DNA of 64,000 nucleotides from Variovorax soli NBRC 106424 (GTDB lineage: Bacteria; Pseudomonadota; Gammaproteobacteria; Burkholderiales; Burkholderiaceae_C), in assembly GCF_001591385.1 (NCBI RefSeq), contig NZ_BCUU01000006.1, forward strand, positions 30,894 through 94,893, given 5' to 3'. A program made the position numbers and the translations under genes. Below, piece after piece: positions 1 to 64,000 of this stretch. The notes below the pieces were generated by a model, which was given only the letters and a program-made list of their open reading frames with translations, made no database searches and had not been told where the DNA came from. Every line of letters begins with the position of its first letter. The first letter of the stretch is position 1.

Positions 1-1
1 G

Positions 2-712
2 GGCGTGGACGCGGGCAAGATCAAGGCGAACCCGTGGTTCGGGCTCAAGGTCGATACCTCCGACTCTGTGGAGCGCCAGCCCTGGCGGCTGGAGGACCTG
101 AAAAAGCTTGCCCAGGCCAACGAGAAGCGCACGGACACCCACGCGGAGCACAATCGATGGCTATTCCCGATCCTGCTGCATACCGGTTGCCGTATTGGCG
201 AGGTCGCCCAGCTTGAGCTGGCGGACATTGCGGTCATTGACGGACACTGGGCCATTGAGATTCACGCTCGAAAGACCGAGGGCCACCACAAGCGCACAGT
301 GAAGACCAGGGCCGGTAATCGAATGGTTCCCGTCCACCCTGCCCTAGTCGCCCTGGGGTTCCTAGAGCACGTCCAAGCCCTCAAGGACGCCGGGGAGCGC
401 TTCCTGTTCCCCGCGTTCATCCAGAAGGGCAAGCGCCGGCCTGGCGATCTAGCGGGCATCGACTTTGCCGAGCTTCGCCAAGCGGCGGGCGTTCCTATCG
501 AGGAGTTCTGGACGGCGCACTCGATCCGCCACAACGTCCGCTCCGCCATGGTGGCCGCCAACATCAACGAGACGCAAATTGACCTCACCATCGGGCACGA
601 AAACGGCAAGGTGCAAGGGCGCTACAGCCACGCCATGATGCCGGGGCTAGTCCGAGCTATCGAGGCGCTCGATTGGTCGGCAGTGGGCTACCCCTTCACG
701 AGAGCCGTTTAG
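2..712 (+). CDS. Tyrosine-family site-specific integrase, C-terminal part (cut by window start)
   Basis: Catalytic domain of a phage/ICE-type tyrosine recombinase that would integrate and excise the element filling the first 14.6 kb. Counting from the GTG at position 5, the catalytic pattern is complete: Arg63 in HTGCRIGE, a Lys near 100, His172 and Arg175 in HSIRH, His198 in IGHE and nucleophile Tyr207 in RYSH. The frame is open to the window edge, so the core-binding N-terminal domain lies upstream. Its last 41 bases recur at 1329-1369, suggesting its original C-terminus was replaced when the following segment was inserted. The stop overlaps the end of the convergent membrane gene by four bases. 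Confidence 0.93.
   Translation, partial: GVDAGKIKANPWFGLKVDTSDSVERQPWRLEDLKKLAQANEKRTDTHAEHNRWLFPILLHTGCRIGEVAQLELADIAVIDGHWAIEIHARKTEGHHKRTVKTRAGNRMVPVHPALVALGFLEHVQALKDAGERFLFPAFIQKGKRRPGDLAGIDFAELRQAAGVPIEEFWTAHSIRHNVRSAMVAANINETQIDLTIGHENGKVQGRYSHAMMPGLVRAIEALDWSAVGYPFTRAV
650..690 (+). repeat. Integrase 3'-end repeat, copy 1
   Basis: This 41-base stretch encodes the integrase C-terminus VRAIEALDWSAVG. It matches 1329-1369 at 36 of 41 positions, with a 16-base identical core (670-685 versus 1349-1364). The two copies flank the reverse-strand membrane-protein gene. Confidence 0.85.
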
Positions 713-1281
713 CCTTTGGCGCCTATCCCGGGATCGTTCTGGGCGTCCTGCGCTGGCGGCTGGGGGCCCAGTGCCTGCTCCTCGGCTTCCAGCAATTTCG
801 CCTCGGTCCGCATCGCGATGGTGCGGTACACGGAATTGAGGACGTTGAGCCTCGCGAGCACTCTGTCCATAGCCGCAATGGAACTCGCAATGATCCCCGC
901 CATACTGAGCCACATGGCGGACACTATGAGCCACTTGATCGATATGCCCTCGTCTATGGCAGCCGAGGTCAATCTCGCCGCAGACGGCGCTAGGGTGAAA
1001 AGCATGAAGATAAGGGCGCACGTGATAGCCATCAGGAACATCACGAGCATGTAGCCTGTGTATATCGGGATCAACTCCGGCGACCGGAGAAGAAGCGCTT
1101 TGTCGAAGTCATGTTGCTCCCTACGCGCCTTTGTCCTATTGCCGGCCCAGGTCGCAAGGAATCGCGGCACGGCCGCCAGGCGCCCGTACATCCACTGGCT
1201 CGCGAAGTTGACCAAGATGCCAACGATGACCGAACCAAACCAAAAGCCCGGCGTAGACAAAAGCTTCAGTGTCTCTTCCAT
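709..1281 (-). CDS. Hypothetical three-helix membrane protein
   Basis: A 190-residue protein with three clear hydrophobic segments (about residues 11-33, 73-97 and 113-137), a charged cytoplasmic-looking loop between the first two, and a helical tail ending in a Pro/Gln-rich stretch. No enzyme motif is visible and I do not recognise the family. It lies tail to tail with the integrase and sits between two copies of the integrase 3' end, so it looks like cargo acquired after the integrase. Reverse orientation relative to the phage-like genes fits a moron-type gene with its own promoter. Function unknown. Confidence 0.75.
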   Translation of the reverse strand: MEETLKLLSTPGFWFGSVIVGILVNFASQWMYGRLAAVPRFLATWAGNRTKARREQHDFDKALLLRSPELIPIYTGYMLVMFLMAITCALIFMLFTLAPSAARLTSAAIDEGISIKWLIVSAMWLSMAGIIASSIAAMDRVLARLNVLNSVYRTIAMRTEAKLLEAEEQALGPQPPAQDAQNDPGIGAKG

Positions 1282-1328
1282 TTCCCCGTCCTCTTCTCAA
1301 ACTATGAGCCGATGTTAGACGGGGCTGG

Positions 1329-1369
1329 GTCCGCGCCATCGAAGCGCGCGATTGGTCGGCAGTGAGCTA
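1329..1369 (+). repeat. Integrase 3'-end repeat, copy 2 (orphan integrase C-terminus)
   Basis: The frame from 1326 to the TAA at 1368-1370 reads WVRAIEARDWSAVS, close to the C-terminus of the integrase ending at 712 but stopping earlier. There is no open frame upstream of it, so it is a relic, probably the original end of an integrase gene displaced by the 713-1325 segment. Confidence 0.8.
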
Positions 1370-1526
1370 ACCCGATCAAGCGGCCCCTGCATCGGCGTGA
1401 CGCCCAGCGCGTGAAGTAGTCCCCCTCCGCGCCCTCTTCGTGTCGTCCCCACAACGGATGACCGTCTCGCGCCGCTGTTCGCGTTAGCCTCAGAGCTCCC
1501 CAACAACAGTTCGAAGCCACCCCGAT

Positions 1527-2123
1527 ATGCGCCGCATCCTGATCGCTTTTGTTGCCCTTGTCCTCGCAGCCTGCTCCACCAGCTACTCGACGCTGAAGGC
1601 CGAGAACTCGGCGACCCAAGTCCTGTACGAAATCCCCGAGCAGCAAGCGTTTCAGATCGCGTTCTCTTCGCTGGGGCGCCTCCTGCCTGGCTATGAAATC
1701 ACCGACATTGACGGGCCGCTCAAGGGCTACACCGCGACCTTCCGATTCGTCCTCGACACGTACACCCAACAGGTCATGGTCGTCCCGGCGACCGGCAAGG
1801 CCAGCGACGGGCGCAACATCCGGGGCTACTACTTCGAGGTCTCGGGTCGCGGCACATCCGGCCAGGGCGTCGCCAAGAACGGCCAGTTGTTCGATATGGT
1901 GGCCGAGGCCGCAAAGGCGACCGGCAAAGGCGTTGCGGTTTCCGGAGTCGCAAACAGCTCGTACACGGGCGCCCAATGGAAGCAGGGCCAAGCAGGACAG
2001 AAGTCCAGCGGCAGCAACGAAGCCATGGACCAGCTAGAACGCCTCAAGTCCCTCCGCGATGGCGGCGCGATTACCGCCGACGAGTACGAGAAGAAAAAGA
2101 AGGAGCTGCTCGACCGCATTTGA
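1527..2123 (+). CDS. Lipoprotein with C-terminal SHOCT-type domain
   Basis: A 198-residue secreted protein. The N-terminus MRRILIAFVALVLAAC is a lipoprotein signal with lipobox Cys16. The middle is a beta-rich region of unknown family (about 25-120). The last 33 residues, around LERLKSLRDGGAITADEYE, match the short SHOCT oligomerisation-type domain, which often ends bacterial and phage membrane proteins. It should be anchored in a membrane facing the periplasm. It stands alone between the orphan integrase tail and the paralogue pair downstream. Role unknown; cargo or superinfection-related function is speculation. Confidence 0.8.
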   Translation: MRRILIAFVALVLAACSTSYSTLKAENSATQVLYEIPEQQAFQIAFSSLGRLLPGYEITDIDGPLKGYTATFRFVLDTYTQQVMVVPATGKASDGRNIRGYYFEVSGRGTSGQGVAKNGQLFDMVAEAAKATGKGVAVSGVANSSYTGAQWKQGQAGQKSSGSNEAMDQLERLKSLRDGGAITADEYEKKKKELLDRI

Positions 2124-2326
2124 GCCCGCTTGGGGCGCAGGGGTGTCGCAGGCGGACGACACGTTGACGCCCCGCAGTGGACACAGGGCGCCGGGCCCTT
2201 GCCTCGTTCCCGCTCTGTCGCTCTGTCAGCGACCAACGGACTAGTGCCCCTCTGCGCATTGCGGGCCGCGTGACATCTTTGCGCGAGTGCGCTGTAGTTC
2301 CGGGGTTGTCACTTCCACCCGGAGCC

Positions 2327-2734
2327 ATGCCCCAAGGAACACCGTTCACGCACACGCAACAGGTCCTCCTCGACCGGATGCGAAAAGCCCTGGACCGACA
2401 GTCACCAAGATCAATTTCAGTGGACTACGGGGCAACCGAAGACCGCCTGATCTTCCCCGCAACGCTGTGCGCCGCAGAAGTGACCGGAGGGACCAAGGAG
2501 CCGCTGGTGTCGATCCTGACCGGGCCAGCTATCGGCGGGGACGGCTACGCGGTCTTGGCTGCAGACGGGGCCACTTTGGCCAATCGAGTTAGTTTTGTTC
2601 TCGCCGCAGAAGTGGCCCGGGCCGCCGCGTGGCGCGTCCGCGACATGGGCTTATCAGGCTTGACATTCGAGTGTTCGCCCCTCGGGGAAATTCAATTGCG
2701 ACGTAAGCCCCTGCCGCGAAACAACAAGGCGTAA
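2327..2734 (+). CDS. Hypothetical protein, paralogue A1 of the tandem pair
   Basis: A 135-residue soluble protein, family not recognised. I chose the ATG at 2327 rather than an earlier start at 2177 because from there it aligns end to end with the next gene: FTHTQQ/FTASHR near the start, then VDYGATEDR/VEYGATDDD, then PLVSIL(T/A)GP, then LAADGATLA/MAADGSSLA. An AG-rich stretch precedes this ATG. The shared core suggests a small alpha/beta fold. Tandem duplication followed by divergence is the likely history. Confidence 0.65.
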   Translation: MPQGTPFTHTQQVLLDRMRKALDRQSPRSISVDYGATEDRLIFPATLCAAEVTGGTKEPLVSILTGPAIGGDGYAVLAADGATLANRVSFVLAAEVARAAAWRVRDMGLSGLTFECSPLGEIQLRRKPLPRNNKA

Positions 2735-2863
2735 GTGACTTACGTTCGAACTGCTGAGAGTGATTCGCGCTGAAGACCCTCAACTAGGTGAGTCGTGCTA
2801 CGACAACGCGCGAACGTTGTCGCAAATTGAAGGCCTCGCACAACTCCATAGGACTTACCGGCC

Positions 2864-3229
2864 ATGCAACCACATACGACCTTCACCGCATCCCATCGCG
2901 CAGCTATCGCCGCCCTTTGCTGCGACCTCACCCGACGCCTGCAGCATCCCGTGACCGTCGAGTACGGCGCCACTGATGACGACCGTTTCCACGATGCCGC
3001 CTTGTGCGTCGAGGAGCTTCCAGTGGGCTCCTGGGGCTCACCCGGCCCTCTGGTGTCCATCCTCGCCGGCCCAGGGATCGGGGGCGGCCTGGCAGTCATG
3101 GCGGCCGATGGTTCCTCCTTGGCCGATGGCGTTGACCTCGGACACGCCGTCCAGGCCGCTCGGGCCGCCGCGTTGCAGCAGTTCCGCAGCGTCACCGATG
3201 GCGCCCTCCAGTTTTCCGGGGCCGCCTGA
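2864..3229 (+). CDS. Hypothetical protein, paralogue A2 of the tandem pair
   Basis: A 121-residue protein clearly related to the gene ending at 2734 (VEYGAT, PLVSILAGP, AADGSSLAD). Its stop overlaps the start of the next gene as TGATG, so the two are probably translationally coupled. Its C-terminal segment LQQFRSVTDGALQFS reappears in a relic at 4849-4983. Function unknown. Confidence 0.7.
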   Translation: MQPHTTFTASHRAAIAALCCDLTRRLQHPVTVEYGATDDDRFHDAALCVEELPVGSWGSPGPLVSILAGPGIGGGLAVMAADGSSLADGVDLGHAVQAARAAALQQFRSVTDGALQFSGAA

Positions 3230-3558
3230 TGACAGCACAGACCTTCACCGCAACCGACGCCATCAACCATCCCGCGATCCGCGTAGCGATCTTGGCCGGC
3301 CAGAAGGTCGCGGAGGCCACGGGGAACAGGCCCGAGCCCGCAGCGCTGATCAAACTGGTGAACGCGGCCCTGCCAGTGGTCGCCATGATCGAGGAAGCGC
3401 ATAGACCCCAGGGGACCGAGGATGACCCCGAGGGCGCTGGGTGGACCGAGCGGGTCTTGGTAGCGATGCTTTCCGGGGCGCTGGTAGCTGCAGGGGACCA
3501 CCCTGGGCAGCTGAATCCCCCCGGCACAAGCGCCCGCCGTGCTGCGCGAGCACATTAA
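3229..3558 (+). CDS. Hypothetical protein coupled to paralogue A2
   Basis: A 109-residue mostly helical protein beginning at the ATG that overlaps the upstream stop (TGATG). Its middle segment EDDPEGAGWTERVLVAMLSG is duplicated, with few changes, in the relic at 4849-4983. It overlaps the next small reading frame by 20 bases. No known domain is recognised. Confidence 0.65.
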   Translation: MTAQTFTATDAINHPAIRVAILAGQKVAEATGNRPEPAALIKLVNAALPVVAMIEEAHRPQGTEDDPEGAGWTERVLVAMLSGALVAAGDHPGQLNPPGTSARRAARAH

Positions 3559-3760
3559 AGACCTCCGAGCCGCGTGCATTCACGAGCACGAGCACACGAC
3601 TGTGGCGTTTCACTTTGGCGTCCCGGGCCGCGCGGTAATCAAGCGAAGCCCTACAGCCGAATGCCTAGCACTGCCCCGCAAGTTGTGGCCCTCCATCGTC
3701 GCTGCGGCGGACTGTGAGGAGCGCGGCTACCGCCCCGAATACTTAGGACCCTGCGAATAG
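3539..3760 (+). CDS. Small hypothetical protein
   Basis: A 73-residue reading frame with a GTG start, overlapping the previous gene by 20 bases and followed by a strong intrinsic terminator at 3789-3813, as expected for the last gene of an operon. It contains a His-rich stretch (HEHEHTTVAFHFG). No family recognised. Confidence 0.5.
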   Translation: MLREHIKDLRAACIHEHEHTTVAFHFGVPGRAVIKRSPTAECLALPRKLWPSIVAAADCEERGYRPEYLGPCE

Positions 3761-3788
3761 GTTCCCCTCCGCTGTCTCCCCTCCCTGT

Positions 3789-3813
3789 CCGGCCTTTGTG
3801 CCGGACTTTTCGC
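3789..3813 (+). terminator. Intrinsic terminator closing the 2327-3760 gene group
   Basis: A 7-bp stem GTCCGGC/GCCGGAC with a 6-base loop, followed by TTTTCGCTTTT. Confidence 0.85.
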
Positions 3814-3855
3814 TTTTCGGATAGTCTCCGCTGATTTAGCTCCGGACCGTCAAGA

Positions 3856-4239
3856 ATGAAAAAGTGCCTACTCACCGTGGCCGCAGCGGGGGCCAGCGTG
3901 TGCTGCTTTGCCGCTGCGCCTGTTCAACCGGAGCCTACTTTCGCGATCAGTGGGGCGGGGTCTCGTCCATGCAGCGCATGGCTTGAGGCGCGAGGAAAGC
4001 GGGCCAGTCGGGACCCCGTTGCAATCATTGATGAGTCAATGATGGTGAGCTGGATTCAGGGCTTCTTCAACGGGATGAATGTCATGCGAGCCAGCAGCGG
4101 CAAGTTGGCCGTTGAACCCCCGAATGGGCAGGCCATGAACGAATTCATCGACCGCTATTGCAGCGGCAAGCCCAAGAGCAGCATCCTAGATGCCAGCATC
4201 GAGCTATATGTCTCCACGGAGCGAAAAACAGGCCGATAA
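3856..4239 (+). CDS. Exported small protein, Rap1a/HdeA-like pattern
   Basis: A 127-residue protein with a Sec signal peptide (KK then a hydrophobic run to about residue 20, cleavage near FAAA). The mature part has a Cys near CSAWLEARG, the central SWIQGFFNGMN, and a second Cys in DRYCSGKP. That spacing of Cys, WxxG.xNG and Cys resembles small periplasmic Rap1a/Tai-immunity or HdeA-like proteins with one disulfide; the match is by eye and weak. It follows a terminator, so it has its own promoter. Role in the element unknown. Confidence 0.7.
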   Translation: MKKCLLTVAAAGASVCCFAAAPVQPEPTFAISGAGSRPCSAWLEARGKRASRDPVAIIDESMMVSWIQGFFNGMNVMRASSGKLAVEPPNGQAMNEFIDRYCSGKPKSSILDASIELYVSTERKTGR

Positions 4240-4260
4240 CTCGCCCCGCCGGGGCGTACC

Positions 4261-4437
4261 ATGCGCCCCATGTGGACCTGCCGCACCTGTGGCCTCTCGA
4301 TGATCTTCCGCGCTGCCCAGCCGGAGGTAGACGAGGACGGCCCCTACTTCCTGTGTGTCGGGTGCGGCGCCAGGAATGCGCTGGTGAACATTGCGGGCCA
4401 CTTGGGTAAGACAGTTCTGAAGCAGCCGGAGGAGTGA
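4261..4437 (+). CDS. Small zinc-ribbon protein
   Basis: A 58-residue frame (MRPMWTCRTCG...) with two knuckles, CRTC near the N-terminus and CVGC about 25 residues later, the layout of a small zinc ribbon. It starts 22 bases after the previous stop and is followed by a convergent gene. Small Zn-ribbon proteins are common phage transcription or DNA-binding accessories; the specific role is unknown. Confidence 0.65.
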   Translation: MRPMWTCRTCGLSMIFRAAQPEVDEDGPYFLCVGCGARNALVNIAGHLGKTVLKQPEE

Positions 4438-4458
4438 CCGTGGGCGCGGCCAAGTGCC

Positions 4459-4656
4459 CTATACGGCCCAAATCGGCCGTACTCCTTCTCGCAGCAGCAT
4501 GGCTGCATGAAACGCGCCCGTAGCGTGTATCAGAAGGCCCGTTCCGTCCTCGTCTCGCTCCGCCTCGCACGATGCTCCCGACCTTTCCGCCTCTTCTTGA
4601 ACAAGCGCGGCCAGGTCCGTTTGTGTCGGATCAAAGTGGTAGTACAGCTTCTGCAT
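4459..4656 (-). CDS. Small hypothetical protein
   Basis: A 65-residue acidic reading frame on the reverse strand (MQKLYYHFDPTQTDLA...), with good codon character and no other credible gene on the opposite strand. It is convergent with the zinc-ribbon gene. Family not recognised. Confidence 0.5.
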   Translation of the reverse strand: MQKLYYHFDPTQTDLAALVQEEAERSGASCEAERDEDGTGLLIHATGAFHAAMLLREGVRPIWAV

Positions 4657-4848
4657 GCGCTCGCATTCTGGCCTTCATCGCGCGGCCCCGCGAAGTTAGC
4701 AGACCAACTGATTGCAAATCCGTCGAGAGGAGTCAGGTGGTTCTCGCGAGTAATCCCTCCCAAGGCGACGGCTCTAACGCCGCAGCCCTCGTGCTTCTAT
4801 CGCACGGATTTGTTTTCGATCTCGTAGCCGCCCGCGTGCCGGGTCGCG

Positions 4849-4983
4849 CTGCAGCAGTTCCGCAGCGTGACCGATGGCGCCATCCAGTTTTCCGAGGATG
4901 ACCCCGAGGGCGCCGGGTGGACTGAGCGTGTCCTTGTGGCAATGTTGGCGGGGATGCTCGTGGCCGCCGAGTCGCCCCGCTGA
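4849..4983 (+). pseudogene. Mosaic relic of the 2864 and 3229 genes
   Basis: The frame reads LQQFRSVTDGAIQFS and then directly EDDPEGAGWTERVLVAMLAG, ending at TGA 4981-4983. The first part copies the C-terminus of the gene at 2864-3229, the second the middle of the gene at 3229-3558. An in-frame TAG at 4825 and the absence of a start codon mean it is not an intact gene. It is a fused, truncated duplicate about 1.6 kb from its sources, and the only recognisable content of the 4657-5029 gap. Confidence 0.8.
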
Positions 4984-5029
4984 ACCTCTCGCCCTTCTGC
5001 CGTATCTCGCTTTCGGCCTGGCGAAGCAG

Positions 5030-5968
5030 CTACCCCGGGTCACCGGTCAATAGCGCCGCCCGCTTCGGCCCTGCCGCCCATTCGCGAAGCGCTTCCGCCG
5101 AACCTTGTAGGTGTGGCGGAAGCCACAGCGCAACGAGTTCTAAGTTGTCCGGTGACAGGAAGCGAAGGACAGAGGCGGCGGCCTCTTCTGCAGCTGCGAC
5201 CTCGGCATCCAGCTCCTCGAAGGGCTTGAGCAGCAGACGCAGCTTCGGCGTGGACAGCTGCTCGGGGTCGAGAGTCTCAAAGGATCGAAGGGCGTCAACG
5301 AAACGCTTTAGAAGCCGTCCGGTGAAGTCGAATCCGATCCACGGCATGGCTTCAAGAGTGCCGATGCTCTCGGTCGAGTACTTGGCACGCTCGCGGGACA
5401 GGCCCGGCGTCAGCGCCATCACGTTCTGAATCTCTTCTTCAGTCCGCTCCACCGAACGCGACACGACGAGTTCGCGACGAAGATGCGCGGCTTCTAGAGA
5501 AGTCAACAGCGCCGGCCCAAGCACCTTGACCATGCTGGACTCAACCTTCCGGACCCATTTGCCTCCGAACGCCCTGAACACAACATCCTTCAGCCTGTCT
5601 GCAATAGGGTCGGCCCCAGCTTGAAGGGAGCGGAAACGCGCGATCAAGTCGGCCCGCTGACGCCTGCGCTGGTATTCCGCGTGCACGGTCGAAAAGACCT
5701 CGTCGCCGAAGAAGCTCCGGCCGCAGTCCTTGCCCACGTTCGTCTCGACGCCATCCTCGGTGATCACCAAGAACCCGTTGTTGTGCGGCTGCCGGCACCC
5801 CTTCAATCCACAGGGGACCTCTCGTTGGAAGTGGTAGTCAGCTAGCACCGCCTTCAAGGCGTGCTGCTCATGATCCAGCGGGGCCACGAAGCCGGCTCGT
5901 GCCAGCAAGTCCTCGTAGGACTGCGGGCGATCCACCAGCGGCGCAAGAGGCTCTTGGGTGTCAATCAT
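5030..5968 (-). CDS. Hypothetical protein with N-terminal Cys/His cluster, under a LexA-like box
   Basis: A 312-residue protein. Near residues 50-90 it has CGLKGCRQPHNNGF and then GKDCGRSFFG, a Cys/His set that could bind zinc; the rest is helical and charged with no known motif. Its start codon lies three bases from a near-consensus LexA box (5972-5987), so it may be SOS-controlled. It reads away from the phage-like gene block, across a divergent AT-rich promoter region, the layout of a prophage early or lysogeny gene. Function unknown. Confidence 0.7.
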   Translation of the reverse strand: MIDTQEPLAPLVDRPQSYEDLLARAGFVAPLDHEQHALKAVLADYHFQREVPCGLKGCRQPHNNGFLVITEDGVETNVGKDCGRSFFGDEVFSTVHAEYQRRRQRADLIARFRSLQAGADPIADRLKDVVFRAFGGKWVRKVESSMVKVLGPALLTSLEAAHLRRELVVSRSVERTEEEIQNVMALTPGLSRERAKYSTESIGTLEAMPWIGFDFTGRLLKRFVDALRSFETLDPEQLSTPKLRLLLKPFEELDAEVAAAEEAAASVLRFLSPDNLELVALWLPPHLQGSAEALREWAAGPKRAALLTGDPG

Positions 5969-5971
5969 GAG

Positions 5972-5987
5972 CTGTCATTTTATACAG
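5972..5987 (-). promoter_or_regulatory. LexA (SOS) box
   Basis: CTGTCATTTTATACAG fits CTGT-N8-ACAG. On the reverse strand it reads TACTGTATAAAATGACAG and contains a TATAAA -10-like hexamer immediately before the gene starting at 5968. Confidence 0.7.
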
Positions 5988-6015
5988 TACCTCAAAAATG
6001 ACCACTTGGAGCTTT

Positions 6016-6032
6016 TAACTATTCATTAGTTA
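6016..6032. promoter_or_regulatory. Inverted-repeat operator in the divergent promoter region
   Basis: TAACTA-ttcat-TAGTTA is a perfect 6-bp inverted repeat with a 5-base spacer. It lies in the only strongly AT-rich stretch of the element (about 5985-6060), between the reverse gene at 5968 and the forward gene at 6139. It is a likely repressor site and promoter. Confidence 0.5.
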
Positions 6033-6138
6033 TCAATAATAGCCAAAATAAAACATACCCAGGGTAGAGACCCTATGGCCCGGCGCCCTCTTCCCGCGCC
6101 TTCGCGACGCCCCCGAGGCCCGAATAAAGACGCACAAG

Positions 6139-6411
6139 GTGAACACCCCATCGCCAAGCGACCTCACCACATGCAACACCATGACCTCACAGCACTACTG
6201 CAAGGTCTGCAAGACCATGCACCCTTCCACTGAGTTCTATCGGTACGGCGGAACCGGGCCCAGCGCCGACAGGCTACGCACGTACTGCAAGAACGCCCAG
6301 AACGAACTGAGCGCAGCGCACCGCGCCAAGCGCATCGGCAGGCCATACAAGCCCGGCCGGTTCCTCCACGTCACCAAGGGAACGCCAATGTTCTCGAACC
6401 TCATCAAGTGA
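6139..6411 (+). CDS. Small Cys-rich (zinc-finger type) protein
   Basis: A 90-residue protein with CKVC...TEFYRYG...LRTYCKNAQNE, a CxxC plus downstream Cys pattern also seen in the gene at 9665. It resembles the zinc-binding loop of HNH/endonuclease-VII-like proteins, but no catalytic HNH residues are visible. GTG at 6139 follows AAGG; an internal ATG at 6181 is an alternative. It is the first forward gene after the divergent promoter and is closed by a terminator at 6416. Confidence 0.6.
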   Translation: MNTPSPSDLTTCNTMTSQHYCKVCKTMHPSTEFYRYGGTGPSADRLRTYCKNAQNELSAAHRAKRIGRPYKPGRFLHVTKGTPMFSNLIK

Positions 6412-6415
6412 CGCC

Positions 6416-6443
6416 GGCCGCAACTACGCGGCCTCCCCTTTTT
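6416..6443 (+). terminator. Intrinsic terminator 1 of a tandem pair
   Basis: GGCCGC-aactac-GCGGCC followed by TCCCCTTTTT, directly after the Cys-rich gene. Confidence 0.75.
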
Positions 6444-6462
6444 GCTAGGCACTTCATTCCAC

Positions 6463-6492
6463 GCCCCAGCGCCGCTAGGTCCTGGGGCTTTT
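6463..6492 (+). terminator. Intrinsic terminator 2 of a tandem pair
   Basis: GCCCCAG/CTGGGGC stem followed by TTTTCTT, ending only 19 bases before the start of the next gene. No promoter is evident between it and that gene, so transcription of the 6512-11158 operon may depend on read-through. Confidence 0.75.
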
Positions 6493-6511
6493 CTTCGCTT
6501 TCACCGCACTC

Positions 6512-6694
6512 ATGGACGCACCCACACCCCCCAAGCCCGGCCGCTCAGTGGTCACCTTGCCATCCAGAACCGGCCAGAACGCCCTGCGCGTCACTGTCCC
6601 CTACCAACTCGATCCAACCAAGCCGGAAGAGGCCAAGGCAATCGCGCTCAAGCTTGCCGAAGACAACGGCATCGACGTTGAGGACTACCGATGA
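6512..6694 (+). CDS. Small hypothetical protein, first gene of the tail-like module
   Basis: A 60-residue frame (MDAPTPPKPGRSV...) ending with a 4-base ATGA overlap with the next gene, a sign of translational coupling. Its acidic helical C-terminus (PEEAKAIALKLAEDNG) is typical of small phage accessory proteins. Family not recognised. Confidence 0.6.
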   Translation: MDAPTPPKPGRSVVTLPSRTGQNALRVTVPYQLDPTKPEEAKAIALKLAEDNGIDVEDYR

Positions 6695-7002
6695 CAGCGG
6701 GGTTTCAGGTATTCAAACCTGACGGGGGCACCGCCTTTGATTCCGCCATGCGGGTCGGGCGATTCCTTGGCGTCGTCCAGCCGCCGCTGGGCACCAGCAC
6801 CTACTACGACGACCGACTGGCAGACGGAGGCATCCCTTTCGCCTTCGCTTGGCCCATCAGCAACTCCTACAGCCTGGGCGACATGCCCGCGCTGTCCTGG
6901 CCCGCCATCACTTTCTCGGGTAACGCAATGACAGTCACGCGCTCCAACCCGCGCAGCAACGTCGCAGCCGCCGGATTCACCGTGTACTTCGGTGTCAGGT
7001 GA
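6691..7002 (+). CDS. Phage tail-tip-like small protein
   Basis: A 103-residue, beta-rich and aromatic protein. It opens with GFQVFKPDGGTAFDS, the same motif that occurs in the larger protein at 7183 (GLRVWNESGGLIYDT). This G-[FL]-x-V-...-G-G-...-[FY]-D-[ST] motif is familiar from small tail-associated proteins of Burkholderiales phages (DUF6453-like). Coupled to the gene before by ATGA. Probably a virion tip or fibre component; exact role inferred. Confidence 0.55.
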   Translation: MTAGFQVFKPDGGTAFDSAMRVGRFLGVVQPPLGTSTYYDDRLADGGIPFAFAWPISNSYSLGDMPALSWPAITFSGNAMTVTRSNPRSNVAAAGFTVYFGVR

Positions 7003-7015
7003 CCCGCTCCATCCT

Positions 7016-7183
7016 ATGAACATCCTCATGCTCGCGGCTGTCGCCGCAGTCTTTATCGTGGTCGTCTCCAGCCTCGTGAAGGCGAAGGCGCCCCAATCCA
7101 CTCAACCCGCCCCCGTGCAGCCTCTGCCTCCGGGCCTCGTAGAGCAGGACGGCCAACTGGTCCCGGGAACACCGGGCGCCTGA
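7016..7183 (+). CDS. Single-span small membrane protein
   Basis: A 55-residue protein starting at the ATG at 7016: a hydrophobic helix at residues 3-22 (ILMLAAVAAVFIVVVSSLV) followed by a Pro-rich tail. Its TGA overlaps the next ATG (TGATG). Small one-helix proteins in tail modules can be spanin, holin or fibre chaperone accessories; nothing distinguishes these here. Confidence 0.6.
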   Translation: MNILMLAAVAAVFIVVVSSLVKAKAPQSTQPAPVQPLPPGLVEQDGQLVPGTPGA

Positions 7184-7851
7184 TGCCGGCCGGACTCATC
7201 ATCTACGGCGACGGTGGGCAAATGCAGATCGACGGCTCGACGCCGATGGTCACGCTGCGCCGCTCGGGTGTCGTGGCGACCTCCGCAGTCAGCGGGGTTC
7301 CCAGCATGTACACCGGGGCCCTGAGCGTCAATGGCGATGAGTTCGTCGCCTTCCGGCCCCAGGGCTTCAACTGGGGAACCATGTGGGGCAACGGTAATGG
7401 CCAAGCCCTGTTCGCCTCGACTGGCGGCCCTGTGGCCTTCGACTACTGGGTCTTCGGGCCGCACCAAGACTCCGGGATCAACTACGGTCTCCGGGTCTGG
7501 AACGAGAGCGGCGGGCTGATCTACGACACCGGCAGGCCCATGTGCAACGTGCTGGGCTCCCATGACGGCACAGGCGGCCCCACCTTCTGGGGCAACTCCA
7601 GCGTCGCTGTTGTGCCCAAGAACATCCACTGCTTCTTCGAGATCGGCGTGCCGCCGAACTACGTCGCGTCGTGGCAGCGTCAAACGATGGGTGGCGTCCA
7701 GATCAGCGGAAACCAGATCACGACCTCAAACCGCGTGATGGCCGCGAACGGGCCCACTGAATCCCCAATCGGCAAGACGACTCCTGACAGTTCCTGGACC
7801 AACAACCAGGACAACAGCTTCATGGTCGTGGGCTTGGACAACCTGTTCTAA
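7183..7851 (+). CDS. Phage tail-fibre/tip-like protein
   Basis: A 222-residue protein, Gly/Trp/Tyr/Asn-rich with alternating beta character, as in tail-tip or receptor-binding proteins. Its middle contains GLRVWNESGGLIYDT, shared with the small gene at 6691. It starts at the ATG overlapping the previous stop. A 16-base sequence spanning its stop codon recurs at the right edge of the element. Its presence without terminase, portal or capsid genes suggests a degraded prophage or a satellite. Confidence 0.6.
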   Translation: MPAGLIIYGDGGQMQIDGSTPMVTLRRSGVVATSAVSGVPSMYTGALSVNGDEFVAFRPQGFNWGTMWGNGNGQALFASTGGPVAFDYWVFGPHQDSGINYGLRVWNESGGLIYDTGRPMCNVLGSHDGTGGPTFWGNSSVAVVPKNIHCFFEIGVPPNYVASWQRQTMGGVQISGNQITTSNRVMAANGPTESPIGKTTPDSSWTNNQDNSFMVVGLDNLF

Positions 7852-7861
7852 GGCTCGTCAC
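7846..7861 (+). repeat. 16-base exact direct repeat, copy 1
   Basis: TTCTAAGGCTCGTCAC spans the stop of the tail-fibre-like gene and is repeated exactly at 14621-14636, at the right edge of the element. Confidence 0.5.
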
Positions 7862-7966
7862 GGGCCCCCGCCGACAGATCGGCCCTCCTAACCCCCACGG
7901 TGCCCCCGCTCGCTTGCATGCCGAGTGGGGCCGCCGCATGAAACAACGCATGCCTGAAAGACTCCC

Positions 7967-8449
7967 ATGGATACCGAAAAACCCCGGCCCCTCGTGGCCC
8001 TCCCCCCGCCCTTTGACGGCCTCAAGGTCTACGCTGATTCGCCGGAATACGCTCACTGGATTGAAGCCAAGGAGGCTCAAGACTGGGGCAACAAGTTCCT
8101 GACCGACATCGAGACCGGCCAGGTCCAACAGGCCGAAGGAATTGCGCGGATCGACGCGTTCTTGGCAAAGGAGCCCTCCCAGGGGCTCAGCCAAATGGCA
8201 CAAAGCCTGAGCTACATCCGCGCCTCCTACGCGGGCAACGCTGAAGTCCGATTGGGTCGGCATCTGATGGCCCTCCGTCGTCACCTAGACGCTCTCAACT
8301 ACGTTGTGGGCGCTACGTCCTTCATGCCACGCCCTGATGACGAAGGCGGGTCTCCGCAGTACCGCCGCAATGTCGTACCCGATCATGCGCGTATCGCACA
8401 ACGCGAGCGCCAGGCGCAAGAGTTGGACCGGCTCTCCCGCATCAGCTAA
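7967..8449 (+). CDS. Hypothetical protein of the element
   Basis: A 160-residue helical, charged protein with no recognised motif. It is followed 12 bases later by the next gene. It belongs to the run of same-strand genes from 6512 to 11158. Confidence 0.65.
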   Translation: MDTEKPRPLVALPPPFDGLKVYADSPEYAHWIEAKEAQDWGNKFLTDIETGQVQQAEGIARIDAFLAKEPSQGLSQMAQSLSYIRASYAGNAEVRLGRHLMALRRHLDALNYVVGATSFMPRPDDEGGSPQYRRNVVPDHARIAQRERQAQELDRLSRIS

Positions 8450-8461
8450 GGACCCCAGAAC

Positions 8462-8812
8462 ATGCAAACGATCTACACCAGCCGGGACGGCCGCCAGTTC
8501 GCCGACGCAGGGTCTCGCGACCGCTACGAGTCGTACCTCACCGAGCAATCCAAGCCACGAGGCGCCATCAACGCCGGCACCGTAGCCCAAGGTCGTCCCC
8601 TTGGTGGCCCGAGCCCCTGGGCCGCACCGACGCACAGCTACACCATCGGCGGCTCCGGCGGCACTCTGCCGGTGGATCACTACCGCCGAGCTGGCGAGAG
8701 CCGAGAGCGTGCAGCCGACCGGCTTGCGCACGCGGCCGATCAATTCGAGGTCATCAAAGGCCGCGCTGTGCGCGTGCGTGACGACCACGGCCGCCCCCTT
8801 GGCCCTCTGTAG
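8462..8812 (+). CDS. Hypothetical protein of the element
   Basis: A 116-residue protein: short N-terminal segment (MQTIYTSRDGRQFADAGSRD), Gly/Pro-rich middle, charged helical end. Its leader (CTAAGGACCCCAGAAC-ATG) closely resembles that of the gene at 8877 (CTAAAGACCCTGAAAC-ATG). No family recognised. Confidence 0.6.
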   Translation: MQTIYTSRDGRQFADAGSRDRYESYLTEQSKPRGAINAGTVAQGRPLGGPSPWAAPTHSYTIGGSGGTLPVDHYRRAGESRERAADRLAHAADQFEVIKGRAVRVRDDHGRPLGPL

Positions 8813-8876
8813 GCCACGCGGCCATCGCTGTGCTCGCGCAGCTTCCCTTCCCACCAACAACTAAAGACCCTGAAAC

Positions 8877-9107
8877 ATGACCACCATCAACCTGACCACC
8901 GCCACCTACGAAGGCCAGAACACGGCCTCCGCCCCGATCACCAAGTACATCGCTGTGGTGAACCGCACCAGCGGATTTGTTCACGCGCTGGAGACGGACG
9001 CCGACACGTACCGCCCCAGCTACGGCATCGAAGTGGACCGCATCGAGTACCCCGTCGAACTGGGCATCGTGCCCCAGGTCGGCCAGCCTGCCCCGCCCCT
9101 GAACTGA
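8877..9107 (+). CDS. Small hypothetical protein
   Basis: A 76-residue beta-rich protein (MTTINLTTATYEGQ...). It has the same leader type as the gene at 8462 and a hairpin 16 bases after its stop. No family recognised. Confidence 0.6.
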   Translation: MTTINLTTATYEGQNTASAPITKYIAVVNRTSGFVHALETDADTYRPSYGIEVDRIEYPVELGIVPQVGQPAPPLN

Positions 9108-9122
9108 CATAGCAGTCCGCGT

Positions 9123-9143
9123 CCCCGCAGCGTCATCGCGGGG
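9123..9143 (+). terminator. Possible weak terminator hairpin
   Basis: CCCCGC/GCGGGG with a 9-base loop, followed by CCTCTCATCT rather than a clean T-tract. Confidence 0.4.
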
Positions 9144-9181
9144 CCTCTCATCTATCGCCCGGCTCCCTGGGTGCCATCCCC

Positions 9182-9646
9182 ATGACTCACCCTGATTCGC
9201 TGGACGCGGAGGCGCCCGGTGTCTCTGCGCTCGTCCGTCGTCCTCGGGGGCGCCCGGCGAAGACGCACGACAACCGAGCAGTCCGCGCCTGGCTCCTTAC
9301 CTACTGGGACTGCAGCGACTTCCGGGTTGCCAATCGGCGCGGCGACGACGTGCTGGTAGGCGTAGCCAGTGCGCGAAGCGAGAAGGACACGGGACGCGGC
9401 CTAAGCGTCCGGCGCCTGTTCAACGTCCTGCGCTCGCTGGACGAACTCAGCGCCTCGGGTGTTGCAGACCGCCTGCAATGCGCGAAGTCCACCGCTGCGG
9501 CCTACAGCCTCGCGGCTCGGGTAGCTAGTCGCTTCCTAGAACCGCTTGCGCTCCACGGCCCGAAAGGCGAACTGGTCCTCGGAGGCGGCTTCGACTACGC
9601 CGTCCCCGACGACTTCGGCGCCGACCACCGGCCGCAATTTATCTAA
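9182..9646 (+). CDS. Putative DNA-binding regulator (AT-hook-like plus HTH)
   Basis: A 154-residue protein. RRPRGRPAKT near residue 19 resembles an AT-hook (core GRP with flanking basics). Around 95-130, the stretch LDELSASGVADRLQCAKSTAAAYSLAAR has helix-turn-helix character. Probably a DNA-binding protein of the element; target unknown. Confidence 0.55.
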   Translation: MTHPDSLDAEAPGVSALVRRPRGRPAKTHDNRAVRAWLLTYWDCSDFRVANRRGDDVLVGVASARSEKDTGRGLSVRRLFNVLRSLDELSASGVADRLQCAKSTAAAYSLAARVASRFLEPLALHGPKGELVLGGGFDYAVPDDFGADHRPQFI

Positions 9647-9664
9647 CCTTATTAAGGGGACACG

Positions 9665-10150
9665 ATGTCCACGAGCAACGACCACCAGACCGTAACCATC
9701 GAAGCTCCAGCATGGCTGGACGACCCCAAGGCCATTCAGTTCCTTCATGCCCTCAAGCTGGACCCTGATCGGCTTTGCCTGGAGGAGGATGGGCTTCTTC
9801 ATTGCTGCCGCCAAGGGAGCGACGAGACGCACCCTGCGCCCGTAGAGACTCTCCTGGCAGCCGCCGGGATTCTCAAGACGGAGCCCGTTGTGGTCGCAAA
9901 GGAGGAGAAGCCAGAAGCCCCCTCATCCAAGACCTGCAGAACCTGCGAGACCACGAAGCCCCTTAGCTCCTTTCGCAAGCACACCGGCATGGCTGATGGC
10001 TACATGTCCAACTGCATGACGTGTCAGGTCAGGGCCCGTAGGGCCCGCAAGGCCGCCTTTGAGGCCAGCGCTGCACTTGTCGGCAAGACAAGCGCCCCGA
10101 GACCCGGGGGACGCCTGGACACCTTCCTAAAGACCGGTCGGGCACGTTGA
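9665..10150 (+). CDS. Zinc-finger protein of HNH/endonuclease-VII-like type
   Basis: A 161-residue protein whose second half contains CRTCETTKPLSSFRKHTG...SNCMTCQVRARRARK: two CxxC pairs about 26 residues apart followed by a basic helix. This is the zinc-binding and DNA-contact layout seen in phage proteins next to recombination or replication genes. It shares its pattern with the gene at 6139. A good RBS (AAGGGG) precedes the start. Catalytic activity cannot be claimed. Confidence 0.6.
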   Translation: MSTSNDHQTVTIEAPAWLDDPKAIQFLHALKLDPDRLCLEEDGLLHCCRQGSDETHPAPVETLLAAAGILKTEPVVVAKEEKPEAPSSKTCRTCETTKPLSSFRKHTGMADGYMSNCMTCQVRARRARKAAFEASAALVGKTSAPRPGGRLDTFLKTGRAR

Positions 10151-10160
10151 TTCGCCACCC

Positions 10161-10820
10161 ATGAAACTGCTTCCCTTCACCTTCGATAGCTCCACCGTCC
10201 GCACCATCCTGCGCGATGGTGAGCCGTGGTTTCACGCGGCCGACGTGTGCGCCGCCATGGGCCACAGCAACCCGTCCGATGCAGTAAAGACGCATGTGGA
10301 CGAACAGGACCAAGCCTCAGTTTCCTTAGGCTTGCCCGGTAGTCCGCCGACTTTCGTGAATGAGTCCGGCCTCTACGCGCTGGTCTTTGGATCAACCGTC
10401 CCCGGTGCCCGCAGATTCCGCCGCTGGGTGACTGACGAGGTCATCCCGAGCATCCGCAAGAGCGGCGGTTACGGTCTCCCGGAGACCATGCGGGCCTACT
10501 TGGACGATCTGCACGCCCGACTGACCGAGGCCGACCGTATGACCGAGCGGGCAACTGACCGTATCGCCCTCGCTGGACGATTCACCGCAAGCGGCGAGCG
10601 AAAGAAGGCCGAGGCAATTGCTTCCGCCGCTGAGCAGCTTGGCCTAGACCCCTTGCTGGTCGCGCAAGCGCATCAAACAAACGCGCTGGATGTCATGGCT
10701 ACTGTCGTGGGCGATCCCCGCGCCATTGAGCAACGCAAGCAAATTGCAGCGGACACTGCGGCCCGTGCTGCACTCCTGGCGCCGGCCAAGAAGACCGCCC
10801 GGCGGAAGGCCAAGCGATGA
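10161..10820 (+). CDS. Bro-N domain antirepressor
   Basis: A 219-residue protein. Residues about 3-105 carry the BRO family N-terminal domain: WFHAADVCAAMGHSNPSDAVKTHV, then FVNESGLYALVFGS and RRFRRWVTDEVIPSIRKSGGY. These domains bind DNA and act in phages as antirepressors or regulators. The C-terminal half is a helical, Ala-rich segment ending in a basic tail (KKTARRKAKR). Coupled by ATGA to the next gene. Confidence 0.88.
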   Translation: MKLLPFTFDSSTVRTILRDGEPWFHAADVCAAMGHSNPSDAVKTHVDEQDQASVSLGLPGSPPTFVNESGLYALVFGSTVPGARRFRRWVTDEVIPSIRKSGGYGLPETMRAYLDDLHARLTEADRMTERATDRIALAGRFTASGERKKAEAIASAAEQLGLDPLLVAQAHQTNALDVMATVVGDPRAIEQRKQIAADTAARAALLAPAKKTARRKAKR

Positions 10821-11158
10821 GCGCCTACCGCAAGCCCCTCGGGGCCGCCCATGATGAGCCTAGGACCGCGCGGGCGGCCCAACTCGCCCCCGTAAGTCCC
10901 TGGGCCTCCGAGCGGCCTCCCCAGGCCCATGAGGTCCCCGAGCGCAACAAGCGCGATGCAGTGCAGGAGGTCATGCGACGGACAGCCTATCGTGACCCCA
11001 GGGGCGCCGTGAATGCCGTGAATGCCGCGTACCACTTGCTTGCCTTGAAGGGCCCGGGGTACGTCCCGAGCGCTGAGGAACTGGCCGAGAAGGTCCTGAG
11101 CACCTGGGGCGAAGCGATCAACCAGTCACCCGGTACATCTCCAGTACGCGCCAGATGA
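10817..11158 (+). CDS. Hypothetical protein coupled to the antirepressor
   Basis: A 113-residue protein starting in a 4-base overlap with the Bro-N gene. The N-terminal half is Pro/Ala-rich and disordered, the second half helical. Its 3' end overlaps the convergent membrane gene by 41 bases, so one of the two may be shorter than drawn. No family recognised. Confidence 0.6.
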   Translation: MSAYRKPLGAAHDEPRTARAAQLAPVSPWASERPPQAHEVPERNKRDAVQEVMRRTAYRDPRGAVNAVNAAYHLLALKGPGYVPSAEELAEKVLSTWGEAINQSPGTSPVRAR

Positions 11159-11570
11159 TGAAGAAGACAGCGCCAGCCAGCAGCATCCGAAGCTGCCATG
11201 CACTGGCGCTGCCGGACTCCTTCGATAGCCTGTCCATCGCCTGTCGTACACCTTGCTTGGCTGCGCCGACTAGCTGAGGGTGGCCGGGCTGTTGCGGGTG
11301 ACTGCCCTGCTGAAGCTGCAAATAGTCGAAGTTCGCCATCAGGATGCCCTGCGCACGATCAACGGCCCGAAGGCCAAACCAGAAGCTCAACGCCCAGCAA
11401 ACTACGGCAAGTCCAACGGAAATCAGCCACCACGATAGCGGAAGCCCTTCCGTCTTTTGTACGGCGAAGCCGATGGACGCGCCGGATGCAGCCAGAAGGA
11501 AGTACGTGTACTTGTCCTGGCTGGCTGTGTGGAGCTTGTGAAGTTCGGAGATGTTTTGGTCGAGTGCCAT
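11118..11570 (-). CDS. Hypothetical membrane protein with coiled N-terminus
   Basis: A 150-residue protein with hydrophobic segments near residues 24-39, 46-68 and 128-147 and a long cytoplasmic-looking loop rich in Gln/His. The N-terminus (LDQNISELHKLHTASQDKY) is helical. Like the membrane gene at 709-1281 it is on the reverse strand, apart from the phage-like operon, and is a candidate cargo gene. Family not recognised. Confidence 0.65.
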   Translation of the reverse strand: MALDQNISELHKLHTASQDKYTYFLLAASGASIGFAVQKTEGLPLSWWLISVGLAVVCWALSFWFGLRAVDRAQGILMANFDYLQLQQGSHPQQPGHPQLVGAAKQGVRQAMDRLSKESGSASAWQLRMLLAGAVFFIIWRVLEMYRVTG

Positions 11571-11717
11571 TCCTGAGCCCTTCGGGGAAGGCCCGAGGTT
11601 AGCGAATCGATCAGAACCCGGACTCGAAAATCAACGAGAAATTCCAGAGCAGTGCCTGCGGCCCGCCGCCTGCCTGCCAGGCCCCCCGTGGGGGTGGGGT
11701 CTCCTGGCTGCAGACGC

Positions 11718-11742
11718 GAAAAAGCCGGCGCTCAGGCCGGCT
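11718..11742 (-). terminator. Terminator of the serine recombinase gene
   Basis: On the reverse strand, AGCCGGC-ctgagc-GCCGGCT is followed by TTTTC, 29 bases after the recombinase stop. Confidence 0.75.
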
Positions 11743-11770
11743 CGGGGGTCGTCGGGAGACCTGGCGCCCG

Positions 11771-12352
11771 CTATGCGCCCAGGCTGTCCCTGGCCCGCAT
11801 GATGGTCTGCCGGCTGGTGCCCATGGCCCTAGCGATGGCTGCGATTGCCTCGCCTGCTGCGAGTCGCTGGGCAACCTCCTGCACCTGGGCAGCCGAGAGG
11901 GCCGAGGGGCGCCCCAGGGCCTTCCCTTCTGCCTTGGCACGCGCTAGGCCCGCCTGGGTCCGCTCCACCAGCAAGTCCCGCTCGAACTCCGCCACGGCCG
12001 CAATCACGCCCATGGTCATCTTCCCGGCTGGGCTGGTCAGGTCCACGCCACCCAGGGCCAGGCAGTGAACACGGATACCCAAGCCGCTCAGGGCCTCCAC
12101 GGTTGCCCGCACGTCCATAGCGTTCCGCCCCAGGCGGTCCAGCTTCGTAACCACCAGCACGTCCCCGGCCTCCATCTTGTCCAGCAGCCTGGAGAACCCA
12201 GGGCGCTCCGAGGTCGGCACGGAGCCCGAGACGGTCTCGGTGATGGCCCGAGATGGCTGGATGGCAAAGCCGGCCTGGGCTATCTCCTGAAGCTGGTTAG
12301 CGGTGGTCTGCTCTGAGGTCGAGACGCGGCAGTAGGCGAAGACACGGGACAC
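11771..12352 (-). CDS. Serine recombinase (resolvase/invertase family)
   Basis: A 193-residue small serine recombinase. The catalytic N-terminal domain has YCRVSTSEQ with nucleophile Ser11 and Arg9. KLDRLGRN and the [21 protein letters not shown]-helix follow, then a C-terminal HTH ([23 protein letters not shown]). Full-length for the Tn3 resolvase/Hin/Pin group. It could resolve cointegrates, invert a segment, or be a passenger. No gene with an obvious invertible end is adjacent, but spaced GGACA/TGTCC pentamers lie just upstream. Confidence 0.93.
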
Positions 12353-12420
12353 AGCGACTCCTGTACGAAAAGGGAGTCCGAATTGTGCGGCCTGTACTGA
12401 ATGCCGTCAAGCTAGTTTTT

Positions 12421-12475
12421 GGACACTGCCGCCGCCACTGTCCGTAATCGGTCGATTTTGGACACATGCCTGTCG
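12421..12475. repeat. Spaced GGACA/TGTCC pentamers, possible recombinase or repressor sites
   Basis: GGACA at 12421, TGTCC at 12439, GGACA at 12460 and TGTCG at 12471. The two direct copies sit in a longer repeat, TTTTGGACAC. They lie between the recombinase start (12352) and the divergent gene at 12491. Confidence 0.4.
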
Positions 12476-12490
12476 AACTAACATGGTTGC

Positions 12491-12781
12491 ATGCCGTACA
12501 GACAAATCCTGATCCAGACCTATCGAGCTTTCGGGGAGCCGTCTGCTCATTCCGTCCGCGCCCGGCCTGTGGCAGGACAAGGCCTCGACGCCGGAATGCA
12601 CGTCGAATGCTCATCAAAGATGCGCAACGCTCATCCCGTTGGGACGTTCTTTGTGGTTCGCGCGAAGGTGACCAACAGAGAAGACGGCCCCAGCTTCCTC
12701 TACACGTCCTGGCAGTGGCCTTACAAGGTGTTGGACGCGGCCCGAGCGAAAGCCTTCATTGAAGAAGGCGGTTGGCGATAG
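12491..12781 (+). CDS. Hypothetical protein
   Basis: A 96-residue protein with a compact pattern (VGTFFVVRAKVTNRE, FLYTSWQWPYKVLD) typical of a small conserved beta-rich protein in proteobacterial mobile DNA. I cannot name the family. It is divergent from the serine recombinase and shares its intergenic repeats. The 250 bases that follow (12782-13031) contain no convincing gene. Confidence 0.6.
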   Translation: MPYRQILIQTYRAFGEPSAHSVRARPVAGQGLDAGMHVECSSKMRNAHPVGTFFVVRAKVTNREDGPSFLYTSWQWPYKVLDAARAKAFIEEGGWR

Positions 12782-13031
12782 CGATCCCTCGATCCCAGGA
12801 GGGCGCAAACGCCCCAGGAGCCGCGCAGCCCTCCCGGCGCACCCTTGGCCCTCCTTGATCGCTTCGGCGACTCTGCCAGGCCCCTATTGCCTCCCACGAA
12901 CACGCTCGCCAGCACGTCTGCGCCTGCGGTTCGCGCCCGGCCGGACCTTCAGGCCGGATCACGGCAAACCTAGAAATTTCCTAGCTTTGCCCTTCACTGC
13001 CCCTTCCATGATTGATCCTCGAATCCCACCC

Positions 13032-13565
13032 ATGACTCACCGGGTCTGCAAAGGACCCTGCGCCCGCCTGCTTGCCCTGTCGCCCGAGAACTGGCCCGTA
13101 AAGCGCGGGAAGGGCCGCTATCCCTGGCAGCCCAGCTACTACCGGCCGTTGTGCCACGAGTGCCAGCGGGGCCACCTGAGGGCCCTGCGAGACTCCAAGC
13201 GGCCCCAGGACAACGCAAAGCGCACGGTGCGCCGCCGGGCCATGCGCGAGGCCGTCAAGGGCTCCCTAGGGATGACAGAGGCCCGCATCCGGGCCAGCCG
13301 GGCGCAAGACGCCGCAAAAGAGGCCGAGCTGCTGCGCCGCCGCCAGCTCAAGGCCGAGGCGAAGCGTGCGTTGTATCGCCCCTACGACCCCAACATGGAC
13401 GGCATCAAGCGGCGCATCCTTGAGACGACGAGGGCGGCATGGGCGAAGCGGTCTCGGCGGGGCTTGGAGATGGCCCGGGAGTCCAGGGGGGCGCAGGAGC
13501 CCAGGGAGGTCTTGGACTACGCCGCGAGGCTTGAAGAGATGCGACGAAGGCACCGGGGCGCGTGA
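13032..13565 (+). CDS. Cys-knuckle basic protein, probably nucleic-acid binding
   Basis: A 177-residue, highly basic helical protein. It begins MTHRVCKGPCARLL and has a second pair at LCHEC about 33 residues on, a zinc-knuckle layout, followed by long Arg/Lys/Glu-rich helices. The start at 13032 puts the knuckle at the N-terminus; an ATG at 13008 in frame is also possible, and the frame stays open to 12759 without coding character. Function unknown. Confidence 0.6.
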   Translation: MTHRVCKGPCARLLALSPENWPVKRGKGRYPWQPSYYRPLCHECQRGHLRALRDSKRPQDNAKRTVRRRAMREAVKGSLGMTEARIRASRAQDAAKEAELLRRRQLKAEAKRALYRPYDPNMDGIKRRILETTRAAWAKRSRRGLEMARESRGAQEPREVLDYAARLEEMRRRHRGA

Positions 13566-13647
13566 GAGGGGCCGCCGCCCGCCGAATATGATGTATCCGG
13601 AGAAGAGAGACGCTAACCCTTTCGCCCCGACGTAGGGAAGAACAACA

Positions 13648-14511
13648 ATGCCCACATGCTTTGTCATGCAGCCGTTTGACGGCGCAGCCTTCGATTCGCG
13701 CTATCGCGAGGTGTACGCGCCGGCCATCGTCGCAGCCGGACTGGAGCCCTATCGGGTTGACCAAGACCCGAAAGTGAGCATCCCAATTCAGGACATCGAG
13801 CGAGGGATTCGGCAGGCACATATTTGCTTGGCCGAAATCACGACGGACAACCCAAACGTCTGGTTTGAGCTTGGCTACGCGATTGCCTGCGGGAAAGAGG
13901 TCGTCCTGATCTGTTCGGATCAGCGCACATCGAAGTTCCCGTTCGACGTGCAACACCGCACCATCATCAAGTACGCCACGAGTTCCCCGAGCGACTTCGA
14001 AGCGCTGAAGACGAACATCACAGCCAAGATTCAGGCATTCGTCGAAAAGGCCGAGGCCCTAGGGAACGTGTCCGAGATAACACAGTTGGCGGCGCCGAGT
14101 GAGGGATTCGCAGATCACGAAGTAGTTGCCATTGCTGCAGTCGTGCAGAACCTTATGCACGCGGAGGATCACGCGACAGGATGGCAGATTCAGAGAGACA
14201 TGGAGGCCAGCGGTTACACCCGAATCGCGTGCAACTTCGCGCTCAAGGCCCTGGAGCGGCGCGAGTTCCTCACCACCCGCCGTTACGAAGACGAAGCAGG
14301 CGAAAGCTACCTGGGCTATCACCTGACTACAAGCGGATGGGATTGGGTGCTGGCGAACCAAGATCGATTCGCGCTCCGCACCACCCCGCCCCGTCCACCT
14401 GCCTCCAGCTTCACCGTCGCCCGTCGTTCCTTGCCGTCCGCGCCCGCACCGGCTCCGGTTCAGGCTAAGAAAACGGCATTTGACGACATGGACGACGACA
14501 TTCCGTTCTAG
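13648..14511 (+). CDS. Nucleoside deoxyribosyltransferase/TIR-like protein with winged helix and SSB-type C-terminal tip
   Basis: A 287-residue, apparently three-part protein. Residues 3-130 form a deoxyribosyltransferase/TIR-like Rossmann domain: FVMQPFD, IQDIERGIRQAHICLAEIT, then DNPNVWFELGYA with candidate catalytic Glu74. Such domains process nucleotides or NAD in several bacterial immune systems. Residues 150-235 look like a winged helix (WQIQRDMEASGYTRIACNFA, LKALERREFLTTRR). Residues 245-275 are a Pro/Ala/Ser linker, and the protein ends KKTAFDDMDDDIPF. DDDIPF is the conserved tip by which SSB recruits repair and replication proteins, and a flexible linker plus acidic tip is the SSB layout. 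It is the last gene of the element, the usual cargo position. A phage-triggered effector that engages SSB-binding partners is inference. Confidence 0.8.
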   Translation: MPTCFVMQPFDGAAFDSRYREVYAPAIVAAGLEPYRVDQDPKVSIPIQDIERGIRQAHICLAEITTDNPNVWFELGYAIACGKEVVLICSDQRTSKFPFDVQHRTIIKYATSSPSDFEALKTNITAKIQAFVEKAEALGNVSEITQLAAPSEGFADHEVVAIAAVVQNLMHAEDHATGWQIQRDMEASGYTRIACNFALKALERREFLTTRRYEDEAGESYLGYHLTTSGWDWVLANQDRFALRTTPPRPPASSFTVARRSLPSAPAPAPVQAKKTAFDDMDDDIPF

Positions 14512-14620
14512 GGCCCGCGGTCCGTTCTTGCGGCCTCTGCTACCATCCGAGTAGGTGTGCACCTGACGTGCCACCCGGACGGTGTCAACTGTCTGATTTC
14601 CCTAGGGAATCGGGTCCTTC

Positions 14621-14636
14621 TTCTAAGGCTCGTCAC
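14621..14636 (+). repeat. 16-base exact direct repeat, copy 2, near the right edge of the element
   Basis: TTCTAAGGCTCGTCAC, identical to 7846-7861. It lies between the last element gene and the broken chromosomal gene. A palindrome TTCCCTAGGGAA precedes it at 14598-14609. One of these may mark the attachment junction. Confidence 0.4.
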
Positions 14637-14650
14637 CTTTCACACACACA

Positions 14651-14856
14651 TCAGTTGCCCTGCGGCAAGGCCTTCAGCAAGGCCTGATGCTGGGCTCGGT
14701 GGTCCTTCCCTTCTGCATCTATGCGGTGCTCATGCTCAAGCGCGCCATCGCCAGGCGCACCGTGGCCTGGGCATCAACATCGTCTCGCACGTGCTGAACA
14801 ATCACCTGGACGCCGCCGAGCGGCGCTTTGCCCGCCAGCACGCGGCCGACGACTGA
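14651..14856 (+). pseudogene. 3' fragment of a chromosomal membrane-protein gene, frameshifted
   Basis: One frame reads LQQGLMLGSVVLPFCIYAVL then LKRAIARRTVAW with a transmembrane helix. After about 14770 the sensible reading moves to another frame, INIVSHVLNNHLDAAERRFA, to a TGA at 14854. The N-terminal part is missing, so the fragment looks like the remainder of a host gene truncated at the element's right boundary. The 14512-14650 stretch holds only the repeat and palindrome noted here. Confidence 0.6.
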
Positions 14857-14865
14857 ACCCGGCCT

Positions 14866-16134
14866 TCAGGCGCGCGGCTGCGCGAGCCAGTCCAGCGAAC
14901 CCCGCGCCGCGACCACGCCGCTGGCCATGCTGGCCGTCAGCAGGTAGCCGCCGGTGGGCGCCTCCCAGTCCAGCATCTCGCCGGCGCAGAACACGCCGGG
15001 CAAGGCCCTGGCCATGAGCCGGGCATCCAGTGCATCGAGCCGCACGCCGCCCGCGCTGCTGATCGCCTCGTCGATGGGCCGCGCCGCCATGAGCTTGAGC
15101 GGCAGCGCCTTGATGGCGGCGGCCACTCTTTCCATGTCGTGCATGCCCTCCCGGCCGAGGACCTCGAACAGCAGGGCCGACTTGATGCCCTCCAGCCCGA
15201 GCCGCCCCTTGAGGTGGTTGGCCAATGAGCGGGAGCCGCGCGGGTGCAGCACTTCGGCCCGCACCTGCTCGGCGGAGCGATCGGGCAGCAGGTCCACCAT
15301 CAGATCGGCGCTGCCGTGGGCCGCGATCTCGTCGCGCAGCAGTCCGGAGGCGGCGTAGATCAGGCTGCCCTCCACGCCCGAGGCGGTGGCGATGAACTCG
15401 CCCTTCCTGTGGGTGAAGGCACGCCCGCGCGAATCGCGGAACTCGATGGCCACTGACTTGAAGGGCTGGCCGGCAAAGCGTTCGGAGAAATAGGGGCTCC
15501 ATCCCACGTCGAAGCCGCAATTGGCCGGAAGAAGCGGCGCCACGCCGACGCCGCGATCGGCCAGCCACGGCACCCAGGCGCCGTCGGACCCCAGCCGCGC
15601 CCAGCTGCCGCCGCCCAGCGCAAGCACCACGGCGCGGGCCTGCACGGCCACATCGCCTGCCGGCGCGGCAAAGCCCAAGGTCCAGGGAGCGCCTGGCATG
15701 TCCGCGTTCGCGTCCAGCACGCCCAGCCAGCGGTGCCGCATGTGAAACTGCACACCCGCCGCCCTCAGCCGATGCAGCCAGGCCCGCAGCAGCGGCGCGG
15801 CCTTCATGTCCTTGGGGAAGACGCGGCCCGAGGTGCCGACGAAGGTCTCCACACCCAGCCCGTGCGCCCACTCGCGCAATTGCTGCGGCCCCAGCGCCGC
15901 GAGCCAGGGCTCGACCTGCGCGCGCCGCTCGCCGAAGCGCGACGCGAAGGGCTCGGCCGCCTCCGAATGGGTGAGGTTCAGGCCGCCGCGGCCGGCCAGC
16001 AGGAACTTGCGCCCCACCGATGGCATGGCGTCGAACAGGTGCACCTGCGCGCCGGCGGCGGACAGGGTCTCGGCGGCCATCAGGCCGGCCGGGCCGCCGC
16101 CGATGACGGCGATGTCGGCAAGAAGGGAATTCAT
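14866..16134 (-). CDS. TIGR03862-type flavoprotein (HI0933/BaiN-like)
   Basis: A 422-residue FAD-dependent oxidoreductase of the HI0933 family. The dinucleotide-binding loop VIGGGPAGLMAAE is at residues 10-22, followed by GRKFLLAGRGGLNLTHSE, the family signature. The C-terminal FAD motif is CAGEMLDWEAPTGGYLLTASMASG. Substrate unknown. First intact core-chromosome gene right of the element, monocistronic and divergent from trxA. Confidence 0.9.
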   Translation of the reverse strand: MNSLLADIAVIGGGPAGLMAAETLSAAGAQVHLFDAMPSVGRKFLLAGRGGLNLTHSEAAEPFASRFGERRAQVEPWLAALGPQQLREWAHGLGVETFVGTSGRVFPKDMKAAPLLRAWLHRLRAAGVQFHMRHRWLGVLDANADMPGAPWTLGFAAPAGDVAVQARAVVLALGGGSWARLGSDGAWVPWLADRGVGVAPLLPANCGFDVGWSPYFSERFAGQPFKSVAIEFRDSRGRAFTHRKGEFIATASGVEGSLIYAASGLLRDEIAAHGSADLMVDLLPDRSAEQVRAEVLHPRGSRSLANHLKGRLGLEGIKSALLFEVLGREGMHDMERVAAAIKALPLKLMAARPIDEAISSAGGVRLDALDARLMARALPGVFCAGEMLDWEAPTGGYLLTASMASGVVAARGSLDWLAQPRA

Positions 16135-16297
16135 CGGGGCTTTGCTACTCGCGTTGCTGCAGTGGGTGCAACAGGGCTCGGGCTATGGGCGTCATAGCTT
16201 CGGACGCCACGCCAACACTTGGTTTCTGTCACAATGACCTGCACTTTAGCGGCACCCAACCAAGCGCCGCGCAGCTCCGCGCAAAAGGACTACTTCA

Positions 16298-16630
16298 ATG
16301 GCCTCTGATCTCATCAAACACATTTCCGACTCCTCCTTCGAAGCCGACGTGCTCAAGTCCGGCCAGCCCGTGCTGGTGGACTACTGGGCCGAGTGGTGCG
16401 GTCCGTGCAAGATGATCGCGCCCATCCTCGACGAAGTGTCGTCCACCTACGAAGGCAAGCTGACGGTCGCGAAGATGAACGTGGACGAGAACCGCGACAT
16501 CCCCGCCAAGTTCGGCATCCGCGGCATTCCCACGCTGATGCTGTTCAAGGACGGCCAGCTGGCCGCCACCAAGGTGGGCGCCATGAGCAAGGCTCAGCTC
16601 ACCGCCTTCATCGACCAGCAACTGGCCTGA
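16298..16630 (+). CDS. trxA: Thioredoxin 1
   Basis: A 110-residue thioredoxin with the active-site WCGPC (Cys34, Cys37), the buried Asp in LVDYWAEW and cis-Pro78 in RGIPT. It reduces disulfides in ribonucleotide reductase, methionine sulfoxide reductase and others in the cytoplasm. It sits directly upstream of rho, the usual arrangement in many proteobacteria, but a terminator and the rho leader separate them. Confidence 0.98.
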
Positions 16631-16646
16631 TCGACGCTGTCATGAT

Positions 16647-16667
16647 GCCGGCGCGCAACGCGCCGGC
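16647..16667 (+). terminator. trxA terminator hairpin
   Basis: Perfect 9-bp stem GCCGGCGCG/CGCGCCGGC with a CAA loop, followed by GCTTTCGTCTC; the T-tract is imperfect. Confidence 0.65.
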
Positions 16668-16756
16668 GCTTTCGTCTCAAGTTCCTTTTCCCCTCGCGCT
16701 TTTTTTGCTGTCATAATCAGCGCGAATCACCGGCTAGGCCCGGTTCGAATTCCCAA

Positions 16757-16805
16757 GGTTTGAGAGGCTCCTCTCGCCTCTTGCTCAAACCTCCCCCCGT
16801 TTTTC
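16757..16805 (+). promoter_or_regulatory. Terminator-like hairpin in the rho leader
   Basis: GGTTTGAG (16757-16764) pairs with CTCAAACC (16784-16791), followed by a C-rich stretch and GTTTTTC, 32 bases before the rho ATG. rho leaders are known sites of autogenous attenuation in enterobacteria; the hairpin suggests comparable control here (inference). Confidence 0.55.
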
Positions 16806-16837
16806 AGTCAGAACTGCCCCATCCGAGGGGTCATTCC

Positions 16838-18103
16838 ATGCACTTAAACGAACTCAAGGCACTGCACGTGTCTGAAGTCCTCAAGCAAGCCGAGGCGCTT
16901 GAGATCGAGAACGTCGGCCGCATGCGCAAGCAAGAGCTCATGTTCGCCATCATCAAGAAGCGCGCGAAAGCGGGCGAACAGGTGTTTGCGGACGGCGTGC
17001 TCGAGATCCTGCCCGACGGCTTCGGTTTCCTGCGCAGCCCCGACACGAGCTTCACGGCCAGCACCGACGACATCTACATCAGCCCCAGCCAGGTGCGCCG
17101 CTTCAACCTGCACACCGGCGACATGATCGAGGGCGAGGTGCGCATCCCTAAAGACGGCGAGCGCTACTTTGCCCTGACCAAGCTTGATTCCGTGAACGGC
17201 GGCCCGCCCGAGCAGAACAAGCACAAGGTCATGTTCGAGAACCTGACCCCGCTCTTCCCGAAGCAGCTCATGCGCCTGGAGCGCGAGAACTTCAAGGGCG
17301 ACGAGAACATCACCGGCCGCATCATCGACATCATCGCCCCCATCGGCAAAGGCCAGCGCGCCCTGCTGGTGGCCCCGCCCAAGAGCGGCAAGACGGTGAT
17401 GATGCAGCACATCGCCCACGCCATCAGCGCCAACTACCCCGAGGTCCACATGATGGTGCTGCTGGTGGACGAGCGGCCTGAAGAAGTGACCGAGATGCAG
17501 CGCACCGTGAAGGGCGAGGTGATTGCCTCCACCTTCGACGAGCCCGCCGCCCGCCACGTGCACGTGGCCGAAATGGTCATCGAGCGCGCCAAGCGCCTGG
17601 TCGAGCTCAAGAAGGACGTGGTGATCCTGCTGGACTCCATCACCCGCCTGGCCCGCGCCTACAACAACGTGGTGCCCTCGTCGGGCAAGGTGCTCACCGG
17701 TGGCGTGGACTCCAATGCGCTGCAGCGCCCCAAGCGCTTCCTGGGCGCGGCCCGCAACGTGGAAGAAGGCGGCTCGCTCACCATCATCGGCACCGCGCTG
17801 ATCGACACCGGCAGCCGCATGGACGAAGTGATCTTCGAAGAGTTCAAGGGCACCGGCAACTCCGAAATCCACCTGGACCGCCGCCTGTACGAGAAGCGCG
17901 TGTTCCCCTCGATCCAGCTCAACCGCAGCGGCACCCGCCGCGAAGAGCTGCTGCTGCCGCCCGAGATCCTGCAGAAGACCCGCATCCTGCGCCAGCTCAT
18001 GTACAACATGGACGAGATCGAGGCGATGGAGCTCATGCTCAAGAACATGAAGGCGACGAAGACCAATGTCGAGTTCTTCGACATGATGCGCAGAGGTGGT
18101 TGA
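16838..18103 (+). CDS. rho: Transcription termination factor Rho
   Basis: A 421-residue hexameric RNA-dependent helicase that ends transcription at Rho-dependent sites. The cold-shock RNA-binding motif GFGFLRSP is near residue 61, Walker A APPKSGKT at 179-186 and Walker [11 protein letters not shown] further on. The Q- and R-loop region ([20 protein letters not shown]) is intact, and length matches the E. coli protein. I chose ATG 16838, preceded by GAGGGG, over the in-frame start at 16760, which would translate the leader hairpin. Confidence 0.98.
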
Positions 18104-18132
18104 TCCAGCTTCCGCGCTCGCCTTCCGGAGAA

Positions 18133-18168
18133 ATGCCCGCCGCTCACGCCGCGGGCATTTTTCTTTTT
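18133..18168 (+). terminator. rho terminator
   Basis: ATGCCCGC/GCGGGCAT stem with a 10-base loop, followed by TTTTTCTTTTT. The T-tract abuts the end of the convergent oxidoreductase gene. Confidence 0.9.
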
Positions 18169-19226
18169 CAGGTGGGCAACGCGCGCCCTTCCTCGGCACT
18201 TTGCGCGCCCAGGTCCAGCAGTTCCATGAGTTGCACCGCCTCTTCCGGCGTCACCGGCGCGGGCCCCTGGCCTGCAATAGCATCCCGGATGGCGGCGTAG
18301 TAGCGCGTGTAGTCGCCCGCCAGGGTGGGCACGTTGCTGGGCTCGGGCTGGCCGGTGTCGCCGATGAGGGTGAGCAGGCCGTCGTCCGCATCGACGCCCC
18401 AGCCCTCCCCGCCCGGCCTGGCGCCGGTGCGCAGCGCGTCTTCCTGCGGGTCGACGCCGTACTTGACGTAGCTCCCGCGGGTGCCGTGCAGGATGTAGCG
18501 CGGCGCGGGGTCCGCGGCCAGGGTGGTGGCATGCAGCACGGTTCGCAGCGGCGCGTGCGGGCCTTTGTCCCAGCGCAGCACGGCATGGAAGTAGTCCTCG
18601 ACCACGGCGCCTTCGCGCAGGGCGGCGCTGTCCAGTTGAATGCTGTCGGGCTTGCCGAAGAGCTGGACGGCCTGGTCCATCAGGTGCGAGCCCAGGTCCA
18701 CCCACAGGCCCGCCCCCGGCACCTTCTGCTCCCGCCACCGCACCCGGACATCCGGACGGTAGCGGTCGAAATGGGACTCGAAGAACACGGGCCGGCCGAC
18801 CCGGCCTTCGGCAAGGACCTGCTTCAGGGTCAGAAAATCAGAATCGAATCGGCGATTCTGATAGACGGAAACGATCTTTCCCCGGGCACGCGCCAGGTCG
18901 GCCAACTGGCGGGCCTGGCGGGCGTCCAGGACGAAGGGCTTGTCTACCACCACATGGCGTCCGGCCTCCAGGGCCGCCTTGGCCACCGGGAAATGGGCCT
19001 CATTGGGCGTGGCCACGACGACCAGTTCGACGGCTGGCTGCGCCGCAAGCAAGGCGTGAACGTCCGGGAAGACGGCCGCCTCGGGCCAATCGGCCTGGAC
19101 CTTGTCCGGCTGGCTGCTCGCCACGGCGGCCAACTGCAGGCCGGGCACCGCCGACAGCACGGGGGCGTGGAAGGTCTGGCCGGCAAAGCCGTAGCCCACG
19201 AGGCCGGCGCGTATTGGCTGAGTCAT
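18168..19226 (-). CDS. Gfo/Idh/MocA family oxidoreductase
   Basis: A 352-residue NAD(P)-dependent sugar or inositol-type dehydrogenase. The Rossmann fold starts GLVGYGFAGQTFH; VVATPNEAHF and the family signature DKPF (with the preceding VVV) follow, and WVDLGSHLMDQAVQLFG lies in the substrate domain. Closest in style to the YdgJ/IolU-like scyllo-inositol dehydrogenases; substrate not decidable from sequence. Convergent with rho and divergent from rpmE2. Confidence 0.9.
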   Translation of the reverse strand: MTQPIRAGLVGYGFAGQTFHAPVLSAVPGLQLAAVASSQPDKVQADWPEAAVFPDVHALLAAQPAVELVVVATPNEAHFPVAKAALEAGRHVVVDKPFVLDARQARQLADLARARGKIVSVYQNRRFDSDFLTLKQVLAEGRVGRPVFFESHFDRYRPDVRVRWREQKVPGAGLWVDLGSHLMDQAVQLFGKPDSIQLDSAALREGAVVEDYFHAVLRWDKGPHAPLRTVLHATTLAADPAPRYILHGTRGSYVKYGVDPQEDALRTGARPGGEGWGVDADDGLLTLIGDTGQPEPSNVPTLAGDYTRYYAAIRDAIAGQGPAPVTPEEAVQLMELLDLGAQSAEEGRALPT

Positions 19227-19257
19227 GACGAATACTTTCCAGGAACGAGCCCGTTAT

Positions 19258-19265
19258 GCGATAAT
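19258..19265 (+). promoter_or_regulatory. Extended -10 promoter of rpmE2
   Basis: GCGATAAT within TATGCGATAATGG: a TGC-extended GATAAT -10 hexamer at 19260-19265, 76 bases before the rpmE2 start. The -35 is weak. Confidence 0.45.
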
Positions 19266-19341
19266 GGAAGGCTAACAGCGAAAAGTGCAGTCGACCTTCT
19301 TTACGAACTGTGGCTCTCGCATTTGACCCTAAGGAAAGACC

Positions 19342-19599
19342 ATGAAAGAAGGCATCCACCCCAATTACCGTGAAGTTCTGTTCGTCGACCTGTCGAACGG
19401 CTTCAAGTTCGTCACCCGTTCCTGCGTGAACACCAAGGAAACGGGCAAGACCGACGACGGCCGCGAACTGCCGCTGTTCAAGCTGGATACCTCGAGCGAA
19501 TCGCACCCCTTCTACACCGGCACGCAAAAGTCGGTCGACAACATGGGTGGCCGCGTCGAGAAGTTCCGCAACCGCTTCGGCAAGACTGCCGCCAAGTAA
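19342..19599 (+). CDS. rpmE2: 50S ribosomal protein L31 type B
   Basis: An 85-residue ribosomal protein, [20 protein letters not shown]..., with the type-B features: no CxxC zinc pair and a C-terminal FRNRFG. Cys-free L31B replaces zinc-binding L31 under zinc limitation in some bacteria; whether a type-A copy exists elsewhere cannot be seen. RBS AAGGAAAG precedes the ATG. Confidence 0.96.
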
Positions 19600-19619
19600 G
19601 GCACACGCTTCTCGCACGA

Positions 19620-19655
19620 GGGCAGCCCGGTTTACCGCGCTGCCCTTTTTGTTTG
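19620..19655 (+). terminator. rpmE2 terminator
   Basis: GGGCAGC/GCTGCCC stem followed by TTTTTGTTTG. Confidence 0.9.
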
Positions 19656-19704
19656 CTGCAATTCGGTCCTGCCAGGCGCCTCCAAGACCACAATACCTAC
19701 CGCG

Positions 19705-21462
19705 TTGAACCACCCCACCCCCGCCATCGTTGCCCAGAGCGCCGTGCGCCGCCTGCCGCGGTTTGCGCTGATCCTGCTGTGCGCGGCCTACCTGATGCCG
19801 GGCCTGCTCGGGCGCGGCCCCTGGAAGAGCGAGGACATCGCCTCGTTCGGCTACATGCTGGAACTGGCCCACACGCAGGAGGGCATCGCGCGCTGGTTCG
19901 ATCCCCTGCTCATGGGCATGCGGCCCGAAACGCTGGCGCTCGTTCCCTACTGGGCCGGGGCCTGGGCCATCCAGCTGGCGCCCTCGTGGCTGAACCCCGA
20001 CCTGGCGGTGCGCATCGTGTTCGCGCTGTTTCTCTGGGGGGCCTTCAGCGCGACCTGGTATGCCGTCTACTACCTGGCGCGCACCCCCGGGGCCCAGCCG
20101 GTGGCCTTTGCCTTCGGCGGCGAGGCCCACCCCAAGGACTATGCCCGCGCCATTGCCGACGGCGGCTTGATGGCGCTGATCGCCTGCCTGGGCCTGGCCC
20201 AGCTCGGGCACGAAACCACGCCCGCGCTCACGCAGCTCTTCTTCGTGGCCAGCATGTTCTACGGCATGGCCGCCCTGCCTTACCGGCTGCGCACGGGCTC
20301 CGTCGCCATGGTGCTGGGCGTGGTCGGCATGGCCCTGAGCGGCGGTCCCAGCGTGGCGATGATGCTCGGCGCCGGCTGCGCCCTCTACGCCGCCTACGAA
20401 TGGAAGCGCGGCGCCTCCGCCCGGGCCGCGGACGAAGACGGCCTGGACACGGACGATGACGTCCACGGCTACGGCACCGCCTCGCTGGCCGTGATCGCCG
20501 GCGCCACGTTGCTGGCCGGCGTGCTCGCTTTTTCGCTCGACCTGGTGCAGTGGCGCATCGAGCTGCCCGGTTCGCGCCTGGGCACCACCGTGGGCGGCGA
20601 GCTCGGGAGCCTGGTGCGACTGCTCATCTGGTTCACCTGGCCGGCCTGGCTGCTGGTGCTGTGGGCGCTGTGGCGCTGGCGCCGGCAGCTCAAGGCACGC
20701 CACGTGGCGGTCCCGCTGTGGTTCATGCTGGTGCCGCTGGCCGCCACATGCACCACCGATTTCGCGCAACGCTCGCTGCTGCTGGCCCTGCCGCCGCTGG
20801 CGACCCTGTCGGCCTTCGCGCTGCCGACCTTCCGGCGCAGTGCCTCGGCGCTCATCGACTGGTTCACCCTGCTCTTCTTCAGCGGCTCGGCCCTGATCAT
20901 CTGGGTGTACTACGTGGCCATGCAGACGGGTGTGCCCGCCAAGCCGGCCGCCAACGTGGCCCGCCTGGCGCCCGGCTTCGTTCCGCACTACTCGACCATC
21001 GCCCTGCTCTTCGCCGTGGCAGCCACCATCGCCTGGGCCTGGCTGGTGCGCTGGCGCACCGGGCGCCATCGCGCGGCGCTGTGGAAGACGCTGGTGCTGC
21101 CGGCCGGCGGCGCCGCGCTGTGCTGGACGCTGGTCATGACCCTGTGGCTGCCGCCGCTGGACTACGCGCGCAGCTACGTGCCACAGGTCGAGGCGGTCAA
21201 GCAACTGGTGGGCGAGGACCCCGGCTGCATCGCCGAGCTGGAACTCGAGCGCGCGCACATCGCCGCGCTGCGCTACCACGGCAAGTTCACGCTCCAGACG
21301 CTCAAGCCCGATTCCAGGTGCCGCTGGCTGCTGGTGAACCCCGAGGCCATCGGCGGCCTGCACGACATCATCGACCTGCACCAGTGGCGCCTGATCCGCA
21401 CCCTGCGGCGCCCCACGGCCAAAACCGACGACCTGCTGCTCTACCAGCGCCTGACGCCGTGA
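19705..21462 (+). CDS. ArnT-like (GT39/83) membrane glycosyltransferase
   Basis: A 585-residue polytopic membrane protein with about 12 hydrophobic helices. Early GRGPWKSEDIASFGYMLE fits the ArnT/PMT family, in which acidic residues of the first periplasmic loop are catalytic, and the protein ends in a soluble periplasmic domain. These enzymes transfer a lipid-linked sugar to lipid A or protein. The start is a TTG with no close ATG alternative. Its stop overlaps the GTG start of the MATE gene. Confidence 0.85.
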   Translation: MNHPTPAIVAQSAVRRLPRFALILLCAAYLMPGLLGRGPWKSEDIASFGYMLELAHTQEGIARWFDPLLMGMRPETLALVPYWAGAWAIQLAPSWLNPDLAVRIVFALFLWGAFSATWYAVYYLARTPGAQPVAFAFGGEAHPKDYARAIADGGLMALIACLGLAQLGHETTPALTQLFFVASMFYGMAALPYRLRTGSVAMVLGVVGMALSGGPSVAMMLGAGCALYAAYEWKRGASARAADEDGLDTDDDVHGYGTASLAVIAGATLLAGVLAFSLDLVQWRIELPGSRLGTTVGGELGSLVRLLIWFTWPAWLLVLWALWRWRRQLKARHVAVPLWFMLVPLAATCTTDFAQRSLLLALPPLATLSAFALPTFRRSASALIDWFTLLFFSGSALIIWVYYVAMQTGVPAKPAANVARLAPGFVPHYSTIALLFAVAATIAWAWLVRWRTGRHRAALWKTLVLPAGGAALCWTLVMTLWLPPLDYARSYVPQVEAVKQLVGEDPGCIAELELERAHIAALRYHGKFTLQTLKPDSRCRWLLVNPEAIGGLHDIIDLHQWRLIRTLRRPTAKTDDLLLYQRLTP

Positions 21463-22844
21463 CGCGCCAGTTGCAGAGCGACAGCGACGTCCGCCCGATT
21501 GCACAGCACGCCGGCACGGTGCTGGTGGGCCAGCTGGCGGTGATGGCCTTCAGCGTCACCGACACCATCGTCGCCGGCCGGTTTGCCGAGGGCGCGCTGG
21601 CGGCGCTGTCGGTGGCGTCGGCCATCTTCATCAGCGTGTTCGTCTCGCTCATGGGCGTGCTGCAGGCGCTGCTGCCGGTGTGGGCCGAGCTGCACGGCGC
21701 CCGCCGCGAGCACGAGGTGGGGCAATCGGTGCGGCAGTCGCTCTACCTGTGCGCGGCCACCATCGTGATCGGCATGGCGATCCTGCTGAATCCTGGCGCG
21801 CTGCTGCGCTGGACCGAGGTGCCCGATGGCATGCGCGAGGAAGTCGAACGCTACCTGGGCGTGCTGGCCTTTTCGCTGGCACCGGCCCTTCTCTTTCGCC
21901 TGTTCAGCACCCTGAGCCAGAGCCTGGGGCTGCCCAAGGTGGTCACCACGCTGCAGATCGGCGCGCTGTTCATCAAGCTGCCCTTGTCCATCTGGCTGAC
22001 CTTCGGCGGCGCCGGCCTGCCGGCCTTGGGGCTGGTGGGCTGCGGCTGGGCGACGCTGGTGGTCAACTGGCTTCTGCTGGGCAGCGCGGTCTGGCTGCTG
22101 CGCCACGAGCAAAGCTACCGGGCCTGCCGCATCTGGCAGCGCATCGAAGCGCCCGATTGGAAGCAGATCGGCCAGTTCGTGCGCCTGGGCGTGCCCGCGG
22201 GCCTGGCGGTGCTGGTCGAGGTGACCTCGTTCACGCTGATGGCGCTCTTCATTGCCCGGCTGGGTACCGCCGATTCGGCGGCGCACCAGATCGCCTCCAA
22301 CCTCACCGCGCTGGCCTACATGGTGCCGCTGTCGCTGGCCATCGCCACCAGCGCGCGCGTGAGCTGGTGGCTGGGCGCGCAGGAGCCGGTGCGCGCCCGG
22401 CAGGCCTGCCGCACCGGCCTGCTGCTGGCCGTGGGCTGCGCGCTGGTGCTGTCGGCCGGCATGCTGCTGCTGCGCCGCCAGCTGGGCGGCATCTACTCCG
22501 ACAACCCGCAGGTGATCGCCGTGGCCTCGGTGCTGCTGGTGGCCACCGCGCTCTATCACCTGTCGGACGCGGTGCAGACGCTGTGCGTCTTCGTGCTGCG
22601 CTGCTACCGCATCACGGTGGCGCCGCTCGTCATCTATTGCACGCTGCTCTGGGGCGTGGGCCTGGGCTGCAGCTACGCGCTGGCCTACCACGGCCTCGGG
22701 CCCTGGGCGCCCATGCAGTCGCCGCTGGCCTTCTGGCTCATGTCGGCGCTGGCCTTGCTGCTGACCGCCGTGCTGTTTTCCGCCTTGCTGTGGCGCACGC
22801 TGCGGCGCTACGGCCAGCAGCCGCTGCTCAGGCCCGCGCTTTGA
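21459..22844 (+). CDS. MATE family multidrug/metabolite exporter
   Basis: A 461-residue membrane protein with 12 predicted helices and the MATE pattern: GQLAVMAFSVTDTIVAGR in helix 1-2, QSLGLPKVV, ASNLTALAYMVPLSLAIATSARVSWW. Exports cationic compounds using a sodium or proton gradient. GTG at 21459 overlaps the upstream TGA (GTGA), implying coupling; a longer open frame upstream is the shadow of the ArnT-like gene. It converges with phoR, overlapping its 3' end by 17 bases. Confidence 0.92.
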   Translation: MTRQLQSDSDVRPIAQHAGTVLVGQLAVMAFSVTDTIVAGRFAEGALAALSVASAIFISVFVSLMGVLQALLPVWAELHGARREHEVGQSVRQSLYLCAATIVIGMAILLNPGALLRWTEVPDGMREEVERYLGVLAFSLAPALLFRLFSTLSQSLGLPKVVTTLQIGALFIKLPLSIWLTFGGAGLPALGLVGCGWATLVVNWLLLGSAVWLLRHEQSYRACRIWQRIEAPDWKQIGQFVRLGVPAGLAVLVEVTSFTLMALFIARLGTADSAAHQIASNLTALAYMVPLSLAIATSARVSWWLGAQEPVRARQACRTGLLLAVGCALVLSAGMLLLRRQLGGIYSDNPQVIAVASVLLVATALYHLSDAVQTLCVFVLRCYRITVAPLVIYCTLLWGVGLGCSYALAYHGLGPWAPMQSPLAFWLMSALALLLTAVLFSALLWRTLRRYGQQPLLRPAL

Positions 22845-24168
22845 CGGCGGCTGCCTGGCGCACGCGCGTCACCGGCAGCATCAGCGCAAATCGCGACCCC
22901 TTGCCCACCGTGCTCTCGATGCGCAGTTCGCCGCCATGCCGCTGGGCAATGTGCTTGACGATGGCCAGGCCCAGGCCCGTGCCGCCCGTTTCGCGCGAAC
23001 GGCTGCGGTCGACACGGTAGAAGCGCTCGGTCAGGCGCGGAATGTGTTCGGCCGCCACGCCCGGTCCGGTGTCGCGCACCGAATACTCGCCCCGGCCGTC
23101 GGGCAGCAGGCGCCAGGTCACCGCGATCTCGCCACCGCCCGGCGTGTAGCGCACGGCATTGCTCAGCAGGTTGGACATGGCGCTTTGCAGTTCCACCGGC
23201 GCGCCGGAAAGCTCCGAATCCGCCTCCTGTGAAAAAGACAGCTTGTGGCCTTGCTGCGAAAGCTGCTTGGACAAGGCGCGCGCCTCCTCCTCGCAGTGCG
23301 CCAGCAGCGCCCGCACCGGCGTCCACTGGCTGGTGGGCGGCGCGGCATTGCCTTCCAGCCGCGACAGGGTCAGCAGGTCGTTGACCAGCGTTTCCATGCG
23401 CTGCGACTGCTGCGCCATCAGGCGCAGGTAGCGGGCGCGCTCCTCGGCATCGAGCGGCAGGCTCTGCAGCGTTTCCACGAAGCCCGCCAGCACGGTCAGC
23501 GGCGTGCGGATCTCGTGCGAGACGTTGGCCACGAAATCGCGGCGCATGGTCTCGGCCTGTTCCAGGGCCGTGATGTCACGCGTGAGCAGCATGCGCCGGT
23601 TGCCGGCATAGGGATGCACCTGCATCGACAGCCGGATGGGGTGGCCGCGGTGCCCGGCCGGCTGCGCGGGCGCATCGATGACGACGTCGCGGCTGTAGTT
23701 CCACGAGGCCAGGTACGCGACGAAGGCCGGGTCGCGCACCAAGTTGGCCAGGTGCTGCAGCAGGTCGCGCTGGGCGTCGATGCCGAACTGCGCCGCCGCC
23801 GTCTGGTTGCACCACTCGATGCGGCCCTGCTCGTCGATCAGCACCACGCCGTTGGGCGAGGCCTGGATGGCCGCCAGGAATTCCTGCAGCCGGTCGTCCG
23901 ATTGGCGGATCTGCCTGTCGCGCTCGCGCAGCACCTTGCGGATGCGCTCGGCCAGCTCGCCCCACACGCCGTGGCCGCGCGAAGGCAGTGCCGACACGTC
24001 GCGCCGCATCACATCGAGCAGGCGCTTGGCCCGGATGGCGTCTAGCACCAGCCAAAGGGCCGCGCCCGCCCAGGCCCCCGCCCAGACGAGAGACTGGCCA
24101 AGGACGGCATAGGCCAGCACGGCGCCGGCCAGGGAGAAGGCAAGGAAGGTGGCAACGCGGAAAGGCAT
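22828..24168 (-). CDS. phoR: Phosphate regulon sensor kinase PhoR
   Basis: A 446-residue inner-membrane histidine kinase. Two N-terminal membrane helices, then a PAS domain (LAAIQASPNGVVLIDEQGRIEWCN), HisKA with the phospho-His near residue 216 (NVSHEIRTPLTVLAG) and HATPase (NLLSNAVRYTPGGGE, RDTGPGVA, GGTGLGLAIVKH). It phosphorylates PhoB when Pi is low and is inhibited through PstSCAB-PhoU. I chose ATG 24168 over the upstream GTG 24204. It is the last gene of the pst-pho cluster. Confidence 0.95.
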   Translation of the reverse strand: MPFRVATFLAFSLAGAVLAYAVLGQSLVWAGAWAGAALWLVLDAIRAKRLLDVMRRDVSALPSRGHGVWGELAERIRKVLRERDRQIRQSDDRLQEFLAAIQASPNGVVLIDEQGRIEWCNQTAAAQFGIDAQRDLLQHLANLVRDPAFVAYLASWNYSRDVVIDAPAQPAGHRGHPIRLSMQVHPYAGNRRMLLTRDITALEQAETMRRDFVANVSHEIRTPLTVLAGFVETLQSLPLDAEERARYLRLMAQQSQRMETLVNDLLTLSRLEGNAAPPTSQWTPVRALLAHCEEEARALSKQLSQQGHKLSFSQEADSELSGAPVELQSAMSNLLSNAVRYTPGGGEIAVTWRLLPDGRGEYSVRDTGPGVAAEHIPRLTERFYRVDRSRSRETGGTGLGLAIVKHIAQRHGGELRIESTVGKGSRFALMLPVTRVRQAAAVKARA

Positions 24169-24244
24169 TGCAGGAATTATCAGAGCGGCGGTCGGCCCGC
24201 ACACGCGCCGGGCATGCGTGCGGGGAAAAAGGAAGGCAGTCGCC

Positions 24245-24937
<693 letters not shown>

Positions 24938-24959
24938 CGCGGAGCGTGGGGGATATTTT

Positions 24960-25661
24960 TCATTGCACTGCCGATTCCACTTCTGTGATGGAAGTGTGCC
25001 GCACGTCGGCGCCCTTGACGATATAGATGATGAATTCGGCGATGTTCTTCGCGTGGTCGCCGATGCGCTCGATGGCCTTGGCCAGGAACAGCAGGTCCAG
25101 GCTGGCCGAGATGGTGCGCGGGTCTTCCATCATGTAGGTGACCAGCTTGCGCACGAAGCCGTCGAACTCGGCATCGATCAGGTCGTCGTCCTTCAGGATC
25201 GACACGGCGGCCGCCACGTCGAGCCGGGCAAAGGCATCCAGCGCCTTGCGCAGCAGGCCCGAGGCCAGATCGGCCGCCACGCGCAGCTCGGTGGAAGGCA
25301 GCGCGCGCGCCGCGCCGCTCTCGATGATCGACTTGACCATGCGCGCCATCTTGTTGGCCTCGTCGCCCACGCGCTCGAGGTTGGCGGTGGTCTTGGAGAT
25401 CGCGATGAGCAGGCGCAGGTCGCGCGCGGTGGGCTGGCGCCGGGCGATGATGGACGACAGCTCGCGGTCGATCTCGATCTCCAGCGCGTTCACCCGGTTC
25501 TCGGTCTCGATCACGCGGTCGGCCGCGTCGGAGTCGAACTGCGCCAGCGAATAGATGGCCTGATGGATCTGCGACTCGACCATGCCGCCGAGCTCCATCA
25601 CGCGCGAGGACACGCCGTTGAGCTCGCTGTCGAACTGGCTGGAAAGGTGCTTTTCAGTCAT
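24960..25661 (-). CDS. phoU: Phosphate transport regulator PhoU
   Basis: A 233-residue protein made of two three-helix bundles with the PhoU E(K)xxxD-type metal motifs (GDEANKMARMVK, GDHAKNIAEFII). It links PstSCAB status to PhoR and restrains kinase activity. The start is ATG 25661, preceded by a strong AAGGAGG; an in-frame TTG at 25679 lies upstream of that RBS and is not used. Confidence 0.97.
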   Translation of the reverse strand: MTEKHLSSQFDSELNGVSSRVMELGGMVESQIHQAIYSLAQFDSDAADRVIETENRVNALEIEIDRELSSIIARRQPTARDLRLLIAISKTTANLERVGDEANKMARMVKSIIESGAARALPSTELRVAADLASGLLRKALDAFARLDVAAAVSILKDDDLIDAEFDGFVRKLVTYMMEDPRTISASLDLLFLAKAIERIGDHAKNIAEFIIYIVKGADVRHTSITEVESAVQ

Positions 25662-25675
25662 TGGACCTCCTTGAT

Positions 25676-26458
25676 TCAACCGAAGCGACCGGTGATGTAG
25701 TCTTCAGTCTCTTTTCGCTTGGGCTTGAAGAACATCTGCTCGGTGGCGCCGAACTCGATCAGGTCGCCCAGGTACATGTAGGCGGTGTAGTCGCTACAGC
25801 GGGCCGCCTGCTGCATGTTGTGCGTGACGATGACCACGGTGTATTCGTTCTTCAGCTCGGCGATCAGTTCCTCGATCTTCGCGGTGGAGATCGGGTCCAG
25901 CGCCGAGCAGGGCTCGTCCAGCAGCAGCACTTCGGGCTTGATGGCGATGCCGCGCGCAATGCACAGGCGCTGCTGCTGGCCGCCCGAGAGGCCCGAGCCG
26001 CTTTGCTGCAGCTTGTCGCGCACTTCGGTCCACAGGGCCGCCTTCTTCAGCGCCCACTCCACACGGTCGTCCATCTCGGAGGCCGAGAGGTTCTCGAACA
26101 GCTTCACGCCGAAGGCGATGTTGTCGTAGATCGACATCGGGAACGGCGTGGGCTTCTGGAACACCATGCCGACCTTGGCGCGGATCAGCGCCACGTCCTG
26201 CTTGGAGGTGAGCAGGTCCTCGCCGTCCAGCGCGATCGTGCCCTCGGCACGCTGCTCCGGGTACAGCTCGAACATGCGGTTGAAGGTGCGCAGCAGCGTC
26301 GACTTGCCGCAGCCCGACGGGCCGATGAAGGCCGTGACCTTGTGCTCGGGAATTTCCAGGTTGATGTTCTTCAGCGCATGGAACTTGCCGTAGTAGAAGT
26401 TCAGGTCCTTGACCGAAATCTTGGCGCGCTCGGGCGCTTGCACTTGGGTGGCAGGCAT
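25676..26458 (-). CDS. pstB: Phosphate ABC transporter ATPase PstB
   Basis: A 260-residue ABC ATPase: Walker [10 protein letters not shown], signature LSGGQQQR, Walker [12 protein letters not shown], switch His in VTHNM. It powers phosphate import through PstA/PstC. It lies 15 bases after pstA and 14 bases before the phoU start. Confidence 0.98.
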
Positions 26459-26473
26459 GGTCTTTTCTCTTTG

Positions 26474-27364
26474 TCAGTGTTTGGAGCGCGTCACCACGCG
26501 CGCCAGGATGTTCAGGGCCAGCACCGCGACCGTGATCAGGAACACGCCGGCCCAGGCCAGCTGCTGCCAGTTCTCGTACGGGCTCATGGCGAACTTGAAG
26601 ATGGTCACCGGCAGGCTCGCCATCGGCTGCGTCACGTCGGACGTCCAGAACTGGTTGTTCAGCGCGGTGAAGAGCAGCGGCGCGGTTTCGCCCGAGATGC
26701 GGGCCACGGCCAGCAGCACGCCGGTCACGACGCCGGCGCGGGCCGCGCGCAGCGTGATGCTGCTGATGACCTTCCACTTGGGCGTGCCCAGCGCATAGGC
26801 CGCTTCGCGCAGGCCCGGCGGAATCAGCTGCAGCATGTTCTCGGTGGTGCGGATCACCACCGGGATCACGATCAGCGCCAGCGCCACCGCGCCGGCAATG
26901 CCCGAGAAGCTCTTGAAGCGCGCCACGATCACCGCGTAGACGAACAGGCCGATCACGATGGACGGCGCCGACAGCAGGATGTCGTTGACGAAGCGCGTCA
27001 CCCGCGAGAGCCAGCCCTTGGGGTTGTACTCGGCCAGGTAGATGCCGGCCATCACGCCGATGGGCGTGCCCACGAAAGTGGCGATGGCCACCATCACCAG
27101 CGAGCCGAAGATGGCATTGAGGATGCCGCCCGCCTCGTTGGGCGGCGGCGTCATCTGCGTGAAGGTGGCGATGGCCAGGCCGCCCAGGCCCAGGCGCAGC
27201 GTTTCCCACAGGATCCAGATCAGCCAGAACACGCCGAAGGCCATGGCCGCCAGCGACAGGGTCAGGGCCACCTGGTTCACCCGCTTGCGGCTCGCAAAGC
27301 GCGCCGCGCGGACTTCGGCCAGTTGCTTCTGGGCCAGCAGGCGTTGTGCGGTGGACATCGTCAT
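26474..27364 (-). CDS. pstA: Phosphate ABC transporter permease PstA
   Basis: A 296-residue permease with six membrane helices and the EAA-type loop ([20 protein letters not shown]). The ATG at 27364 overlaps the pstC stop as ATGA; a second ATG two codons later is equally possible. The much longer open frame on this strand is a shadow of pstC. Confidence 0.97.
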
Positions 27365-28434
27365 GCCTTGGCCCCTTCGCTTTTCTGCATGCGCTGCAGC
27401 AGCAGCTTGGACAGCGACAGCACGACAAAGGTGATGAAGAACAGCACCAGGCCCAGGTACATCAGCGCCGCCTGGTGCAGGCCGGCGCCCGCTTCGGCGA
27501 ACTCGTTGGCCAGGGCCGAGGTAATGCTGTTGGCCGCCTCGAACACCGAGAGCGAGTTGAGCTGGTTCATGTTGCCGATCACGAAGGTGACGGCCATCGT
27601 TTCGCCCAGTGCGCGGCCCAGGCCCAGCATGATGCCGCCGATGACGCCGGCCTTGGTGTAGGGCAGCACCACCTTGCTGACCACCTCCCAGGTGGTGGAG
27701 CCCAGACCGTAGGCCGACTCCTTCAAGAGCGCGGGCGTCACCTCGAACACGTCGCGCATCACCGAGGCGATGAAGGGAATGATCATGATGGCCAGGATGA
27801 TCCCGGCCGAGAGAATGCCGATGCCCACCGGCGGGCCCGACACCAGCGCGCCCAGGTAGGGCACGCCCGCCAGCAGCTTCTGCAGGGGCTGCTGCACGTA
27901 GGTCGACAGGATCGGGCCGAACACCAGCAGGCCCCACATGCCGTACACGATGGACGGCACCGCGGCCAGCAGCTCGATGGCCGTGCCCAGCGGGCGCTTG
28001 AGCCAGGCGGGCGAGAGTTCGGTCAGGAACAGCGCAATGCCGAAGCTCACCGGCACCGCAATGACCAGCGCGATGGCCGAGGTGGCCAGCGTGCCGTAGA
28101 TCATCACCAGGCCGCCGAAGTCCTCCTGCACCGGGTCCCACACGCTGCGCGTGAGAAAGCCCAGGCCGTATTTCTCGATGGCGGGCCAGGCGCCCATGAC
28201 GAGCGAGACCAGGATGCCGATCAAAAGCGCCAGGGTCAGCAAGGCCGCCGACTTGGCCGCCAGGCCGAACAGGCGGTCCGCCAGCGGGCCGGACCGGGGC
28301 ACCTTGGCCGGCGGCGGTTCGGCTCTGGAAACACGAGCGCGCTCGGCCGCGAGATCGAGCGCACCCGCCGGTGCGGGGAATGTGGATGACACGTCGTGCT
28401 CCCTGGCCGGCGCGCCTTCAAGCGTGGTGCTCAT
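27361..28434 (-). CDS. pstC: Phosphate ABC transporter permease PstC
   Basis: A 357-residue permease with an N-terminal extension of about 55 hydrophilic residues, then six helices and the EAA-like loop ([21 protein letters not shown]). Forms the membrane channel with PstA. It starts 24 bases after pstS and is coupled to pstA. Confidence 0.97.
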
Positions 28435-28458
28435 GAGCGGCCGGCCTGGTGGTTGGGC

Positions 28459-29496
28459 TTACTTGTACGAAACGGCCTTGCCGGCGGTGTCCTTCACCTC
28501 GAGCCATTCTTCGGTGATGGCGGTCTTCACCGAGGCGGGCATGGGCACGTAGTCCAGTTCGTCGGCCGTCTTGTCGCCGTTCTTGTAGGCCCAGTCGAAG
28601 AACTTGAGCACGCTGGCGGCCTGGGCCGGCTTGTCCTGCGCCTTCTGCATCAGGATGAAGGTGGCGCCGGTGATGGGCCACGAATCCTTGCCCGGCTGGT
28701 TGGTCAGCACCTGGTAGAAGGTCTTGCTCCACTCGGCACCGGCGGCTGCCGCCTTGAAGGCCGAGTCGTCGGGCGAGACGAAGTTGCCCGCGGCGTTCTG
28801 CATCTGGGCGTAGGTCATCTTGTTCTGCTTGACGTAGGCGTACTCGACGTAGCCGATGGAGTTGGGCAGGCGGTTCACGAAAGCGGCCACGCCTTCGTTG
28901 CCCTTGCCGCCCGCGCCGGTCGGCCAGTTCACGGCCGTGCCCTCGCCCACCTTGGTCTTCCACTCGGCATTGACCTTGGACAGGTAGTTGGTGAACAGGA
29001 AGCTGGTGCCCGAGCCGTCGGCGCGGCGAACCGGGGCAATGGCGGCGTCCGGCAGATTCAGCGAACCGTTCAGGGCCTTGATGGCCGGGTCGTTCCACTT
29101 GGTGATCTTGCCCAGGTAGATGTCGCCCAGCACGGCGCCGCTGAGCTTGAGCTCGCCGGCCTTGATACCCTGGATGTTGACCACCGGGATCACGCCACCG
29201 ATCACGGTCGGGAACTGCACCAGGCCCTTGGCCTTGAGGTCCTCGTCCTTCAGGGGCATGTCGGAGGCGCCGAAGTCCACCGTCTTGGCTTCGATCTGCT
29301 TGAGGCCGGCACCCGAGCCGACCGACTGGTAGTTGATCTTCACGCCGGTGGCCTTGTTGTAGTCGGCCGCCCACTTGGCGTACAGCGGCGCCGGGAAGCT
29401 GGCGCCGGCGCCAGTCACGTCCTGGGCGAAGACAGGCATCTGGGCAAAAGCCACGGCGAACAGGCCAGTGGCGGCGAAGGCGGAGATCTTTTTCAT
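28459..29496 (-). CDS. pstS: Periplasmic phosphate-binding protein PstS
   Basis: A 345-residue secreted binding protein. Signal peptide [19 protein letters not shown] to about residue 24, then [16 protein letters not shown], and Pi-binding segments [20 protein letters not shown] and [18 protein letters not shown] 29496 is preceded by AAGGAAG; an earlier in-frame start at 29574 would bury the signal peptide. First gene of the pst operon, controlled by the Pho box at 29567-29584. Confidence 0.98.
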
Positions 29497-29566
29497 GAAA
29501 GGCTTCCTTGTAGGGAGGTAAGTCGAACCCTCTTTCCGAGGGTTGGACCGGACTCTAGGAAGCTTG

Positions 29567-29584
29567 TGTGACACTCATATGACA
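29567..29584 (-). promoter_or_regulatory. Pho box of pstS
   Basis: On the reverse strand TGTCATA-TGAG-TGTCACA: two PhoB heptamers with 11-bp spacing, about 70 bases before the pstS start. Confidence 0.85.
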
Positions 29585-29612
29585 CCCCCTGCCAGAGGGG
29601 AAATCGTGTGGC

Positions 29613-29652
29613 CGTCACGTCTGGTTTCATGACGTGTCACGCAGCCGTCACA
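29613..29652 (+). promoter_or_regulatory. Tandem Pho boxes facing ppx
   Basis: Four heptamers at exact 11-bp steps: CGTCACG (29613), GTTTCAT (29624), TGTCACG (29635), CGTCACA (29646). They are oriented toward ppx, with a TACCAT -10-like hexamer at 29673. This implies that polyphosphate turnover is part of the Pho regulon here. Confidence 0.65.
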
Positions 29653-29727
29653 AGGCGGCCAGGACCCAGCGGCTACCATCGGATCCCGCTTTTTCTTCTT
29701 CCTCGAACGTCCCGGCGCTCACACCCC

Positions 29728-31245
29728 ATGCAAAACGGCACCCGCCTGGCTGCGGTCGATCTCGGCTCCAACAGCTTCCGCCTCGAAATCGGCCAGGTCG
29801 ACCACGGCCAGATCCACCGCACCGAATACCTCAAGGAAACGGTGCGCCAGGGCAACGGCCTGGACAGCGCCCGCAACCTCACCCCCGAGGCCATGCAGCG
29901 CGGATGGGACGCCCTGGCCCGCTTCGGCGAGCGCCTGTCCGGTTTCAAGGGCTCGCAGGTGCGCGCTGTCGCCACCCAGACACTGCGCGAGGCCCGCAAC
30001 CGCGACGAATTCCTGCTGCGGGCCCGCACCGTGCTGGGTTTCGGCATCGACGTGATCTCCGGCCACGAAGAGGCGCGGCTGATCTACCAGGGCGTGTCGC
30101 ACATGCTGCCGCACACCGACGAGTCCGACCGCGAGCGCCGGCTGGTGATCGACATCGGCGGGCGCTCCACCGAAATGATCCTGGGCCGCGCCCTGGAGGC
30201 CGACACCATGGAGTCGTACCGGGTGGGCAGCGTGGCCTGGTCGATGAAGCACTTCGAGGGCGGCCAGTTCACGCACCAGGCCTTCCGCGCCGCCGAAATC
30301 GCGGCCAAGGCGGTGCTGGACGACGCCCTCACCCGCTACGCGCGCCACAGCTGGGACGTGGCCTACGGCGCCTCCGGCACCATCGGCGCGGTGGGCGACA
30401 TGCTGGAGCTGGCGGGCGGCGCGCCCGGCCTGGTCACCCGCGAGGGCCTGGACTGGCTGGTCGAGAAGCTGGTGAAGGCCGGCAGCACCGACAAGATCAA
30501 GCTCGACGGCCTGCGCGAAGACCGCAAGCCCGTCATCGGCGGCGGCCTCGCGGTGCTGCGCGCCGTGTTCGACCTGCTGGACATCCACGAGATGCGCATC
30601 GCCCAGGGTGCGCTGCGCCACGGCGTGCTGTACGAGCTGCTGCAGCGCGACAACACCGTGGCCGACATGCGCTCGGCCACCGTGGTGCGGCTGTCGGCCC
30701 GCTTCAATGCCGATGCGGCCCAGGCGGCGCGCGTGGCCGAATGCGCATCGGAGCTGTTCGTGCAGATGGTGCCCGCCGCACGCGGCGGCAACACCACCAC
30801 CCGCGAAGGCCGTGCCCTGCGCAAGCTGGGCTGGGCCGCACAGCTGCACGAGGTGGGCACGCAGATCTCGCACAGCGAATACCACAAGCACGGCGCCTAC
30901 ATCCTGGACAACGCCGATGCGCCAGGCTTCGACGTGGAGGAAATGCACATCCTCAGCCAGCTGGTGCTGGGCCACCACGGCAAGCTGCGCAAGGTGGAGG
31001 CCGCGCTGGCCGAGCCCGTGTTCGCCACCCAGCTGCTGGCCCTGCGCCTGGCCGTGCTGCTGTGCCACGCCCGGCGCGACCCCGACACGCAGCCGCTGCG
31101 CGTTGCCATCGCCGGGCCGCGCGAGTTCAGCGTGAATTGCAAGCCGAGCTGGGCCGAGCTGTACCCGCAGTCGGCGCACCTGCTGCGCGAGGAGGTTCTC
31201 GCGTGGCAGAAGGCGGGGTGGCGGGTAAGGCTGTCGGGGTGCTAG
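29728..31245 (+). CDS. ppx: Exopolyphosphatase (Ppx/GppA family)
   Basis: A 505-residue phosphatase of the actin-like ATPase fold: phosphate loops DLGSNSFRLE at the N-terminus and DIGGRSTEM near residue 150, YGASGTIGA, and a C-terminal HD-like domain (LHEVGTQISHSEYHKH, ILSQLVLGHHGK). It removes terminal phosphates from polyphosphate or pppGpp. The ATG at 29728 gives normal family length; an in-frame start at 29608 would overlap the Pho boxes. Converges with sixA, overlapping by four bases. Confidence 0.96.
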   Translation: MQNGTRLAAVDLGSNSFRLEIGQVDHGQIHRTEYLKETVRQGNGLDSARNLTPEAMQRGWDALARFGERLSGFKGSQVRAVATQTLREARNRDEFLLRARTVLGFGIDVISGHEEARLIYQGVSHMLPHTDESDRERRLVIDIGGRSTEMILGRALEADTMESYRVGSVAWSMKHFEGGQFTHQAFRAAEIAAKAVLDDALTRYARHSWDVAYGASGTIGAVGDMLELAGGAPGLVTREGLDWLVEKLVKAGSTDKIKLDGLREDRKPVIGGGLAVLRAVFDLLDIHEMRIAQGALRHGVLYELLQRDNTVADMRSATVVRLSARFNADAAQAARVAECASELFVQMVPAARGGNTTTREGRALRKLGWAAQLHEVGTQISHSEYHKHGAYILDNADAPGFDVEEMHILSQLVLGHHGKLRKVEAALAEPVFATQLLALRLAVLLCHARRDPDTQPLRVAIAGPREFSVNCKPSWAELYPQSAHLLREEVLAWQKAGWRVRLSGC

Positions 31246-31703
31246 ACCATCTCAGGCGACTGCACCGTCACCACGACGGTCTGCGTGTCGCCGTCACGCT
31301 CGCGGGTGCGGATCCACCACACCGCGCCCTTGCGCACCACGCAGCTGTCCTGCTGCATGCCCAGCAGCAGCGAGATCGACTGGCCCAGCGATGGCTGGTG
31401 CCCCACCAGCAGCACCACCGACTTGCCCTGCGGCCAGCCGGCCGCCGACAGCAGCGCGTCGGGCGTGGTGTCGGGCGCCAGCTCGGGGCGCATCTTGTAC
31501 TTGCGGCCCAGCGCCAGCACCGTCTGCTCGCAGCGCCGCGCCGGGCTGCAGATGATGCGTGTGCCCTCGGGCAGCTGGCGGTCCAGCCAGTTGGCCATGC
31601 GCTTGGCCTGCTTCTCGCCGCGCGGGGTGAGCGAGCGGGCCATGTCGTCGCAGCCTTCGGTCCAGTCCTCGGCCTCGGCGTGGCGCCAGAAAATCAGGTC
31701 CAT
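31242..31703 (-). CDS. sixA: Phosphohistidine phosphatase SixA
   Basis: A 153-residue histidine phosphatase with the family RHG-type motif as WRHAEAED (Arg7, His8), SPARRCEQT and a second active-site His in LVGHQPSL. SixA removes phosphate from phospho-His proteins. It follows ppk by 16 bases on the same strand and is probably co-transcribed with it. Confidence 0.93.
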   Translation of the reverse strand: MDLIFWRHAEAEDWTEGCDDMARSLTPRGEKQAKRMANWLDRQLPEGTRIICSPARRCEQTVLALGRKYKMRPELAPDTTPDALLSAAGWPQGKSVVLLVGHQPSLGQSISLLLGMQQDSCVVRKGAVWWIRTRERDGDTQTVVVTVQSPEMV

Positions 31704-31719
31704 GGCTTCTTGTCTACTT

Positions 31720-33864
31720 TCAGTCTCTGGAAGCCACGCGGCGCAGGCCGCGTGACGCGTAGCGGCCCATCAGCGCCGTCTGGGCGCCGTGGGCTTCGAT
31801 GGTTCTCGACGGTCCTTCGTTGTCGGCATGCGTGTCGCGCAGCACCCGCTGGTAGCGGCCGTCGGCCTCCAGCTCCCAGGCGTCGCGCCCGTCGTGCAGG
31901 TAGGCCACCAGGCATTCGTCGATCAGCCGCTGGCGCAGGATCGGGTCCGTCACCGGCCAGGCCACCTCCACCCGCCGCAGCATGTTGCGGTTCATCCAGT
32001 CGGCACTCGACAGGTAGAGCGTCTCGTCCTCGCCGTTTCGGAAATAGAACACGCGCGAGTGCTCCAGAAAGCGCCCGATGACCGAGCGCACCCGGATGTT
32101 GTCGGTGTGCCCCGGCACCTGCGCCGACAGGGTGCAGGCACCGCGCACGATCAGGTCGATGCGCACGCCCTTCTGCCCCGCGCGGATCAGCGCCGCGATG
32201 AGCTGCTCGTCGGTCAGCGCGTTCATCTTGGCGACGATGCGGGTCGACGCGCCGCCGGCCGCGGCCGCGCCGAGCGCATCGATCTGCGCGATCAGGTTGC
32301 GATGCAGGTCGAAGGGTGCCACCCACATGCGGTTGAGCTTGGGCAGCTTCACCTGGCTGGCCAGGTGCACGAACACCGCCTCCATGTCGGCCGTGAGCAG
32401 CGGGTCGGCCGTGAGGTGGCTGATGTCGGTGTACAGGCGCGCCGTCTTCGGGTTGTAGTTGCCGGTAGAGAGGTGGCCGTAGCGCACCAGGCGCTTGCCC
32501 TCGCGCCGCGTCACCAGCAGCATTTTGGCGTGCGTCTTCAGCCCCACCACGCCGTAGAGCACCTGGGCGCCGATGGACTCGAGCATCTCGGCCCAGTTGA
32601 TGTTGGCCTCTTCGTCGAAGCGGGCCTTGAGCTCCACCACCGCCGTCACTTCCTTGCCACGGCGCACGGCTTCGCGCAGCAGCTCCATCAGCTCGGAATC
32701 GGTGCCGGTGCGGTAGATGGTCTGCTTGATGGCCAGCACCTGCGGGTCGTGCACCGCCTCGCGCAGGAAGGCCAGCACGCCGTCGAAGCTCTCGAAGGGC
32801 TGGTGGATGAGCACGTCGCCGCGCTGCAGCCGCTCGAAGAAGGACTGGCCCGTGGACAGCGTGATCGGGTAGGACGGCTGGTAGGGCGGAAAGAACAGCT
32901 TGGGCTCGCTCAGCAGGTCCACCATCTGCGTCAGGCGCGCCAGGTTCACCGGCCCGTGCACGCGGTACAGCGCCTGCGGCGGCAGGTTGAACTGGGCGAG
33001 CAGGAAGCTCGACAGGCTCTCCGCGCAGCTGGCCGACACCTCCAGCCGCACGGCCTGGCCGTAGTGGCGGTGCTCCAGCCCCTGGCGCAGCGCGGTGCGC
33101 AGGTTCTTCACGTCTTCCTCGTCGACCGCCAGGTCGGAGTGGCGCGTGACGCGGAACTGCGAGAACTCGCCCACCTCGCGCCCCGGGAACATGCTCTGCA
33201 GGTGCGCCCGCACGATGGACGAGAGCGCCACGAACAGCGTCTTGCCGCCCGACACCTTGGCCGGCAGCCGCACGATGCGCGGCACCACCCGCGGCAGCTT
33301 GACGATGGCGATGGGGTTGTCGCGCCCGAAGGCATCCACCCCGCCCAGTCGCACGATGAAGTTGAGCGACTTGTTGGCCACCGCCGGGAAGGGGTGGGCC
33401 GGGTCCAGCCCCACCGGGATCAGCAGCGGGCGCACCTCGCGCTCGAAATAGTCGTGCACCCATTTGCGCTGGGCCGGGTTGCGCTCGCCGTGCGAAATGA
33501 TCTGGATGCCTTCGGCGGCGAAGGCCGGCATCAGCGCATTGTTGTAAAGCGCGTACTGCCGCCCCACCAGGTCATGGACGGCGGCGGCCAGCCTCTCGAA
33601 GGATTCGACGCTGTAGTTGCCCTTCTGGTCGCCCGCGCCGAAGGCAATCAGATGGGGCGCGGCCCGCACCTCGAAGAACTCGTCGAGGTTGGACGACACG
33701 ATGCACAGGTAGCGCAGGCGTTCGGCCAGCGGCACGTCGGGCCGCTGCGCCCAGTCGAGCACTCGCTCGTTGAACGCAAGGATGCTGTGGTCCCGGTCGA
33801 GGAGCACGGAAACGGGCTCGGCCGCGGTGGCCGGCCCGATCGAGGAGTCGGTGGGGATGAGCAT
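31720..33864 (-). CDS. ppk: Polyphosphate kinase 1
   Basis: A 714-residue enzyme that polymerises the gamma-phosphate of ATP into polyphosphate at the membrane. N-terminal domain with SSNLDEFFEVR, then the phospholipase-D-like catalytic domains with KTHAKMLLV, HLSTGNYNPKTARLYTD and a C-terminal SSADWMNRNM motif. In-frame ATGs also exist at 33906 and 33912. I took 33864 because the Pho box at 33931-33948 would put transcription near or downstream of the earlier ones, though 33912 has the better RBS spacing (GGGA). The start is therefore uncertain. Confidence 0.96.
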   Translation of the reverse strand: MLIPTDSSIGPATAAEPVSVLLDRDHSILAFNERVLDWAQRPDVPLAERLRYLCIVSSNLDEFFEVRAAPHLIAFGAGDQKGNYSVESFERLAAAVHDLVGRQYALYNNALMPAFAAEGIQIISHGERNPAQRKWVHDYFEREVRPLLIPVGLDPAHPFPAVANKSLNFIVRLGGVDAFGRDNPIAIVKLPRVVPRIVRLPAKVSGGKTLFVALSSIVRAHLQSMFPGREVGEFSQFRVTRHSDLAVDEEDVKNLRTALRQGLEHRHYGQAVRLEVSASCAESLSSFLLAQFNLPPQALYRVHGPVNLARLTQMVDLLSEPKLFFPPYQPSYPITLSTGQSFFERLQRGDVLIHQPFESFDGVLAFLREAVHDPQVLAIKQTIYRTGTDSELMELLREAVRRGKEVTAVVELKARFDEEANINWAEMLESIGAQVLYGVVGLKTHAKMLLVTRREGKRLVRYGHLSTGNYNPKTARLYTDISHLTADPLLTADMEAVFVHLASQVKLPKLNRMWVAPFDLHRNLIAQIDALGAAAAGGASTRIVAKMNALTDEQLIAALIRAGQKGVRIDLIVRGACTLSAQVPGHTDNIRVRSVIGRFLEHSRVFYFRNGEDETLYLSSADWMNRNMLRRVEVAWPVTDPILRQRLIDECLVAYLHDGRDAWELEADGRYQRVLRDTHADNEGPSRTIEAHGAQTALMGRYASRGLRRVASRD

Positions 33865-33930
33865 GGATTCTTGGACTTGAAGCCTCTCCTGGGCTCCAGG
33901 CAGCATGGACATGACAGTTTCCCGGCTCAA

Positions 33931-33948
33931 TATGACAGTTCCGTGACT
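33931..33948 (-). promoter_or_regulatory. Pho box of ppk
   Basis: On the reverse strand AGTCACG-GAAC-TGTCATA, two heptamers at 11-bp spacing, just upstream of ppk. A further TGTCAT lies 21 bases downstream. Confidence 0.6.
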
Positions 33949-33968
33949 ATCGCGTGTCCATTGTGACG

Positions 33969-34775
33969 CTAACCCAGGAAGTGCCGCCGATAGCGCGAAG
34001 GCAGGTCTTCCAGGCGCATCAGCATGGGCAGGTCGGCCGTGTTGAAGTCCGGGTCCCAGGCCGGCGCGCCCAGCACCTTGGCCCCCAGGCGCAGGTAGCC
34101 GCGGATGAGCGCCGGCGGCTCGACCGCCAGGCTGCCGTCCAGCCGCTCCACCGGCAGCGGCAGGCGCGGCTGCACCTGGTAGCGGATCGGCGCCAGGTGC
34201 GTTGCCGACAATTGGCGCCAGATGCTGGCGGCCGCGTCGCCGCTGGTCACGCCCTGGTGCCACATGGGAATGCTGGCGCAGCCGATCATGGTGTCCAGCC
34301 GGTTGCGGTGCATGAAGCCCGCCAGCGCGCCCCACAGCGCCAGGATGACACCCCCGTGACGATGCCCCGGATGCACGCAGCTGCGGCCCAGTTCGACCAT
34401 GCGCTCGCGCAAATCGCGCAGGCGGGTCAGGTCGAACTCCGTATCGCTGTAGGTGCTGCCCACGCGGCGTGCCTGGGCCGGCGTGAGCACCCGGTAGGTG
34501 CCGATGACTTCACGCGTGGCTTCGTCGCGCACCAGCAGGTGCTCGCAGAAGTCGTCGAACAGGTCGATGTCGTGGCCGGCCACGGGCGTGGAAAGGCGTG
34601 CACCCATTTCGCCGGCAAAGACCTCGTAGCGCAGTCGCTGGGCGGCGCGGACCTCGTCCTGGTGGCGCGCCCAGCCGACCTGGATGCCGGCGGCATCCAC
34701 CGCGGGCCGCGCCGGTGAAGGGCCGCGCAGGGCCGGGGTCGACAAAGGCAGTGTCGGTGTGGGCAGGTCTCTCAT
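33969..34775 (-). CDS. OlsB-like GNAT acyltransferase (ornithine lipid or hemolysin-type)
   Basis: A 268-residue acyltransferase of the GNAT type-5 family: RAAQRLRYEVFAGEMGAR, DDFCEHLLVRDEATREVIGTYRVL, ELGRSCVHPGHRHGGVILALWGAL, GCASIPM. OlsB proteins add 3-hydroxyacyl groups to ornithine, making phosphorus-free membrane lipids used in phosphate starvation, which would suit its position beside ppk. Assignment to OlsB rather than another member is inference. ATG 34775 is preferred to an upstream GTG-type start at 34895. Confidence 0.8.
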   Translation of the reverse strand: MRDLPTPTLPLSTPALRGPSPARPAVDAAGIQVGWARHQDEVRAAQRLRYEVFAGEMGARLSTPVAGHDIDLFDDFCEHLLVRDEATREVIGTYRVLTPAQARRVGSTYSDTEFDLTRLRDLRERMVELGRSCVHPGHRHGGVILALWGALAGFMHRNRLDTMIGCASIPMWHQGVTSGDAAASIWRQLSATHLAPIRYQVQPRLPLPVERLDGSLAVEPPALIRGYLRLGAKVLGAPAWDPDFNTADLPMLMRLEDLPSRYRRHFLG

Positions 34776-34915
34776 GTTGAGGCCGCAGTCTCGGGGCGCG
34801 AGATGTACCCCGCATGTCAGTGGCGTGGCATTTGCATGACGCGCACGGCCGGCCCGGCTTGGGCGTTTAATGCGCACTTCCCTTCCCGTCCGCATTCCTA
34901 TTTGCTGGAGAGCCC

Positions 34916-36592
34916 ATGGCCAATGAGCCGATCGACATGGAAACGCGCCGCCACCAGATGTTCCCGGCGCTCACGCCGCAGGAGGTGGACCGCATCCGCC
35001 GCTTCGGCGGCACCCGGCGCTATGCGCGCGGCGAGTGCCTGTTCACCGCCGGCGAGCCGGGGCCCGGCATGTTCGTGGTGCTCTCGGGCCATGTGTCCGT
35101 GACCCAGCGCGACGGCCTGGGCCATGTGGTGCCGGTGGTGCGGCAAGGCCCGGGCGAATTCATGGCCGAGGTGGGCCAGCTCTCCGGCCGCCCTGCCCTG
35201 GTCGACGGCCATGCCGACGAGGACGTGGAGGTGCTGCTGATTCCGCCCGACCAGCTGCGCGCCATGATCATTGCCGAGGCCGACCTGGGCGAGCGCGTGG
35301 TGCGCGCGCTCATCCTGCGGCGGGTGGCGCTGATCGAATCCGGCGCCAGCGGCCCGGTGCTGATCGGCCCGCCCGGCGACGCCGACATCCTGCGCCTGCA
35401 GACCTTCCTCAGCCGCAACGGCCACCCCTACCACCTGGTCGATGCGCACACCGACGCCGATGCCGCCGCGCTGCTGGAGCAGTACGGCCAGTGCCAGGTG
35501 CTGGCGGTGTGCCCCAACGGCTCGGTGCTCATCAACCCGTCGGAAGACGCGCTGGCGCGCTGCCTGGGCATGCTCGACAGCGGCGAGCGCGACGACCTGT
35601 TCGACGTGCTGGTGGTGGGCGCCGGGCCGGCGGGCCTGTCGACCGCCGTGTATGCCGCCTCCGAAGGGCTGCGCGTCATCGTGGTGGACTGCCGCTCCTT
35701 CGGCGGCCAGGCCGGCGCCAGCGCGCGCATCGAGAACTACCTGGGCTTTCCCACCGGCATCTCGGGCGGGGCGCTGGCCGGCCGGGCTTTCGTGCAGGCG
35801 CGGAAGTTCGGCGCCGAGATGCTCATTCCGGCCGAGGTGACCTGCATGGACTGCGCGGGCGCGCACGACGGCGAACCGCTGACGGTGACGCTGGCCGACG
35901 GCCGGCGCCTGCGCTCGCGCACCGTGGTCATCGCCACCGGCGCGCGCTACAAGCGACCGGCCGTGCCGCGCCTGCCCGAGTTCGAAGGGCGCGGCATCTG
36001 GTTCTGGGCGTCGGCGCTGGAGGCGCGCTTTTGCGCCAACCAGGAAATCGCGCTGGTGGGCGGCGGCAATTCGGCCGGCCAGGCCGCCGTCTTCCTGTCG
36101 CAGCACGCGGCCAAGGTCAATGTGCTGGTGCGGGGGCCCTCGCTGGCGGCCAGCATGTCGCGCTATCTCATCGACCGGCTGGACGCCACGCCCAACATCG
36201 AGCTGCATCCGCACACCGAGCTGGTGCGCCTGCACGGCGAGCCGGACCGCGGGCTGGAGGGCGCCACCTGGTTCAACCGCCAGCTGGCGGCGGAGCACGA
36301 CTGCTCGGCGCACAACATCTTCCTGTTCGTGGGCGCGGAGCCCGAGACCCGGTGGCTGGCCGGCTGCGGCGTGGCGGTGGATTCGCACGGCTTCGTGCTG
36401 ACCGGAACCGCCGCCGCGGCAGCGCCTGCCATGCACACGCCCACCACGCTGGAGACCAGCATACCGGGCGTGTTCGCCGTGGGCGATGTCCGCTCCGGCT
36501 CAGTCAAGCGGGTGGGCGGCGCCATTGGCGAAGGGGCGGCAGCGGTGGCTTCCATCCACCAGCGGCTGGCCGGAAGGCAGGCGGTCGCGTAG
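34916..36592 (+). CDS. cNMP-binding domain fused to thioredoxin-reductase-like flavoprotein, without redox CxxC
   Basis: A 558-residue fusion. Residues 15-135 are a cyclic-nucleotide-binding fold (FPALTPQEVDRI, GECLFTAGEPGPGMFVVLSGHVSV, GEFMAEVGQLSG). Residues 225-555 are a thioredoxin-reductase-type FAD/NAD domain (VLVVGAGPAGLSTAVYAASEG, GGQAGASARIENYLGFP, VIATGARYKRP, ALVGGGNSAGQAA, FAVGDVRSGS). Where thioredoxin reductase has CATC, this protein has GIWFWASALEARFC, so it lacks the dithiol and probably passes electrons to another acceptor. Divergent from the acyltransferase gene. Confidence 0.9.
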   Translation: MANEPIDMETRRHQMFPALTPQEVDRIRRFGGTRRYARGECLFTAGEPGPGMFVVLSGHVSVTQRDGLGHVVPVVRQGPGEFMAEVGQLSGRPALVDGHADEDVEVLLIPPDQLRAMIIAEADLGERVVRALILRRVALIESGASGPVLIGPPGDADILRLQTFLSRNGHPYHLVDAHTDADAAALLEQYGQCQVLAVCPNGSVLINPSEDALARCLGMLDSGERDDLFDVLVVGAGPAGLSTAVYAASEGLRVIVVDCRSFGGQAGASARIENYLGFPTGISGGALAGRAFVQARKFGAEMLIPAEVTCMDCAGAHDGEPLTVTLADGRRLRSRTVVIATGARYKRPAVPRLPEFEGRGIWFWASALEARFCANQEIALVGGGNSAGQAAVFLSQHAAKVNVLVRGPSLAASMSRYLIDRLDATPNIELHPHTELVRLHGEPDRGLEGATWFNRQLAAEHDCSAHNIFLFVGAEPETRWLAGCGVAVDSHGFVLTGTAAAAAPAMHTPTTLETSIPGVFAVGDVRSGSVKRVGGAIGEGAAAVASIHQRLAGRQAVA

Positions 36593-36689
36593 CGTATTTC
36601 CAATGGGGCCGGCGGCGCCAGGGTCTTGCCGGCCGTGGCTATGCTGCGCAGCCCGGCAACATCAACCCACTCTGTTGGAAGAACGACCC

Positions 36690-37397
36690 ATGCCCGACTC
36701 CAAGACCATCGACGTCTATTCCTGGCCCACGCCCAACGGCCACAAGGTTCACATCATGCTGGAGGAATGCGGCCTGCCGTACCGCGTCCATCCGGTCAAC
36801 ATCGGCAAGGGCGACCAGTTCGCGCCGGAGTTCCTGGCCATCAGCCCCAACAACAAGATCCCGGCCATCGTCGACCCAGAGGGGCCGGACGGCAAGCCGA
36901 TCTCGCTGTTCGAGTCGGGCGCCATCCTGGTGTACCTGGCTGGCAAGACAGGCCAGTTCTTGCCCAAAGGCGATCGCGAGCGCTACGACGTGCTGCAGTG
37001 GCTCATGTTCCAGATGGGCGGCGTGGGCCCCATGCTGGGCCAGGCGCACCACTTCCGCATGTACGCGCCCGAGAAGATTCCCTACGCCGTCGACCGCTAC
37101 ACCAACGAAGCAAAGCGCCTGTACGGCGTGATCGACAAGCAGCTGGCCAAGCAGCGCTACATCGCCGGCAAGGACTACAGCATTGCCGACATCGCCATCT
37201 TCCCGTGGCTGCGCAGCTGGCAGAACCAGGGCATCGTGCTGGAGGACTATCCGCACCTGAAGAAGTGGTTCGACGCCATTGCCGAGCGCCCGGCCGTGCA
37301 GCGCGGCGTGAAGGTGCTGGCCGAGCTGCGCAAGCCCATCACCGACGACAAGTCGCGCGAGATCCTGTTCGGCAAGACGCAGTACGAGCGGCGCTGA
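36690..37397 (+). CDS. Glutathione S-transferase, Nu class (YfcG/YghU-like)
   Basis: A 235-residue GST. The thioredoxin-like N-terminal domain starts IDVYSWPTPNGHKVHIMLEE with the conserved TPNG turn; KIPAIVDPEG (cis-Pro) and SLFESGAILVYLA (GSH binding) follow. The helical C-terminal domain includes DYSIADIAIFPW. Nu-class members are disulfide-bond or peroxide reductases that use glutathione. ATG 36690 chosen; upstream frame is a shadow of the previous gene. Confidence 0.93.
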   Translation: MPDSKTIDVYSWPTPNGHKVHIMLEECGLPYRVHPVNIGKGDQFAPEFLAISPNNKIPAIVDPEGPDGKPISLFESGAILVYLAGKTGQFLPKGDRERYDVLQWLMFQMGGVGPMLGQAHHFRMYAPEKIPYAVDRYTNEAKRLYGVIDKQLAKQRYIAGKDYSIADIAIFPWLRSWQNQGIVLEDYPHLKKWFDAIAERPAVQRGVKVLAELRKPITDDKSREILFGKTQYERR

Positions 37398-37446
37398 CGC
37401 CCGCGGAAAAACCGGGTGCGCGCTGCGGCTACAATGCACGCCTTGT

Positions 37447-37523
37447 CGGAACGTAGCGCAGCCTGGTAGCGCATCTGCTTTGGGAGCAGAGGGTCGCGAG
37501 TTCGAATCCCGCCGTTCCGACCA
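37447..37523 (+). tRNA. tRNA-Pro(TGG)
   Basis: 77 nt with encoded CCA. Acceptor CGGAACG/CGTTCCG, anticodon stem TCTGC/GCAGA around loop TTTGGGA with anticodon TGG at 37481-37483, T-loop TTCGAAT. Confidence 0.97.
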
Positions 37524-37537
37524 TCAAAAAACGCAGC

Positions 37538-37567
37538 AAGCCCGCCTGGGAAACCAGGCGGGCTTTT
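37538..37567 (+). terminator. Terminator after tRNA-Pro
   Basis: 12-bp stem AAGCCCGCCTGG/CCAGGCGGGCTT with a GAAA loop, then TTCTG. The near-symmetry may also serve the convergent methyltransferase gene. Confidence 0.85.
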
Positions 37568-37586
37568 CTGTTGCCGGCCCGCCGCT

Positions 37587-38423
37587 TCAACCCGCCGCAT
37601 CGGACCGGCGCGCGAAGTACAAGCCCGTGAAGCACGGGAACGAGCGCTCCGGGCGTCCTGGAATGTGCAGGGCACGCTCGTACACGTCCCATTTGTCCTC
37701 CAGCACGTAGCCGCGTTCTTCAATGGCCCGGATGAAAGCGCCCGTGTTGTACACATGCATCGGAGAAAACGCCCCCTCGCCCAGGTTCTGCGTGGTGACG
37801 AAATGCTCGCCGCCGTAGAGCGGAAGCTTGTTCAGCAACAGGTGCTCGGGCAGCGTTTCGCACAGATCGAGCAGCCGGGCGGGGTGGGCATCCTCGACAT
37901 ACTGGATGGCACCGGCGCAGTTCCAGACATCGTGGCCGCCGGTGCGGACGGCCGCCTCCAGGTCCGAGGTGAACATCAGTGCCGGCGCGCCGTGCTGCCT
38001 GGCCAGGCCCCGTCCGATGGCAGCGATCTCAGGCACCTCCACCACGTGCCACGCCAGCGATTCCGGCATGTCCAGATACCGGCGGTACGCGAAATAGTGG
38101 ACGCCCACCGAACCGCCGATGTCCAGCACCCGCGCCGCGCCACGGGCGAATGCCCGTTCGAGCCATCGCATGATCGGGTAGTCGTATTCGAAGACCCGCG
38201 TCATGCGGACCTGCACATGTTCGAGCGCCAGCGCCCCCAGGTTGAATCCCGGCCCCCGCGGCAAGTGGCTGCGCGCCTGCGCAAAGCTGGCATACACGCC
38301 GAAATAGGCTGCACCGCTTTGCGGATCGAGAAACTGCCTTTCCTCCCATCTCGTCCTGGATGGTCGGAGCAGGGGCCAGTCGGCGATGCGACGGGCCGCG
38401 CGGAGGGCACCGTACATGGACAT
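37587..38423 (-). CDS. TIGR04325-type methyltransferase
   Basis: A 278-residue SAM-dependent methyltransferase: SAM loop VLDIGGSVGVHYFAYRRY near residue 98, HVVEVPEIAAIGR, and FTSDLEAA. The C-terminal half contains LLNKLPLYGGEHFVTTQN. Members are often found near polysaccharide genes. Convergent with the tRNA-Pro unit. Confidence 0.85.
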   Translation of the reverse strand: MSMYGALRAARRIADWPLLRPSRTRWEERQFLDPQSGAAYFGVYASFAQARSHLPRGPGFNLGALALEHVQVRMTRVFEYDYPIMRWLERAFARGAARVLDIGGSVGVHYFAYRRYLDMPESLAWHVVEVPEIAAIGRGLARQHGAPALMFTSDLEAAVRTGGHDVWNCAGAIQYVEDAHPARLLDLCETLPEHLLLNKLPLYGGEHFVTTQNLGEGAFSPMHVYNTGAFIRAIEERGYVLEDKWDVYERALHIPGRPERSFPCFTGLYFARRSDAAG

Positions 38424-38483
38424 TTCGCAGCCACCAGCGGGTGATGCCGGTAGGACTGCGAATCCGCGCGTCAGTTCACACGT

Positions 38484-39254
38484 CTACGCTGCGTGCATTG
38501 CGTGCAGCTTCTGCATGCCGCCCAGCCAGCGGTCGTAGTCCGCCGCCTTGGCCTGGAAATATTGCAGCACCTGCGGGTGCGGCAGCACCAAAAACTTCTC
38601 GCTTTGCATGGTCGCCACCACCTCGGCCGCCACCTGCTCGGCGCTCAGGATGCCGTCGTGCCCGGCCGAGCCGCCGTCGCCGGTCACCATGCCGGTCTGC
38701 ACCGACTGCGGGCACAGGCACGACACGCGCAGGCCGCGCCGGCCGTAGGCGATGCGCAGCCATTCGGCAAAGGCCACGGCCGCGTGCTTGGTCACGCCGT
38801 AAGGCGCCGTTTCCACGATGTTCAGCAGGCCGGCGGCCGAGGCGGTGACCAGGAAGTAGCCCTCGCCCCGCGCCACCATGTCGGGCACCACCGCGCGCGC
38901 GGCCCACACATGGGCCATGCCGTGGACCTGCCACATCTTGTCCCACAGGGCGTCGTCCAGTTCGAAGCCGCCGGGACGCCCCAGGATGCCGGCATTGGAG
39001 ATGTAGATGTCGACCTGCCCGAAGCGCTCGCGCGCGGCGGCCACCAGCGCCTGGATGTCGGCCTCCACGCTCACGTCGCAGCGCACGGCCAGGGCCTGCG
39101 CGCCGATCTCTGCGGCCACCGCCTGGGCGCCTGCCAGGTCGAGGTCCGCCACCACTACGCCGCGTGCGCCATCTTGCGCAAAGCGCATTGCCACCGCGCG
39201 GCCGATGCCGCTGGCAGCGCCCGTGACCACCGCCACCTTGTTCCGGATTTCCAT
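38484..39254 (-). CDS. Short-chain dehydrogenase/reductase
   Basis: A 256-residue classical SDR: NAD(P) loop VVTGAASGIGRAVA, NAG in YISNAGILG, catalytic Ser in LVTASAAGLL and Tyr-x3-Lys in APYGVTKHAA. Substrate unknown. ATG 39254 gives the standard N-terminus; the open frame extends upstream without homology. Confidence 0.92.
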   Translation of the reverse strand: MEIRNKVAVVTGAASGIGRAVAMRFAQDGARGVVVADLDLAGAQAVAAEIGAQALAVRCDVSVEADIQALVAAARERFGQVDIYISNAGILGRPGGFELDDALWDKMWQVHGMAHVWAARAVVPDMVARGEGYFLVTASAAGLLNIVETAPYGVTKHAAVAFAEWLRIAYGRRGLRVSCLCPQSVQTGMVTGDGGSAGHDGILSAEQVAAEVVATMQSEKFLVLPHPQVLQYFQAKAADYDRWLGGMQKLHAMHAA

Positions 39255-39363
39255 GCCGAGCTTCCTGTTTGTGTGTCTCTGAGGGTTTTGAATCGAGCGA
39301 GCCGGCAGTATCGAACGCCAGCGCAGCCGGCGCCGCCGCTTAGGCGACAGCCAGTCGCGGCGC

Positions 39364-39810
39364 TCAGGGCATGGCCTGGAGCAGCGACAGGGTGAGCGGA
39401 TCGCCCCGCCCGCCGTAGAACTTGTCCAGCGCCTGGCCGAACAAGGGCGCATCGGGCACCACCGCCTGGAAGAGCGTCATGCACGAGCGGAACTTGAGGT
39501 CGTCCGGCGAAGAAAACACCTGCAGCGCCGTGCGTCCCTGCACCGCCAGCACCAGCGACGTGCACTGCGCCAGCCGCGCGCCCAGCAGCGGGTGCTGCCA
39601 GTACGCCAGCGCCTCGGCGCGCGAACCGATTCCGTAGAACTGCGCGGTGCTGCTGCGCCCCAGTTCGGCCAGTTGCGGAAACACGAACCACATCCAGTGG
39701 CTGCGCTTCTGGCCGTCCGCCAGCTCGGCGCACACCTGGGCGTAGACCGGCGCCTGCGCCTGGACGAAGCGTTCGAGCCGGTAGGGGTCGTCATGTGGCG
39801 CTGTGGCCAT
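39364..39810 (-). CDS. DUF1810 family protein
   Basis: A 148-residue protein with the DUF1810 pattern: YRLERFVQAQAPVYAQVCAEL, GQKRSHWMWFVFPQL, STAQFYGIGSRAEALAYW, HPLLGARL. Function undefined. The frame extends into tRNA-Arg upstream, so ATG 39810 is the only sensible start. Confidence 0.88.
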   Translation of the reverse strand: MATAPHDDPYRLERFVQAQAPVYAQVCAELADGQKRSHWMWFVFPQLAELGRSSTAQFYGIGSRAEALAYWQHPLLGARLAQCTSLVLAVQGRTALQVFSSPDDLKFRSCMTLFQAVVPDAPLFGQALDKFYGGRGDPLTLSLLQAMP

Positions 39811-39846
39811 GGGGCGCTTCTTTCGCGTGGCAAAATCAGGGGCTGT

Positions 39847-39923
39847 CTGCCCGTAGCTCAGTTGGATAGAGCACCTGCCTTCTAAGCAGGTTGTCGGGAG
39901 TTCGATCCTCTCCGGGCAGGCCA
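39847..39923 (+). tRNA. tRNA-Arg(TCT)
   Basis: 77 nt with encoded CCA. Acceptor CTGCCCG/CGGGCAG, discriminator G, anticodon stem CCTGC/GCAGG with TCT at 39881-39883, T-loop TTCGATC. It marks the left border of a lower-GC insert. Confidence 0.95.
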
Positions 39924-40405
39924 ATGTTCATCCTGGCTTTGGTGATAGTGGCTGCAAACATCTACGCCAAGGCACTGCCAGTGGTCCAGATCGCGACCCA
40001 TTAGGCTCCCGCGCAGGCGCCTCTACAACCCAGGCAGTAGCTCTCCAAGTTCCAGCGCGTGACTCAAATCGAGTTGCAAGGCTTTGCATCGCCTCATTCG
40101 ACCATGCCCGCTTGAAGGTGCCCCACGCCACTTGATGCTGGGGACCACAATCCTGAGCCGCCAGCCACGCAGATGGCCCGGTGTTTGTGCCGCGCCCGCT
40201 CCCTACGCACGTCCTGATCGAAGCGCCTGCGCCGATTTAGACGAGCCCACCCCAAACTCGACCGCTTTTGCAAACAGCTATACACATCAACGGACTCACC
40301 AATTCGCGGGAGGTCATGAGTCATCGGGTCAGCTAGATTTGTGTCAATGATCGTGCTTCACGACGTTGACGTCATCGATTTAGGTTTTGTCTATTCGCCG
40401 ATCTC
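39924..40405. other. Gene-free stretch downstream of tRNA-Arg
   Basis: About 480 bases without a credible gene. Base composition is visibly more AT-rich than the chromosome on either side. It shows no integrase gene and no obvious repeat of the tRNA 3' end. It probably represents the flank of the inserted gene at 40406. Confidence 0.5.
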
Positions 40406-41770
40406 ATGAGCAACAACGACCAGACCAACTTTCAACCAGTCAAAGTTCCGTTCTTCGGCGCTCGGCGCATGGCAGCTGAGCAGTCCATCAAGATCCAGGA
40501 ATTGCGCAACGAATTACGCGAAGCCACGAATAGTCTTGAGCGGCTCGGCGCCTACTCGGTTTTAGAATTGGAAGAGCGGGCCAAGGACCTTGAGAAGGAG
40601 ATGGCTCGCCAGCGGGAGGCGTTGGCCCGCGAACGCGAGGCGGCCAAGGAGGCGCTTGTCCTCCTGTTACGGAGACAGGAGGAACTGCGCCACGCCATCG
40701 TTGTCACGGAAGAGGTTGCGATGCTCCAAGAGGTAGGCATTTACGAGTATCGCCATCCTCTGACCGATGCTGTGTCTTTTCGCCTCGCGTTGGATGTGGT
40801 GCAGGCGACGATCAAGGAAATGACCAAAAAGGATGGCGGAGCCATCCAAGCTACTACCAACTGGACGGTCAACGGCTCTGTTGCCGAGGGCAAGGCGATG
40901 GTGCGCGATTTTTCCAAGCTGATGCTTCGCGCCTTCAACGCCGAGGCTGACAACCTCGTACGCTCACTCAAGCCGTACAAACTCGATGCCGCCATCGAGC
41001 GGCTGCGCAAGGTGGCCTCGACGATTGAACGTTTGGGTCGCAGCATGGACATACAGATTTCAGCGCAGTATTTGCGGGTGCGCATTGATGAGTTGTCCCT
41101 GACCGCCGATTTCCTTCAAAAGCAGGCCGAGGAGAAGGAAGCAGAGCGCGCTGAGCGCGAGCGCCTCAAGGAGGAGCGAAAAGCTCAGCAAGAGTTGGAG
41201 CGCGAACGTGAACGCCTTGAGAAGGAGCGCACCCACTACGCTAACGCCCTCGCCGCACTTGAGGCCAAAGGGGACGTGGAGGCTGTTGCGCGCATGCGCG
41301 ATCAACTCGCCGACGTAGCCCGGGCGCTGTCGGACGTTGACTATCGAGCAGCGAATATTCGTGCAGGCTATGTCTATGTGATTTCCAACATCGGTTCATT
41401 TGGCGAATCCATGGTGAAAGTCGGCATGACGCGCCGGCTCGATCCGAGGGACCGCATACGAGAGTTGAGCGATGCTTCAGTGCCATTCAATTTCGATGTG
41501 CATGCACTCTTCTTCTCCAAGGACGCTGTAGGCATCGAAGGTCAGATGCATGCGCGTTTGGGAGAGCGACGAGTCAACGCTGTCAACCGCCGCCGTGAGT
41601 TCTTCCATGCGACGCCGCTGGAAGCCAAGATGCACCTAAGCGCACTCGCTGGCGAGCTGTTGGAGTTCGAGGACATTCCCGAAGCTCTGGAGTACCGCCA
41701 AAGCTTGTCCCAGGTTCACAAGCCCAAGGAATTTGGCAACCTCGCAGGTGTTGGCCCAGCAGTCCAGTGA
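40406..41770 (+). CDS. DUF4041 protein with GIY-YIG (T5orf172/MUG113) nuclease-like domain
   Basis: A 454-residue protein. Residues about 25-95 and 235-300 are long charged coiled coils; the middle (VGIYEYRHPLTDAVSF to FNAEADNLVRSLKPY) is the DUF4041 region. From about residue 320 a GIY-YIG-type domain follows: GYVYVISNIGSFGESMVKVGMTRRLDPRDRIREL, then AVGIEGQMHARLGERRVN and RREFFHATP. Homologues occur in phages and mobile or defence islands. Lower GC and position after tRNA-Arg indicate acquisition. The 195 bases after it hold nothing recognisable. Confidence 0.88.
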   Translation: MSNNDQTNFQPVKVPFFGARRMAAEQSIKIQELRNELREATNSLERLGAYSVLELEERAKDLEKEMARQREALAREREAAKEALVLLLRRQEELRHAIVVTEEVAMLQEVGIYEYRHPLTDAVSFRLALDVVQATIKEMTKKDGGAIQATTNWTVNGSVAEGKAMVRDFSKLMLRAFNAEADNLVRSLKPYKLDAAIERLRKVASTIERLGRSMDIQISAQYLRVRIDELSLTADFLQKQAEEKEAERAERERLKEERKAQQELERERERLEKERTHYANALAALEAKGDVEAVARMRDQLADVARALSDVDYRAANIRAGYVYVISNIGSFGESMVKVGMTRRLDPRDRIRELSDASVPFNFDVHALFFSKDAVGIEGQMHARLGERRVNAVNRRREFFHATPLEAKMHLSALAGELLEFEDIPEALEYRQSLSQVHKPKEFGNLAGVGPAVQ

Positions 41771-41965
41771 CATGTGTGTGGTGAGTTGCTGAGGCAAACT
41801 GATTCGATTCCACGCTTCTTCGCTACTTTTGCTGACCTAGAAGCTCGCCCCCCCTGGTCAACGAGAGCGATTCGCAAGGCCTGCGCCACGCGCTGACTTC
41901 CTCGCCCGCTAAAAGACCGCGAAACTCGCGCGATCGGCCGCCAAGCAGGCCGTCTCGTCGCGAGA

Positions 41966-42232
41966 CTAACGCACAAACAACAGGTCGCGCGTCTCCAGAT
42001 AGATGGCCCTTCGCGGGTCCTCCTTGAAGCGGCGCACGACGTGCTCCTCCAGCACCGGGAAGTTCAGCTCGCAGGCCAGCAGCAGGCTTTCGGGGCCGCC
42101 GCTCGCGCCCAGCACGTCGCGAAGCGCGTCTTCCGAGACCTCTGCCAGCACGCGCGGTCCATCCATTCCGTCCGGATAGACCGCAAAGCGCACGGTGCCC
42201 CTGTCATAGCAATGGATGGCTTCGCATTTCAT
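41966..42232 (-). CDS. DUF1488-like small protein under a sigma-54 element
   Basis: An 88-residue protein (GTVRFAVYPDG, LAEVSEDALRDVLGA, FPVLEEHVVRRF), similar in size and pattern to DUF1488 proteins; by-eye match. An AGGAG RBS and a -24/-12 element (42257-42272) lie directly upstream. Divergent from the glycosyltransferase operon, with which it probably shares regulation. Confidence 0.65.
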   Translation of the reverse strand: MKCEAIHCYDRGTVRFAVYPDGMDGPRVLAEVSEDALRDVLGASGGPESLLLACELNFPVLEEHVVRRFKEDPRRAIYLETRDLLFVR

Positions 42233-42256
42233 CGGTGTTGTCTCCTGCGCATTGAC

Positions 42257-42272
42257 GGCAAGCGGCGTGCCT
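42257..42272 (-). promoter_or_regulatory. Sigma-54 promoter for the 41966-42232 gene
   Basis: Reverse-strand AGGCACGCCGCTTGCC: matches TGGCACRNNNNTTGCW at all but the two end positions. Predicted start of transcription about 14 bases before the ATG. Confidence 0.75.
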
Positions 42273-42299
42273 GTGCGGCGCCGTCACGTGGGTGCGCTC

Positions 42300-42315
42300 G
42301 GGCATATCGCTTGCC
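42300..42315 (+). promoter_or_regulatory. Sigma-54 promoter of the GT4-GT9-GT9 operon
   Basis: GGGCATATCGCTTGCC, with GG and GC at the required spacing. Predicted start about 31 bases before the glycosyltransferase ATG. Confidence 0.75.
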
Positions 42316-42356
42316 CCGGCAAGCGTGTCCAACCCAGAAAGCCGGAGCCGCCCGCC

Positions 42357-43673
42357 ATGACCACCAGGGAACCACTGCTGCGAATTGCCTTGATCAGCGA
42401 GCACGCTTCGCCGCTCGCCAAACCCGGCGGCGTCGATGCCGGCGGCCAGAACGTCTACGTGGCGCAGGTGGCCTGCGCGCTGGCGGCCCTCGGCCATCAC
42501 GTGGACGTGTACACGCGCTGCGACAGCATCCGGCTGTCGGCCTGCGCCTTCCTGCGCTCGCGCGTGCGCGTCATGCATGTGGATGCCGGGCCCGCCTGCT
42601 TCGTGCCCAAGGAACAGCTGCTCTCGCACATGCCGGCGTTTGCGCGAGGCATGCGCAATGCGATGGAGCATGCGGGCCGCTACGACATCGTCCACGCCAA
42701 CTTCTTCATGTCCGGATGGGTCGGCATGGCGCTGCAGCGCGCCTGCGCGCTGCCGCTGGCCGTCACCTTCCATGCACTGGGCCTGGTGCGCCAGCAGCAC
42801 CAGGGAAGCGCCGATGGGTTTCCGCAGGCGCGCATCGGCATCGAGCGGCGCCTGGTGCACCGGGCGCAGCGGGTGATTGCCGAATGCCCGCAGGAGCGCG
42901 AGGACTTGCTGCGGCTCTACGGCGCAGACGCCGCGCGCATCAGCACCGTGCCCTGCGGCGTGGACCTGGCGCAGTTCGGCCCGCGCAACCGCGTGGCGGC
43001 GCGGCGCCGCCTGGGCTTGCCGCAGGACGAATTCATCGTCCTGCAGCTGGGGCGGCTGGTGCCGCGCAAGGGCGTGGAGCATGTGGTGCGCGCCATGGCG
43101 CTGCTCGATGCACGCATGCCCGCGCGCCTGCTGGTGGTGGGCGGCGAATCGCGCCAGCCCGACGACGCGCGCACGCCCGAGCTGGGCCGGCTGCGCGCCA
43201 TCGCGCAGCAATGCGGCGCGGCGCAGCGCGTGGTGTTCGTGGGCCAGCGCGACCGCCAGGAGCTGGCCGACTACTACGCCGCGGCCGACGTCTTCGCCAC
43301 CACGCCGGCCTACGAGCCCTTCGGCATCACGCCGCTGGAGGCCATGGCCTGCGGCACGCCGGTGGTGGGCAGCGCCGTGGGCGGCATCCAGCACACGGTG
43401 GTGGATGGCGTGACCGGGTTCCTCGTGCCCCCGGCCGATCCGGCGGCGCTGGCCGAGCGCTTCGCGCGGCTGCATGCCAACGCGGCGCTGGGCGAAGCCA
43501 TGGGGCGTGCCGGCATGGCGCGCGTGCGTTCGCTCTTCACCTGGGACCAGGTGGCGCAGGGGCTGGTCAAGGCCTACCGTGAAGCCATCGCATCGTCGTG
43601 CGAGCAGCACGCCGGCGCCAGGCCGCAACTGCAGCGCACCGCACGCACGCTGTCGCTGGGCGCCGTGGCGTGA
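42357..43673 (+). CDS. Family 4 glycosyltransferase (MshA/sucrose-phosphate-synthase-like)
   Basis: A 438-residue cytoplasmic GT-B retaining glycosyltransferase. N-terminal acceptor loop KPGGVDAGGQNVYVAQVACAL, donor-side QLGRLVPRKGVEHVVRA, and the nucleotide-sugar signature AYEPFGITPLEAMACGTPVVG with catalytic-type Glu. Donor and acceptor unknown. ATG 42357 has GGAG upstream; the earlier in-frame ATG at 42216 would overlap the sigma-54 element. First gene of a three-gene operon; its TGA overlaps the next GTG. Confidence 0.92.
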   Translation: MTTREPLLRIALISEHASPLAKPGGVDAGGQNVYVAQVACALAALGHHVDVYTRCDSIRLSACAFLRSRVRVMHVDAGPACFVPKEQLLSHMPAFARGMRNAMEHAGRYDIVHANFFMSGWVGMALQRACALPLAVTFHALGLVRQQHQGSADGFPQARIGIERRLVHRAQRVIAECPQEREDLLRLYGADAARISTVPCGVDLAQFGPRNRVAARRRLGLPQDEFIVLQLGRLVPRKGVEHVVRAMALLDARMPARLLVVGGESRQPDDARTPELGRLRAIAQQCGAAQRVVFVGQRDRQELADYYAAADVFATTPAYEPFGITPLEAMACGTPVVGSAVGGIQHTVVDGVTGFLVPPADPAALAERFARLHANAALGEAMGRAGMARVRSLFTWDQVAQGLVKAYREAIASSCEQHAGARPQLQRTARTLSLGAVA

Positions 43674-44782
43674 CGGCCATTCAGGCGCCCTGGGCCGGCG
43701 TGCGCAAGCTGCTCGCGGTACGGCTCGACAGCCTCGGCGACGTGCTGATGACCACTCCCGCGCTGGCCGCCCTGAGGGAGGGCCTGCCCACGGCGCAGCT
43801 GCACCTGCTGACCTCGCCGGCCGGCGCCGCGCTGGCGCCGCACCTGCCCCTGGTGGACGACGTGCTGGCGTGGGAGGCGCCATGGGTCGCGCCGCGAACG
43901 GCGGCGCTGCCGGCCGAGCCGCTCGGCCATGCCGAACTGGCGCTGGTGCAGCAGCTGGCCGCGGCCGGCTACCAGGCGGCGGTGATCTTCACCGTGTGCA
44001 CCCAGAGTGCGCTGCCGGCCGCCCTGCTCTGCCGCCAGGCCGGCATTCCCCTGCGCCTGGCCCATTGCCGCGAGAACCCGTACGGGCTGCTGAGCCATTG
44101 GGTGCGGGACGATGACCGCCCCGGCGACGGCATGCGCCACGAAGTGCGCCGCCAGCTCGACCTGGTGGCCTCGGCAGGTTTTGCCGCAACTGCAACCGCA
44201 AGCGCCGCGCCCTTGCGCCTGGCGCTGCACGAGGCCGACCGCCATGCCGTGCGCCAGCGCCTCGCGGCTGCCGGCTTGCCGGCGCAGCAGCCCTACTTCG
44301 TGGTCCACCCGGGCGCCGCAGCGGCATCGCGCCGCTACCCGCCGGAAAGTTTTGCCGCCGCGGCGCGCGCCCTGGCCGCGGACACCGGCCATGCCGCCGT
44401 CTTGGCCGGCAGCGCGGACGATGCCCCTCAGCTCGATGCATTGCACCAGGCCATGGCAGGCGCCGCACTGCGAATGGACCCGCTGCCACTGGGCCAGCTC
44501 GCGGCGCTCATCGAAGGCGCCTGCGTCCTCCTGTGCAACAACAGCGCGCCGGCACACATTGCCGCGGCGGTCGGCGCGCCGGTGGTCGTGCTGTATGCGC
44601 TGACCAACCCGCAGCACACGCCCTGGGCGGCGCGCAGCCGGGTCCTGAGCCACCCGGTACCCTGCAGCGGCTGCCTGAAAAGCGTCTGCCCCGAGGGCCA
44701 CCACGCCTGCCTGCGCGGCGTGCCGCCCCAGGGCGTGGCAGCTGCCGCCCGGGCCCTGATGCACGGAGCGCAAGCCAGGTGA
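43670..44782 (+). CDS. Family 9 glycosyltransferase (heptosyltransferase-like)
   Basis: A 370-residue GT9 enzyme: KLLAVRLDSLGDVLMTTPALAALR at the N-terminus, VVHPGAAAASRRYPPESF in the middle, and CNNSAPAHIAAAVGAPVVVLYALT toward the end. GT9 members use ADP-heptose, which fits the heptose genes downstream. GTG start overlapping the previous stop (GTGA). Ends with a Cys-rich segment (CSGCLKSVCPEGHHACL), as in some heptosyltransferase-like proteins. Confidence 0.92.
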   Translation: MTAIQAPWAGVRKLLAVRLDSLGDVLMTTPALAALREGLPTAQLHLLTSPAGAALAPHLPLVDDVLAWEAPWVAPRTAALPAEPLGHAELALVQQLAAAGYQAAVIFTVCTQSALPAALLCRQAGIPLRLAHCRENPYGLLSHWVRDDDRPGDGMRHEVRRQLDLVASAGFAATATASAAPLRLALHEADRHAVRQRLAAAGLPAQQPYFVVHPGAAAASRRYPPESFAAAARALAADTGHAAVLAGSADDAPQLDALHQAMAGAALRMDPLPLGQLAALIEGACVLLCNNSAPAHIAAAVGAPVVVLYALTNPQHTPWAARSRVLSHPVPCSGCLKSVCPEGHHACLRGVPPQGVAAAARALMHGAQAR

Positions 44783-45909
44783 GCAATCCTGCGCCGATCC
44801 TCCAGGAGCCCGTTCGGCGCATCGGCGTGCTGCGCGCGCTGATGCTGGGCGACATGCTATGCGCCCTGCCCACGCTGCGGGCGCTGCATGCGCGCTGGCC
44901 GCAGGCCGAGCTGGTGCTCATCGGCCTGCCGTGGGCCGCCGAATGGGCGTCGCGCCAGGCCTTCGTTCATCGCTTCATCGCCTTGCCCGGCTGGCCGGGC
45001 CTGCCCGAGCAGGCCGTCCGCACCGAACGGCTGCCGCAATTTCTGCAGCACATGCAGCACGAGCACTTCGACCTGCTGGTGCAGCTGCACGGCAGCGGCG
45101 ACGTGGTCAACCCGCTGGTGGGCGCCTGCGGCGCGCGTGCCACCGCCGGATTCGCGGAACCGGGCAGCTACTGCGCGGACCCGCCACTGCACCGGCCCTG
45201 GCCCCGGCAGGGCCACGAGATCCTGCGCCTGCTGGCGCTGACGGACCACCTGGGCATCGCCCGCCAGGGCCTGCACCTCGAGTGGCCGATCCACGCATCG
45301 GACCGCAGCCGCCTCGCTGCGCTCGTGCCCCCAGCGCGCCCCCTGGCCTGCCTGCATCCAGGCGCCCGGTTCGCATCGCGGCGCTGGCCGGCGCGGCACT
45401 TCGCGGCCGTGGGCGACCGGCTCGCGGGCGAAGGCTTTCAGGTGGTGCTGAGCGGCAGCGCCGCCGAGGCGCCGCTGGCGGCGGAAGTGGCGGGCCACAT
45501 GCGCCACCCGGCCATCGACCTCACGGGCCGCACCGACCTGTGGACCCTGGGCGCGCTGGTGGAGGCCGCGGCCGTCGTCGTGACCAACGACACCGGCATG
45601 TCGCATGTGGCCGTCGCCATCGGCACGCCCAGCGTCGTGATCAGTTGCGGATCCGACGCGGCGCGATGGGCCCCGCTGGACGCGAGGCGCCACCCCTGCT
45701 TCTGGCACGACCTGCCGTGCCGGCCGTGCATGCACGAGCACTGTCCGCTGCCGCGCCACGAATGCGCGCAGGCCGTGCTGCCGCAAAGCGTTGCCGCCGC
45801 AGCGCTTGCGCAAGCCGCATGGACTGCCTTGCCTGCTTCGCCGTCGCCACCCTTGCCGCAAGCTTTGCCGCATGACCCGGCGGCAGCCGCGTTCATCCAG
45901 CCTCGATGA
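44779..45909 (+). CDS. Family 9 glycosyltransferase (heptosyltransferase-like), second copy
   Basis: A 376-residue GT9 paralogue: IGVLRALMLGDMLCALPTLRALHARWP, CLHPGARFASRRWPARHFA, TGRTDLWTLGALVEAAAVVVTNDTGMSHVAVAIGTPSVV and a Cys-rich end (CRPCMHEHCPLPRHECA). GTG start again overlaps the upstream stop. The 3' end overlaps the convergent PA2169-like gene by 17 bases. Confidence 0.92.
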   Translation: MSNPAPILQEPVRRIGVLRALMLGDMLCALPTLRALHARWPQAELVLIGLPWAAEWASRQAFVHRFIALPGWPGLPEQAVRTERLPQFLQHMQHEHFDLLVQLHGSGDVVNPLVGACGARATAGFAEPGSYCADPPLHRPWPRQGHEILRLLALTDHLGIARQGLHLEWPIHASDRSRLAALVPPARPLACLHPGARFASRRWPARHFAAVGDRLAGEGFQVVLSGSAAEAPLAAEVAGHMRHPAIDLTGRTDLWTLGALVEAAAVVVTNDTGMSHVAVAIGTPSVVISCGSDAARWAPLDARRHPCFWHDLPCRPCMHEHCPLPRHECAQAVLPQSVAAAALAQAAWTALPASPSPPLPQALPHDPAAAAFIQPR

Positions 45910-46348
45910 CCATCCTGGCCCGCAACGCCTGCAACTGCTCGCGCGTGTGCCGCGCCAGCTCGTAATGCTTGAGCACCACCTGGCGGATCGAATCCGGCAA
46001 TGAACCGCTCAGCACGCCGCGATAGCGCATCAGCGTCACTTCCTCGACCCGCTCGCACGCGTCCAGCAACACACCGTCACCATTGACCCCCAGCGTGCTG
46101 CGAATCGCCATCCAGCTGCGATGCGCCGCACCCAGCACCGAGCCCCGGTGCTCGGGCCTGCCGCCGAGGTCGCGCAGGATGCCTTCCAGCTCCGCGGCCT
46201 CCTCTCGGCAGGCCTGCGCGCGATAGGCGAAGAGCTCGCGCAGCTCCACGGTCTGCGCATGCCGGGCACAGTCGCTGTACTCGCCTTCGCCGTCCACGCA
46301 CGCTTGCACCAGCAGCCGGAGCGCATTGATTGTTTCGTCCTCTTGCAT
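45893..46348 (-). CDS. PA2169-like four-helix-bundle protein (DUF2383)
   Basis: A 151-residue all-helical protein: INALRLLVQACVDGEGEYSDC, RELFAYRAQACREEAAELEGIL, GAAHRSWMAIRSTLG, VLKHYELARHTREQL. This is the PA2169/DUF2383 ferritin-like bundle family, often stress-induced; the Glu/His residues could hold a metal. It has its own sigma-54 element (46395-46410), divergent from the copper-protein gene. Confidence 0.85.
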   Translation of the reverse strand: MQEDETINALRLLVQACVDGEGEYSDCARHAQTVELRELFAYRAQACREEAAELEGILRDLGGRPEHRGSVLGAAHRSWMAIRSTLGVNGDGVLLDACERVEEVTLMRYRGVLSGSLPDSIRQVVLKHYELARHTREQLQALRARMVIEAG

Positions 46349-46394
46349 CTTGGGTTTCTCCAGTCAATGAGCCCCTCACGAATGCAATCCACGT

Positions 46395-46410
46395 GGCAAG
46401 CGCAGTGCCG
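46395..46410 (-). promoter_or_regulatory. Sigma-54 promoter of the PA2169-like gene
   Basis: Reverse-strand CGGCACTGCGCTTGCC: GGCAC and TTGC in register. Predicted start 36 bases before the ATG. Confidence 0.75.
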
Positions 46411-46426
46411 GTCGTCCGCTGCAACC

Positions 46427-46442
46427 GGGCATGCGGATTGCC
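46427..46442 (+). promoter_or_regulatory. Sigma-54 promoter of the Csp-like gene
   Basis: GGGCATGCGGATTGCC. It covers the ATG at 46431, so that longer start cannot be used; predicted start of transcription near 46453, just before the ATG at 46455. Confidence 0.7.
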
Positions 46443-46454
46443 TGTATAGATCGA

Positions 46455-46796
46455 ATGGAAGCCATGCAGCTGAACCAAGACGTTTCACAATGTGTAGCCG
46501 TCTGCCATGCCTGTGCGGCTGCCTGCAATGCGTGCGCGGCTGCCTGCCTGGCGGCGCCCGACGTGGAGGCCATGCGTGCCTGCGTGGCCATCACCATCGA
46601 CTGCGCCCAGCTGTGCGAGCTCACGGCCGGTATGCTGGCCCGCTCGAGCGCTGTCGCGGGCGTGACCTGCCTGGCCTGCAGCAGCGCCTGCACCACCTGC
46701 GCGCAGGAGTGCGTGCGCCATTCGAATGCGCACTGCCAGCAATGCGCCGCGGTGTGCAGGAAGTGCGCCCAGCTGTGTGCACAGATGGCCAGCTGA
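46455..46796 (+). CDS. Cys-rich four-helix copper-binding protein (Csp/DUF326-like)
   Basis: A 113-residue protein with 19 Cys spaced along amphipathic helices (CVAVCHACAAACNACAAAC, CLACSSACTTCAQEC, CQQCAAVCRKCAQLC). This is the layout of copper storage proteins, whose Cys line the inside of a four-helix bundle and bind many Cu(I). No signal peptide, so a cytosolic Csp3-like store is likely. Start 46455 is set by the sigma-54 element; 46464, after GGAAG, is an alternative. Confidence 0.9.
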   Translation: MEAMQLNQDVSQCVAVCHACAAACNACAAACLAAPDVEAMRACVAITIDCAQLCELTAGMLARSSAVAGVTCLACSSACTTCAQECVRHSNAHCQQCAAVCRKCAQLCAQMAS

Positions 46797-46814
46797 GCCG
46801 GCGCGGCACCCTCT

Positions 46815-47432
46815 TCACCCTTGCGGCCACAGCGTGTCATCGACCAGGGCGCACAGCGCGTGGCCGATGAAGATGTGCGCCTCCTGGATGCGCGCCGTGA
46901 TCTCCCCCGGCACCCGGATCGCCAGCCGGCTGGCCTCGGCCACCGGGCCGCCCTGGCTTCCGGTGAGCGCAATGGAGCAGATGCCCAGCTCGTTGGCGGC
47001 GGCCACGGCCCGCAGCACGTTGGGCGAGCGGCCCGATGTCGAGATGGCCACCAGGCAGTCGCCGCGGCGCCCGATGCCCCGCACCTGGCGCGCGAAGACC
47101 TCTGCGAAGCCGTAGTCGTTGCCGATGCAGGTCAAGGCCGAGGTGTCGACGCTCAGCGCCAGCGCAGCCATGGGCGGACGCTCGCGCTGGAAGCGGCCGG
47201 TGAGTTCGGCCGCGATGTGCTGGCTGTCCGCCGCCGAGCCGCCGTTGCCGCACAACATGAGCTTGCCGCCGGCGCGCAGGCTCTGCGCGACCAGGTGGGC
47301 GGCATGCTCCACCACCGGCGCCAGGCTGCCCAGGCGATCGAACAGGCTTCGGTGCTCGTCCAGCGCCTGCAGGAAGGCCGTGTGTGCACGGCTGCCGGAA
47401 CCGGTACGGCGAATCAGCAGCTCATCAGGCAT
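46815..47432 (-). CDS. gmhA: Sedoheptulose-7-phosphate isomerase
   Basis: A 205-residue SIS-domain protein with the GmhA signature MLCGNGGSAADSQHIAAEL, TGRFQRERPPMAALALS and ISTSGRSPNVLRA. First step of ADP-heptose synthesis: sedoheptulose 7-phosphate to D-glycero-D-manno-heptose 7-phosphate. Overlaps the hldA 3' end by eight bases and is cotranscribed with it. Confidence 0.93.
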   Translation of the reverse strand: MPDELLIRRTGSGSRAHTAFLQALDEHRSLFDRLGSLAPVVEHAAHLVAQSLRAGGKLMLCGNGGSAADSQHIAAELTGRFQRERPPMAALALSVDTSALTCIGNDYGFAEVFARQVRGIGRRGDCLVAISTSGRSPNVLRAVAAANELGICSIALTGSQGGPVAEASRLAIRVPGEITARIQEAHIFIGHALCALVDDTLWPQG

Positions 47433-48342
47433 GCATGGCCTCCTCCAGTTCGGCGCGGCTGAGCGACGCAGTGCCCGACTTGCCCACCACCACGCCGGCC
47501 GCCGCGGCGGCCCAGCCCATGGCTTCTTCCACGCTGTTGCCCTCCAGCATCCGGTAGGCCAGCGTCGCCAGAACCGTGTCGCCCGCGCCGCTGACGTCGT
47601 ACACCTCGCGCACCAGCGCCGGAAGGTGGCGCACCCGCTCGGGCGAGAAAAGGCTCATGCCTTCCTCCCCGCGCGTGACCAGCAGGTGGTCCACCTGCAG
47701 GCGCTTGCGCAGCTGGCCGGCCTTGGCGCACATGCCCTGCTCGCTGGCAAAGCCGCCGCAGCAGCGCGTGAACTCGCTCAGGTTGGGCTTGAGCACGGTG
47801 GCGCCGGCGTAGCGCTGCCAGTTGGGGCCCTTCGGGTCCACCAGCACCGGCAGCCCCCGCTCGCGCGCGCGCTGCACCAGCGGGCGGCATTCGTGCAGTG
47901 CGCCCTTGGCATAGTCGGACAGCACCAGCATGTCGTGCCGCGGCAGCAGCGCCTCGAAGTGCTCCATCAGCAGCGTGAGCAGCCAGGGTGGCGGCAGCTC
48001 CTCGATGTCGGCGCGCAGCAGCTGCTGCCGGCGGCTCGTGAAGCGGATCTTGCGGGTGGTGCGGTAGCCCTCGGCGGCCACGCAGGCCACGGCCACGCCG
48101 TGCTGCGCCATCAGCCCGCCCAGGCGCACGGCCGCGTCGTCCACACCCAGCGGCGCCAGCAGCGTGACGCTGGCACCCAGGGCCGCAAGATTGACGGCAA
48201 CATTGGCCGCACCGCCGGCGGCAAAACGCTCGCCGGTCAGCCGCAGCACCGGCACCGGCGCTTCGGGCGAGATGCGGTCCACCGCACCGTCCCAGTAGTG
48301 GTCGAGCATCGCATCGCCGACAACGAGAACACGTGAATTCAT
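47425..48342 (-). CDS. hldA: D-glycero-beta-D-manno-heptose-7-phosphate kinase
   Basis: A 305-residue PfkB/ribokinase-type kinase corresponding to the N-terminal half of HldE (RfaE domain I): VLVVGDAMLDHYWDG, PEAPVPVLRL, GGAANVAVNLAALG, VLSDYAKG, DVSGAGDTVLATLAYR with the catalytic Asp. Makes heptose-1,7-bisphosphate. ATG 48342 begins the conserved fold and lies at about +3 of the predicted sigma-54 transcript; no RBS is seen. Confidence 0.93.
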   Translation of the reverse strand: MNSRVLVVGDAMLDHYWDGAVDRISPEAPVPVLRLTGERFAAGGAANVAVNLAALGASVTLLAPLGVDDAAVRLGGLMAQHGVAVACVAAEGYRTTRKIRFTSRRQQLLRADIEELPPPWLLTLLMEHFEALLPRHDMLVLSDYAKGALHECRPLVQRARERGLPVLVDPKGPNWQRYAGATVLKPNLSEFTRCCGGFASEQGMCAKAGQLRKRLQVDHLLVTRGEEGMSLFSPERVRHLPALVREVYDVSGAGDTVLATLAYRMLEGNSVEEAMGWAAAAAGVVVGKSGTASLSRAELEEAMHA

Positions 48343-48354
48343 GGCCGCTGCAGG

Positions 48355-48370
48355 GGCAATCAGCAGACCC
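48355..48370 (-). promoter_or_regulatory. Possible sigma-54 promoter of hldA-gmhA
   Basis: Reverse-strand GGGTCTGCTGATTGCC: good -12, weaker -24 (GGTCT). Weakest of the set. Confidence 0.5.
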
Positions 48371-48387
48371 GCCCCCGCGCTGGCTGC

Positions 48388-48403
48388 AGGAACGTGGCTT
48401 GCC
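48388..48403 (+). promoter_or_regulatory. Sigma-54 promoter of the Gly-rich protein gene
   Basis: AGGAACGTGGCTTGCC, same -24 form (GGAAC) as the hldC promoter. Predicted start 62 bases before the ATG. Confidence 0.65.
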
Positions 48404-48475
48404 GACTCCCTCGTGCGAGAGGCGGCACGGCCGCCCGCATCTTTTTCTCCCATTGTTGTTGAAAGGATTCGAGAC

Positions 48476-49429
48476 ATGGCGCAGCGAGACCAACGGCACA
48501 GACATGAAGGCGGCGGATACGGCGGGGGCGGGGGCGGGGGCGGACGCTCCCACCCGCACGGCCAGGCCTACCGGCACGGGGACGATGCGCGCTACGGCGC
48601 CTGGGGACCGCAAGACGATGAGGACAGCCCCTACTACGCCGGCCGCGGCGACGAAGGCCGCCGGACCGGACCCGACGAATGGGCCGAACGCGGCTATGGC
48701 GGCCAGCGCGGCGGCGGCTACGAAGGGGGCCGCAGCGGCCTGCGGACGGGTCACTTCGGCGCCGGCGGGAGCTACGCAGGCAGCGGCCAGGGCGGCTATG
48801 GCAGCAACGCCGGACCGCACGCCAGCCCGGGCGGCGGCGGGCACGGCAGCTGGGGGGACGACGAAGGCCTGGGCGAAGGCGAATACACGGAGCGCGGCTA
48901 CCAGGGCCGCCAGGGCGGCTCGGACTGGTACAGCCGGGGTGGCCGCGGCGCCTATGGCAGCAGCAGGCCCGGCGGCTTTGCCGGCGGCACGGGCTACGGC
49001 GGCAGCTACGGCGAGGACCCGCGCAACTGGGGCGCCCGCGATCAGGGCGGCAGTGATTACGGCGGCAGCGGCAGCGTCCGGCGCGGCTTCGGATCGGGCA
49101 GCCGCGAACACCAGCACCACCACGACCCCGACTACCAGCAATGGCGCGATGAACAGATGAGGTCGCTCGACGAAGACTACCGGTCGTGGCGCGAAGAACG
49201 CTATCGCAAGTTCTCCGACGAGTTCGATGCCTGGCGCAAGAACCGGCCCAGCCAGTCCGCGGGCGGCCAAGGCCAGGGCGAAGGCACCGGCTCGAGCTCG
49301 AGTTCGACTTCCTCGTCCGGCTCGGGGGCCAGCGCCGATTCCGGCACCGGCACGAGCACCGGCGGCAGCACGACCTTCGGCACCGGCGCGGGTGCGGGCT
49401 CGAACCTCGGTTCCAGCAAGAAGAGCTGA
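48476..49429 (+). CDS. Gly-rich low-complexity protein with conserved C-terminal charged motif
   Basis: A 317-residue protein. Most of it is Gly/Ser/Tyr/Arg repeats (GYGG, GSYAG, RGGYG) with acidic patches. Residues about 222-260 are different: DPDYQQWRDEQMRSLDEDY and a following WREERYRKFSDEFDAWR, a short aromatic/charged helix seen in stress-type Gly-rich proteins of Burkholderiales. A Ser/Gly tail follows. No signal peptide. GAAAGGA precedes ATG 48476. Could form condensates or bind nucleic acid; that is conjecture. Confidence 0.8.
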   Translation: MAQRDQRHRHEGGGYGGGGGGGGRSHPHGQAYRHGDDARYGAWGPQDDEDSPYYAGRGDEGRRTGPDEWAERGYGGQRGGGYEGGRSGLRTGHFGAGGSYAGSGQGGYGSNAGPHASPGGGGHGSWGDDEGLGEGEYTERGYQGRQGGSDWYSRGGRGAYGSSRPGGFAGGTGYGGSYGEDPRNWGARDQGGSDYGGSGSVRRGFGSGSREHQHHHDPDYQQWRDEQMRSLDEDYRSWREERYRKFSDEFDAWRKNRPSQSAGGQGQGEGTGSSSSSTSSSGSGASADSGTGTSTGGSTTFGTGAGAGSNLGSSKKS

Positions 49430-49492
49430 ACGACAAAGAGCCGCAGCGGACCCGATCGGCATGCGGTGCCCGCCTTCTTCGCGCGGGCCCGC

Positions 49493-50452
49493 TCAGCCGC
49501 ACACTTCGCGCACCAGCCGCTCCCAGTCGTGCGTGAAGCGCTCGATGTTGAAGCGCTCCAGCGCCGTCTTCCTGCCGGCCTCGCCCAGCTGGCGCGCGGT
49601 GGCCTTGTGGTCCAGCAGGTGGCGCATGCCGTCGATCAGGCGCTCGGGCCGGGTATCGATCAGGCCGTTCTCGCCGTCGCGGATCACCGTCGACAGCTCG
49701 GTGGTGGCCAGGCCCACCACCGGCGCGCCAATCATCATCGCCTCGATGATCGCCAGGCCCAGGCTGGTGTAGCGCGCCGGGTGGAAGAAGAAGCGGTGCG
49801 CCGCCATGCAGGCTGGCAGCTGGTCCTGCGGCACCTCGCCGGCGCCGCCCAGCGCCAGGCTGTTCATGCCCACCAGCTCCATGGGCACCGCGGCCGCGGC
49901 TTGTTGGTACAGGTCCAGCCCCACGCGCCGCCCGCGCGTGCCGATGTCATTGATCACCACCAGCCCGCGCGCAATGTCCCCGTGGTACCAGGACTGGGTC
50001 ACCAGCTTCACCCCGTGCTCGATCACCCGCACCGGACAGCGGCCGCTGTCCCACATGAGCGCGTTGAACGGCGTCACGTGCACCAGCACGCACGACGGAT
50101 CGTCCACCCAGTGGCGGCATTCGGTGGGATGCGTGAGCGGCGGATCGTGCTCGATGTAGATGCACGGCAGCCGCTGCTGCGCCGGGCTCAGTAGCTCATG
50201 CCGCTCCGCCTCCCATGCGCTGCGCGACTGGTAGAGCACCAGGTCGAATTCCATGTCGCGGATGTCCTCCACCCGCGCCTCGTGCACGTTCCAGCCCCAG
50301 GGCAGCACGCCGCTGCGGCCGCTGTGGCCGGGCGAGCGTTCCTCGTCGGTCACCAGGTAGAGCTCGTGCCGCATCTGGCTCAGGTAGTACAGGTAGTTGC
50401 CGTGCACATGCCAGGTCAGGATGCGGCGCGGCCGGTGGAAGATGCCGGTCAT
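49493..50452 (-). CDS. Family 4 glycosyltransferase
   Basis: A 319-residue GT-B glycosyltransferase: RILTWHVHGNYLYYLSQM at the N-terminus, IYIEHDPPLTHPTE in the middle, FFHPARYTSLGLAIIEAMMIGAPVVGLAT as the donor signature. Last of three tightly overlapping genes (ATGA with the GT2 gene), so it belongs to the carbamoyltransferase operon. Confidence 0.88.
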   Translation of the reverse strand: MTGIFHRPRRILTWHVHGNYLYYLSQMRHELYLVTDEERSPGHSGRSGVLPWGWNVHEARVEDIRDMEFDLVLYQSRSAWEAERHELLSPAQQRLPCIYIEHDPPLTHPTECRHWVDDPSCVLVHVTPFNALMWDSGRCPVRVIEHGVKLVTQSWYHGDIARGLVVINDIGTRGRRVGLDLYQQAAAAVPMELVGMNSLALGGAGEVPQDQLPACMAAHRFFFHPARYTSLGLAIIEAMMIGAPVVGLATTELSTVIRDGENGLIDTRPERLIDGMRHLLDHKATARQLGEAGRKTALERFNIERFTHDWERLVREVCG

Positions 50453-51510
50453 AGGAACCACACCCTGAAGCGCCAGGCACCGCGCAGGCGCCAGTACACC
50501 GAGAGGAAAGGAATCGCCGCCGAGGTGGCGAGCATCTCGCCCACATGGCGCCACGAGCGGTCGGCGCCGCGCAGGCGCCGCCAGGCAAAGCGCAGGACCA
50601 GGGCGGCCGCCGTGCCCAGCGCCGCCAGCATGGGGCCCGGCGTGGCCAGCAGCGCCAGCGGCAGCGCCGCCACCGTCATCAGCACGATGGCATAGAAGTC
50701 CCACGGCACCGTGGGCAGGATCATCTGGCGGTACAGCACCGGGTGCTTCTTGTAGAGCAGCGCCTCGAAGAAGGCATTGCGCTGCTGCCGCAGGCTCACG
50801 CCCCACGGTTCCGGCCGCACCGGATGCAGCACGGCGGCGCGCGGCGCGCGGCCCACCGGGCCGGCCAGGGTGAGCAGGCGGAAATGCAGGTCCGAGTCCT
50901 CGCGCCAGGCGCGGCGAAAGCGGTCGTCGAAGCCGTTGATGCGCATCAGCGCGCCGCGGCGCACGAAGGCATTGGCCGTCACGAAGTCGGCCCGCTCCAG
51001 GCCGCGCGTCATGCGCTCGTGGTCGGTGGGCGGCTGGCCGGGCCGCAGCGGCGGCACCACCACCCTGCCGGCGGCGGCGACCCAGTCGGGGTGGGCGGCG
51101 AGCGCGCGCCAGCCCTCCATCAGCCAATCGGATCGAGGCACCGTGTCGTCATCGGTGAAGGCAATGATGGGCGCACGCGCAAAGCGCCAGCCGGCGTTGC
51201 GCGCAAAGGCCGGCCCCCAGTGCTCGCGCGGGCTCATGTAGCGCAGCGGCAGGCGGCTGCGCTGCGCCAGTTCGGCCACCAGCTGCCGGGTGGCGTCGCC
51301 CTGGCCGTCGTCCACCACGATCACCTCGAAGGCCTCGGGCGCCAGGTCCTGCGCCAACAGCGCCGTCAGGCAGCGGCGCAGCAGCGCCGGGCGGCCGCAG
51401 GTCGGCACCACCACGCTCATCAGCGGCAGCGCCGGCTGTTCGCCGTGCGGCTGGCCCGCTGCTCGGGATGCAGGCCGCAGGGCCGCGCCGTCGGCGGACA
51501 CCAGCCTCAT
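50449..51510 (-). CDS. Family 2 glycosyltransferase
   Basis: A 353-residue GT-A enzyme: MSVVVPTCGRPALLRRCLTAL, VIVVDDGQ, FTDDDTVP (DxD-type metal site), GFDDRFRRAWREDSDLHFRL. Two or three C-terminal hydrophobic helices anchor it in the membrane. Starts at an ATGA overlap with the carbamoyltransferase stop. Confidence 0.9.
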   Translation of the reverse strand: MRLVSADGAALRPASRAAGQPHGEQPALPLMSVVVPTCGRPALLRRCLTALLAQDLAPEAFEVIVVDDGQGDATRQLVAELAQRSRLPLRYMSPREHWGPAFARNAGWRFARAPIIAFTDDDTVPRSDWLMEGWRALAAHPDWVAAAGRVVVPPLRPGQPPTDHERMTRGLERADFVTANAFVRRGALMRINGFDDRFRRAWREDSDLHFRLLTLAGPVGRAPRAAVLHPVRPEPWGVSLRQQRNAFFEALLYKKHPVLYRQMILPTVPWDFYAIVLMTVAALPLALLATPGPMLAALGTAAALVLRFAWRRLRGADRSWRHVGEMLATSAAIPFLSVYWRLRGAWRFRVWFL

Positions 51511-53366
51511 GGCCTCTGCTCCTTCTTCTCCAGCAGGAAGCTGCCGATCACCAGCGCGTCCAGCGGCGTGCCGTGAAAAGCCTCGAGGGCTGCGCGCGGC
51601 GTGCAGACGATGGGCTCGCCGCGAACGTTGAAGGAGGTATTGATCAGCACCGGCACGCCCGTGGCCTTGCCGAATTCGCACAGCAGCGAATGAAAAAGCG
51701 GCATGCTGGCCTGCGCCACGGTCTGCACCCGCGCACTGCCGTCCACATGGCAGGCCGCCGGAATGCGCTGGCGCTGGTGCGCCAGGGCCTGGTAGACGAA
51801 GAGCATGAAGGGCGATTGCCCGCCGTTGGCCTGCGCCGGGCTGAACCAGTCGGCCAGCAGTTCCTGCGGCAGCACCGGCGCCACCGGCCGGAAGTCCTCG
51901 CGGTCCTTGAGTTCGTTCAGCCGCACCTGCATCGCGGCCTGCAGCGGCGAGGCCAGGATGGACCGCGCGCCCAGCGCGCGCGGCCCGAACTCCATCGCAC
52001 CCTGGAACCAGCCGACGATGGCATCGCGCTGCAGCAGCGCGGCCGTCTCGCCGGCCACGTCGTCCAGCCGCCGGTAGGGCAGCTTGGCCCAGCGCAGCAG
52101 CTCTTCGATTTCCGCGTCGTCGAAGGCGGGCCCCAGGTAGGCGTGCGACATGTGCCAGGTGCGCGGGCCGAGCGCGATGCGATGCACGCCGGGTATCGGC
52201 GCCTGGCCCTCACCGCCTGCGGCACTTCTTTCGGCAGGACTGACGGCAACCCGGGCCGCGGCCGATGGCCGGCGCGCCCGCGCATCCACCCACAAGGCGG
52301 CGCCCAGGGCGGTGCCCGCGTCGCCCGCCGCCGGCTGCACCCACACCTCGTCGAACACGCCGGCATCGCGCAGGCGCGAGTTCATCAGGCAGTTCAGCGC
52401 CACGCCGCCGGCCATGCCCAGGTAGCGCTCGCCGCTCACGCGCCGCAGCCAGCGCGCCAGTTCCAGCACCGTCTCTTCCAGCACGTCCTGCAGCGAGGCG
52501 GCCAGGTCCAGGTGGTGCTCCTGCAGCGCCGCACCGGGCTCGCGCGGCGGGCCGAACACCTCGGCGGCATCGAAGGGCTCGATTCGGAACTGCCCGTCCT
52601 GCCCCACCCGCACCAGTTCATGCAGGCGCTGGCGGTAGCGGGGCATGCCCATGGCGGCCAGCGCCATCACCTTGTATTCGTCGCTGGAGTGCAAAAAGCC
52701 CAGGTGCGCGGTGAGCCGCTCATACAGCAGGCCCAGCGAATGCGGCACGTGCACCTCGCCCAGCGGCTCGTAGTGCTGTCCGGCATGGCGGCCGTAGCAG
52801 GTGCTAGCCCGTTCGCCACGCCCGTCCAGCGTCATCACGGCGCAGTGCTCCCAGGGCGCGGCCAGGAACGCGCTGGCCTGGTGGCACAGGTGGTGCGGCA
52901 CGTAGTGCCACCGGTACGGGGCCGCAGAAGCATCCGGCAGCTTCAGCCGCTTGTGCAGCTTCAGCGGCGCACCGTCGGTCAACTGGCGCGGCGCGTTCAG
53001 CACATAGGCGGCAAACAGCGGGTCCCACGGGTTGTCCCAGTCGCCGGGGCCTTGTGCCGCCGGGTCGAGCGGCAGCGGGATGCGCGCCGCTTCCCACGCC
53101 TCGTCCTGCGGCAGGCGATCGCCGATGAACAGGCTGGGCTGGAAGCTGTAGGCCACGTGGTCCACCTGCGCCAGCGTGAGCCCGGCTTGCGCCAGGCAGA
53201 AGTCGATCGCGTGGAAAGGCAGCTCCCAGGCCGTGAAAGGCACGGGTCGCTTGCCGTGCTTCACGCGGGTGAAGCGTTCTTCCTCGGCGGCGGCAATGGT
53301 TCGTCCGTCGGCGACGAGCGCGGCGGCGGAATCGTGAAAGGCGGCGTTCACGCCCAGAGTGATCAT
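51507..53366 (-). CDS. NodU/CmcH-family O-carbamoyltransferase
   Basis: A 619-residue carbamoyltransferase that would transfer a carbamoyl group from carbamoyl phosphate to a sugar hydroxyl. N-terminal actin-like domain: GVNAAFHDSAAALV, EEERFTRVKHGKRPVP, YVPHHLCHQASAFLA, TLDGRGERAS, GGVALNCLMN. C-terminal domain: GWFQGAMEFGPRALGARSILA, CHVDGSARVQTV, LINTSFNVRGEPIV. First gene of a three-gene operon with two glycosyltransferases. Confidence 0.94.
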   Translation of the reverse strand: MITLGVNAAFHDSAAALVADGRTIAAAEEERFTRVKHGKRPVPFTAWELPFHAIDFCLAQAGLTLAQVDHVAYSFQPSLFIGDRLPQDEAWEAARIPLPLDPAAQGPGDWDNPWDPLFAAYVLNAPRQLTDGAPLKLHKRLKLPDASAAPYRWHYVPHHLCHQASAFLAAPWEHCAVMTLDGRGERASTCYGRHAGQHYEPLGEVHVPHSLGLLYERLTAHLGFLHSSDEYKVMALAAMGMPRYRQRLHELVRVGQDGQFRIEPFDAAEVFGPPREPGAALQEHHLDLAASLQDVLEETVLELARWLRRVSGERYLGMAGGVALNCLMNSRLRDAGVFDEVWVQPAAGDAGTALGAALWVDARARRPSAAARVAVSPAERSAAGGEGQAPIPGVHRIALGPRTWHMSHAYLGPAFDDAEIEELLRWAKLPYRRLDDVAGETAALLQRDAIVGWFQGAMEFGPRALGARSILASPLQAAMQVRLNELKDREDFRPVAPVLPQELLADWFSPAQANGGQSPFMLFVYQALAHQRQRIPAACHVDGSARVQTVAQASMPLFHSLLCEFGKATGVPVLINTSFNVRGEPIVCTPRAALEAFHGTPLDALVIGSFLLEKKEQRP

Positions 53367-53418
53367 GGCGGGCTGTCTGTGTTTGGTAGGGCCAAGGCGG
53401 CGATGCGGCTCTCTGGTC

Positions 53419-53434
53419 GGCAAACCATGTGCCC
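53419..53434 (-). promoter_or_regulatory. Sigma-54 promoter of the carbamoyltransferase operon
   Basis: Reverse-strand GGGCACATGGTTTGCC, matching the consensus except at the end positions. Predicted start 42 bases before the ATG. Confidence 0.8.
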
Positions 53435-53459
53435 ACGCAGCGGCGGAACGGGCCGGGCC

Positions 53460-53475
53460 GGGCACGCCGCATGCC
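53460..53475 (+). promoter_or_regulatory. Sigma-54 promoter of gmhB
   Basis: GGGCACGCCGCATGCC: perfect GGCAC and GC in register, ATGC instead of TTGC. Predicted start 38 bases before the ATG. Confidence 0.7.
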
Positions 53476-53523
53476 CGCGCAGGGCTCCAGCCACATAGCC
53501 GCCGGCCATGCCGGCCAGGACCC

Positions 53524-54141
53524 ATGCCAGCCGAAAGCTCCCGGCCCCTCCTGCCCGAATTGCGCCCGGCCCTGTTCATCGACAAGGACGGCACGCTGGT
53601 GGAGAACGTGCCCTACAACGTCGATCCGGCCCGGCTGAAGTTCATGCCCGGCGCGCTGGAAGCGCTGCGGCACATCGCGCGCTGGGACTTCGCGCTCGTG
53701 CTGGTGACCAACCAGAGCGGCCTGGCGCGCGGCTACTTCGGCCGCGCCCAGCTCGACGCATTGCTGCGGACGCTGGCGCAGCGCCTGTGGGACGAGGCCG
53801 GCATCCGCCTGCAGGACGTGCAGGTCTGCCCGCACGCACCCGGCGCCGGCGGGCGCCCCGCCTGCCTGTGCCGCAAGCCGGCGCCGGGCATGCTGCTGCG
53901 CGCGGCGCGGCTGCATGGCCTGGACCTGCTGCGCTCGTGGATGGTGGGCGACACACTCGACGACGTGGAGGCCGCCCACCGCTGCGGCTGCCGGGCGGTG
54001 CTGCTGGACACGGGCGGCGAAACCTTATGGCGGCACGGCCCCCTGCGCACGCCCGAGGCCATGCTGCCCGACTGGGGATCGTTTCGCGAGTACCTCGAGC
54101 AGCAGCACGCCCACGCCATTGCCTGCCCGGGCATTCGCTAG
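53524..54141 (+). CDS. gmhB: D-glycero-D-manno-heptose-1,7-bisphosphate 7-phosphatase
   Basis: A 205-residue HAD-IIIA phosphatase: ALFIDKDGTLVENVPYN with the Asp-x-Asp nucleophile, VLVTNQSGLARGYF, zinc site CPHAPGAGGRPACLC, KPAPGMLL, and MVGDTLDDVEAAH. Removes the 7-phosphate in ADP-heptose synthesis. Start ATG 53524 after AGGA. Confidence 0.94.
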   Translation: MPAESSRPLLPELRPALFIDKDGTLVENVPYNVDPARLKFMPGALEALRHIARWDFALVLVTNQSGLARGYFGRAQLDALLRTLAQRLWDEAGIRLQDVQVCPHAPGAGGRPACLCRKPAPGMLLRAARLHGLDLLRSWMVGDTLDDVEAAHRCGCRAVLLDTGGETLWRHGPLRTPEAMLPDWGSFREYLEQQHAHAIACPGIR

Positions 54142-54165
54142 CCGGGCGCGCCGCGCCTTGCGCAC

Positions 54166-54181
54166 AGGAACGCAAGTTGCC
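54166..54181 (+). promoter_or_regulatory. Sigma-54 promoter of hldC
   Basis: AGGAACGCAAGTTGCC. Predicted start 58 bases before the hldC ATG. Confidence 0.65.
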
Positions 54182-54249
54182 CGCTGCGCACGAGCGCCCC
54201 GACAGCGCACAGCCCTCCCCTACCCGTCTGACAACGAAGTCGCACCCAC

Positions 54250-54732
54250 ATGTCCGGCCACTACGAAGCATCACTGCACAGGATCGAAAGCCTGGCCCGG
54301 CCGCTGGTCTTCACCAACGGCGTCTTCGACCTGCTCCACGCCGGCCACGTCCACTGCCTGGAAGAGGCCCGCAAGCTGGGCGAAGGCCTGGTGGTGGGCG
54401 TCAACAGCGACGCCTCGGCGCGGCGCGCCAACAAGGGGCCGGGCCGTCCTTTCAACAGCGAGCAGCACCGCTGCTGCGTGCTGGCCGCCCTGCGCTGCGT
54501 CGATGCGGTGTTCATGTTCGACGAGAACCTGCCCCTGGGGCTGCTGCAGCTGGTGCGGCCGGACATCTACGTCAAGGGCAACGACTACCAGCTCACCGCG
54601 CTGGCCGAGGCCCGCGTCATGGCGGCCTGGGGCGGGCGCACGGTGCTCATCCCGCGACACGACGGCCTGTCCAGCAGCCGGCTGGTCGACCGCATCCTGG
54701 GGGCGCATGCGGACCGGCTGTGGCCGGCCTGA
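54250..54732 (+). CDS. hldC: D-glycero-beta-D-manno-heptose 1-phosphate adenylyltransferase
   Basis: A 160-residue nucleotidyltransferase equivalent to the C-terminal half of HldE: VFTNGVFDLLHAGHVHCLEEA (HxGH), VVGVNSDASARR, DIYVKGNDY, HDGLSSSRLVDRI. Produces ADP-D-glycero-beta-D-manno-heptose. Together with gmhA, hldA and gmhB it completes a split pathway; no hldD epimerase is present in the window. Confidence 0.93.
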   Translation: MSGHYEASLHRIESLARPLVFTNGVFDLLHAGHVHCLEEARKLGEGLVVGVNSDASARRANKGPGRPFNSEQHRCCVLAALRCVDAVFMFDENLPLGLLQLVRPDIYVKGNDYQLTALAEARVMAAWGGRTVLIPRHDGLSSSRLVDRILGAHADRLWPA

Positions 54733-54877
54733 AGCGCACAGCGCGAATTCGCCGCAAGGCGCGGAACCAATTGCGGCAAAACTTGCAGCCACCGCGCCTT
54801 TCCCGCCGGGCAGCGGCAACGGCCGGGGCGCCGCTGCGCCTTCGTGCACGGGCCGTTCAGGGCCCTGCGCGCACCTG

Positions 54878-54893
54878 CGGCACGCATATTGCG
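54878..54893 (+). promoter_or_regulatory. Sigma-54 promoter of rpoN2 (autoregulation)
   Basis: CGGCACGCATATTGCG: GGCACG-N4-TTGC in register, 14 of 16 consensus positions. Predicted start 29 bases before the GTG. Confidence 0.75.
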
Positions 54894-54932
54894 TTTCGTC
54901 CCTTCCAGACCCTCGCAAAAGGAGCATCGGAA

Positions 54933-56309
54933 GTGACGGCCACCTTGTCCCTGGGCACCGCGCAGCGGCAGACGCAAACGATCTCGCCCCGGCTGCAGCA
55001 GGCGGTGCGCCTTTTGCAGATGTCCTCGCTCGAGTTCTCGGCCATGGTGGAAGACCAGTTGGGCCAGAACCCCTTTTTGGAAGAGGACCCCGACGCCGAG
55101 GCGAGATCGGCCCCCGCGCAAGCCGAGACCACACCCGTCGAAGACCGCGAACTCTGGCGCATGGAGCGCTCCGGCGCATCCCAGCGCGCCGACGACAGCC
55201 AGGTCAGCGCCATGGAACTGATGCCCGAGCGCAGTTCGCTGCAGGACCACCTGCATGGGCAGATCAGCGTCATGAACCTGAGCGAGCGCGACCGCGTGCT
55301 GGCCGCCATCGTGATCGAGGCGCTCGACCCGGACGGCTACCTGCGCATCGCCCTGGACGAACTGGCCGTCTTCGACGGGCTGCTGCCCGCGCCCGAGCCG
55401 GTGGAACTGCGCATCGCCCTCAAGCGCGTGCAGGCGCTGGACCCGCCCGGCGTGGGCGCACGCAGCGTCTGCGAATGCCTGCAGCTGCAGCTTCCGGCCA
55501 TCGAATGCCCCGAGACACGCGCGCTGGCCACAGCCATCGTGCAGGAGCACCTGTCGCTGCTGGCCCAGCGCAACATCGCGGCGCTGGCGCGCGCGCTGCA
55601 TGCCGACCCCTTCCGGGTCGACGCGGCATGCAAGCGCCTTCGCATGCTGGACCCGCGGCCGGGCTGGCGCTTCGAATCGTCGCTGCCGCCCTACGTGGTG
55701 CCCGACGTGCTCACCCAGCGCATCCGGGGGCAATGGCGCGCGACGCTCAATCCGGCGGTGATGCCGCGGGTGCGCTTCAACCAGGTCTACGCCGACCTGT
55801 TCCGGCGCCATCGCAACCGGGCCGACGCCGAGATGGCCAGCAGCCTGCAGGAAGCGCGCTGGACGGTGCGCAACGTGGAGCAGCGCTTTTCCACCATCCT
55901 CGACGTGGCCGATGCCATCGTGCGGCGGCAGCAGCACTTCCTGGAGTTCGGCGCCATGGCGATGAAGCCGATGGGCCTGCGCGAGATCGCGCAGGAGCTG
56001 GGCGTGCACGAATCCACCGTCTCGCGGGTGACGAGCAACAAGTACATCGCCACGCCGGCCGGCGTGTTCGAGCTCAAGTACTTCTTCTCGCGCGCGCTGG
56101 TCAGCCGCAGCGGCAGCGCCTGCTCGGGCACGGCCATCCGCGGCCTGGTCAAGGAAATGATCGACGCCGAGCCCAGCGGCCAGCCGCTGTCGGACGCCGA
56201 GATCGCACGGCGCCTGTCGGCCCAGGGGCTGACCGTGGCGCGCCGCACCGTCACCAAGTACCGCCAGGCCCTGCACATCGATGCCATCGAGCGCAGGCGC
56301 GCGGGTTGA
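54933..56309 (+). CDS. rpoN: RNA polymerase sigma-54 factor, probable second copy
   Basis: A 458-residue sigma-54. Gln-rich region I (TISPRLQQAVRLLQMSSLEF, DQLGQNPFLEED), short acidic region II, core-binding region III, HTH (LREIAQELGVHESTVSRVTSNKYI) and the RpoN box ARRTVTKYRQ near the C-terminus. It is not in the usual lptB-rpoN-hpf setting but within the glycan/heptose cluster, so I read it as a dedicated paralogue (RpoN2). GTG start after GGAG. A -24/-12 element upstream suggests it drives itself. Confidence 0.94.
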   Translation: MTATLSLGTAQRQTQTISPRLQQAVRLLQMSSLEFSAMVEDQLGQNPFLEEDPDAEARSAPAQAETTPVEDRELWRMERSGASQRADDSQVSAMELMPERSSLQDHLHGQISVMNLSERDRVLAAIVIEALDPDGYLRIALDELAVFDGLLPAPEPVELRIALKRVQALDPPGVGARSVCECLQLQLPAIECPETRALATAIVQEHLSLLAQRNIAALARALHADPFRVDAACKRLRMLDPRPGWRFESSLPPYVVPDVLTQRIRGQWRATLNPAVMPRVRFNQVYADLFRRHRNRADAEMASSLQEARWTVRNVEQRFSTILDVADAIVRRQQHFLEFGAMAMKPMGLREIAQELGVHESTVSRVTSNKYIATPAGVFELKYFFSRALVSRSGSACSGTAIRGLVKEMIDAEPSGQPLSDAEIARRLSAQGLTVARRTVTKYRQALHIDAIERRRAG

Positions 56310-56327
56310 TCCACCAGGAGATGCACT

Positions 56328-56618
56328 TTGCCGACGCCCATCCAGACCACGAGTTCGACCTTCGCGCCGCCGCTGACCCGGCCCCTGCCGCACGGGCCCA
56401 TCAACATCGGCGACGAACTGCCGCCCTCGCAGTCGATGACCAGCGAGGAGCTGCGCATGCTGGCCGCCCAGTGGCGCGCCATCCAGGAGCCGGACGACGT
56501 GATGCGCGCGCAGCGGATCGCCCGTGCGCTGGAGTGGCTCGCCGACTACCGCGAACCGATTCCGAAGAGCCGCCTGGGCGAGTTGGGCGACCGGATCTCG
56601 GGCTGGATGGGGCTGTAG
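56328..56618 (+). CDS. Hypothetical protein following rpoN2
   Basis: A 96-residue protein with a disordered Pro/Thr-rich N-terminus and a helical C-terminal half (SEELRMLAAQWRAIQEPDD, ARALEWLADYREP). TTG start eight bases after AGGAG. 18 bases from rpoN2 and so probably cotranscribed; no family recognised. Convergent with the hybrid kinase. Confidence 0.65.
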   Translation: MPTPIQTTSSTFAPPLTRPLPHGPINIGDELPPSQSMTSEELRMLAAQWRAIQEPDDVMRAQRIARALEWLADYREPIPKSRLGELGDRISGWMGL

Positions 56619-56631
56619 CGCGCGGCGGCGC

Positions 56632-59600
56632 TCAGGCGTCGTCGCCCTTGCCGTTGCCGTTGCCGTTGCTCAGGTAGGTCTCGATGACATCCCGCAGGCG
56701 CGGCATGTCGACCGGCTTGGTCATGTGCAGGTCGAAGCCGGCCTCCATCGAGGCGCGCACGTCCTGCTCGTGCCCCCAGCCGGTGATGGCGACCAGCAGC
56801 ATGTTCTTGCCCCAGGCGTGGGCCCGGATGCGCCGGGCCACCTCGTGGCCGCTGAGCTCGGGCATGCCGATGTCCACCAGCATCACCTGCGGCCGGTGGG
56901 ATTCGGCCAGCGCCAGCGCGCTCGCCCCGTCGTCCGCCTTGACGGTGTTGAAGCCTTGCAGCACCAGCCACTGGGCCACGGCCCAGGCCGCATCCTGGTT
57001 GTCGTCCGCCAGCAGGATCAAGGCGCCCGAGGCGCGCTGCGCCGGCATGGGCGCCTGCGCGCCCGCCGACTTGTCCAGCGGCACCTGGCGCAGTGCCGGC
57101 ATGCCGAAGCTGAAGCGGCTGCCCTGGCCGGGGCCGGCCGAATCGGCGCGGATCCAGCCGTCGTGCATCTGCAGGATGCTGCGCGACAGCGCCAGGCCGA
57201 TGCCCAGCCCGCCGCCCGACCGCTCCCTGGCGTCCTGGCCCTGTGTGAACATGTCGAACAGCTGCTCGATCTCCTCGCGCTTCATGCCGATGCCGTTGTC
57301 GCTCACCTCCACCACCGCTTCGCCGTCGCGCTGCATGGCCTCCAGCGTGATGGCCCCGCTCCTGGGCGTGTACTTGGCGGCGTTGGCCAGCAGGTTGCTC
57401 ACCACCTGCACCAGGCGGTTGGGGTCGGCGTCGATCTCGATGTCCAGCGCAGGCAGGCGCACTTCCAGCGTGTGGCCCGAGGCCTCGATGATGGGCCGGG
57501 TGGACTGGATCGCGCCTTCGATGATGCCGATCAGGCTGGTCGGGCGCTTCTGCAGCGACAGGCGGCCCAGCCGCAGGCGCGAGATGTCGAGCATGTCGTC
57601 CAGCAGCGCCGAAATCGCGGCCGTCTGGCGGCGGATCACCTCGGCGGCCTCGCCGTTCACGCTGGCGCCATCCACGTCCAGCACCTGCGCCGCTGCGGCA
57701 ATGGAGGCCAGCGGGTTGCGCAGCTCGTGCGACAGCACGGCCAGGAAGCGGTCCTTGGCGGCGTCAGCCGCCTCCAGCGCATCGCGCGCCTCGCGCTGGT
57801 CTTCCAGGGCATGGGTGAGCTCGACCTGGCTCTGCTGCAAGGCCTCCTGCGCGTTGCGCGCGGCGCTCTGGTCGCGCAGGATCTTCACGAAGCCCTGCGC
57901 ATGGCCCTGCGCGTCGCGCATCAGCATCATGGCGCCGCTGGCCCAGAAGCGGCTGCCGTCCTTGCGCTGGTGGAAGCGGTCGTCCGAGGCGCGGCCCTGC
58001 TCCAGGGAACGCTCCGCTTCGCGTTCGGGAATGCCGGCAGCGCGGTCTTCCTCGGTGAAGATCATGTCGGCCGGATGGCCCAGCACCTCGGCCTCGGCAT
58101 AGCCCAGCAGCGCCTGCGCACCGTTGTTCCAGACCGTGATGTTGCGCTCCAGGTCGGTGGAGAAGATCGCGAACTCGCGCGCGTTCTCCAGGATCATCTT
58201 CAGCTGCTCGCGGCTGTCGCGCAGCGCATCCTCGATGCGCTTGGTGTTGCTGATGTCGCGCACGATGGCCGTGCCCGCAATGGTCTCACCCGCTTCGTCG
58301 CGAATGGCCGACACCGTGACCGACACATGGATCTCGTCACCGTCCTTGCGCCGCCGCACGGTCTCGTAGTTCTCGACCGGCCGCGACACGAGCAGCCTGG
58401 AGACGAGCAGGTCCTGCTCCTTGGTGTCCGGGCCGTGCAGCATCGACAGCGGCTGGCCGATGGCCTCCTCGGCCGTGTAGCCGAACATGCGCTCGGCGCC
58501 GCCGTTCCAGCTGAGGATGGCGTTGTCCAGCGAAAAACTGATGATGGCGTCGTTCGACGCCGTAACCACCGCCGACAGCCACAGCCGCACTTCCTCGGCC
58601 TGCTTGCGCTCGGTGATGTTGACGAAGGACAGCACCACCCCGGCGATGCGGTCCTCGATGGTGCGGTAGGGCAGCAGGCGCGCCAGGTGCCAGCTGCCGT
58701 CGGCCTGCCCCACCTCGCGCTCGATGGGCACCAGGCGGTCGAGCACGCGCTGCGCGTCGGCGCCCATCTCCGGATAGTGCAGCTGGGTGGTGAGGTCGGT
58801 CAGCGGCCGGCCCACGTCGGTGGGAATGAGGTTGAACAGCTGCACCGCCGAGGGCGTGTAGCGGGTGATGCGCAGCTCGCGGTCGAGGAACACGGTGGCG
58901 ATGGCCGTCGCGTCCATGAGGTTGTGCATGTCGCTGTTGGCATGGCCCAGCTCGTCGACCTTGCTCTTGAGCTCGTGGTTGACGGTGGTGAGCTCCTCGT
59001 TGATGGACTGCAGCTCCTCCCGGCTGGTCTCCAGCTCCTCGGTGGCCGAGCGCAGCTCCTCGTTCATGGCCTGCAGCTCCTCGTTGCTGGCCTTGAGTTC
59101 CTCGGTGGAAGCCTCGTACTGCTCGACGGTGTCGCGCAGGTGGGCCTTCAGGCGCTCGAGCTCGCGGTCGAGCTGGCGGGCCACGGGGTCGGACTCGGCG
59201 CGCATGGCCGGGCTGTTGGCGGCGTCGCCGTCGGGCGACTGGGTCTGGATGACCACCAGGTACATGTCGGTGCCGATCTCGTTGACCGGCGTCACGCGCA
59301 TCGAGACCATGGCCTGCTCCCCGTGGAGCTCGACCGGCACCGGCGGCACGTCGGCCGGCGCCTTGCTCTGCCCGGCCTGGTAGAGCGCGGCGCGCAGCTC
59401 GATGCGCAGGCTCGGGTTCACCGCGCGCAGCAGGTTGCGGCTGGGCTCGCCGCCGCCGTACTGCAGGAACCGGCCGGCGCTGGCCGAGATGTGCACCACC
59501 TCGTATTCGCTGTCGACCAGGATGGACGGCGGCGCCAGGTGCTCCAGCAGGCGCAGGTGGACCTCGCCCCAGGACGACTGCCTGCCTTCCACCGGCCGGC

Positions 59601-61251
59601 CGCTGCGCGACTGCGCGGAGGCCGGGCCCGCAAAGGCGGAGCCGGCGATGACGGGGCCGCTGCGCGCGGTCTGCTGGGCCTCCAGCGCAAGCGCCAGCGT
59701 GCCGGGCCCCGAGGGCACCGGCAGCCCCACGCGCGGCGTGGGCCGGTAGCCGTAGATGCGGTGCTTCTTGTCCAGCACGTTGAACAGCTGGCTGCCGTCG
59801 TCCACCGACTCGGACGAGCCGAGGAACAGGCGCCCCGAGGGCTGCAGCGCGAAATGGAAGATCTCGAAGACCCGCGCCTGCGCCTCCACGTTGAGGTAGA
59901 TGAGCAGGTTGCGGCAGCTGATCAGGTCCAGCCGCGAGAAGGGCGAATCCTTGAGCACGTCGTGCGTGGCAAACAGCACCATCTCGCGCAGTTCGCGCCG
60001 CACCCGGTAGCCCGCGTGCTCCTTCATGAAGAAGCGGCGCAGCCGCTCTTCCGACACGTCGGCCTCGATGGCCATGGGGTAGAGGCCGTCGCGCGCGGTC
60101 TGGATGGCGTCTTCGTCCAGGTCGGTGGCAAAGATCTGGATCAGCGGCGGCGCATCCAGCGTGCGCGCCTGCTCGCTCAGCAGCATCGCGATGGAATAGG
60201 CCTCTTCGCCCGTGGCGCAGGCCGACACCCACACACGCACCGCGTCGTTGGGCCCCTTGTTGGCGAACACGCCCGGAATGTGGCGCTCCAGCGCCGCAAA
60301 GCATTCGGCATCGCGGAAGAAGTTGGTGACGCTGATCAGCAGGTCCTGCAGCAGCGCGCCGGCCTCGCCGGGCCGGGTGCGCAGGCAATTCAGGTAGTCG
60401 TGCAGGTTCTCCACGCCATTGACCTGCATGCGCCGGCCGATGCGCCGCAGGATGGTGGCGCGCTTGTAGTAGGCGAAGTCGCGGCCGGTGCGCGTGCGCA
60501 GGAAGGTGAGCACGTCGCGCAGCGCCGCCTCGTCGTTGCCGCCCTGCGTGCCGGTGCCCGCGCCGCGGCCTGCGGCCCGGCGGGGCTCCTTCTCGGGCGG
60601 CAGGCGCAGGTTGTGCTCGAGCTGGAAGTACTCGCTCAGCCGCGGCCCGATGTCTTCCACCGGCAGCACCCAGTCCACCATGCCGGTGGCAATGGCGGCG
60701 CGCGGCGCGGCGCCCTGCGCGGTCTGGGCCGGGTCCTGGGCCACGGTCAGGCCGCCGCGCTCCTTGATGCGCTTGATGCCCACCATGCCGTCGCTTTCCC
60801 AGCCGCCCAGCACCACGCCCGCGGCATGCTGGCCATGGCTGTCGGCCAGGGTGCGGAAGAACTGGTCGATGAGCAGGATGCCGCCGTTCTCGGGCGCCGG
60901 GAAGCCCGGTTGCAGGTGCCCGTCGAGTGCACGCACGCCACGGCCGGCGGCCGCCATGTACACATGGTTGCGGCGGATGCGATGCGCCGTGTCGGACAGC
61001 AGCACCACCGGCAGCGCGGTGCTGTCCTTCAGTTGCTGGATGGAAGCGGCCTCGTCCTCGGTCGGAATGTCGAGCACCGCGACGAAAGCCAGGCCCGAGT
61101 GCTCGGGCACGCGCGACAGCAGCGTGCGCAGCGAGTCGATCGAACCCGAAGCACCGCCAAAGGCCACCACAGGCACTCCACCGTCGAGCTGGAGACCCTG
61201 GGCAGGTTGTTGTTTTGATTCCTGCCGGCCTTCGCCTTCTCGATCGCCCAT
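56632..61251 (-). CDS. CheB/CheR-PAS hybrid histidine kinase
   Basis: A 1539-residue multidomain sensor. Order: CheB-like domain (about 28-205), CheR methyltransferase (about 225-490; SVTNFFRDAECF, WVSACATGEEAYSIAMLL), long coiled S-helix (EELKASNEELQAMNEEL), three PAS domains, HisKA with phospho-His near residue 1173 (LSHELRNPLASIA), HATPase (SDNGIGM, GGGLGIGLALS) and a C-terminal receiver (MLVDIGMPEL). In the CheB-like part the catalytic His position appears as Asp (AVLDIP), so its esterase is probably inactive. It follows the true CheB gene by 30 bases. Confidence 0.94.
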   Translation of the reverse strand: MGDREGEGRQESKQQPAQGLQLDGGVPVVAFGGASGSIDSLRTLLSRVPEHSGLAFVAVLDIPTEDEAASIQQLKDSTALPVVLLSDTAHRIRRNHVYMAAAGRGVRALDGHLQPGFPAPENGGILLIDQFFRTLADSHGQHAAGVVLGGWESDGMVGIKRIKERGGLTVAQDPAQTAQGAAPRAAIATGMVDWVLPVEDIGPRLSEYFQLEHNLRLPPEKEPRRAAGRGAGTGTQGGNDEAALRDVLTFLRTRTGRDFAYYKRATILRRIGRRMQVNGVENLHDYLNCLRTRPGEAGALLQDLLISVTNFFRDAECFAALERHIPGVFANKGPNDAVRVWVSACATGEEAYSIAMLLSEQARTLDAPPLIQIFATDLDEDAIQTARDGLYPMAIEADVSEERLRRFFMKEHAGYRVRRELREMVLFATHDVLKDSPFSRLDLISCRNLLIYLNVEAQARVFEIFHFALQPSGRLFLGSSESVDDGSQLFNVLDKKHRIYGYRPTPRVGLPVPSGPGTLALALEAQQTARSGPVIAGSAFAGPASAQSRSGRPVEGRQSSWGEVHLRLLEHLAPPSILVDSEYEVVHISASAGRFLQYGGGEPSRNLLRAVNPSLRIELRAALYQAGQSKAPADVPPVPVELHGEQAMVSMRVTPVNEIGTDMYLVVIQTQSPDGDAANSPAMRAESDPVARQLDRELERLKAHLRDTVEQYEASTEELKASNEELQAMNEELRSATEELETSREELQSINEELTTVNHELKSKVDELGHANSDMHNLMDATAIATVFLDRELRITRYTPSAVQLFNLIPTDVGRPLTDLTTQLHYPEMGADAQRVLDRLVPIEREVGQADGSWHLARLLPYRTIEDRIAGVVLSFVNITERKQAEEVRLWLSAVVTASNDAIISFSLDNAILSWNGGAERMFGYTAEEAIGQPLSMLHGPDTKEQDLLVSRLLVSRPVENYETVRRRKDGDEIHVSVTVSAIRDEAGETIAGTAIVRDISNTKRIEDALRDSREQLKMILENAREFAIFSTDLERNITVWNNGAQALLGYAEAEVLGHPADMIFTEEDRAAGIPEREAERSLEQGRASDDRFHQRKDGSRFWASGAMMLMRDAQGHAQGFVKILRDQSAARNAQEALQQSQVELTHALEDQREARDALEAADAAKDRFLAVLSHELRNPLASIAAAAQVLDVDGASVNGEAAEVIRRQTAAISALLDDMLDISRLRLGRLSLQKRPTSLIGIIEGAIQSTRPIIEASGHTLEVRLPALDIEIDADPNRLVQVVSNLLANAAKYTPRSGAITLEAMQRDGEAVVEVSDNGIGMKREEIEQLFDMFTQGQDARERSGGGLGIGLALSRSILQMHDGWIRADSAGPGQGSRFSFGMPALRQVPLDKSAGAQAPMPAQRASGALILLADDNQDAAWAVAQWLVLQGFNTVKADDGASALALAESHRPQVMLVDIGMPELSGHEVARRIRAHAWGKNMLLVAITGWGHEQDVRASMEAGFDLHMTKPVDMPRLRDVIETYLSNGNGNGKGDDA

Positions 61252-61281
61252 CGTTTCTCCAATCGCGGTACAGCGCTGGAA

Positions 61282-62286
61282 TTATGCGCCGCCACCCTCG
61301 CCCCTTCCCTCGATGATTCTTCTGAGCGAAAGGGCTTGTTCGCGTGCCTCGTCGGCCCTGCGCTCGCCCACCTGCGCCTCGTTCAGGCGGCCGCTGGCGC
61401 GCGAGACGAGTGCCAGCCGGCGAAGGAGCATTTCCTTCTCCTGCAGCGCGCGCACGCCGCTGCGCAGCACCTGCTCGGTTGCTTCGCCCTGCTGGCTGCT
61501 CAAGGTCTGCGCGGAGAACGCATGGCCGATGTGGCACCGAAAGCGCGGCGGACTGGAGTCGTTGATCTCGAACAGCGCCCCGCCGCGATCGGGGCATGTG
61601 AGTTCGGCCGGCGATCCGATTTCCTGGACATGCGACATGACGTTGACTCCCTCGTTGATGCGAACCTCGTGCCACAGGCGGCGCGGGGGCTTGTGCGCCG
61701 CGCCGGCCGGGCGTGCCCTTCTCACCAGCGCCGCCAGCGTGGACCCCATGTCCTCGATGGAGACGCAGGCGTCCGGGTCCACCGCCGCCATGGCCGCCCG
61801 CGGCATGTCGGGCTGCGCGGCCGTGTCCGGATCCTGGACCACCGCCATGCCGCCGCATTCCTTGACGGCCTGCAGCCCGGCGGCGCCGTCGTCGAGCTGG
61901 CCCGTGAGAATCACCCCGATGGCCCGCGGCCCCCAGTTCAGCGCGGCGGAGCGGAACAAGGGGTCGATGGCGGGCCTGGCGTGGTTCTCCTTGGGGCCCC
62001 GCGTCAGCCGCAACTGCCTGGCCTCCAGCAGGAGGTGATGGTCGGGGGGCGCCACGTAAATGGTGCCGGCCACCGGCGGCTCGCCGTCCTGCGCATGAAC
62101 CACGTTCCACTGGCAGCGCATGCGCAGCAGCTCGGGCAGCAGGCTCGGGTGGGCGCCCACATGCAGCACGATCAGCACGGCGGCGTCCAGGTCGGCGGGC
62201 AGGTCCTGCGTCAGCTGCAGCAAGGCAGGCACACCGCCTGCCGAGGTGCCGATGACGATGACGCGCGACGGCGGGCGCTTGCTCAT
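61282..62286 (-). CDS. CheB-type protein-glutamate methylesterase without receiver
   Basis: A 334-residue protein with a CheB catalytic domain first: VIGTSAGG with Ser15, VLHVGAHPSLLPELL with His43, LTGQLDDGAAG with Asp134. After about residue 190, a C-terminal part has ELTCPDRGGALFEI and FRCHIGHAFSAQTL, a putative metal-binding CxxH segment typical of these stand-alone CheB proteins. No receiver domain, and no chemoreceptors or CheA nearby. Probably works with the CheR-containing kinase. Start at about +2 of its predicted sigma-54 transcript. Confidence 0.92.
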   Translation of the reverse strand: MSKRPPSRVIVIGTSAGGVPALLQLTQDLPADLDAAVLIVLHVGAHPSLLPELLRMRCQWNVVHAQDGEPPVAGTIYVAPPDHHLLLEARQLRLTRGPKENHARPAIDPLFRSAALNWGPRAIGVILTGQLDDGAAGLQAVKECGGMAVVQDPDTAAQPDMPRAAMAAVDPDACVSIEDMGSTLAALVRRARPAGAAHKPPRRLWHEVRINEGVNVMSHVQEIGSPAELTCPDRGGALFEINDSSPPRFRCHIGHAFSAQTLSSQQGEATEQVLRSGVRALQEKEMLLRRLALVSRASGRLNEAQVGERRADEAREQALSLRRIIEGRGEGGGA

Positions 62287-62297
62287 GCAGGTGCGGG

Positions 62298-62313
62298 GGC
62301 AAGCGGTGTTCCC
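62298..62313 (-). promoter_or_regulatory. Sigma-54 promoter of the cheB-kinase operon
   Basis: Reverse-strand GGGAACACCGCTTGCC. The predicted transcript would begin one base before the ATG. Confidence 0.6.
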
Positions 62314-62387
62314 GTTGGTTCCATGCGGACATGCCCCCGCCGGGCCGATCAGCGTTCAAGATGCAACTTGCACTGGAGCCCAAGCAC

Positions 62388-62666
62388 ATGACACCTTCTC
62401 AACCCGCGCCAGCCGGCAGCGGCACCCACGACGGCAGCACGGGCAAGGCGCTCTCGCTTCGACTGCGAACGCTCGAACATGCCATGCGTACGCCCGTGGG
62501 CACGCTGGCGGCCTCGCTGGAGCTGCTCAATGCGGCCCGGGACCCGCAAAGCGTGGACGGCGCCGTCCAGACCATGTCGCGCCAGGTGCGCCTGCTGACC
62601 TCGCAGCTCGAGCAGCTGCACGACATCGGCAGGGACCTGGCCGCCGCCGAGACGGGCCCGCCCTGA
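62388..62666 (+). CDS. Stand-alone DHp (HisKA-like) protein
   Basis: A 92-residue protein. After a disordered N-terminus it has RLRTLEHAMRTPVGTLAASLELL, an H-box with His31 followed by Arg-Thr-Pro, then a second helix (VQTMSRQVRLLTSQLEQLHDI), i.e. the dimerisation/phosphotransfer hairpin of a histidine kinase without any ATPase domain. ATG 62388 follows GGAG. Could act as a phosphotransfer intermediate or hetero-dimer partner of the neighbouring kinase. Confidence 0.65.
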   Translation: MTPSQPAPAGSGTHDGSTGKALSLRLRTLEHAMRTPVGTLAASLELLNAARDPQSVDGAVQTMSRQVRLLTSQLEQLHDIGRDLAAAETGPP

Positions 62667-62792
62667 CCCGATGCCGGACGAGGAGCACGCCTGCGCCGGG
62701 ATGTCGTCCGTCGTCACCGGTAACGATTCCCTTATTGTCGATTTGCAGCAGAAAGTTCAACATCGGCCGCTCCTTCGCCAGGAGAATCCCAT

Positions 62793-64000
62793 TTGATTCA
62801 CGTGCTCATCGTCGACGACGACATCGACTCCGCCGAGACGCTGCGCGCGCTGGTCAGCAACGAGCAGACCAGCGTCTCCACGGCGCACAGCCTGCTGGCG
62901 GCGAGAAAACAGCTGGCGCTGCAGCAACCGGACATCGTCCTGCTCGACCTGATGCTGCCCGACGGCAGCGGGCTGGCGCTGTTCGACACGCCCCAGCTGC
63001 TCGAGCGCAGCGAAGTGATCCTGGTCACCGGGCATGCCAGCCTGGAAACGTCGATCCAGGCCTTGCGCCTGGGCGCGGCCGACTACCTGATCAAGCCCAT
63101 CAACCCCTCGCACCTGCAGCGGGTCCTTGCGCGCGCCATGAAGCCCGCCGCCATCCAGGCGGAGGTGGCCAACCTGCGCACCGGCGTGGCCAGGCACGGC
63201 AACTTCGGGCACCTGTGGGGCCGAAGCCCCTCCATGCTGGCGGTGTACGAGCAGATCTCCCGGGTGGCCGCCACCAGCGTGTCGGTATTCATCACGGGTG
63301 AAAGCGGCACCGGCAAGGAGCTGGTGGCGCACACGGTGCATGAGCTCAGCCGCCGGCGCAAGCAGCCCTTCCTGGCGGTCAACTGCGGGGCCATCTCGCC
63401 CCAGCTCTTCGAAAGCGAGATCTTCGGCCACGAAAAGGGCAGCTTCACCGGCGCCGAGCGGCAGCACAGCGGCTTCTTCGAGCGCGCCAGCGGCGGCACG
63501 CTCTTCCTGGACGAAATCACCGAGATGCCGCTGGAGCTGCAGGTCAAGCTGCTGCGCGTGCTCGAGACGGGCCGCTTCAGCCGCGTGGGCTCCACCGCGA
63601 GCATCGATTCCGACGTGCGGGTCATCGCCGCGTCGAACCGCCCGCTGACGCAGGCGGTGGCCAGCGGGCGCCTGCGCGAAGACCTTCTGTACCGGCTGAA
63701 CGTGTTCCCCATCGAGCTGCCGCCGCTGCGCGAGCGCCTGGAAGACGTGCCGCTCTTGGCGCAGCACTTCCTCAGCGCCATCTCGCAAAGCGAAGGCAGC
63801 GCCAAGCGCTTCTCGCCGGAGGCGCTCAAGCAGCTGTGCCGGCACCGCTGGCCCGGCAACGTGCGCGAACTGCGCAATGCGGTGCAGCGCGCCTTCGTCA
63901 TGGCGCCGGGCGAATGGATCGATGAGCACTGGCTGCCCGCGCCGCTGGCCGGCACCGCGCCTTCGGCGCCGGCGCTGCAGCCCGCGAGCCTCGAGCGCAG
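62793..64000 (+). CDS. NtrC-type sigma-54-dependent response regulator (cut by window end)
   Basis: Receiver domain at residues 3-115 with Asp52 (VLLDLMLPDGSG) and Lys in LIKPIN, then an AAA+ domain: Walker A GESGTGKE near 169, GSFTGA near 216 (the sigma-54 contact loop; Ala of GAFTGA is Ser here), Walker B GGTLFLDEI, and R-finger region LYRLNVFPIELPPLRER. The sequence runs off the window before the C-terminal HTH. Starts at TTG 62793 after AGGAG; no better start exists. Likely the activator for the RpoN2 promoters in this cluster. Confidence 0.93.
   Translation, partial: MIHVLIVDDDIDSAETLRALVSNEQTSVSTAHSLLAARKQLALQQPDIVLLDLMLPDGSGLALFDTPQLLERSEVILVTGHASLETSIQALRLGAADYLIKPINPSHLQRVLARAMKPAAIQAEVANLRTGVARHGNFGHLWGRSPSMLAVYEQISRVAATSVSVFITGESGTGKELVAHTVHELSRRRKQPFLAVNCGAISPQLFESEIFGHEKGSFTGAERQHSGFFERASGGTLFLDEITEMPLELQVKLLRVLETGRFSRVGSTASIDSDVRVIAASNRPLTQAVASGRLREDLLYRLNVFPIELPPLRERLEDVPLLAQHFLSAISQSEGSAKRFSPEALKQLCRHRWPGNVRELRNAVQRAFVMAPGEWIDEHWLPAPLAGTAPSAPALQPASLER

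Follow-up and report, generated by a model that had tools for sequence, protein, structure and literature searches.

The window, by which we mean the whole 64,000-nucleotide stretch of Variovorax soli NBRC 106424 DNA that was analysed, contains a cluster where genes for glycosyltransferases and heptose-related enzymes are interspersed with a sigma-54 gene (rpoN2) and the gene of an NtrC-type activator (Table 1), the latter being incomplete because the contig stops at the right edge of the window. Candidates for all four enzyme types of the ADP-heptose pathway (isomerase, kinase, phosphatase, and adenylyltransferase) are encoded here, each scoring under its NCBIfam cut-off (bits/cut-off: GmhA 191.5/209.5; HldA 341.3/345; GmhB 116.3/149.6; HldC 168.7/181.5). 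The rpoN2 product matches PF00309, PF04963, and PF04552, reaches 413 bits with TIGR02395 (cut-off 277) and possesses the RpoN box ARRTVTKYR. The preliminary description listed eleven elements of -24/-12 type in the gaps of this cluster, and all of them were found within 1 nt of the reported positions, on the right strands and with GG-N10-GC in each.

Table 1. Genes of the cluster and sigma-54-like elements facing them (positions in the window; distances are counted from GG to the start codon)
Feature	Coordinates	Strand	Description	Score	Base at -11	Distance, nt
Gene A	41966..42232	-	88 aa; no match in family search
Gene B	42357..43673	+	GT4 glycosyltransferase
Gene C	43670..44782	+	GT9 heptosyltransferase family
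Gene D	44779..45909	+	GT9 heptosyltransferase family
Gene E	45893..46348	-	DUF2383 (PA2169-like in the preliminary description)
Gene F	46455..46796	+	Cys-rich; DUF326 slightly under cut-off (Csp-like in the preliminary description)
Gene G	46815..47432	-	SIS domain, GmhA-like
Gene H	47425..48342	-	Heptose-7-phosphate kinase type (HldA type, RfaE domain I)
Gene I	48476..49429	+	Gly-rich; no match in family search
Gene J	49493..50452	-	Glycosyltransferase group 1 (GT4 type)
Gene K	50449..51420	-	GT2
Gene L	51507..53366	-	O-carbamoyltransferase; relatives are TobZ, GdmN, novobiocin enzyme
Gene M	53524..54141	+	GmhB-type HAD phosphatase
Gene N	54250..54732	+	HldC-type (RfaE domain II) adenylyltransferase
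Gene O (rpoN2)	54933..56309	+	Sigma-54: AID, core-binding, DNA-binding domains
Gene Q	56632..61251	-	CheB-CheR-PAS-HisKA-HATPase-REC hybrid kinase
Gene R	61282..62286	-	CheB methylesterase
Gene S	62331..62666	+	HisKA-like, slightly under cut-off
Gene T	62802..63998	+	NtrC-type activator: REC and sigma-54 AAA+; C-terminus missing at contig end
Element of A	42258..42271	-		14.9	C	39
Element of B	42301..42314	+	ATG at 42357	14.6	C	56
Element of E	46396..46409	-		13.9	C	61
Element of F	46428..46441	+	ATG at 46455 (start of our choice); predicted leaderless	14.6	C	27
Element of H (weak)	48356..48369	-	Background-level score; ATG at 48342 (start of our choice); predicted leaderless	9.5	C	27
Element of I	48389..48402	+		13.5	C	87
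Element of L	53420..53433	-		14.9	C	67
Element of M	53461..53474	+	ATGC at -12	13.0	C	63
Element of N	54167..54180	+		13.5	C	83
Element of rpoN2	54879..54892	+		14.9	G	54
Element of R	62299..62312	-	ATG at 62286; predicted leaderless	13.5	C	26
Possible extra element in R, facing S	62228..62241	+	CTGC at -12; uncertain	12.4

The core of a sigma-54 promoter is present in terms of the 10-bp spacing between GG and GC, the CAC/TTGC context, and orientation towards the gene. None of the 11 elements fits the consensus TGGCACRNNNNTTGCW fully: T never precedes GG (0/11), while the base after GC is C in 10 cases and G in one. The canonical TGGCACRN4TTGCW, with T before GG and A/T at -11, is likewise not matched by them. 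Spacing of 27 nt to ATG, as in the weak element of gene H, is found in part of the element set. In divergent pairs of the window, the two GG are 19–30 nt apart, so that two holoenzymes may not fit together at one time. One more divergent pair of elements is located on another contig (C29) of the same genome.

Scoring was carried out with a sigma-54 matrix having hand-set weights, with zero weight for the bases before GG and after GC. With its use, the question raised in the preliminary description, whether the cluster is denser in such elements than the same genome elsewhere, received a positive answer: 10 of the 11 elements score at least 13 within 20.5 kb, while 19 control stretches of 20 kb from this genome contain on average 0.68 and maximally 2 such matches, and the remaining 43.5 kb of the window only one. 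At a score of at least 9, corresponding to the weak element of gene H, there are 12.7 matches per control stretch. The originally suggested pattern occurs 14 times in the cluster (11 listed elements and three coding matches) versus a mean of 4.2 in controls (range 1–7). The whole-genome check proposed in the preliminary description turned out to be weakly informative and too blunt with a bare pattern, the median density of which per Mb is slightly higher in 58 RpoN2 carriers than in 50 non-carriers, hand-picked out of 241 (6.16 vs. 4.47, p 0.016). Many of the checked places in the present genome are coding.

Comparison of homologous clusters demonstrated that the elements are kept before the same genes in 26 relatives, where many stress-type genes (Mn-catalase, hemerythrin, PRC-barrel, BON, KGG, Transgly_assoc, and trehalose-phosphate synthase families) are also preceded by an element and join the predicted regulon. 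Totally, 231 facing intergenic elements scoring at least 12 were registered in these relatives (113 kb of intergenic DNA scanned) together with the present cluster, and just two were present in control intergenic sequences totalling 56.5 kb; the elements are not independent, because the sequences are kin. Where a gene lies in one direction only, 77 elements are oriented towards the start codon and 7 away from it, and in the set collected without the matrix the ratio is 54 to 4 of 70. The distance from GG to the start codon amounts to 25–28 nt in 18 of 175 cases and never falls into the range of 29–38 nt; repetition in other genomes gave 6 of 71 start codons at 26–28 nt, none at 29–45 nt, and one at 22 nt. 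This gap is not absolute, as 4 of the 231 elements scoring at least 12 appear in the 30–39 bins and 2 of the 70 matrix-free ones at 31 and 37 nt. The grouping of some start codons within the first four nucleotides of the predicted transcript (+1 to +4), with a gap behind them, may be considered as an indirect signature of the transcription start site, which in a sigma-54 promoter is expected about 12 nt past GC.

Position -11 is occupied by C in 120 of 155 elements of the relatives and in only 3 of 55 elements found in Burkholderiales devoid of this RpoN clade, the latter originating from 16 loci of genomes where no RpoN reaches the score of the clade. The prediction set down in advance gave 53/58 versus 1/28. 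Other bases are present in 35 of the 155 elements (T in 24 of them); C prevails in one of the 16 loci outside the RpoN2 clade and does not prevail in 5 of 27 cluster genomes. The elements are a diverged class, mostly with C at -11, in genomes having this RpoN clade, which escaped the preliminary description. In the phylogenetic tree, the RpoN2 clade (42 sequences, support 0.95) is set apart from RpoN1, including the housekeeping RpoN of the same genome, and sequence comparison of the two types, made with regard to residues that might read -11, revealed differences at 348, 368, 378, 404, and 441, among others; no such role is assigned to any of them.

The promoter of rpoN2 itself belongs to another type than the regulon elements. 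An element is located upstream of rpoN2 in 24 of 30 loci, with C at -11 in none of the 24 and G in 14, and in the second set, where only 4 of 13 promoters were new, all 13 have A or G. Two of nine elements labelled as rpoN2 promoters in the relatives do contain C; in each of the two genomes, another element, bearing A, lies farther upstream. Since G, unlike canonical A/T, is the most frequent base, the attribution of rpoN2 promoters to RpoN1 is drawn by analogy. The search for a canonical RpoN1 promoter set before P-II genes of the same genomes gave one weak match in 30 loci (L162, among them, was read in the wrong frame).

The supposition that the sigma-54 factor and the NtrC-type activator of the cluster drive one regulon gained support from conservation of the elements in the 26 relatives, from the element before rpoN2 and from co-occurrence of RpoN2 with an activator of gene T type (58/58 genomes vs. 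2/20) and with the carbamoyltransferase (27 of its 29 carriers). Taken together, the elements probably serve as -24/-12 promoters for RpoN2, a sigma-54 paralog dedicated to them, whose predicted targets mostly have C at -11 and lack T before GG.

One might expect the same picture from ordinary sigma-54 promoters utilized by canonical RpoN1, or by both factors, if C at -11 merely reflected drift in a high-GC lineage. The GG-N10-GC core is indeed canonical, at least two rpoN matches are present in 26 of the 29 genomes with the carbamoyltransferase, and elements also occur in related clusters of Cupriavidus and Noviherbaspirillum genomes that have just one rpoN match. Nevertheless, C at -11 follows the RpoN2 clade while rpoN2 promoters of the same genomes have A or G, so that base composition alone is insufficient, and in one genome containing the cluster (G250, 96% complete) the sole rpoN match is RpoN2, making this explanation unlikely. 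Even less credible, to the point of being highly improbable, is the assignment of the elements as operators of a dimeric transcription factor, although C at -11 completes the near-palindrome GGCA-N7-TGCC and GGCAN7TGCC matches 154 intergenic versus 38 coding sites. The inner bases of the two halves differ in the matrix-free set, and this reading was rejected because of the one-sided matrix-free orientation and the start-codon spacing. With start codons 25–28 nt from GG, there is no space for an intervening sigma-70 promoter; no sigma-70-like promoters were detected in 42200–55000, shuffled sequences giving 0.6.

Assuming that RpoN2 does use these elements, activation could be exerted by several activators or by a distant regulator rather than by the product of gene T. 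This possibility is compatible with the dyad search upstream of 159 elements, which yielded no palindrome among the top 40 that could serve as an activator site, and with the 34 to 211 first-look NtrC-type candidates per genome. Among the targets labelled for the 26 relatives, gene T does not appear. On the other hand, it encodes the sole activator found in the cluster, is co-inherited with RpoN2 and has relatives of 63–75% identity in most of the 58 genomes, which renders control by other activators rather unlikely; full-length relatives end in what looks by eye like a Fis-type HTH.

The scheme that we infer for RpoN2 binding, its activator, the signal, the glycan product, and the physiological role implies that rpoN2 would be expressed from its own promoter with G, A, or T at -11, likely by RpoN1, as a mutant demonstrated for Ralstonia solanacearum. 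RpoN2 holoenzyme would then occupy [ACG]GGCAY-N5-TTGCC and be held in the closed state until remodelling by activator T, likely phosphorylated via hybrid kinase Q (CheB-CheR-PAS); an ATP-driven activator would be needed by virtue of sigma-54 dependence. Transcripts would start about 25 nt past GG, switching on a carbamoylated heptose-based surface glycan together with proteins of envelope, oxidative, and osmotic stress. A broader proposal, to which we give slightly less than even credence, is that Burkholderiales and some neighbours possess a sigma-54 general stress response, where RpoN1 controls RpoN2, and RpoN2 with its own NtrC-type activator controls the stress and surface-glycan regulon via promoters recoded before GG and at -11 (one clade of RpoN2 having C there and its sister clade G/T) and partly via leaderless mRNAs, the base after GC being an insulating letter co-evolved with RpoN2 lineages.

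General stress regulons (sigma-B, EcfG, and RpoS) are run by sigma-70-family factors; the regulon considered here has similar stress cargo but, unlike them, is predicted to depend on sigma-54. Sigma-54 paralogs of Cereibacter (Rhodobacter) sphaeroides provide a close likeness to the predicted promoter discrimination. According to one article, RpoN1, RpoN2, and RpoN3 of this bacterium each have a cognate activator and gene set, and position -11 matters in telling RpoN1 from RpoN2 promoters (PMC11999139, where Poggio 2006 is cited). Those are alphaproteobacterial nif, flagellar, and xrpA sets. In the present case, the RpoN2 clade is mainly betaproteobacterial, the gene set concerns glycan and stress functions, the elements have C at -11, and rpoN2's own promoter belongs to a separate class. 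Numerous Burkholderiales have been reported to possess a second rpoN gene, and for R. solanacearum one study gives the rpoN2 promoter as TGGCACAGCCTTTGCA, describes dependence of rpoN2 expression on rpoN1 by mutant, and terms the role of rpoN2 enigmatic, with the scan having used the canonical motif (PMC4371752). By analogy, such an RpoN1-to-RpoN2 cascade would fit the non-C promoter of rpoN2 here, although RpoN2 of a Ralstonia sp. sits in a separate group of our tree (R. solanacearum itself lies outside the tree). In Burkholderia, as the available portion of the report states, RpoN2 is required for expression of the stress gene katE (catalase E), a similar link with one target, presented there without a regulon, glycan cluster, or promoter class (PMC4745423). 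In open-licence PMC articles sought for a carbamoyltransferase-heptosyltransferase-sigma54 cluster, a Rubrivivax/Roseateles rpoN paralog, an RpoN2 or general stress regulon, and sigma-54 with PRC-barrel, hemerythrin, or Mn-catalase, no title or abstract opening contained a description of this regulon.

Most members of this regulon would be overlooked by canonical sigma-54 scans that demand A/T at -11. The second-rpoN kind receives a predicted gene set, activator, and one-letter promoter code open to single-mutation testing. If true, it would represent another case, in a different bacterial class, of sigma-54 paralogs separated at -11, and a sigma-54 route would be added to bacterial general stress responses.

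The eleven sigma-54-like -24/-12 elements which the preliminary description had placed in the gaps of one gene cluster are real, all being present as described. The window, within which the cluster lies, takes up 64 kb at the right of a 94.9-kb contig and stops where the contig stops; the 5.6-Mb genome carries a second rpoN on contig C145. Genes at all loci were called by a custom codon-usage script favouring ATG and Shine-Dalgarno-like starts; the heptose enzymes score below NCBIfam cut-offs, so we infer their exact substrates. Sites were scored with a GG-N10-GC matrix (hand-set weights) in which the two flanking positions, ahead of GG and behind GC, carry no weight, which leaves both testable without bias. 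Ten of the eleven elements score at least 13 within 20.5 kb, against a mean of 0.68 (maximum 2) in 19 control stretches of 20 kb from the same genome, and the remainder of the window outside the cluster holds one such site. Since GG-GG distances in four divergent pairs are 19-30 nt, opposite holoenzymes may exclude each other.

Features of the window and of contig C29 of the same genome
Feature	Position	Remark
Low-gene region	1-14000	few confident genes; reading frames resembling integrase and resolvase by eye; possibly a mobile element
Gene cluster	from 41966	five glycosyltransferases (two GT9, two GT4 type, one GT2), carbamoyltransferase; GmhA-, HldA-, GmhB- and HldC-type genes; DUF2383 and DUF326-like proteins; rpoN2, CheB-CheR-PAS-kinase-REC hybrid, CheB, NtrC-type activator
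Divergent pair, GG/GG	42271/42301	30 nt
Divergent pair, GG/GG	46409/46428	19 nt
Csp-like start	46455	short class, if the author-chosen ATG is correct
HldA start	48342	short class, if the author-chosen ATG is correct
Weak site	48356-48369	score 9.5
Divergent pair, GG/GG	48369/48389	20 nt
Divergent pair, GG/GG	53433/53461	28 nt
CheB start (gene R)	62286	short, predicted leaderless class
Activator (gene T)	62802-64000	broken by contig end; DNA-binding part and anything downstream missing from the assembly piece
Divergent pair with C at -11	L313:1784-3910 (C29)	near contig start; stands before genes for proteins of 146 aa (CBS-like by eye) and 453 aa

Carbamoyltransferase was detected in 29 of 299 sampled family genomes, and flanks were compared in 26 relatives, omitting G293 (3.5-kb contig) and G118 (46% match). 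This comparison of homologous clusters, proposed in the preliminary description, revealed that genes for GT4 (B), GT9 (C, D), GT4-type (J), GT2 (K), carbamoyltransferase (L) and GmhB-type (M) proteins co-occur in most relatives in rearranged order, that the elements recur, and that this gene set is often accompanied by rpoN2, T, the hybrid kinase Q, CheB (R), DUF2383 (E), GmhA-like (G), HldA-type (H) or HldC-type (N) genes; in the 27-40 kb viewed, little of it remains in G127, G028, G154, G236 and G197. Facing intergenic sites scoring at least 12 number 231 in the relatives (113 kb of intergenic DNA) plus this cluster, compared with 2 in 56.5 kb of intergenic DNA from controls. The best 80 of 577 matches in a scan of named genomes include Rhizobacter, Roseateles, Rubrivivax, Pseudorhodoferax, Azohydromonas, Cupriavidus, Burkholderia, Caballeronia, Ralstonia, Bordetella and Noviherbaspirillum, together with some from outside Proteobacteria. 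Separately, of 100 pattern matches listed in this genome 33 are GGAACCGGCTTTGCC or GGAACTGGCTTTGCC (e.g. C2:71169, C7:47149, C12:29682), two copies in control stretches being intergenic with no gene faced; they likely form a dispersed repeat family inflating bare pattern counts.

An alternative reading of the elements as dimeric operators is countered by their orientation and by their spacing from start codons. Among 195 intergenic elements scoring at least 13, those facing a gene one way only do so in the sigma-54 direction in 77 cases versus 7 in reverse (98 lie between genes faced by either direction, 13 face none), and the matrix-free count for 70 one-sided GGCAN7TGCC sites is 54 versus 4. 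The distance from the first G to the start codon is 25-28 nt in 18/175 and 29-38 nt in 0/175; this gap is not absolute, as 4/231 start codons fall into the 30-39 bins in the looser set (score 12) and 2/70 of the matrix-free set lie inside it, at 31 and 37. Out of 71 spacings in other genomes, six are at 26-28, one at 22 and none at 29-45. Shine-Dalgarno-like motifs precede 2/18 starts of the short class versus 96/156 at 42 nt or more, a contrast partly built in because the gene caller favours such motifs. With GG at -25/-24, short-class starts would occupy +1 to +4, which is what leaderless transcripts initiated by sigma-54 should show.

At -11, the base after GC, the 155 regulon elements of the relatives (those preceding any gene but rpoN2) have C in 120, T in 24, G in 7 and A in 4, versus C in 3/55 (T 27, G 17, A 8) at 16 named Burkholderiales loci outside the clade, from genomes without an rpoN match above 383 bits. 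Ten named loci from genomes with the RpoN2 clade add C in 33/37; we rely on the unpooled count rather than on the pooled 153/192 versus 3/55, because L164, L177 and L181 appear to repeat genomes among the 26, and neither group includes L184 (Azoarcus; C 2/4) or L219 (Solimonas). With rpoN2 promoters counted, C is the majority in 22/27 cluster genomes (window included) versus 1/16 loci outside the clade. T before GG is rare (9/155). Of 30 loci examined for the element of rpoN2 itself, 24 were scored and none of these has C (G 14, A 7, T 3); where the 26 relatives have elements labelled rpoN2, C occurs in 2/9, and both genomes concerned carry another element further upstream. For a prediction fixed in advance, 20 kb (in one case 17 kb) around rpoN2 were scanned in 15 carriers without carbamoyltransferase: regulon elements have C in 53/58 and T in 5, and rpoN2 promoters have C in 0/13, nine of these having been examined already and only four being new. 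Around rpoN2 of the sister clade (other parts of five Burkholderia-type genomes already used) C appears in 1/28 (G 13, T 12, A 2). The four rpoN2 promoters located there carry A or T. Thus -11 varies by RpoN2 lineage and, within genomes, between regulon and rpoN2 promoters.

RpoN2, called where the match to this protein reaches at least 390 bits (the next best has 348), is present in 58/299 family genomes and in 27/29 carbamoyltransferase carriers. The two others are G043, a genome 80% complete in which rpoN has no match, and G118, the 46% match omitted above. FastTree analysis of 81 RpoN sequences, covering part of the second copies, separates 26 canonical RpoN1 (support 1.0) from the present clade of 42 (0.95) and from Burkholderia/Ralstonia/Bordetella RpoN2, a group of 11 (0.97); one Azoarcus and one Solimonas copy fall outside. 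Three or four rpoN matches, two RpoN2-type, occur in G183, G078, G119 and G282. Gene T is matched in 58/58 RpoN2 carriers, 57 of them with at least 513 bits and one with 324. Matches of 464 and 305 bits occur in 2/20 non-carriers, a set selected largely by size. The product of T is likely the activator of the RpoN2 regulon. The C-terminus of thirteen full-length T relatives resembles a Fis-type HTH by eye, and despite this a search for an activator palindrome upstream of 159 elements found none. An element before T itself was seen in one sister-clade genome (L331), none being labelled there among the 26 relatives. A T-like activator (G215:C11:604850-606019, 57% identity) is retained in a genus-mate without RpoN2.

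Predicted targets in relatives comprise 163 distinct genes (42 core cluster, 113 scanned, 8 dropped for junction or length); the first 25 of 56 families include glycosyltransferases, PRC-barrel (8), Transgly_assoc (6), SDR, DUF2383 and hemerythrin (5 each), OmpA-like (4), DUF4142 and CBS (3 each) and Mn-catalase (2). Near rpoN2 in the 15 carriers without carbamoyltransferase, 52 scanned targets add KGG stress repeats, BON, a mechanosensitive channel, GT20 (trehalose-phosphate synthase family) and MgtC, and 28 from the sister clade include DJ-1/PfpI, BON and Catalase_C. The C29 pair appears to be another piece of the regulon.

According to the cited articles, the sigma-54 consensus is TGGCACN5-7TTGCT (PMC12316311); some Burkholderiales have two sigma-54 variants, and -11 is the sole varying position in R. 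sphaeroides promoters (PMC3162934); in C. sphaeroides it is relevant to distinguishing RpoN1 from RpoN2 promoters, each sigma factor having its own activator (PMC11999139). In R. solanacearum the element of rpoN2 is canonical, its expression depends on rpoN1 and its role remains enigmatic (PMC4371752); in Burkholderia, katE is no longer expressed when rpoN2 is mutated (PMC4745423), and a second Bradyrhizobium RpoN is linked to stress adaptation (PMC13207237). Excerpts, abstracts and title lists from openly licensed PMC literature, including PMC9045368 and PMC4603805, yielded no account of this regulon. The assignment of the cluster to a single regulon in the preliminary description is well supported by comparison, the regulon as such being predicted. 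Specialised sigma-54 paralogs are already known; what appears new here is a class of elements recoded at -11 that goes with one RpoN2 clade and its likely activator.
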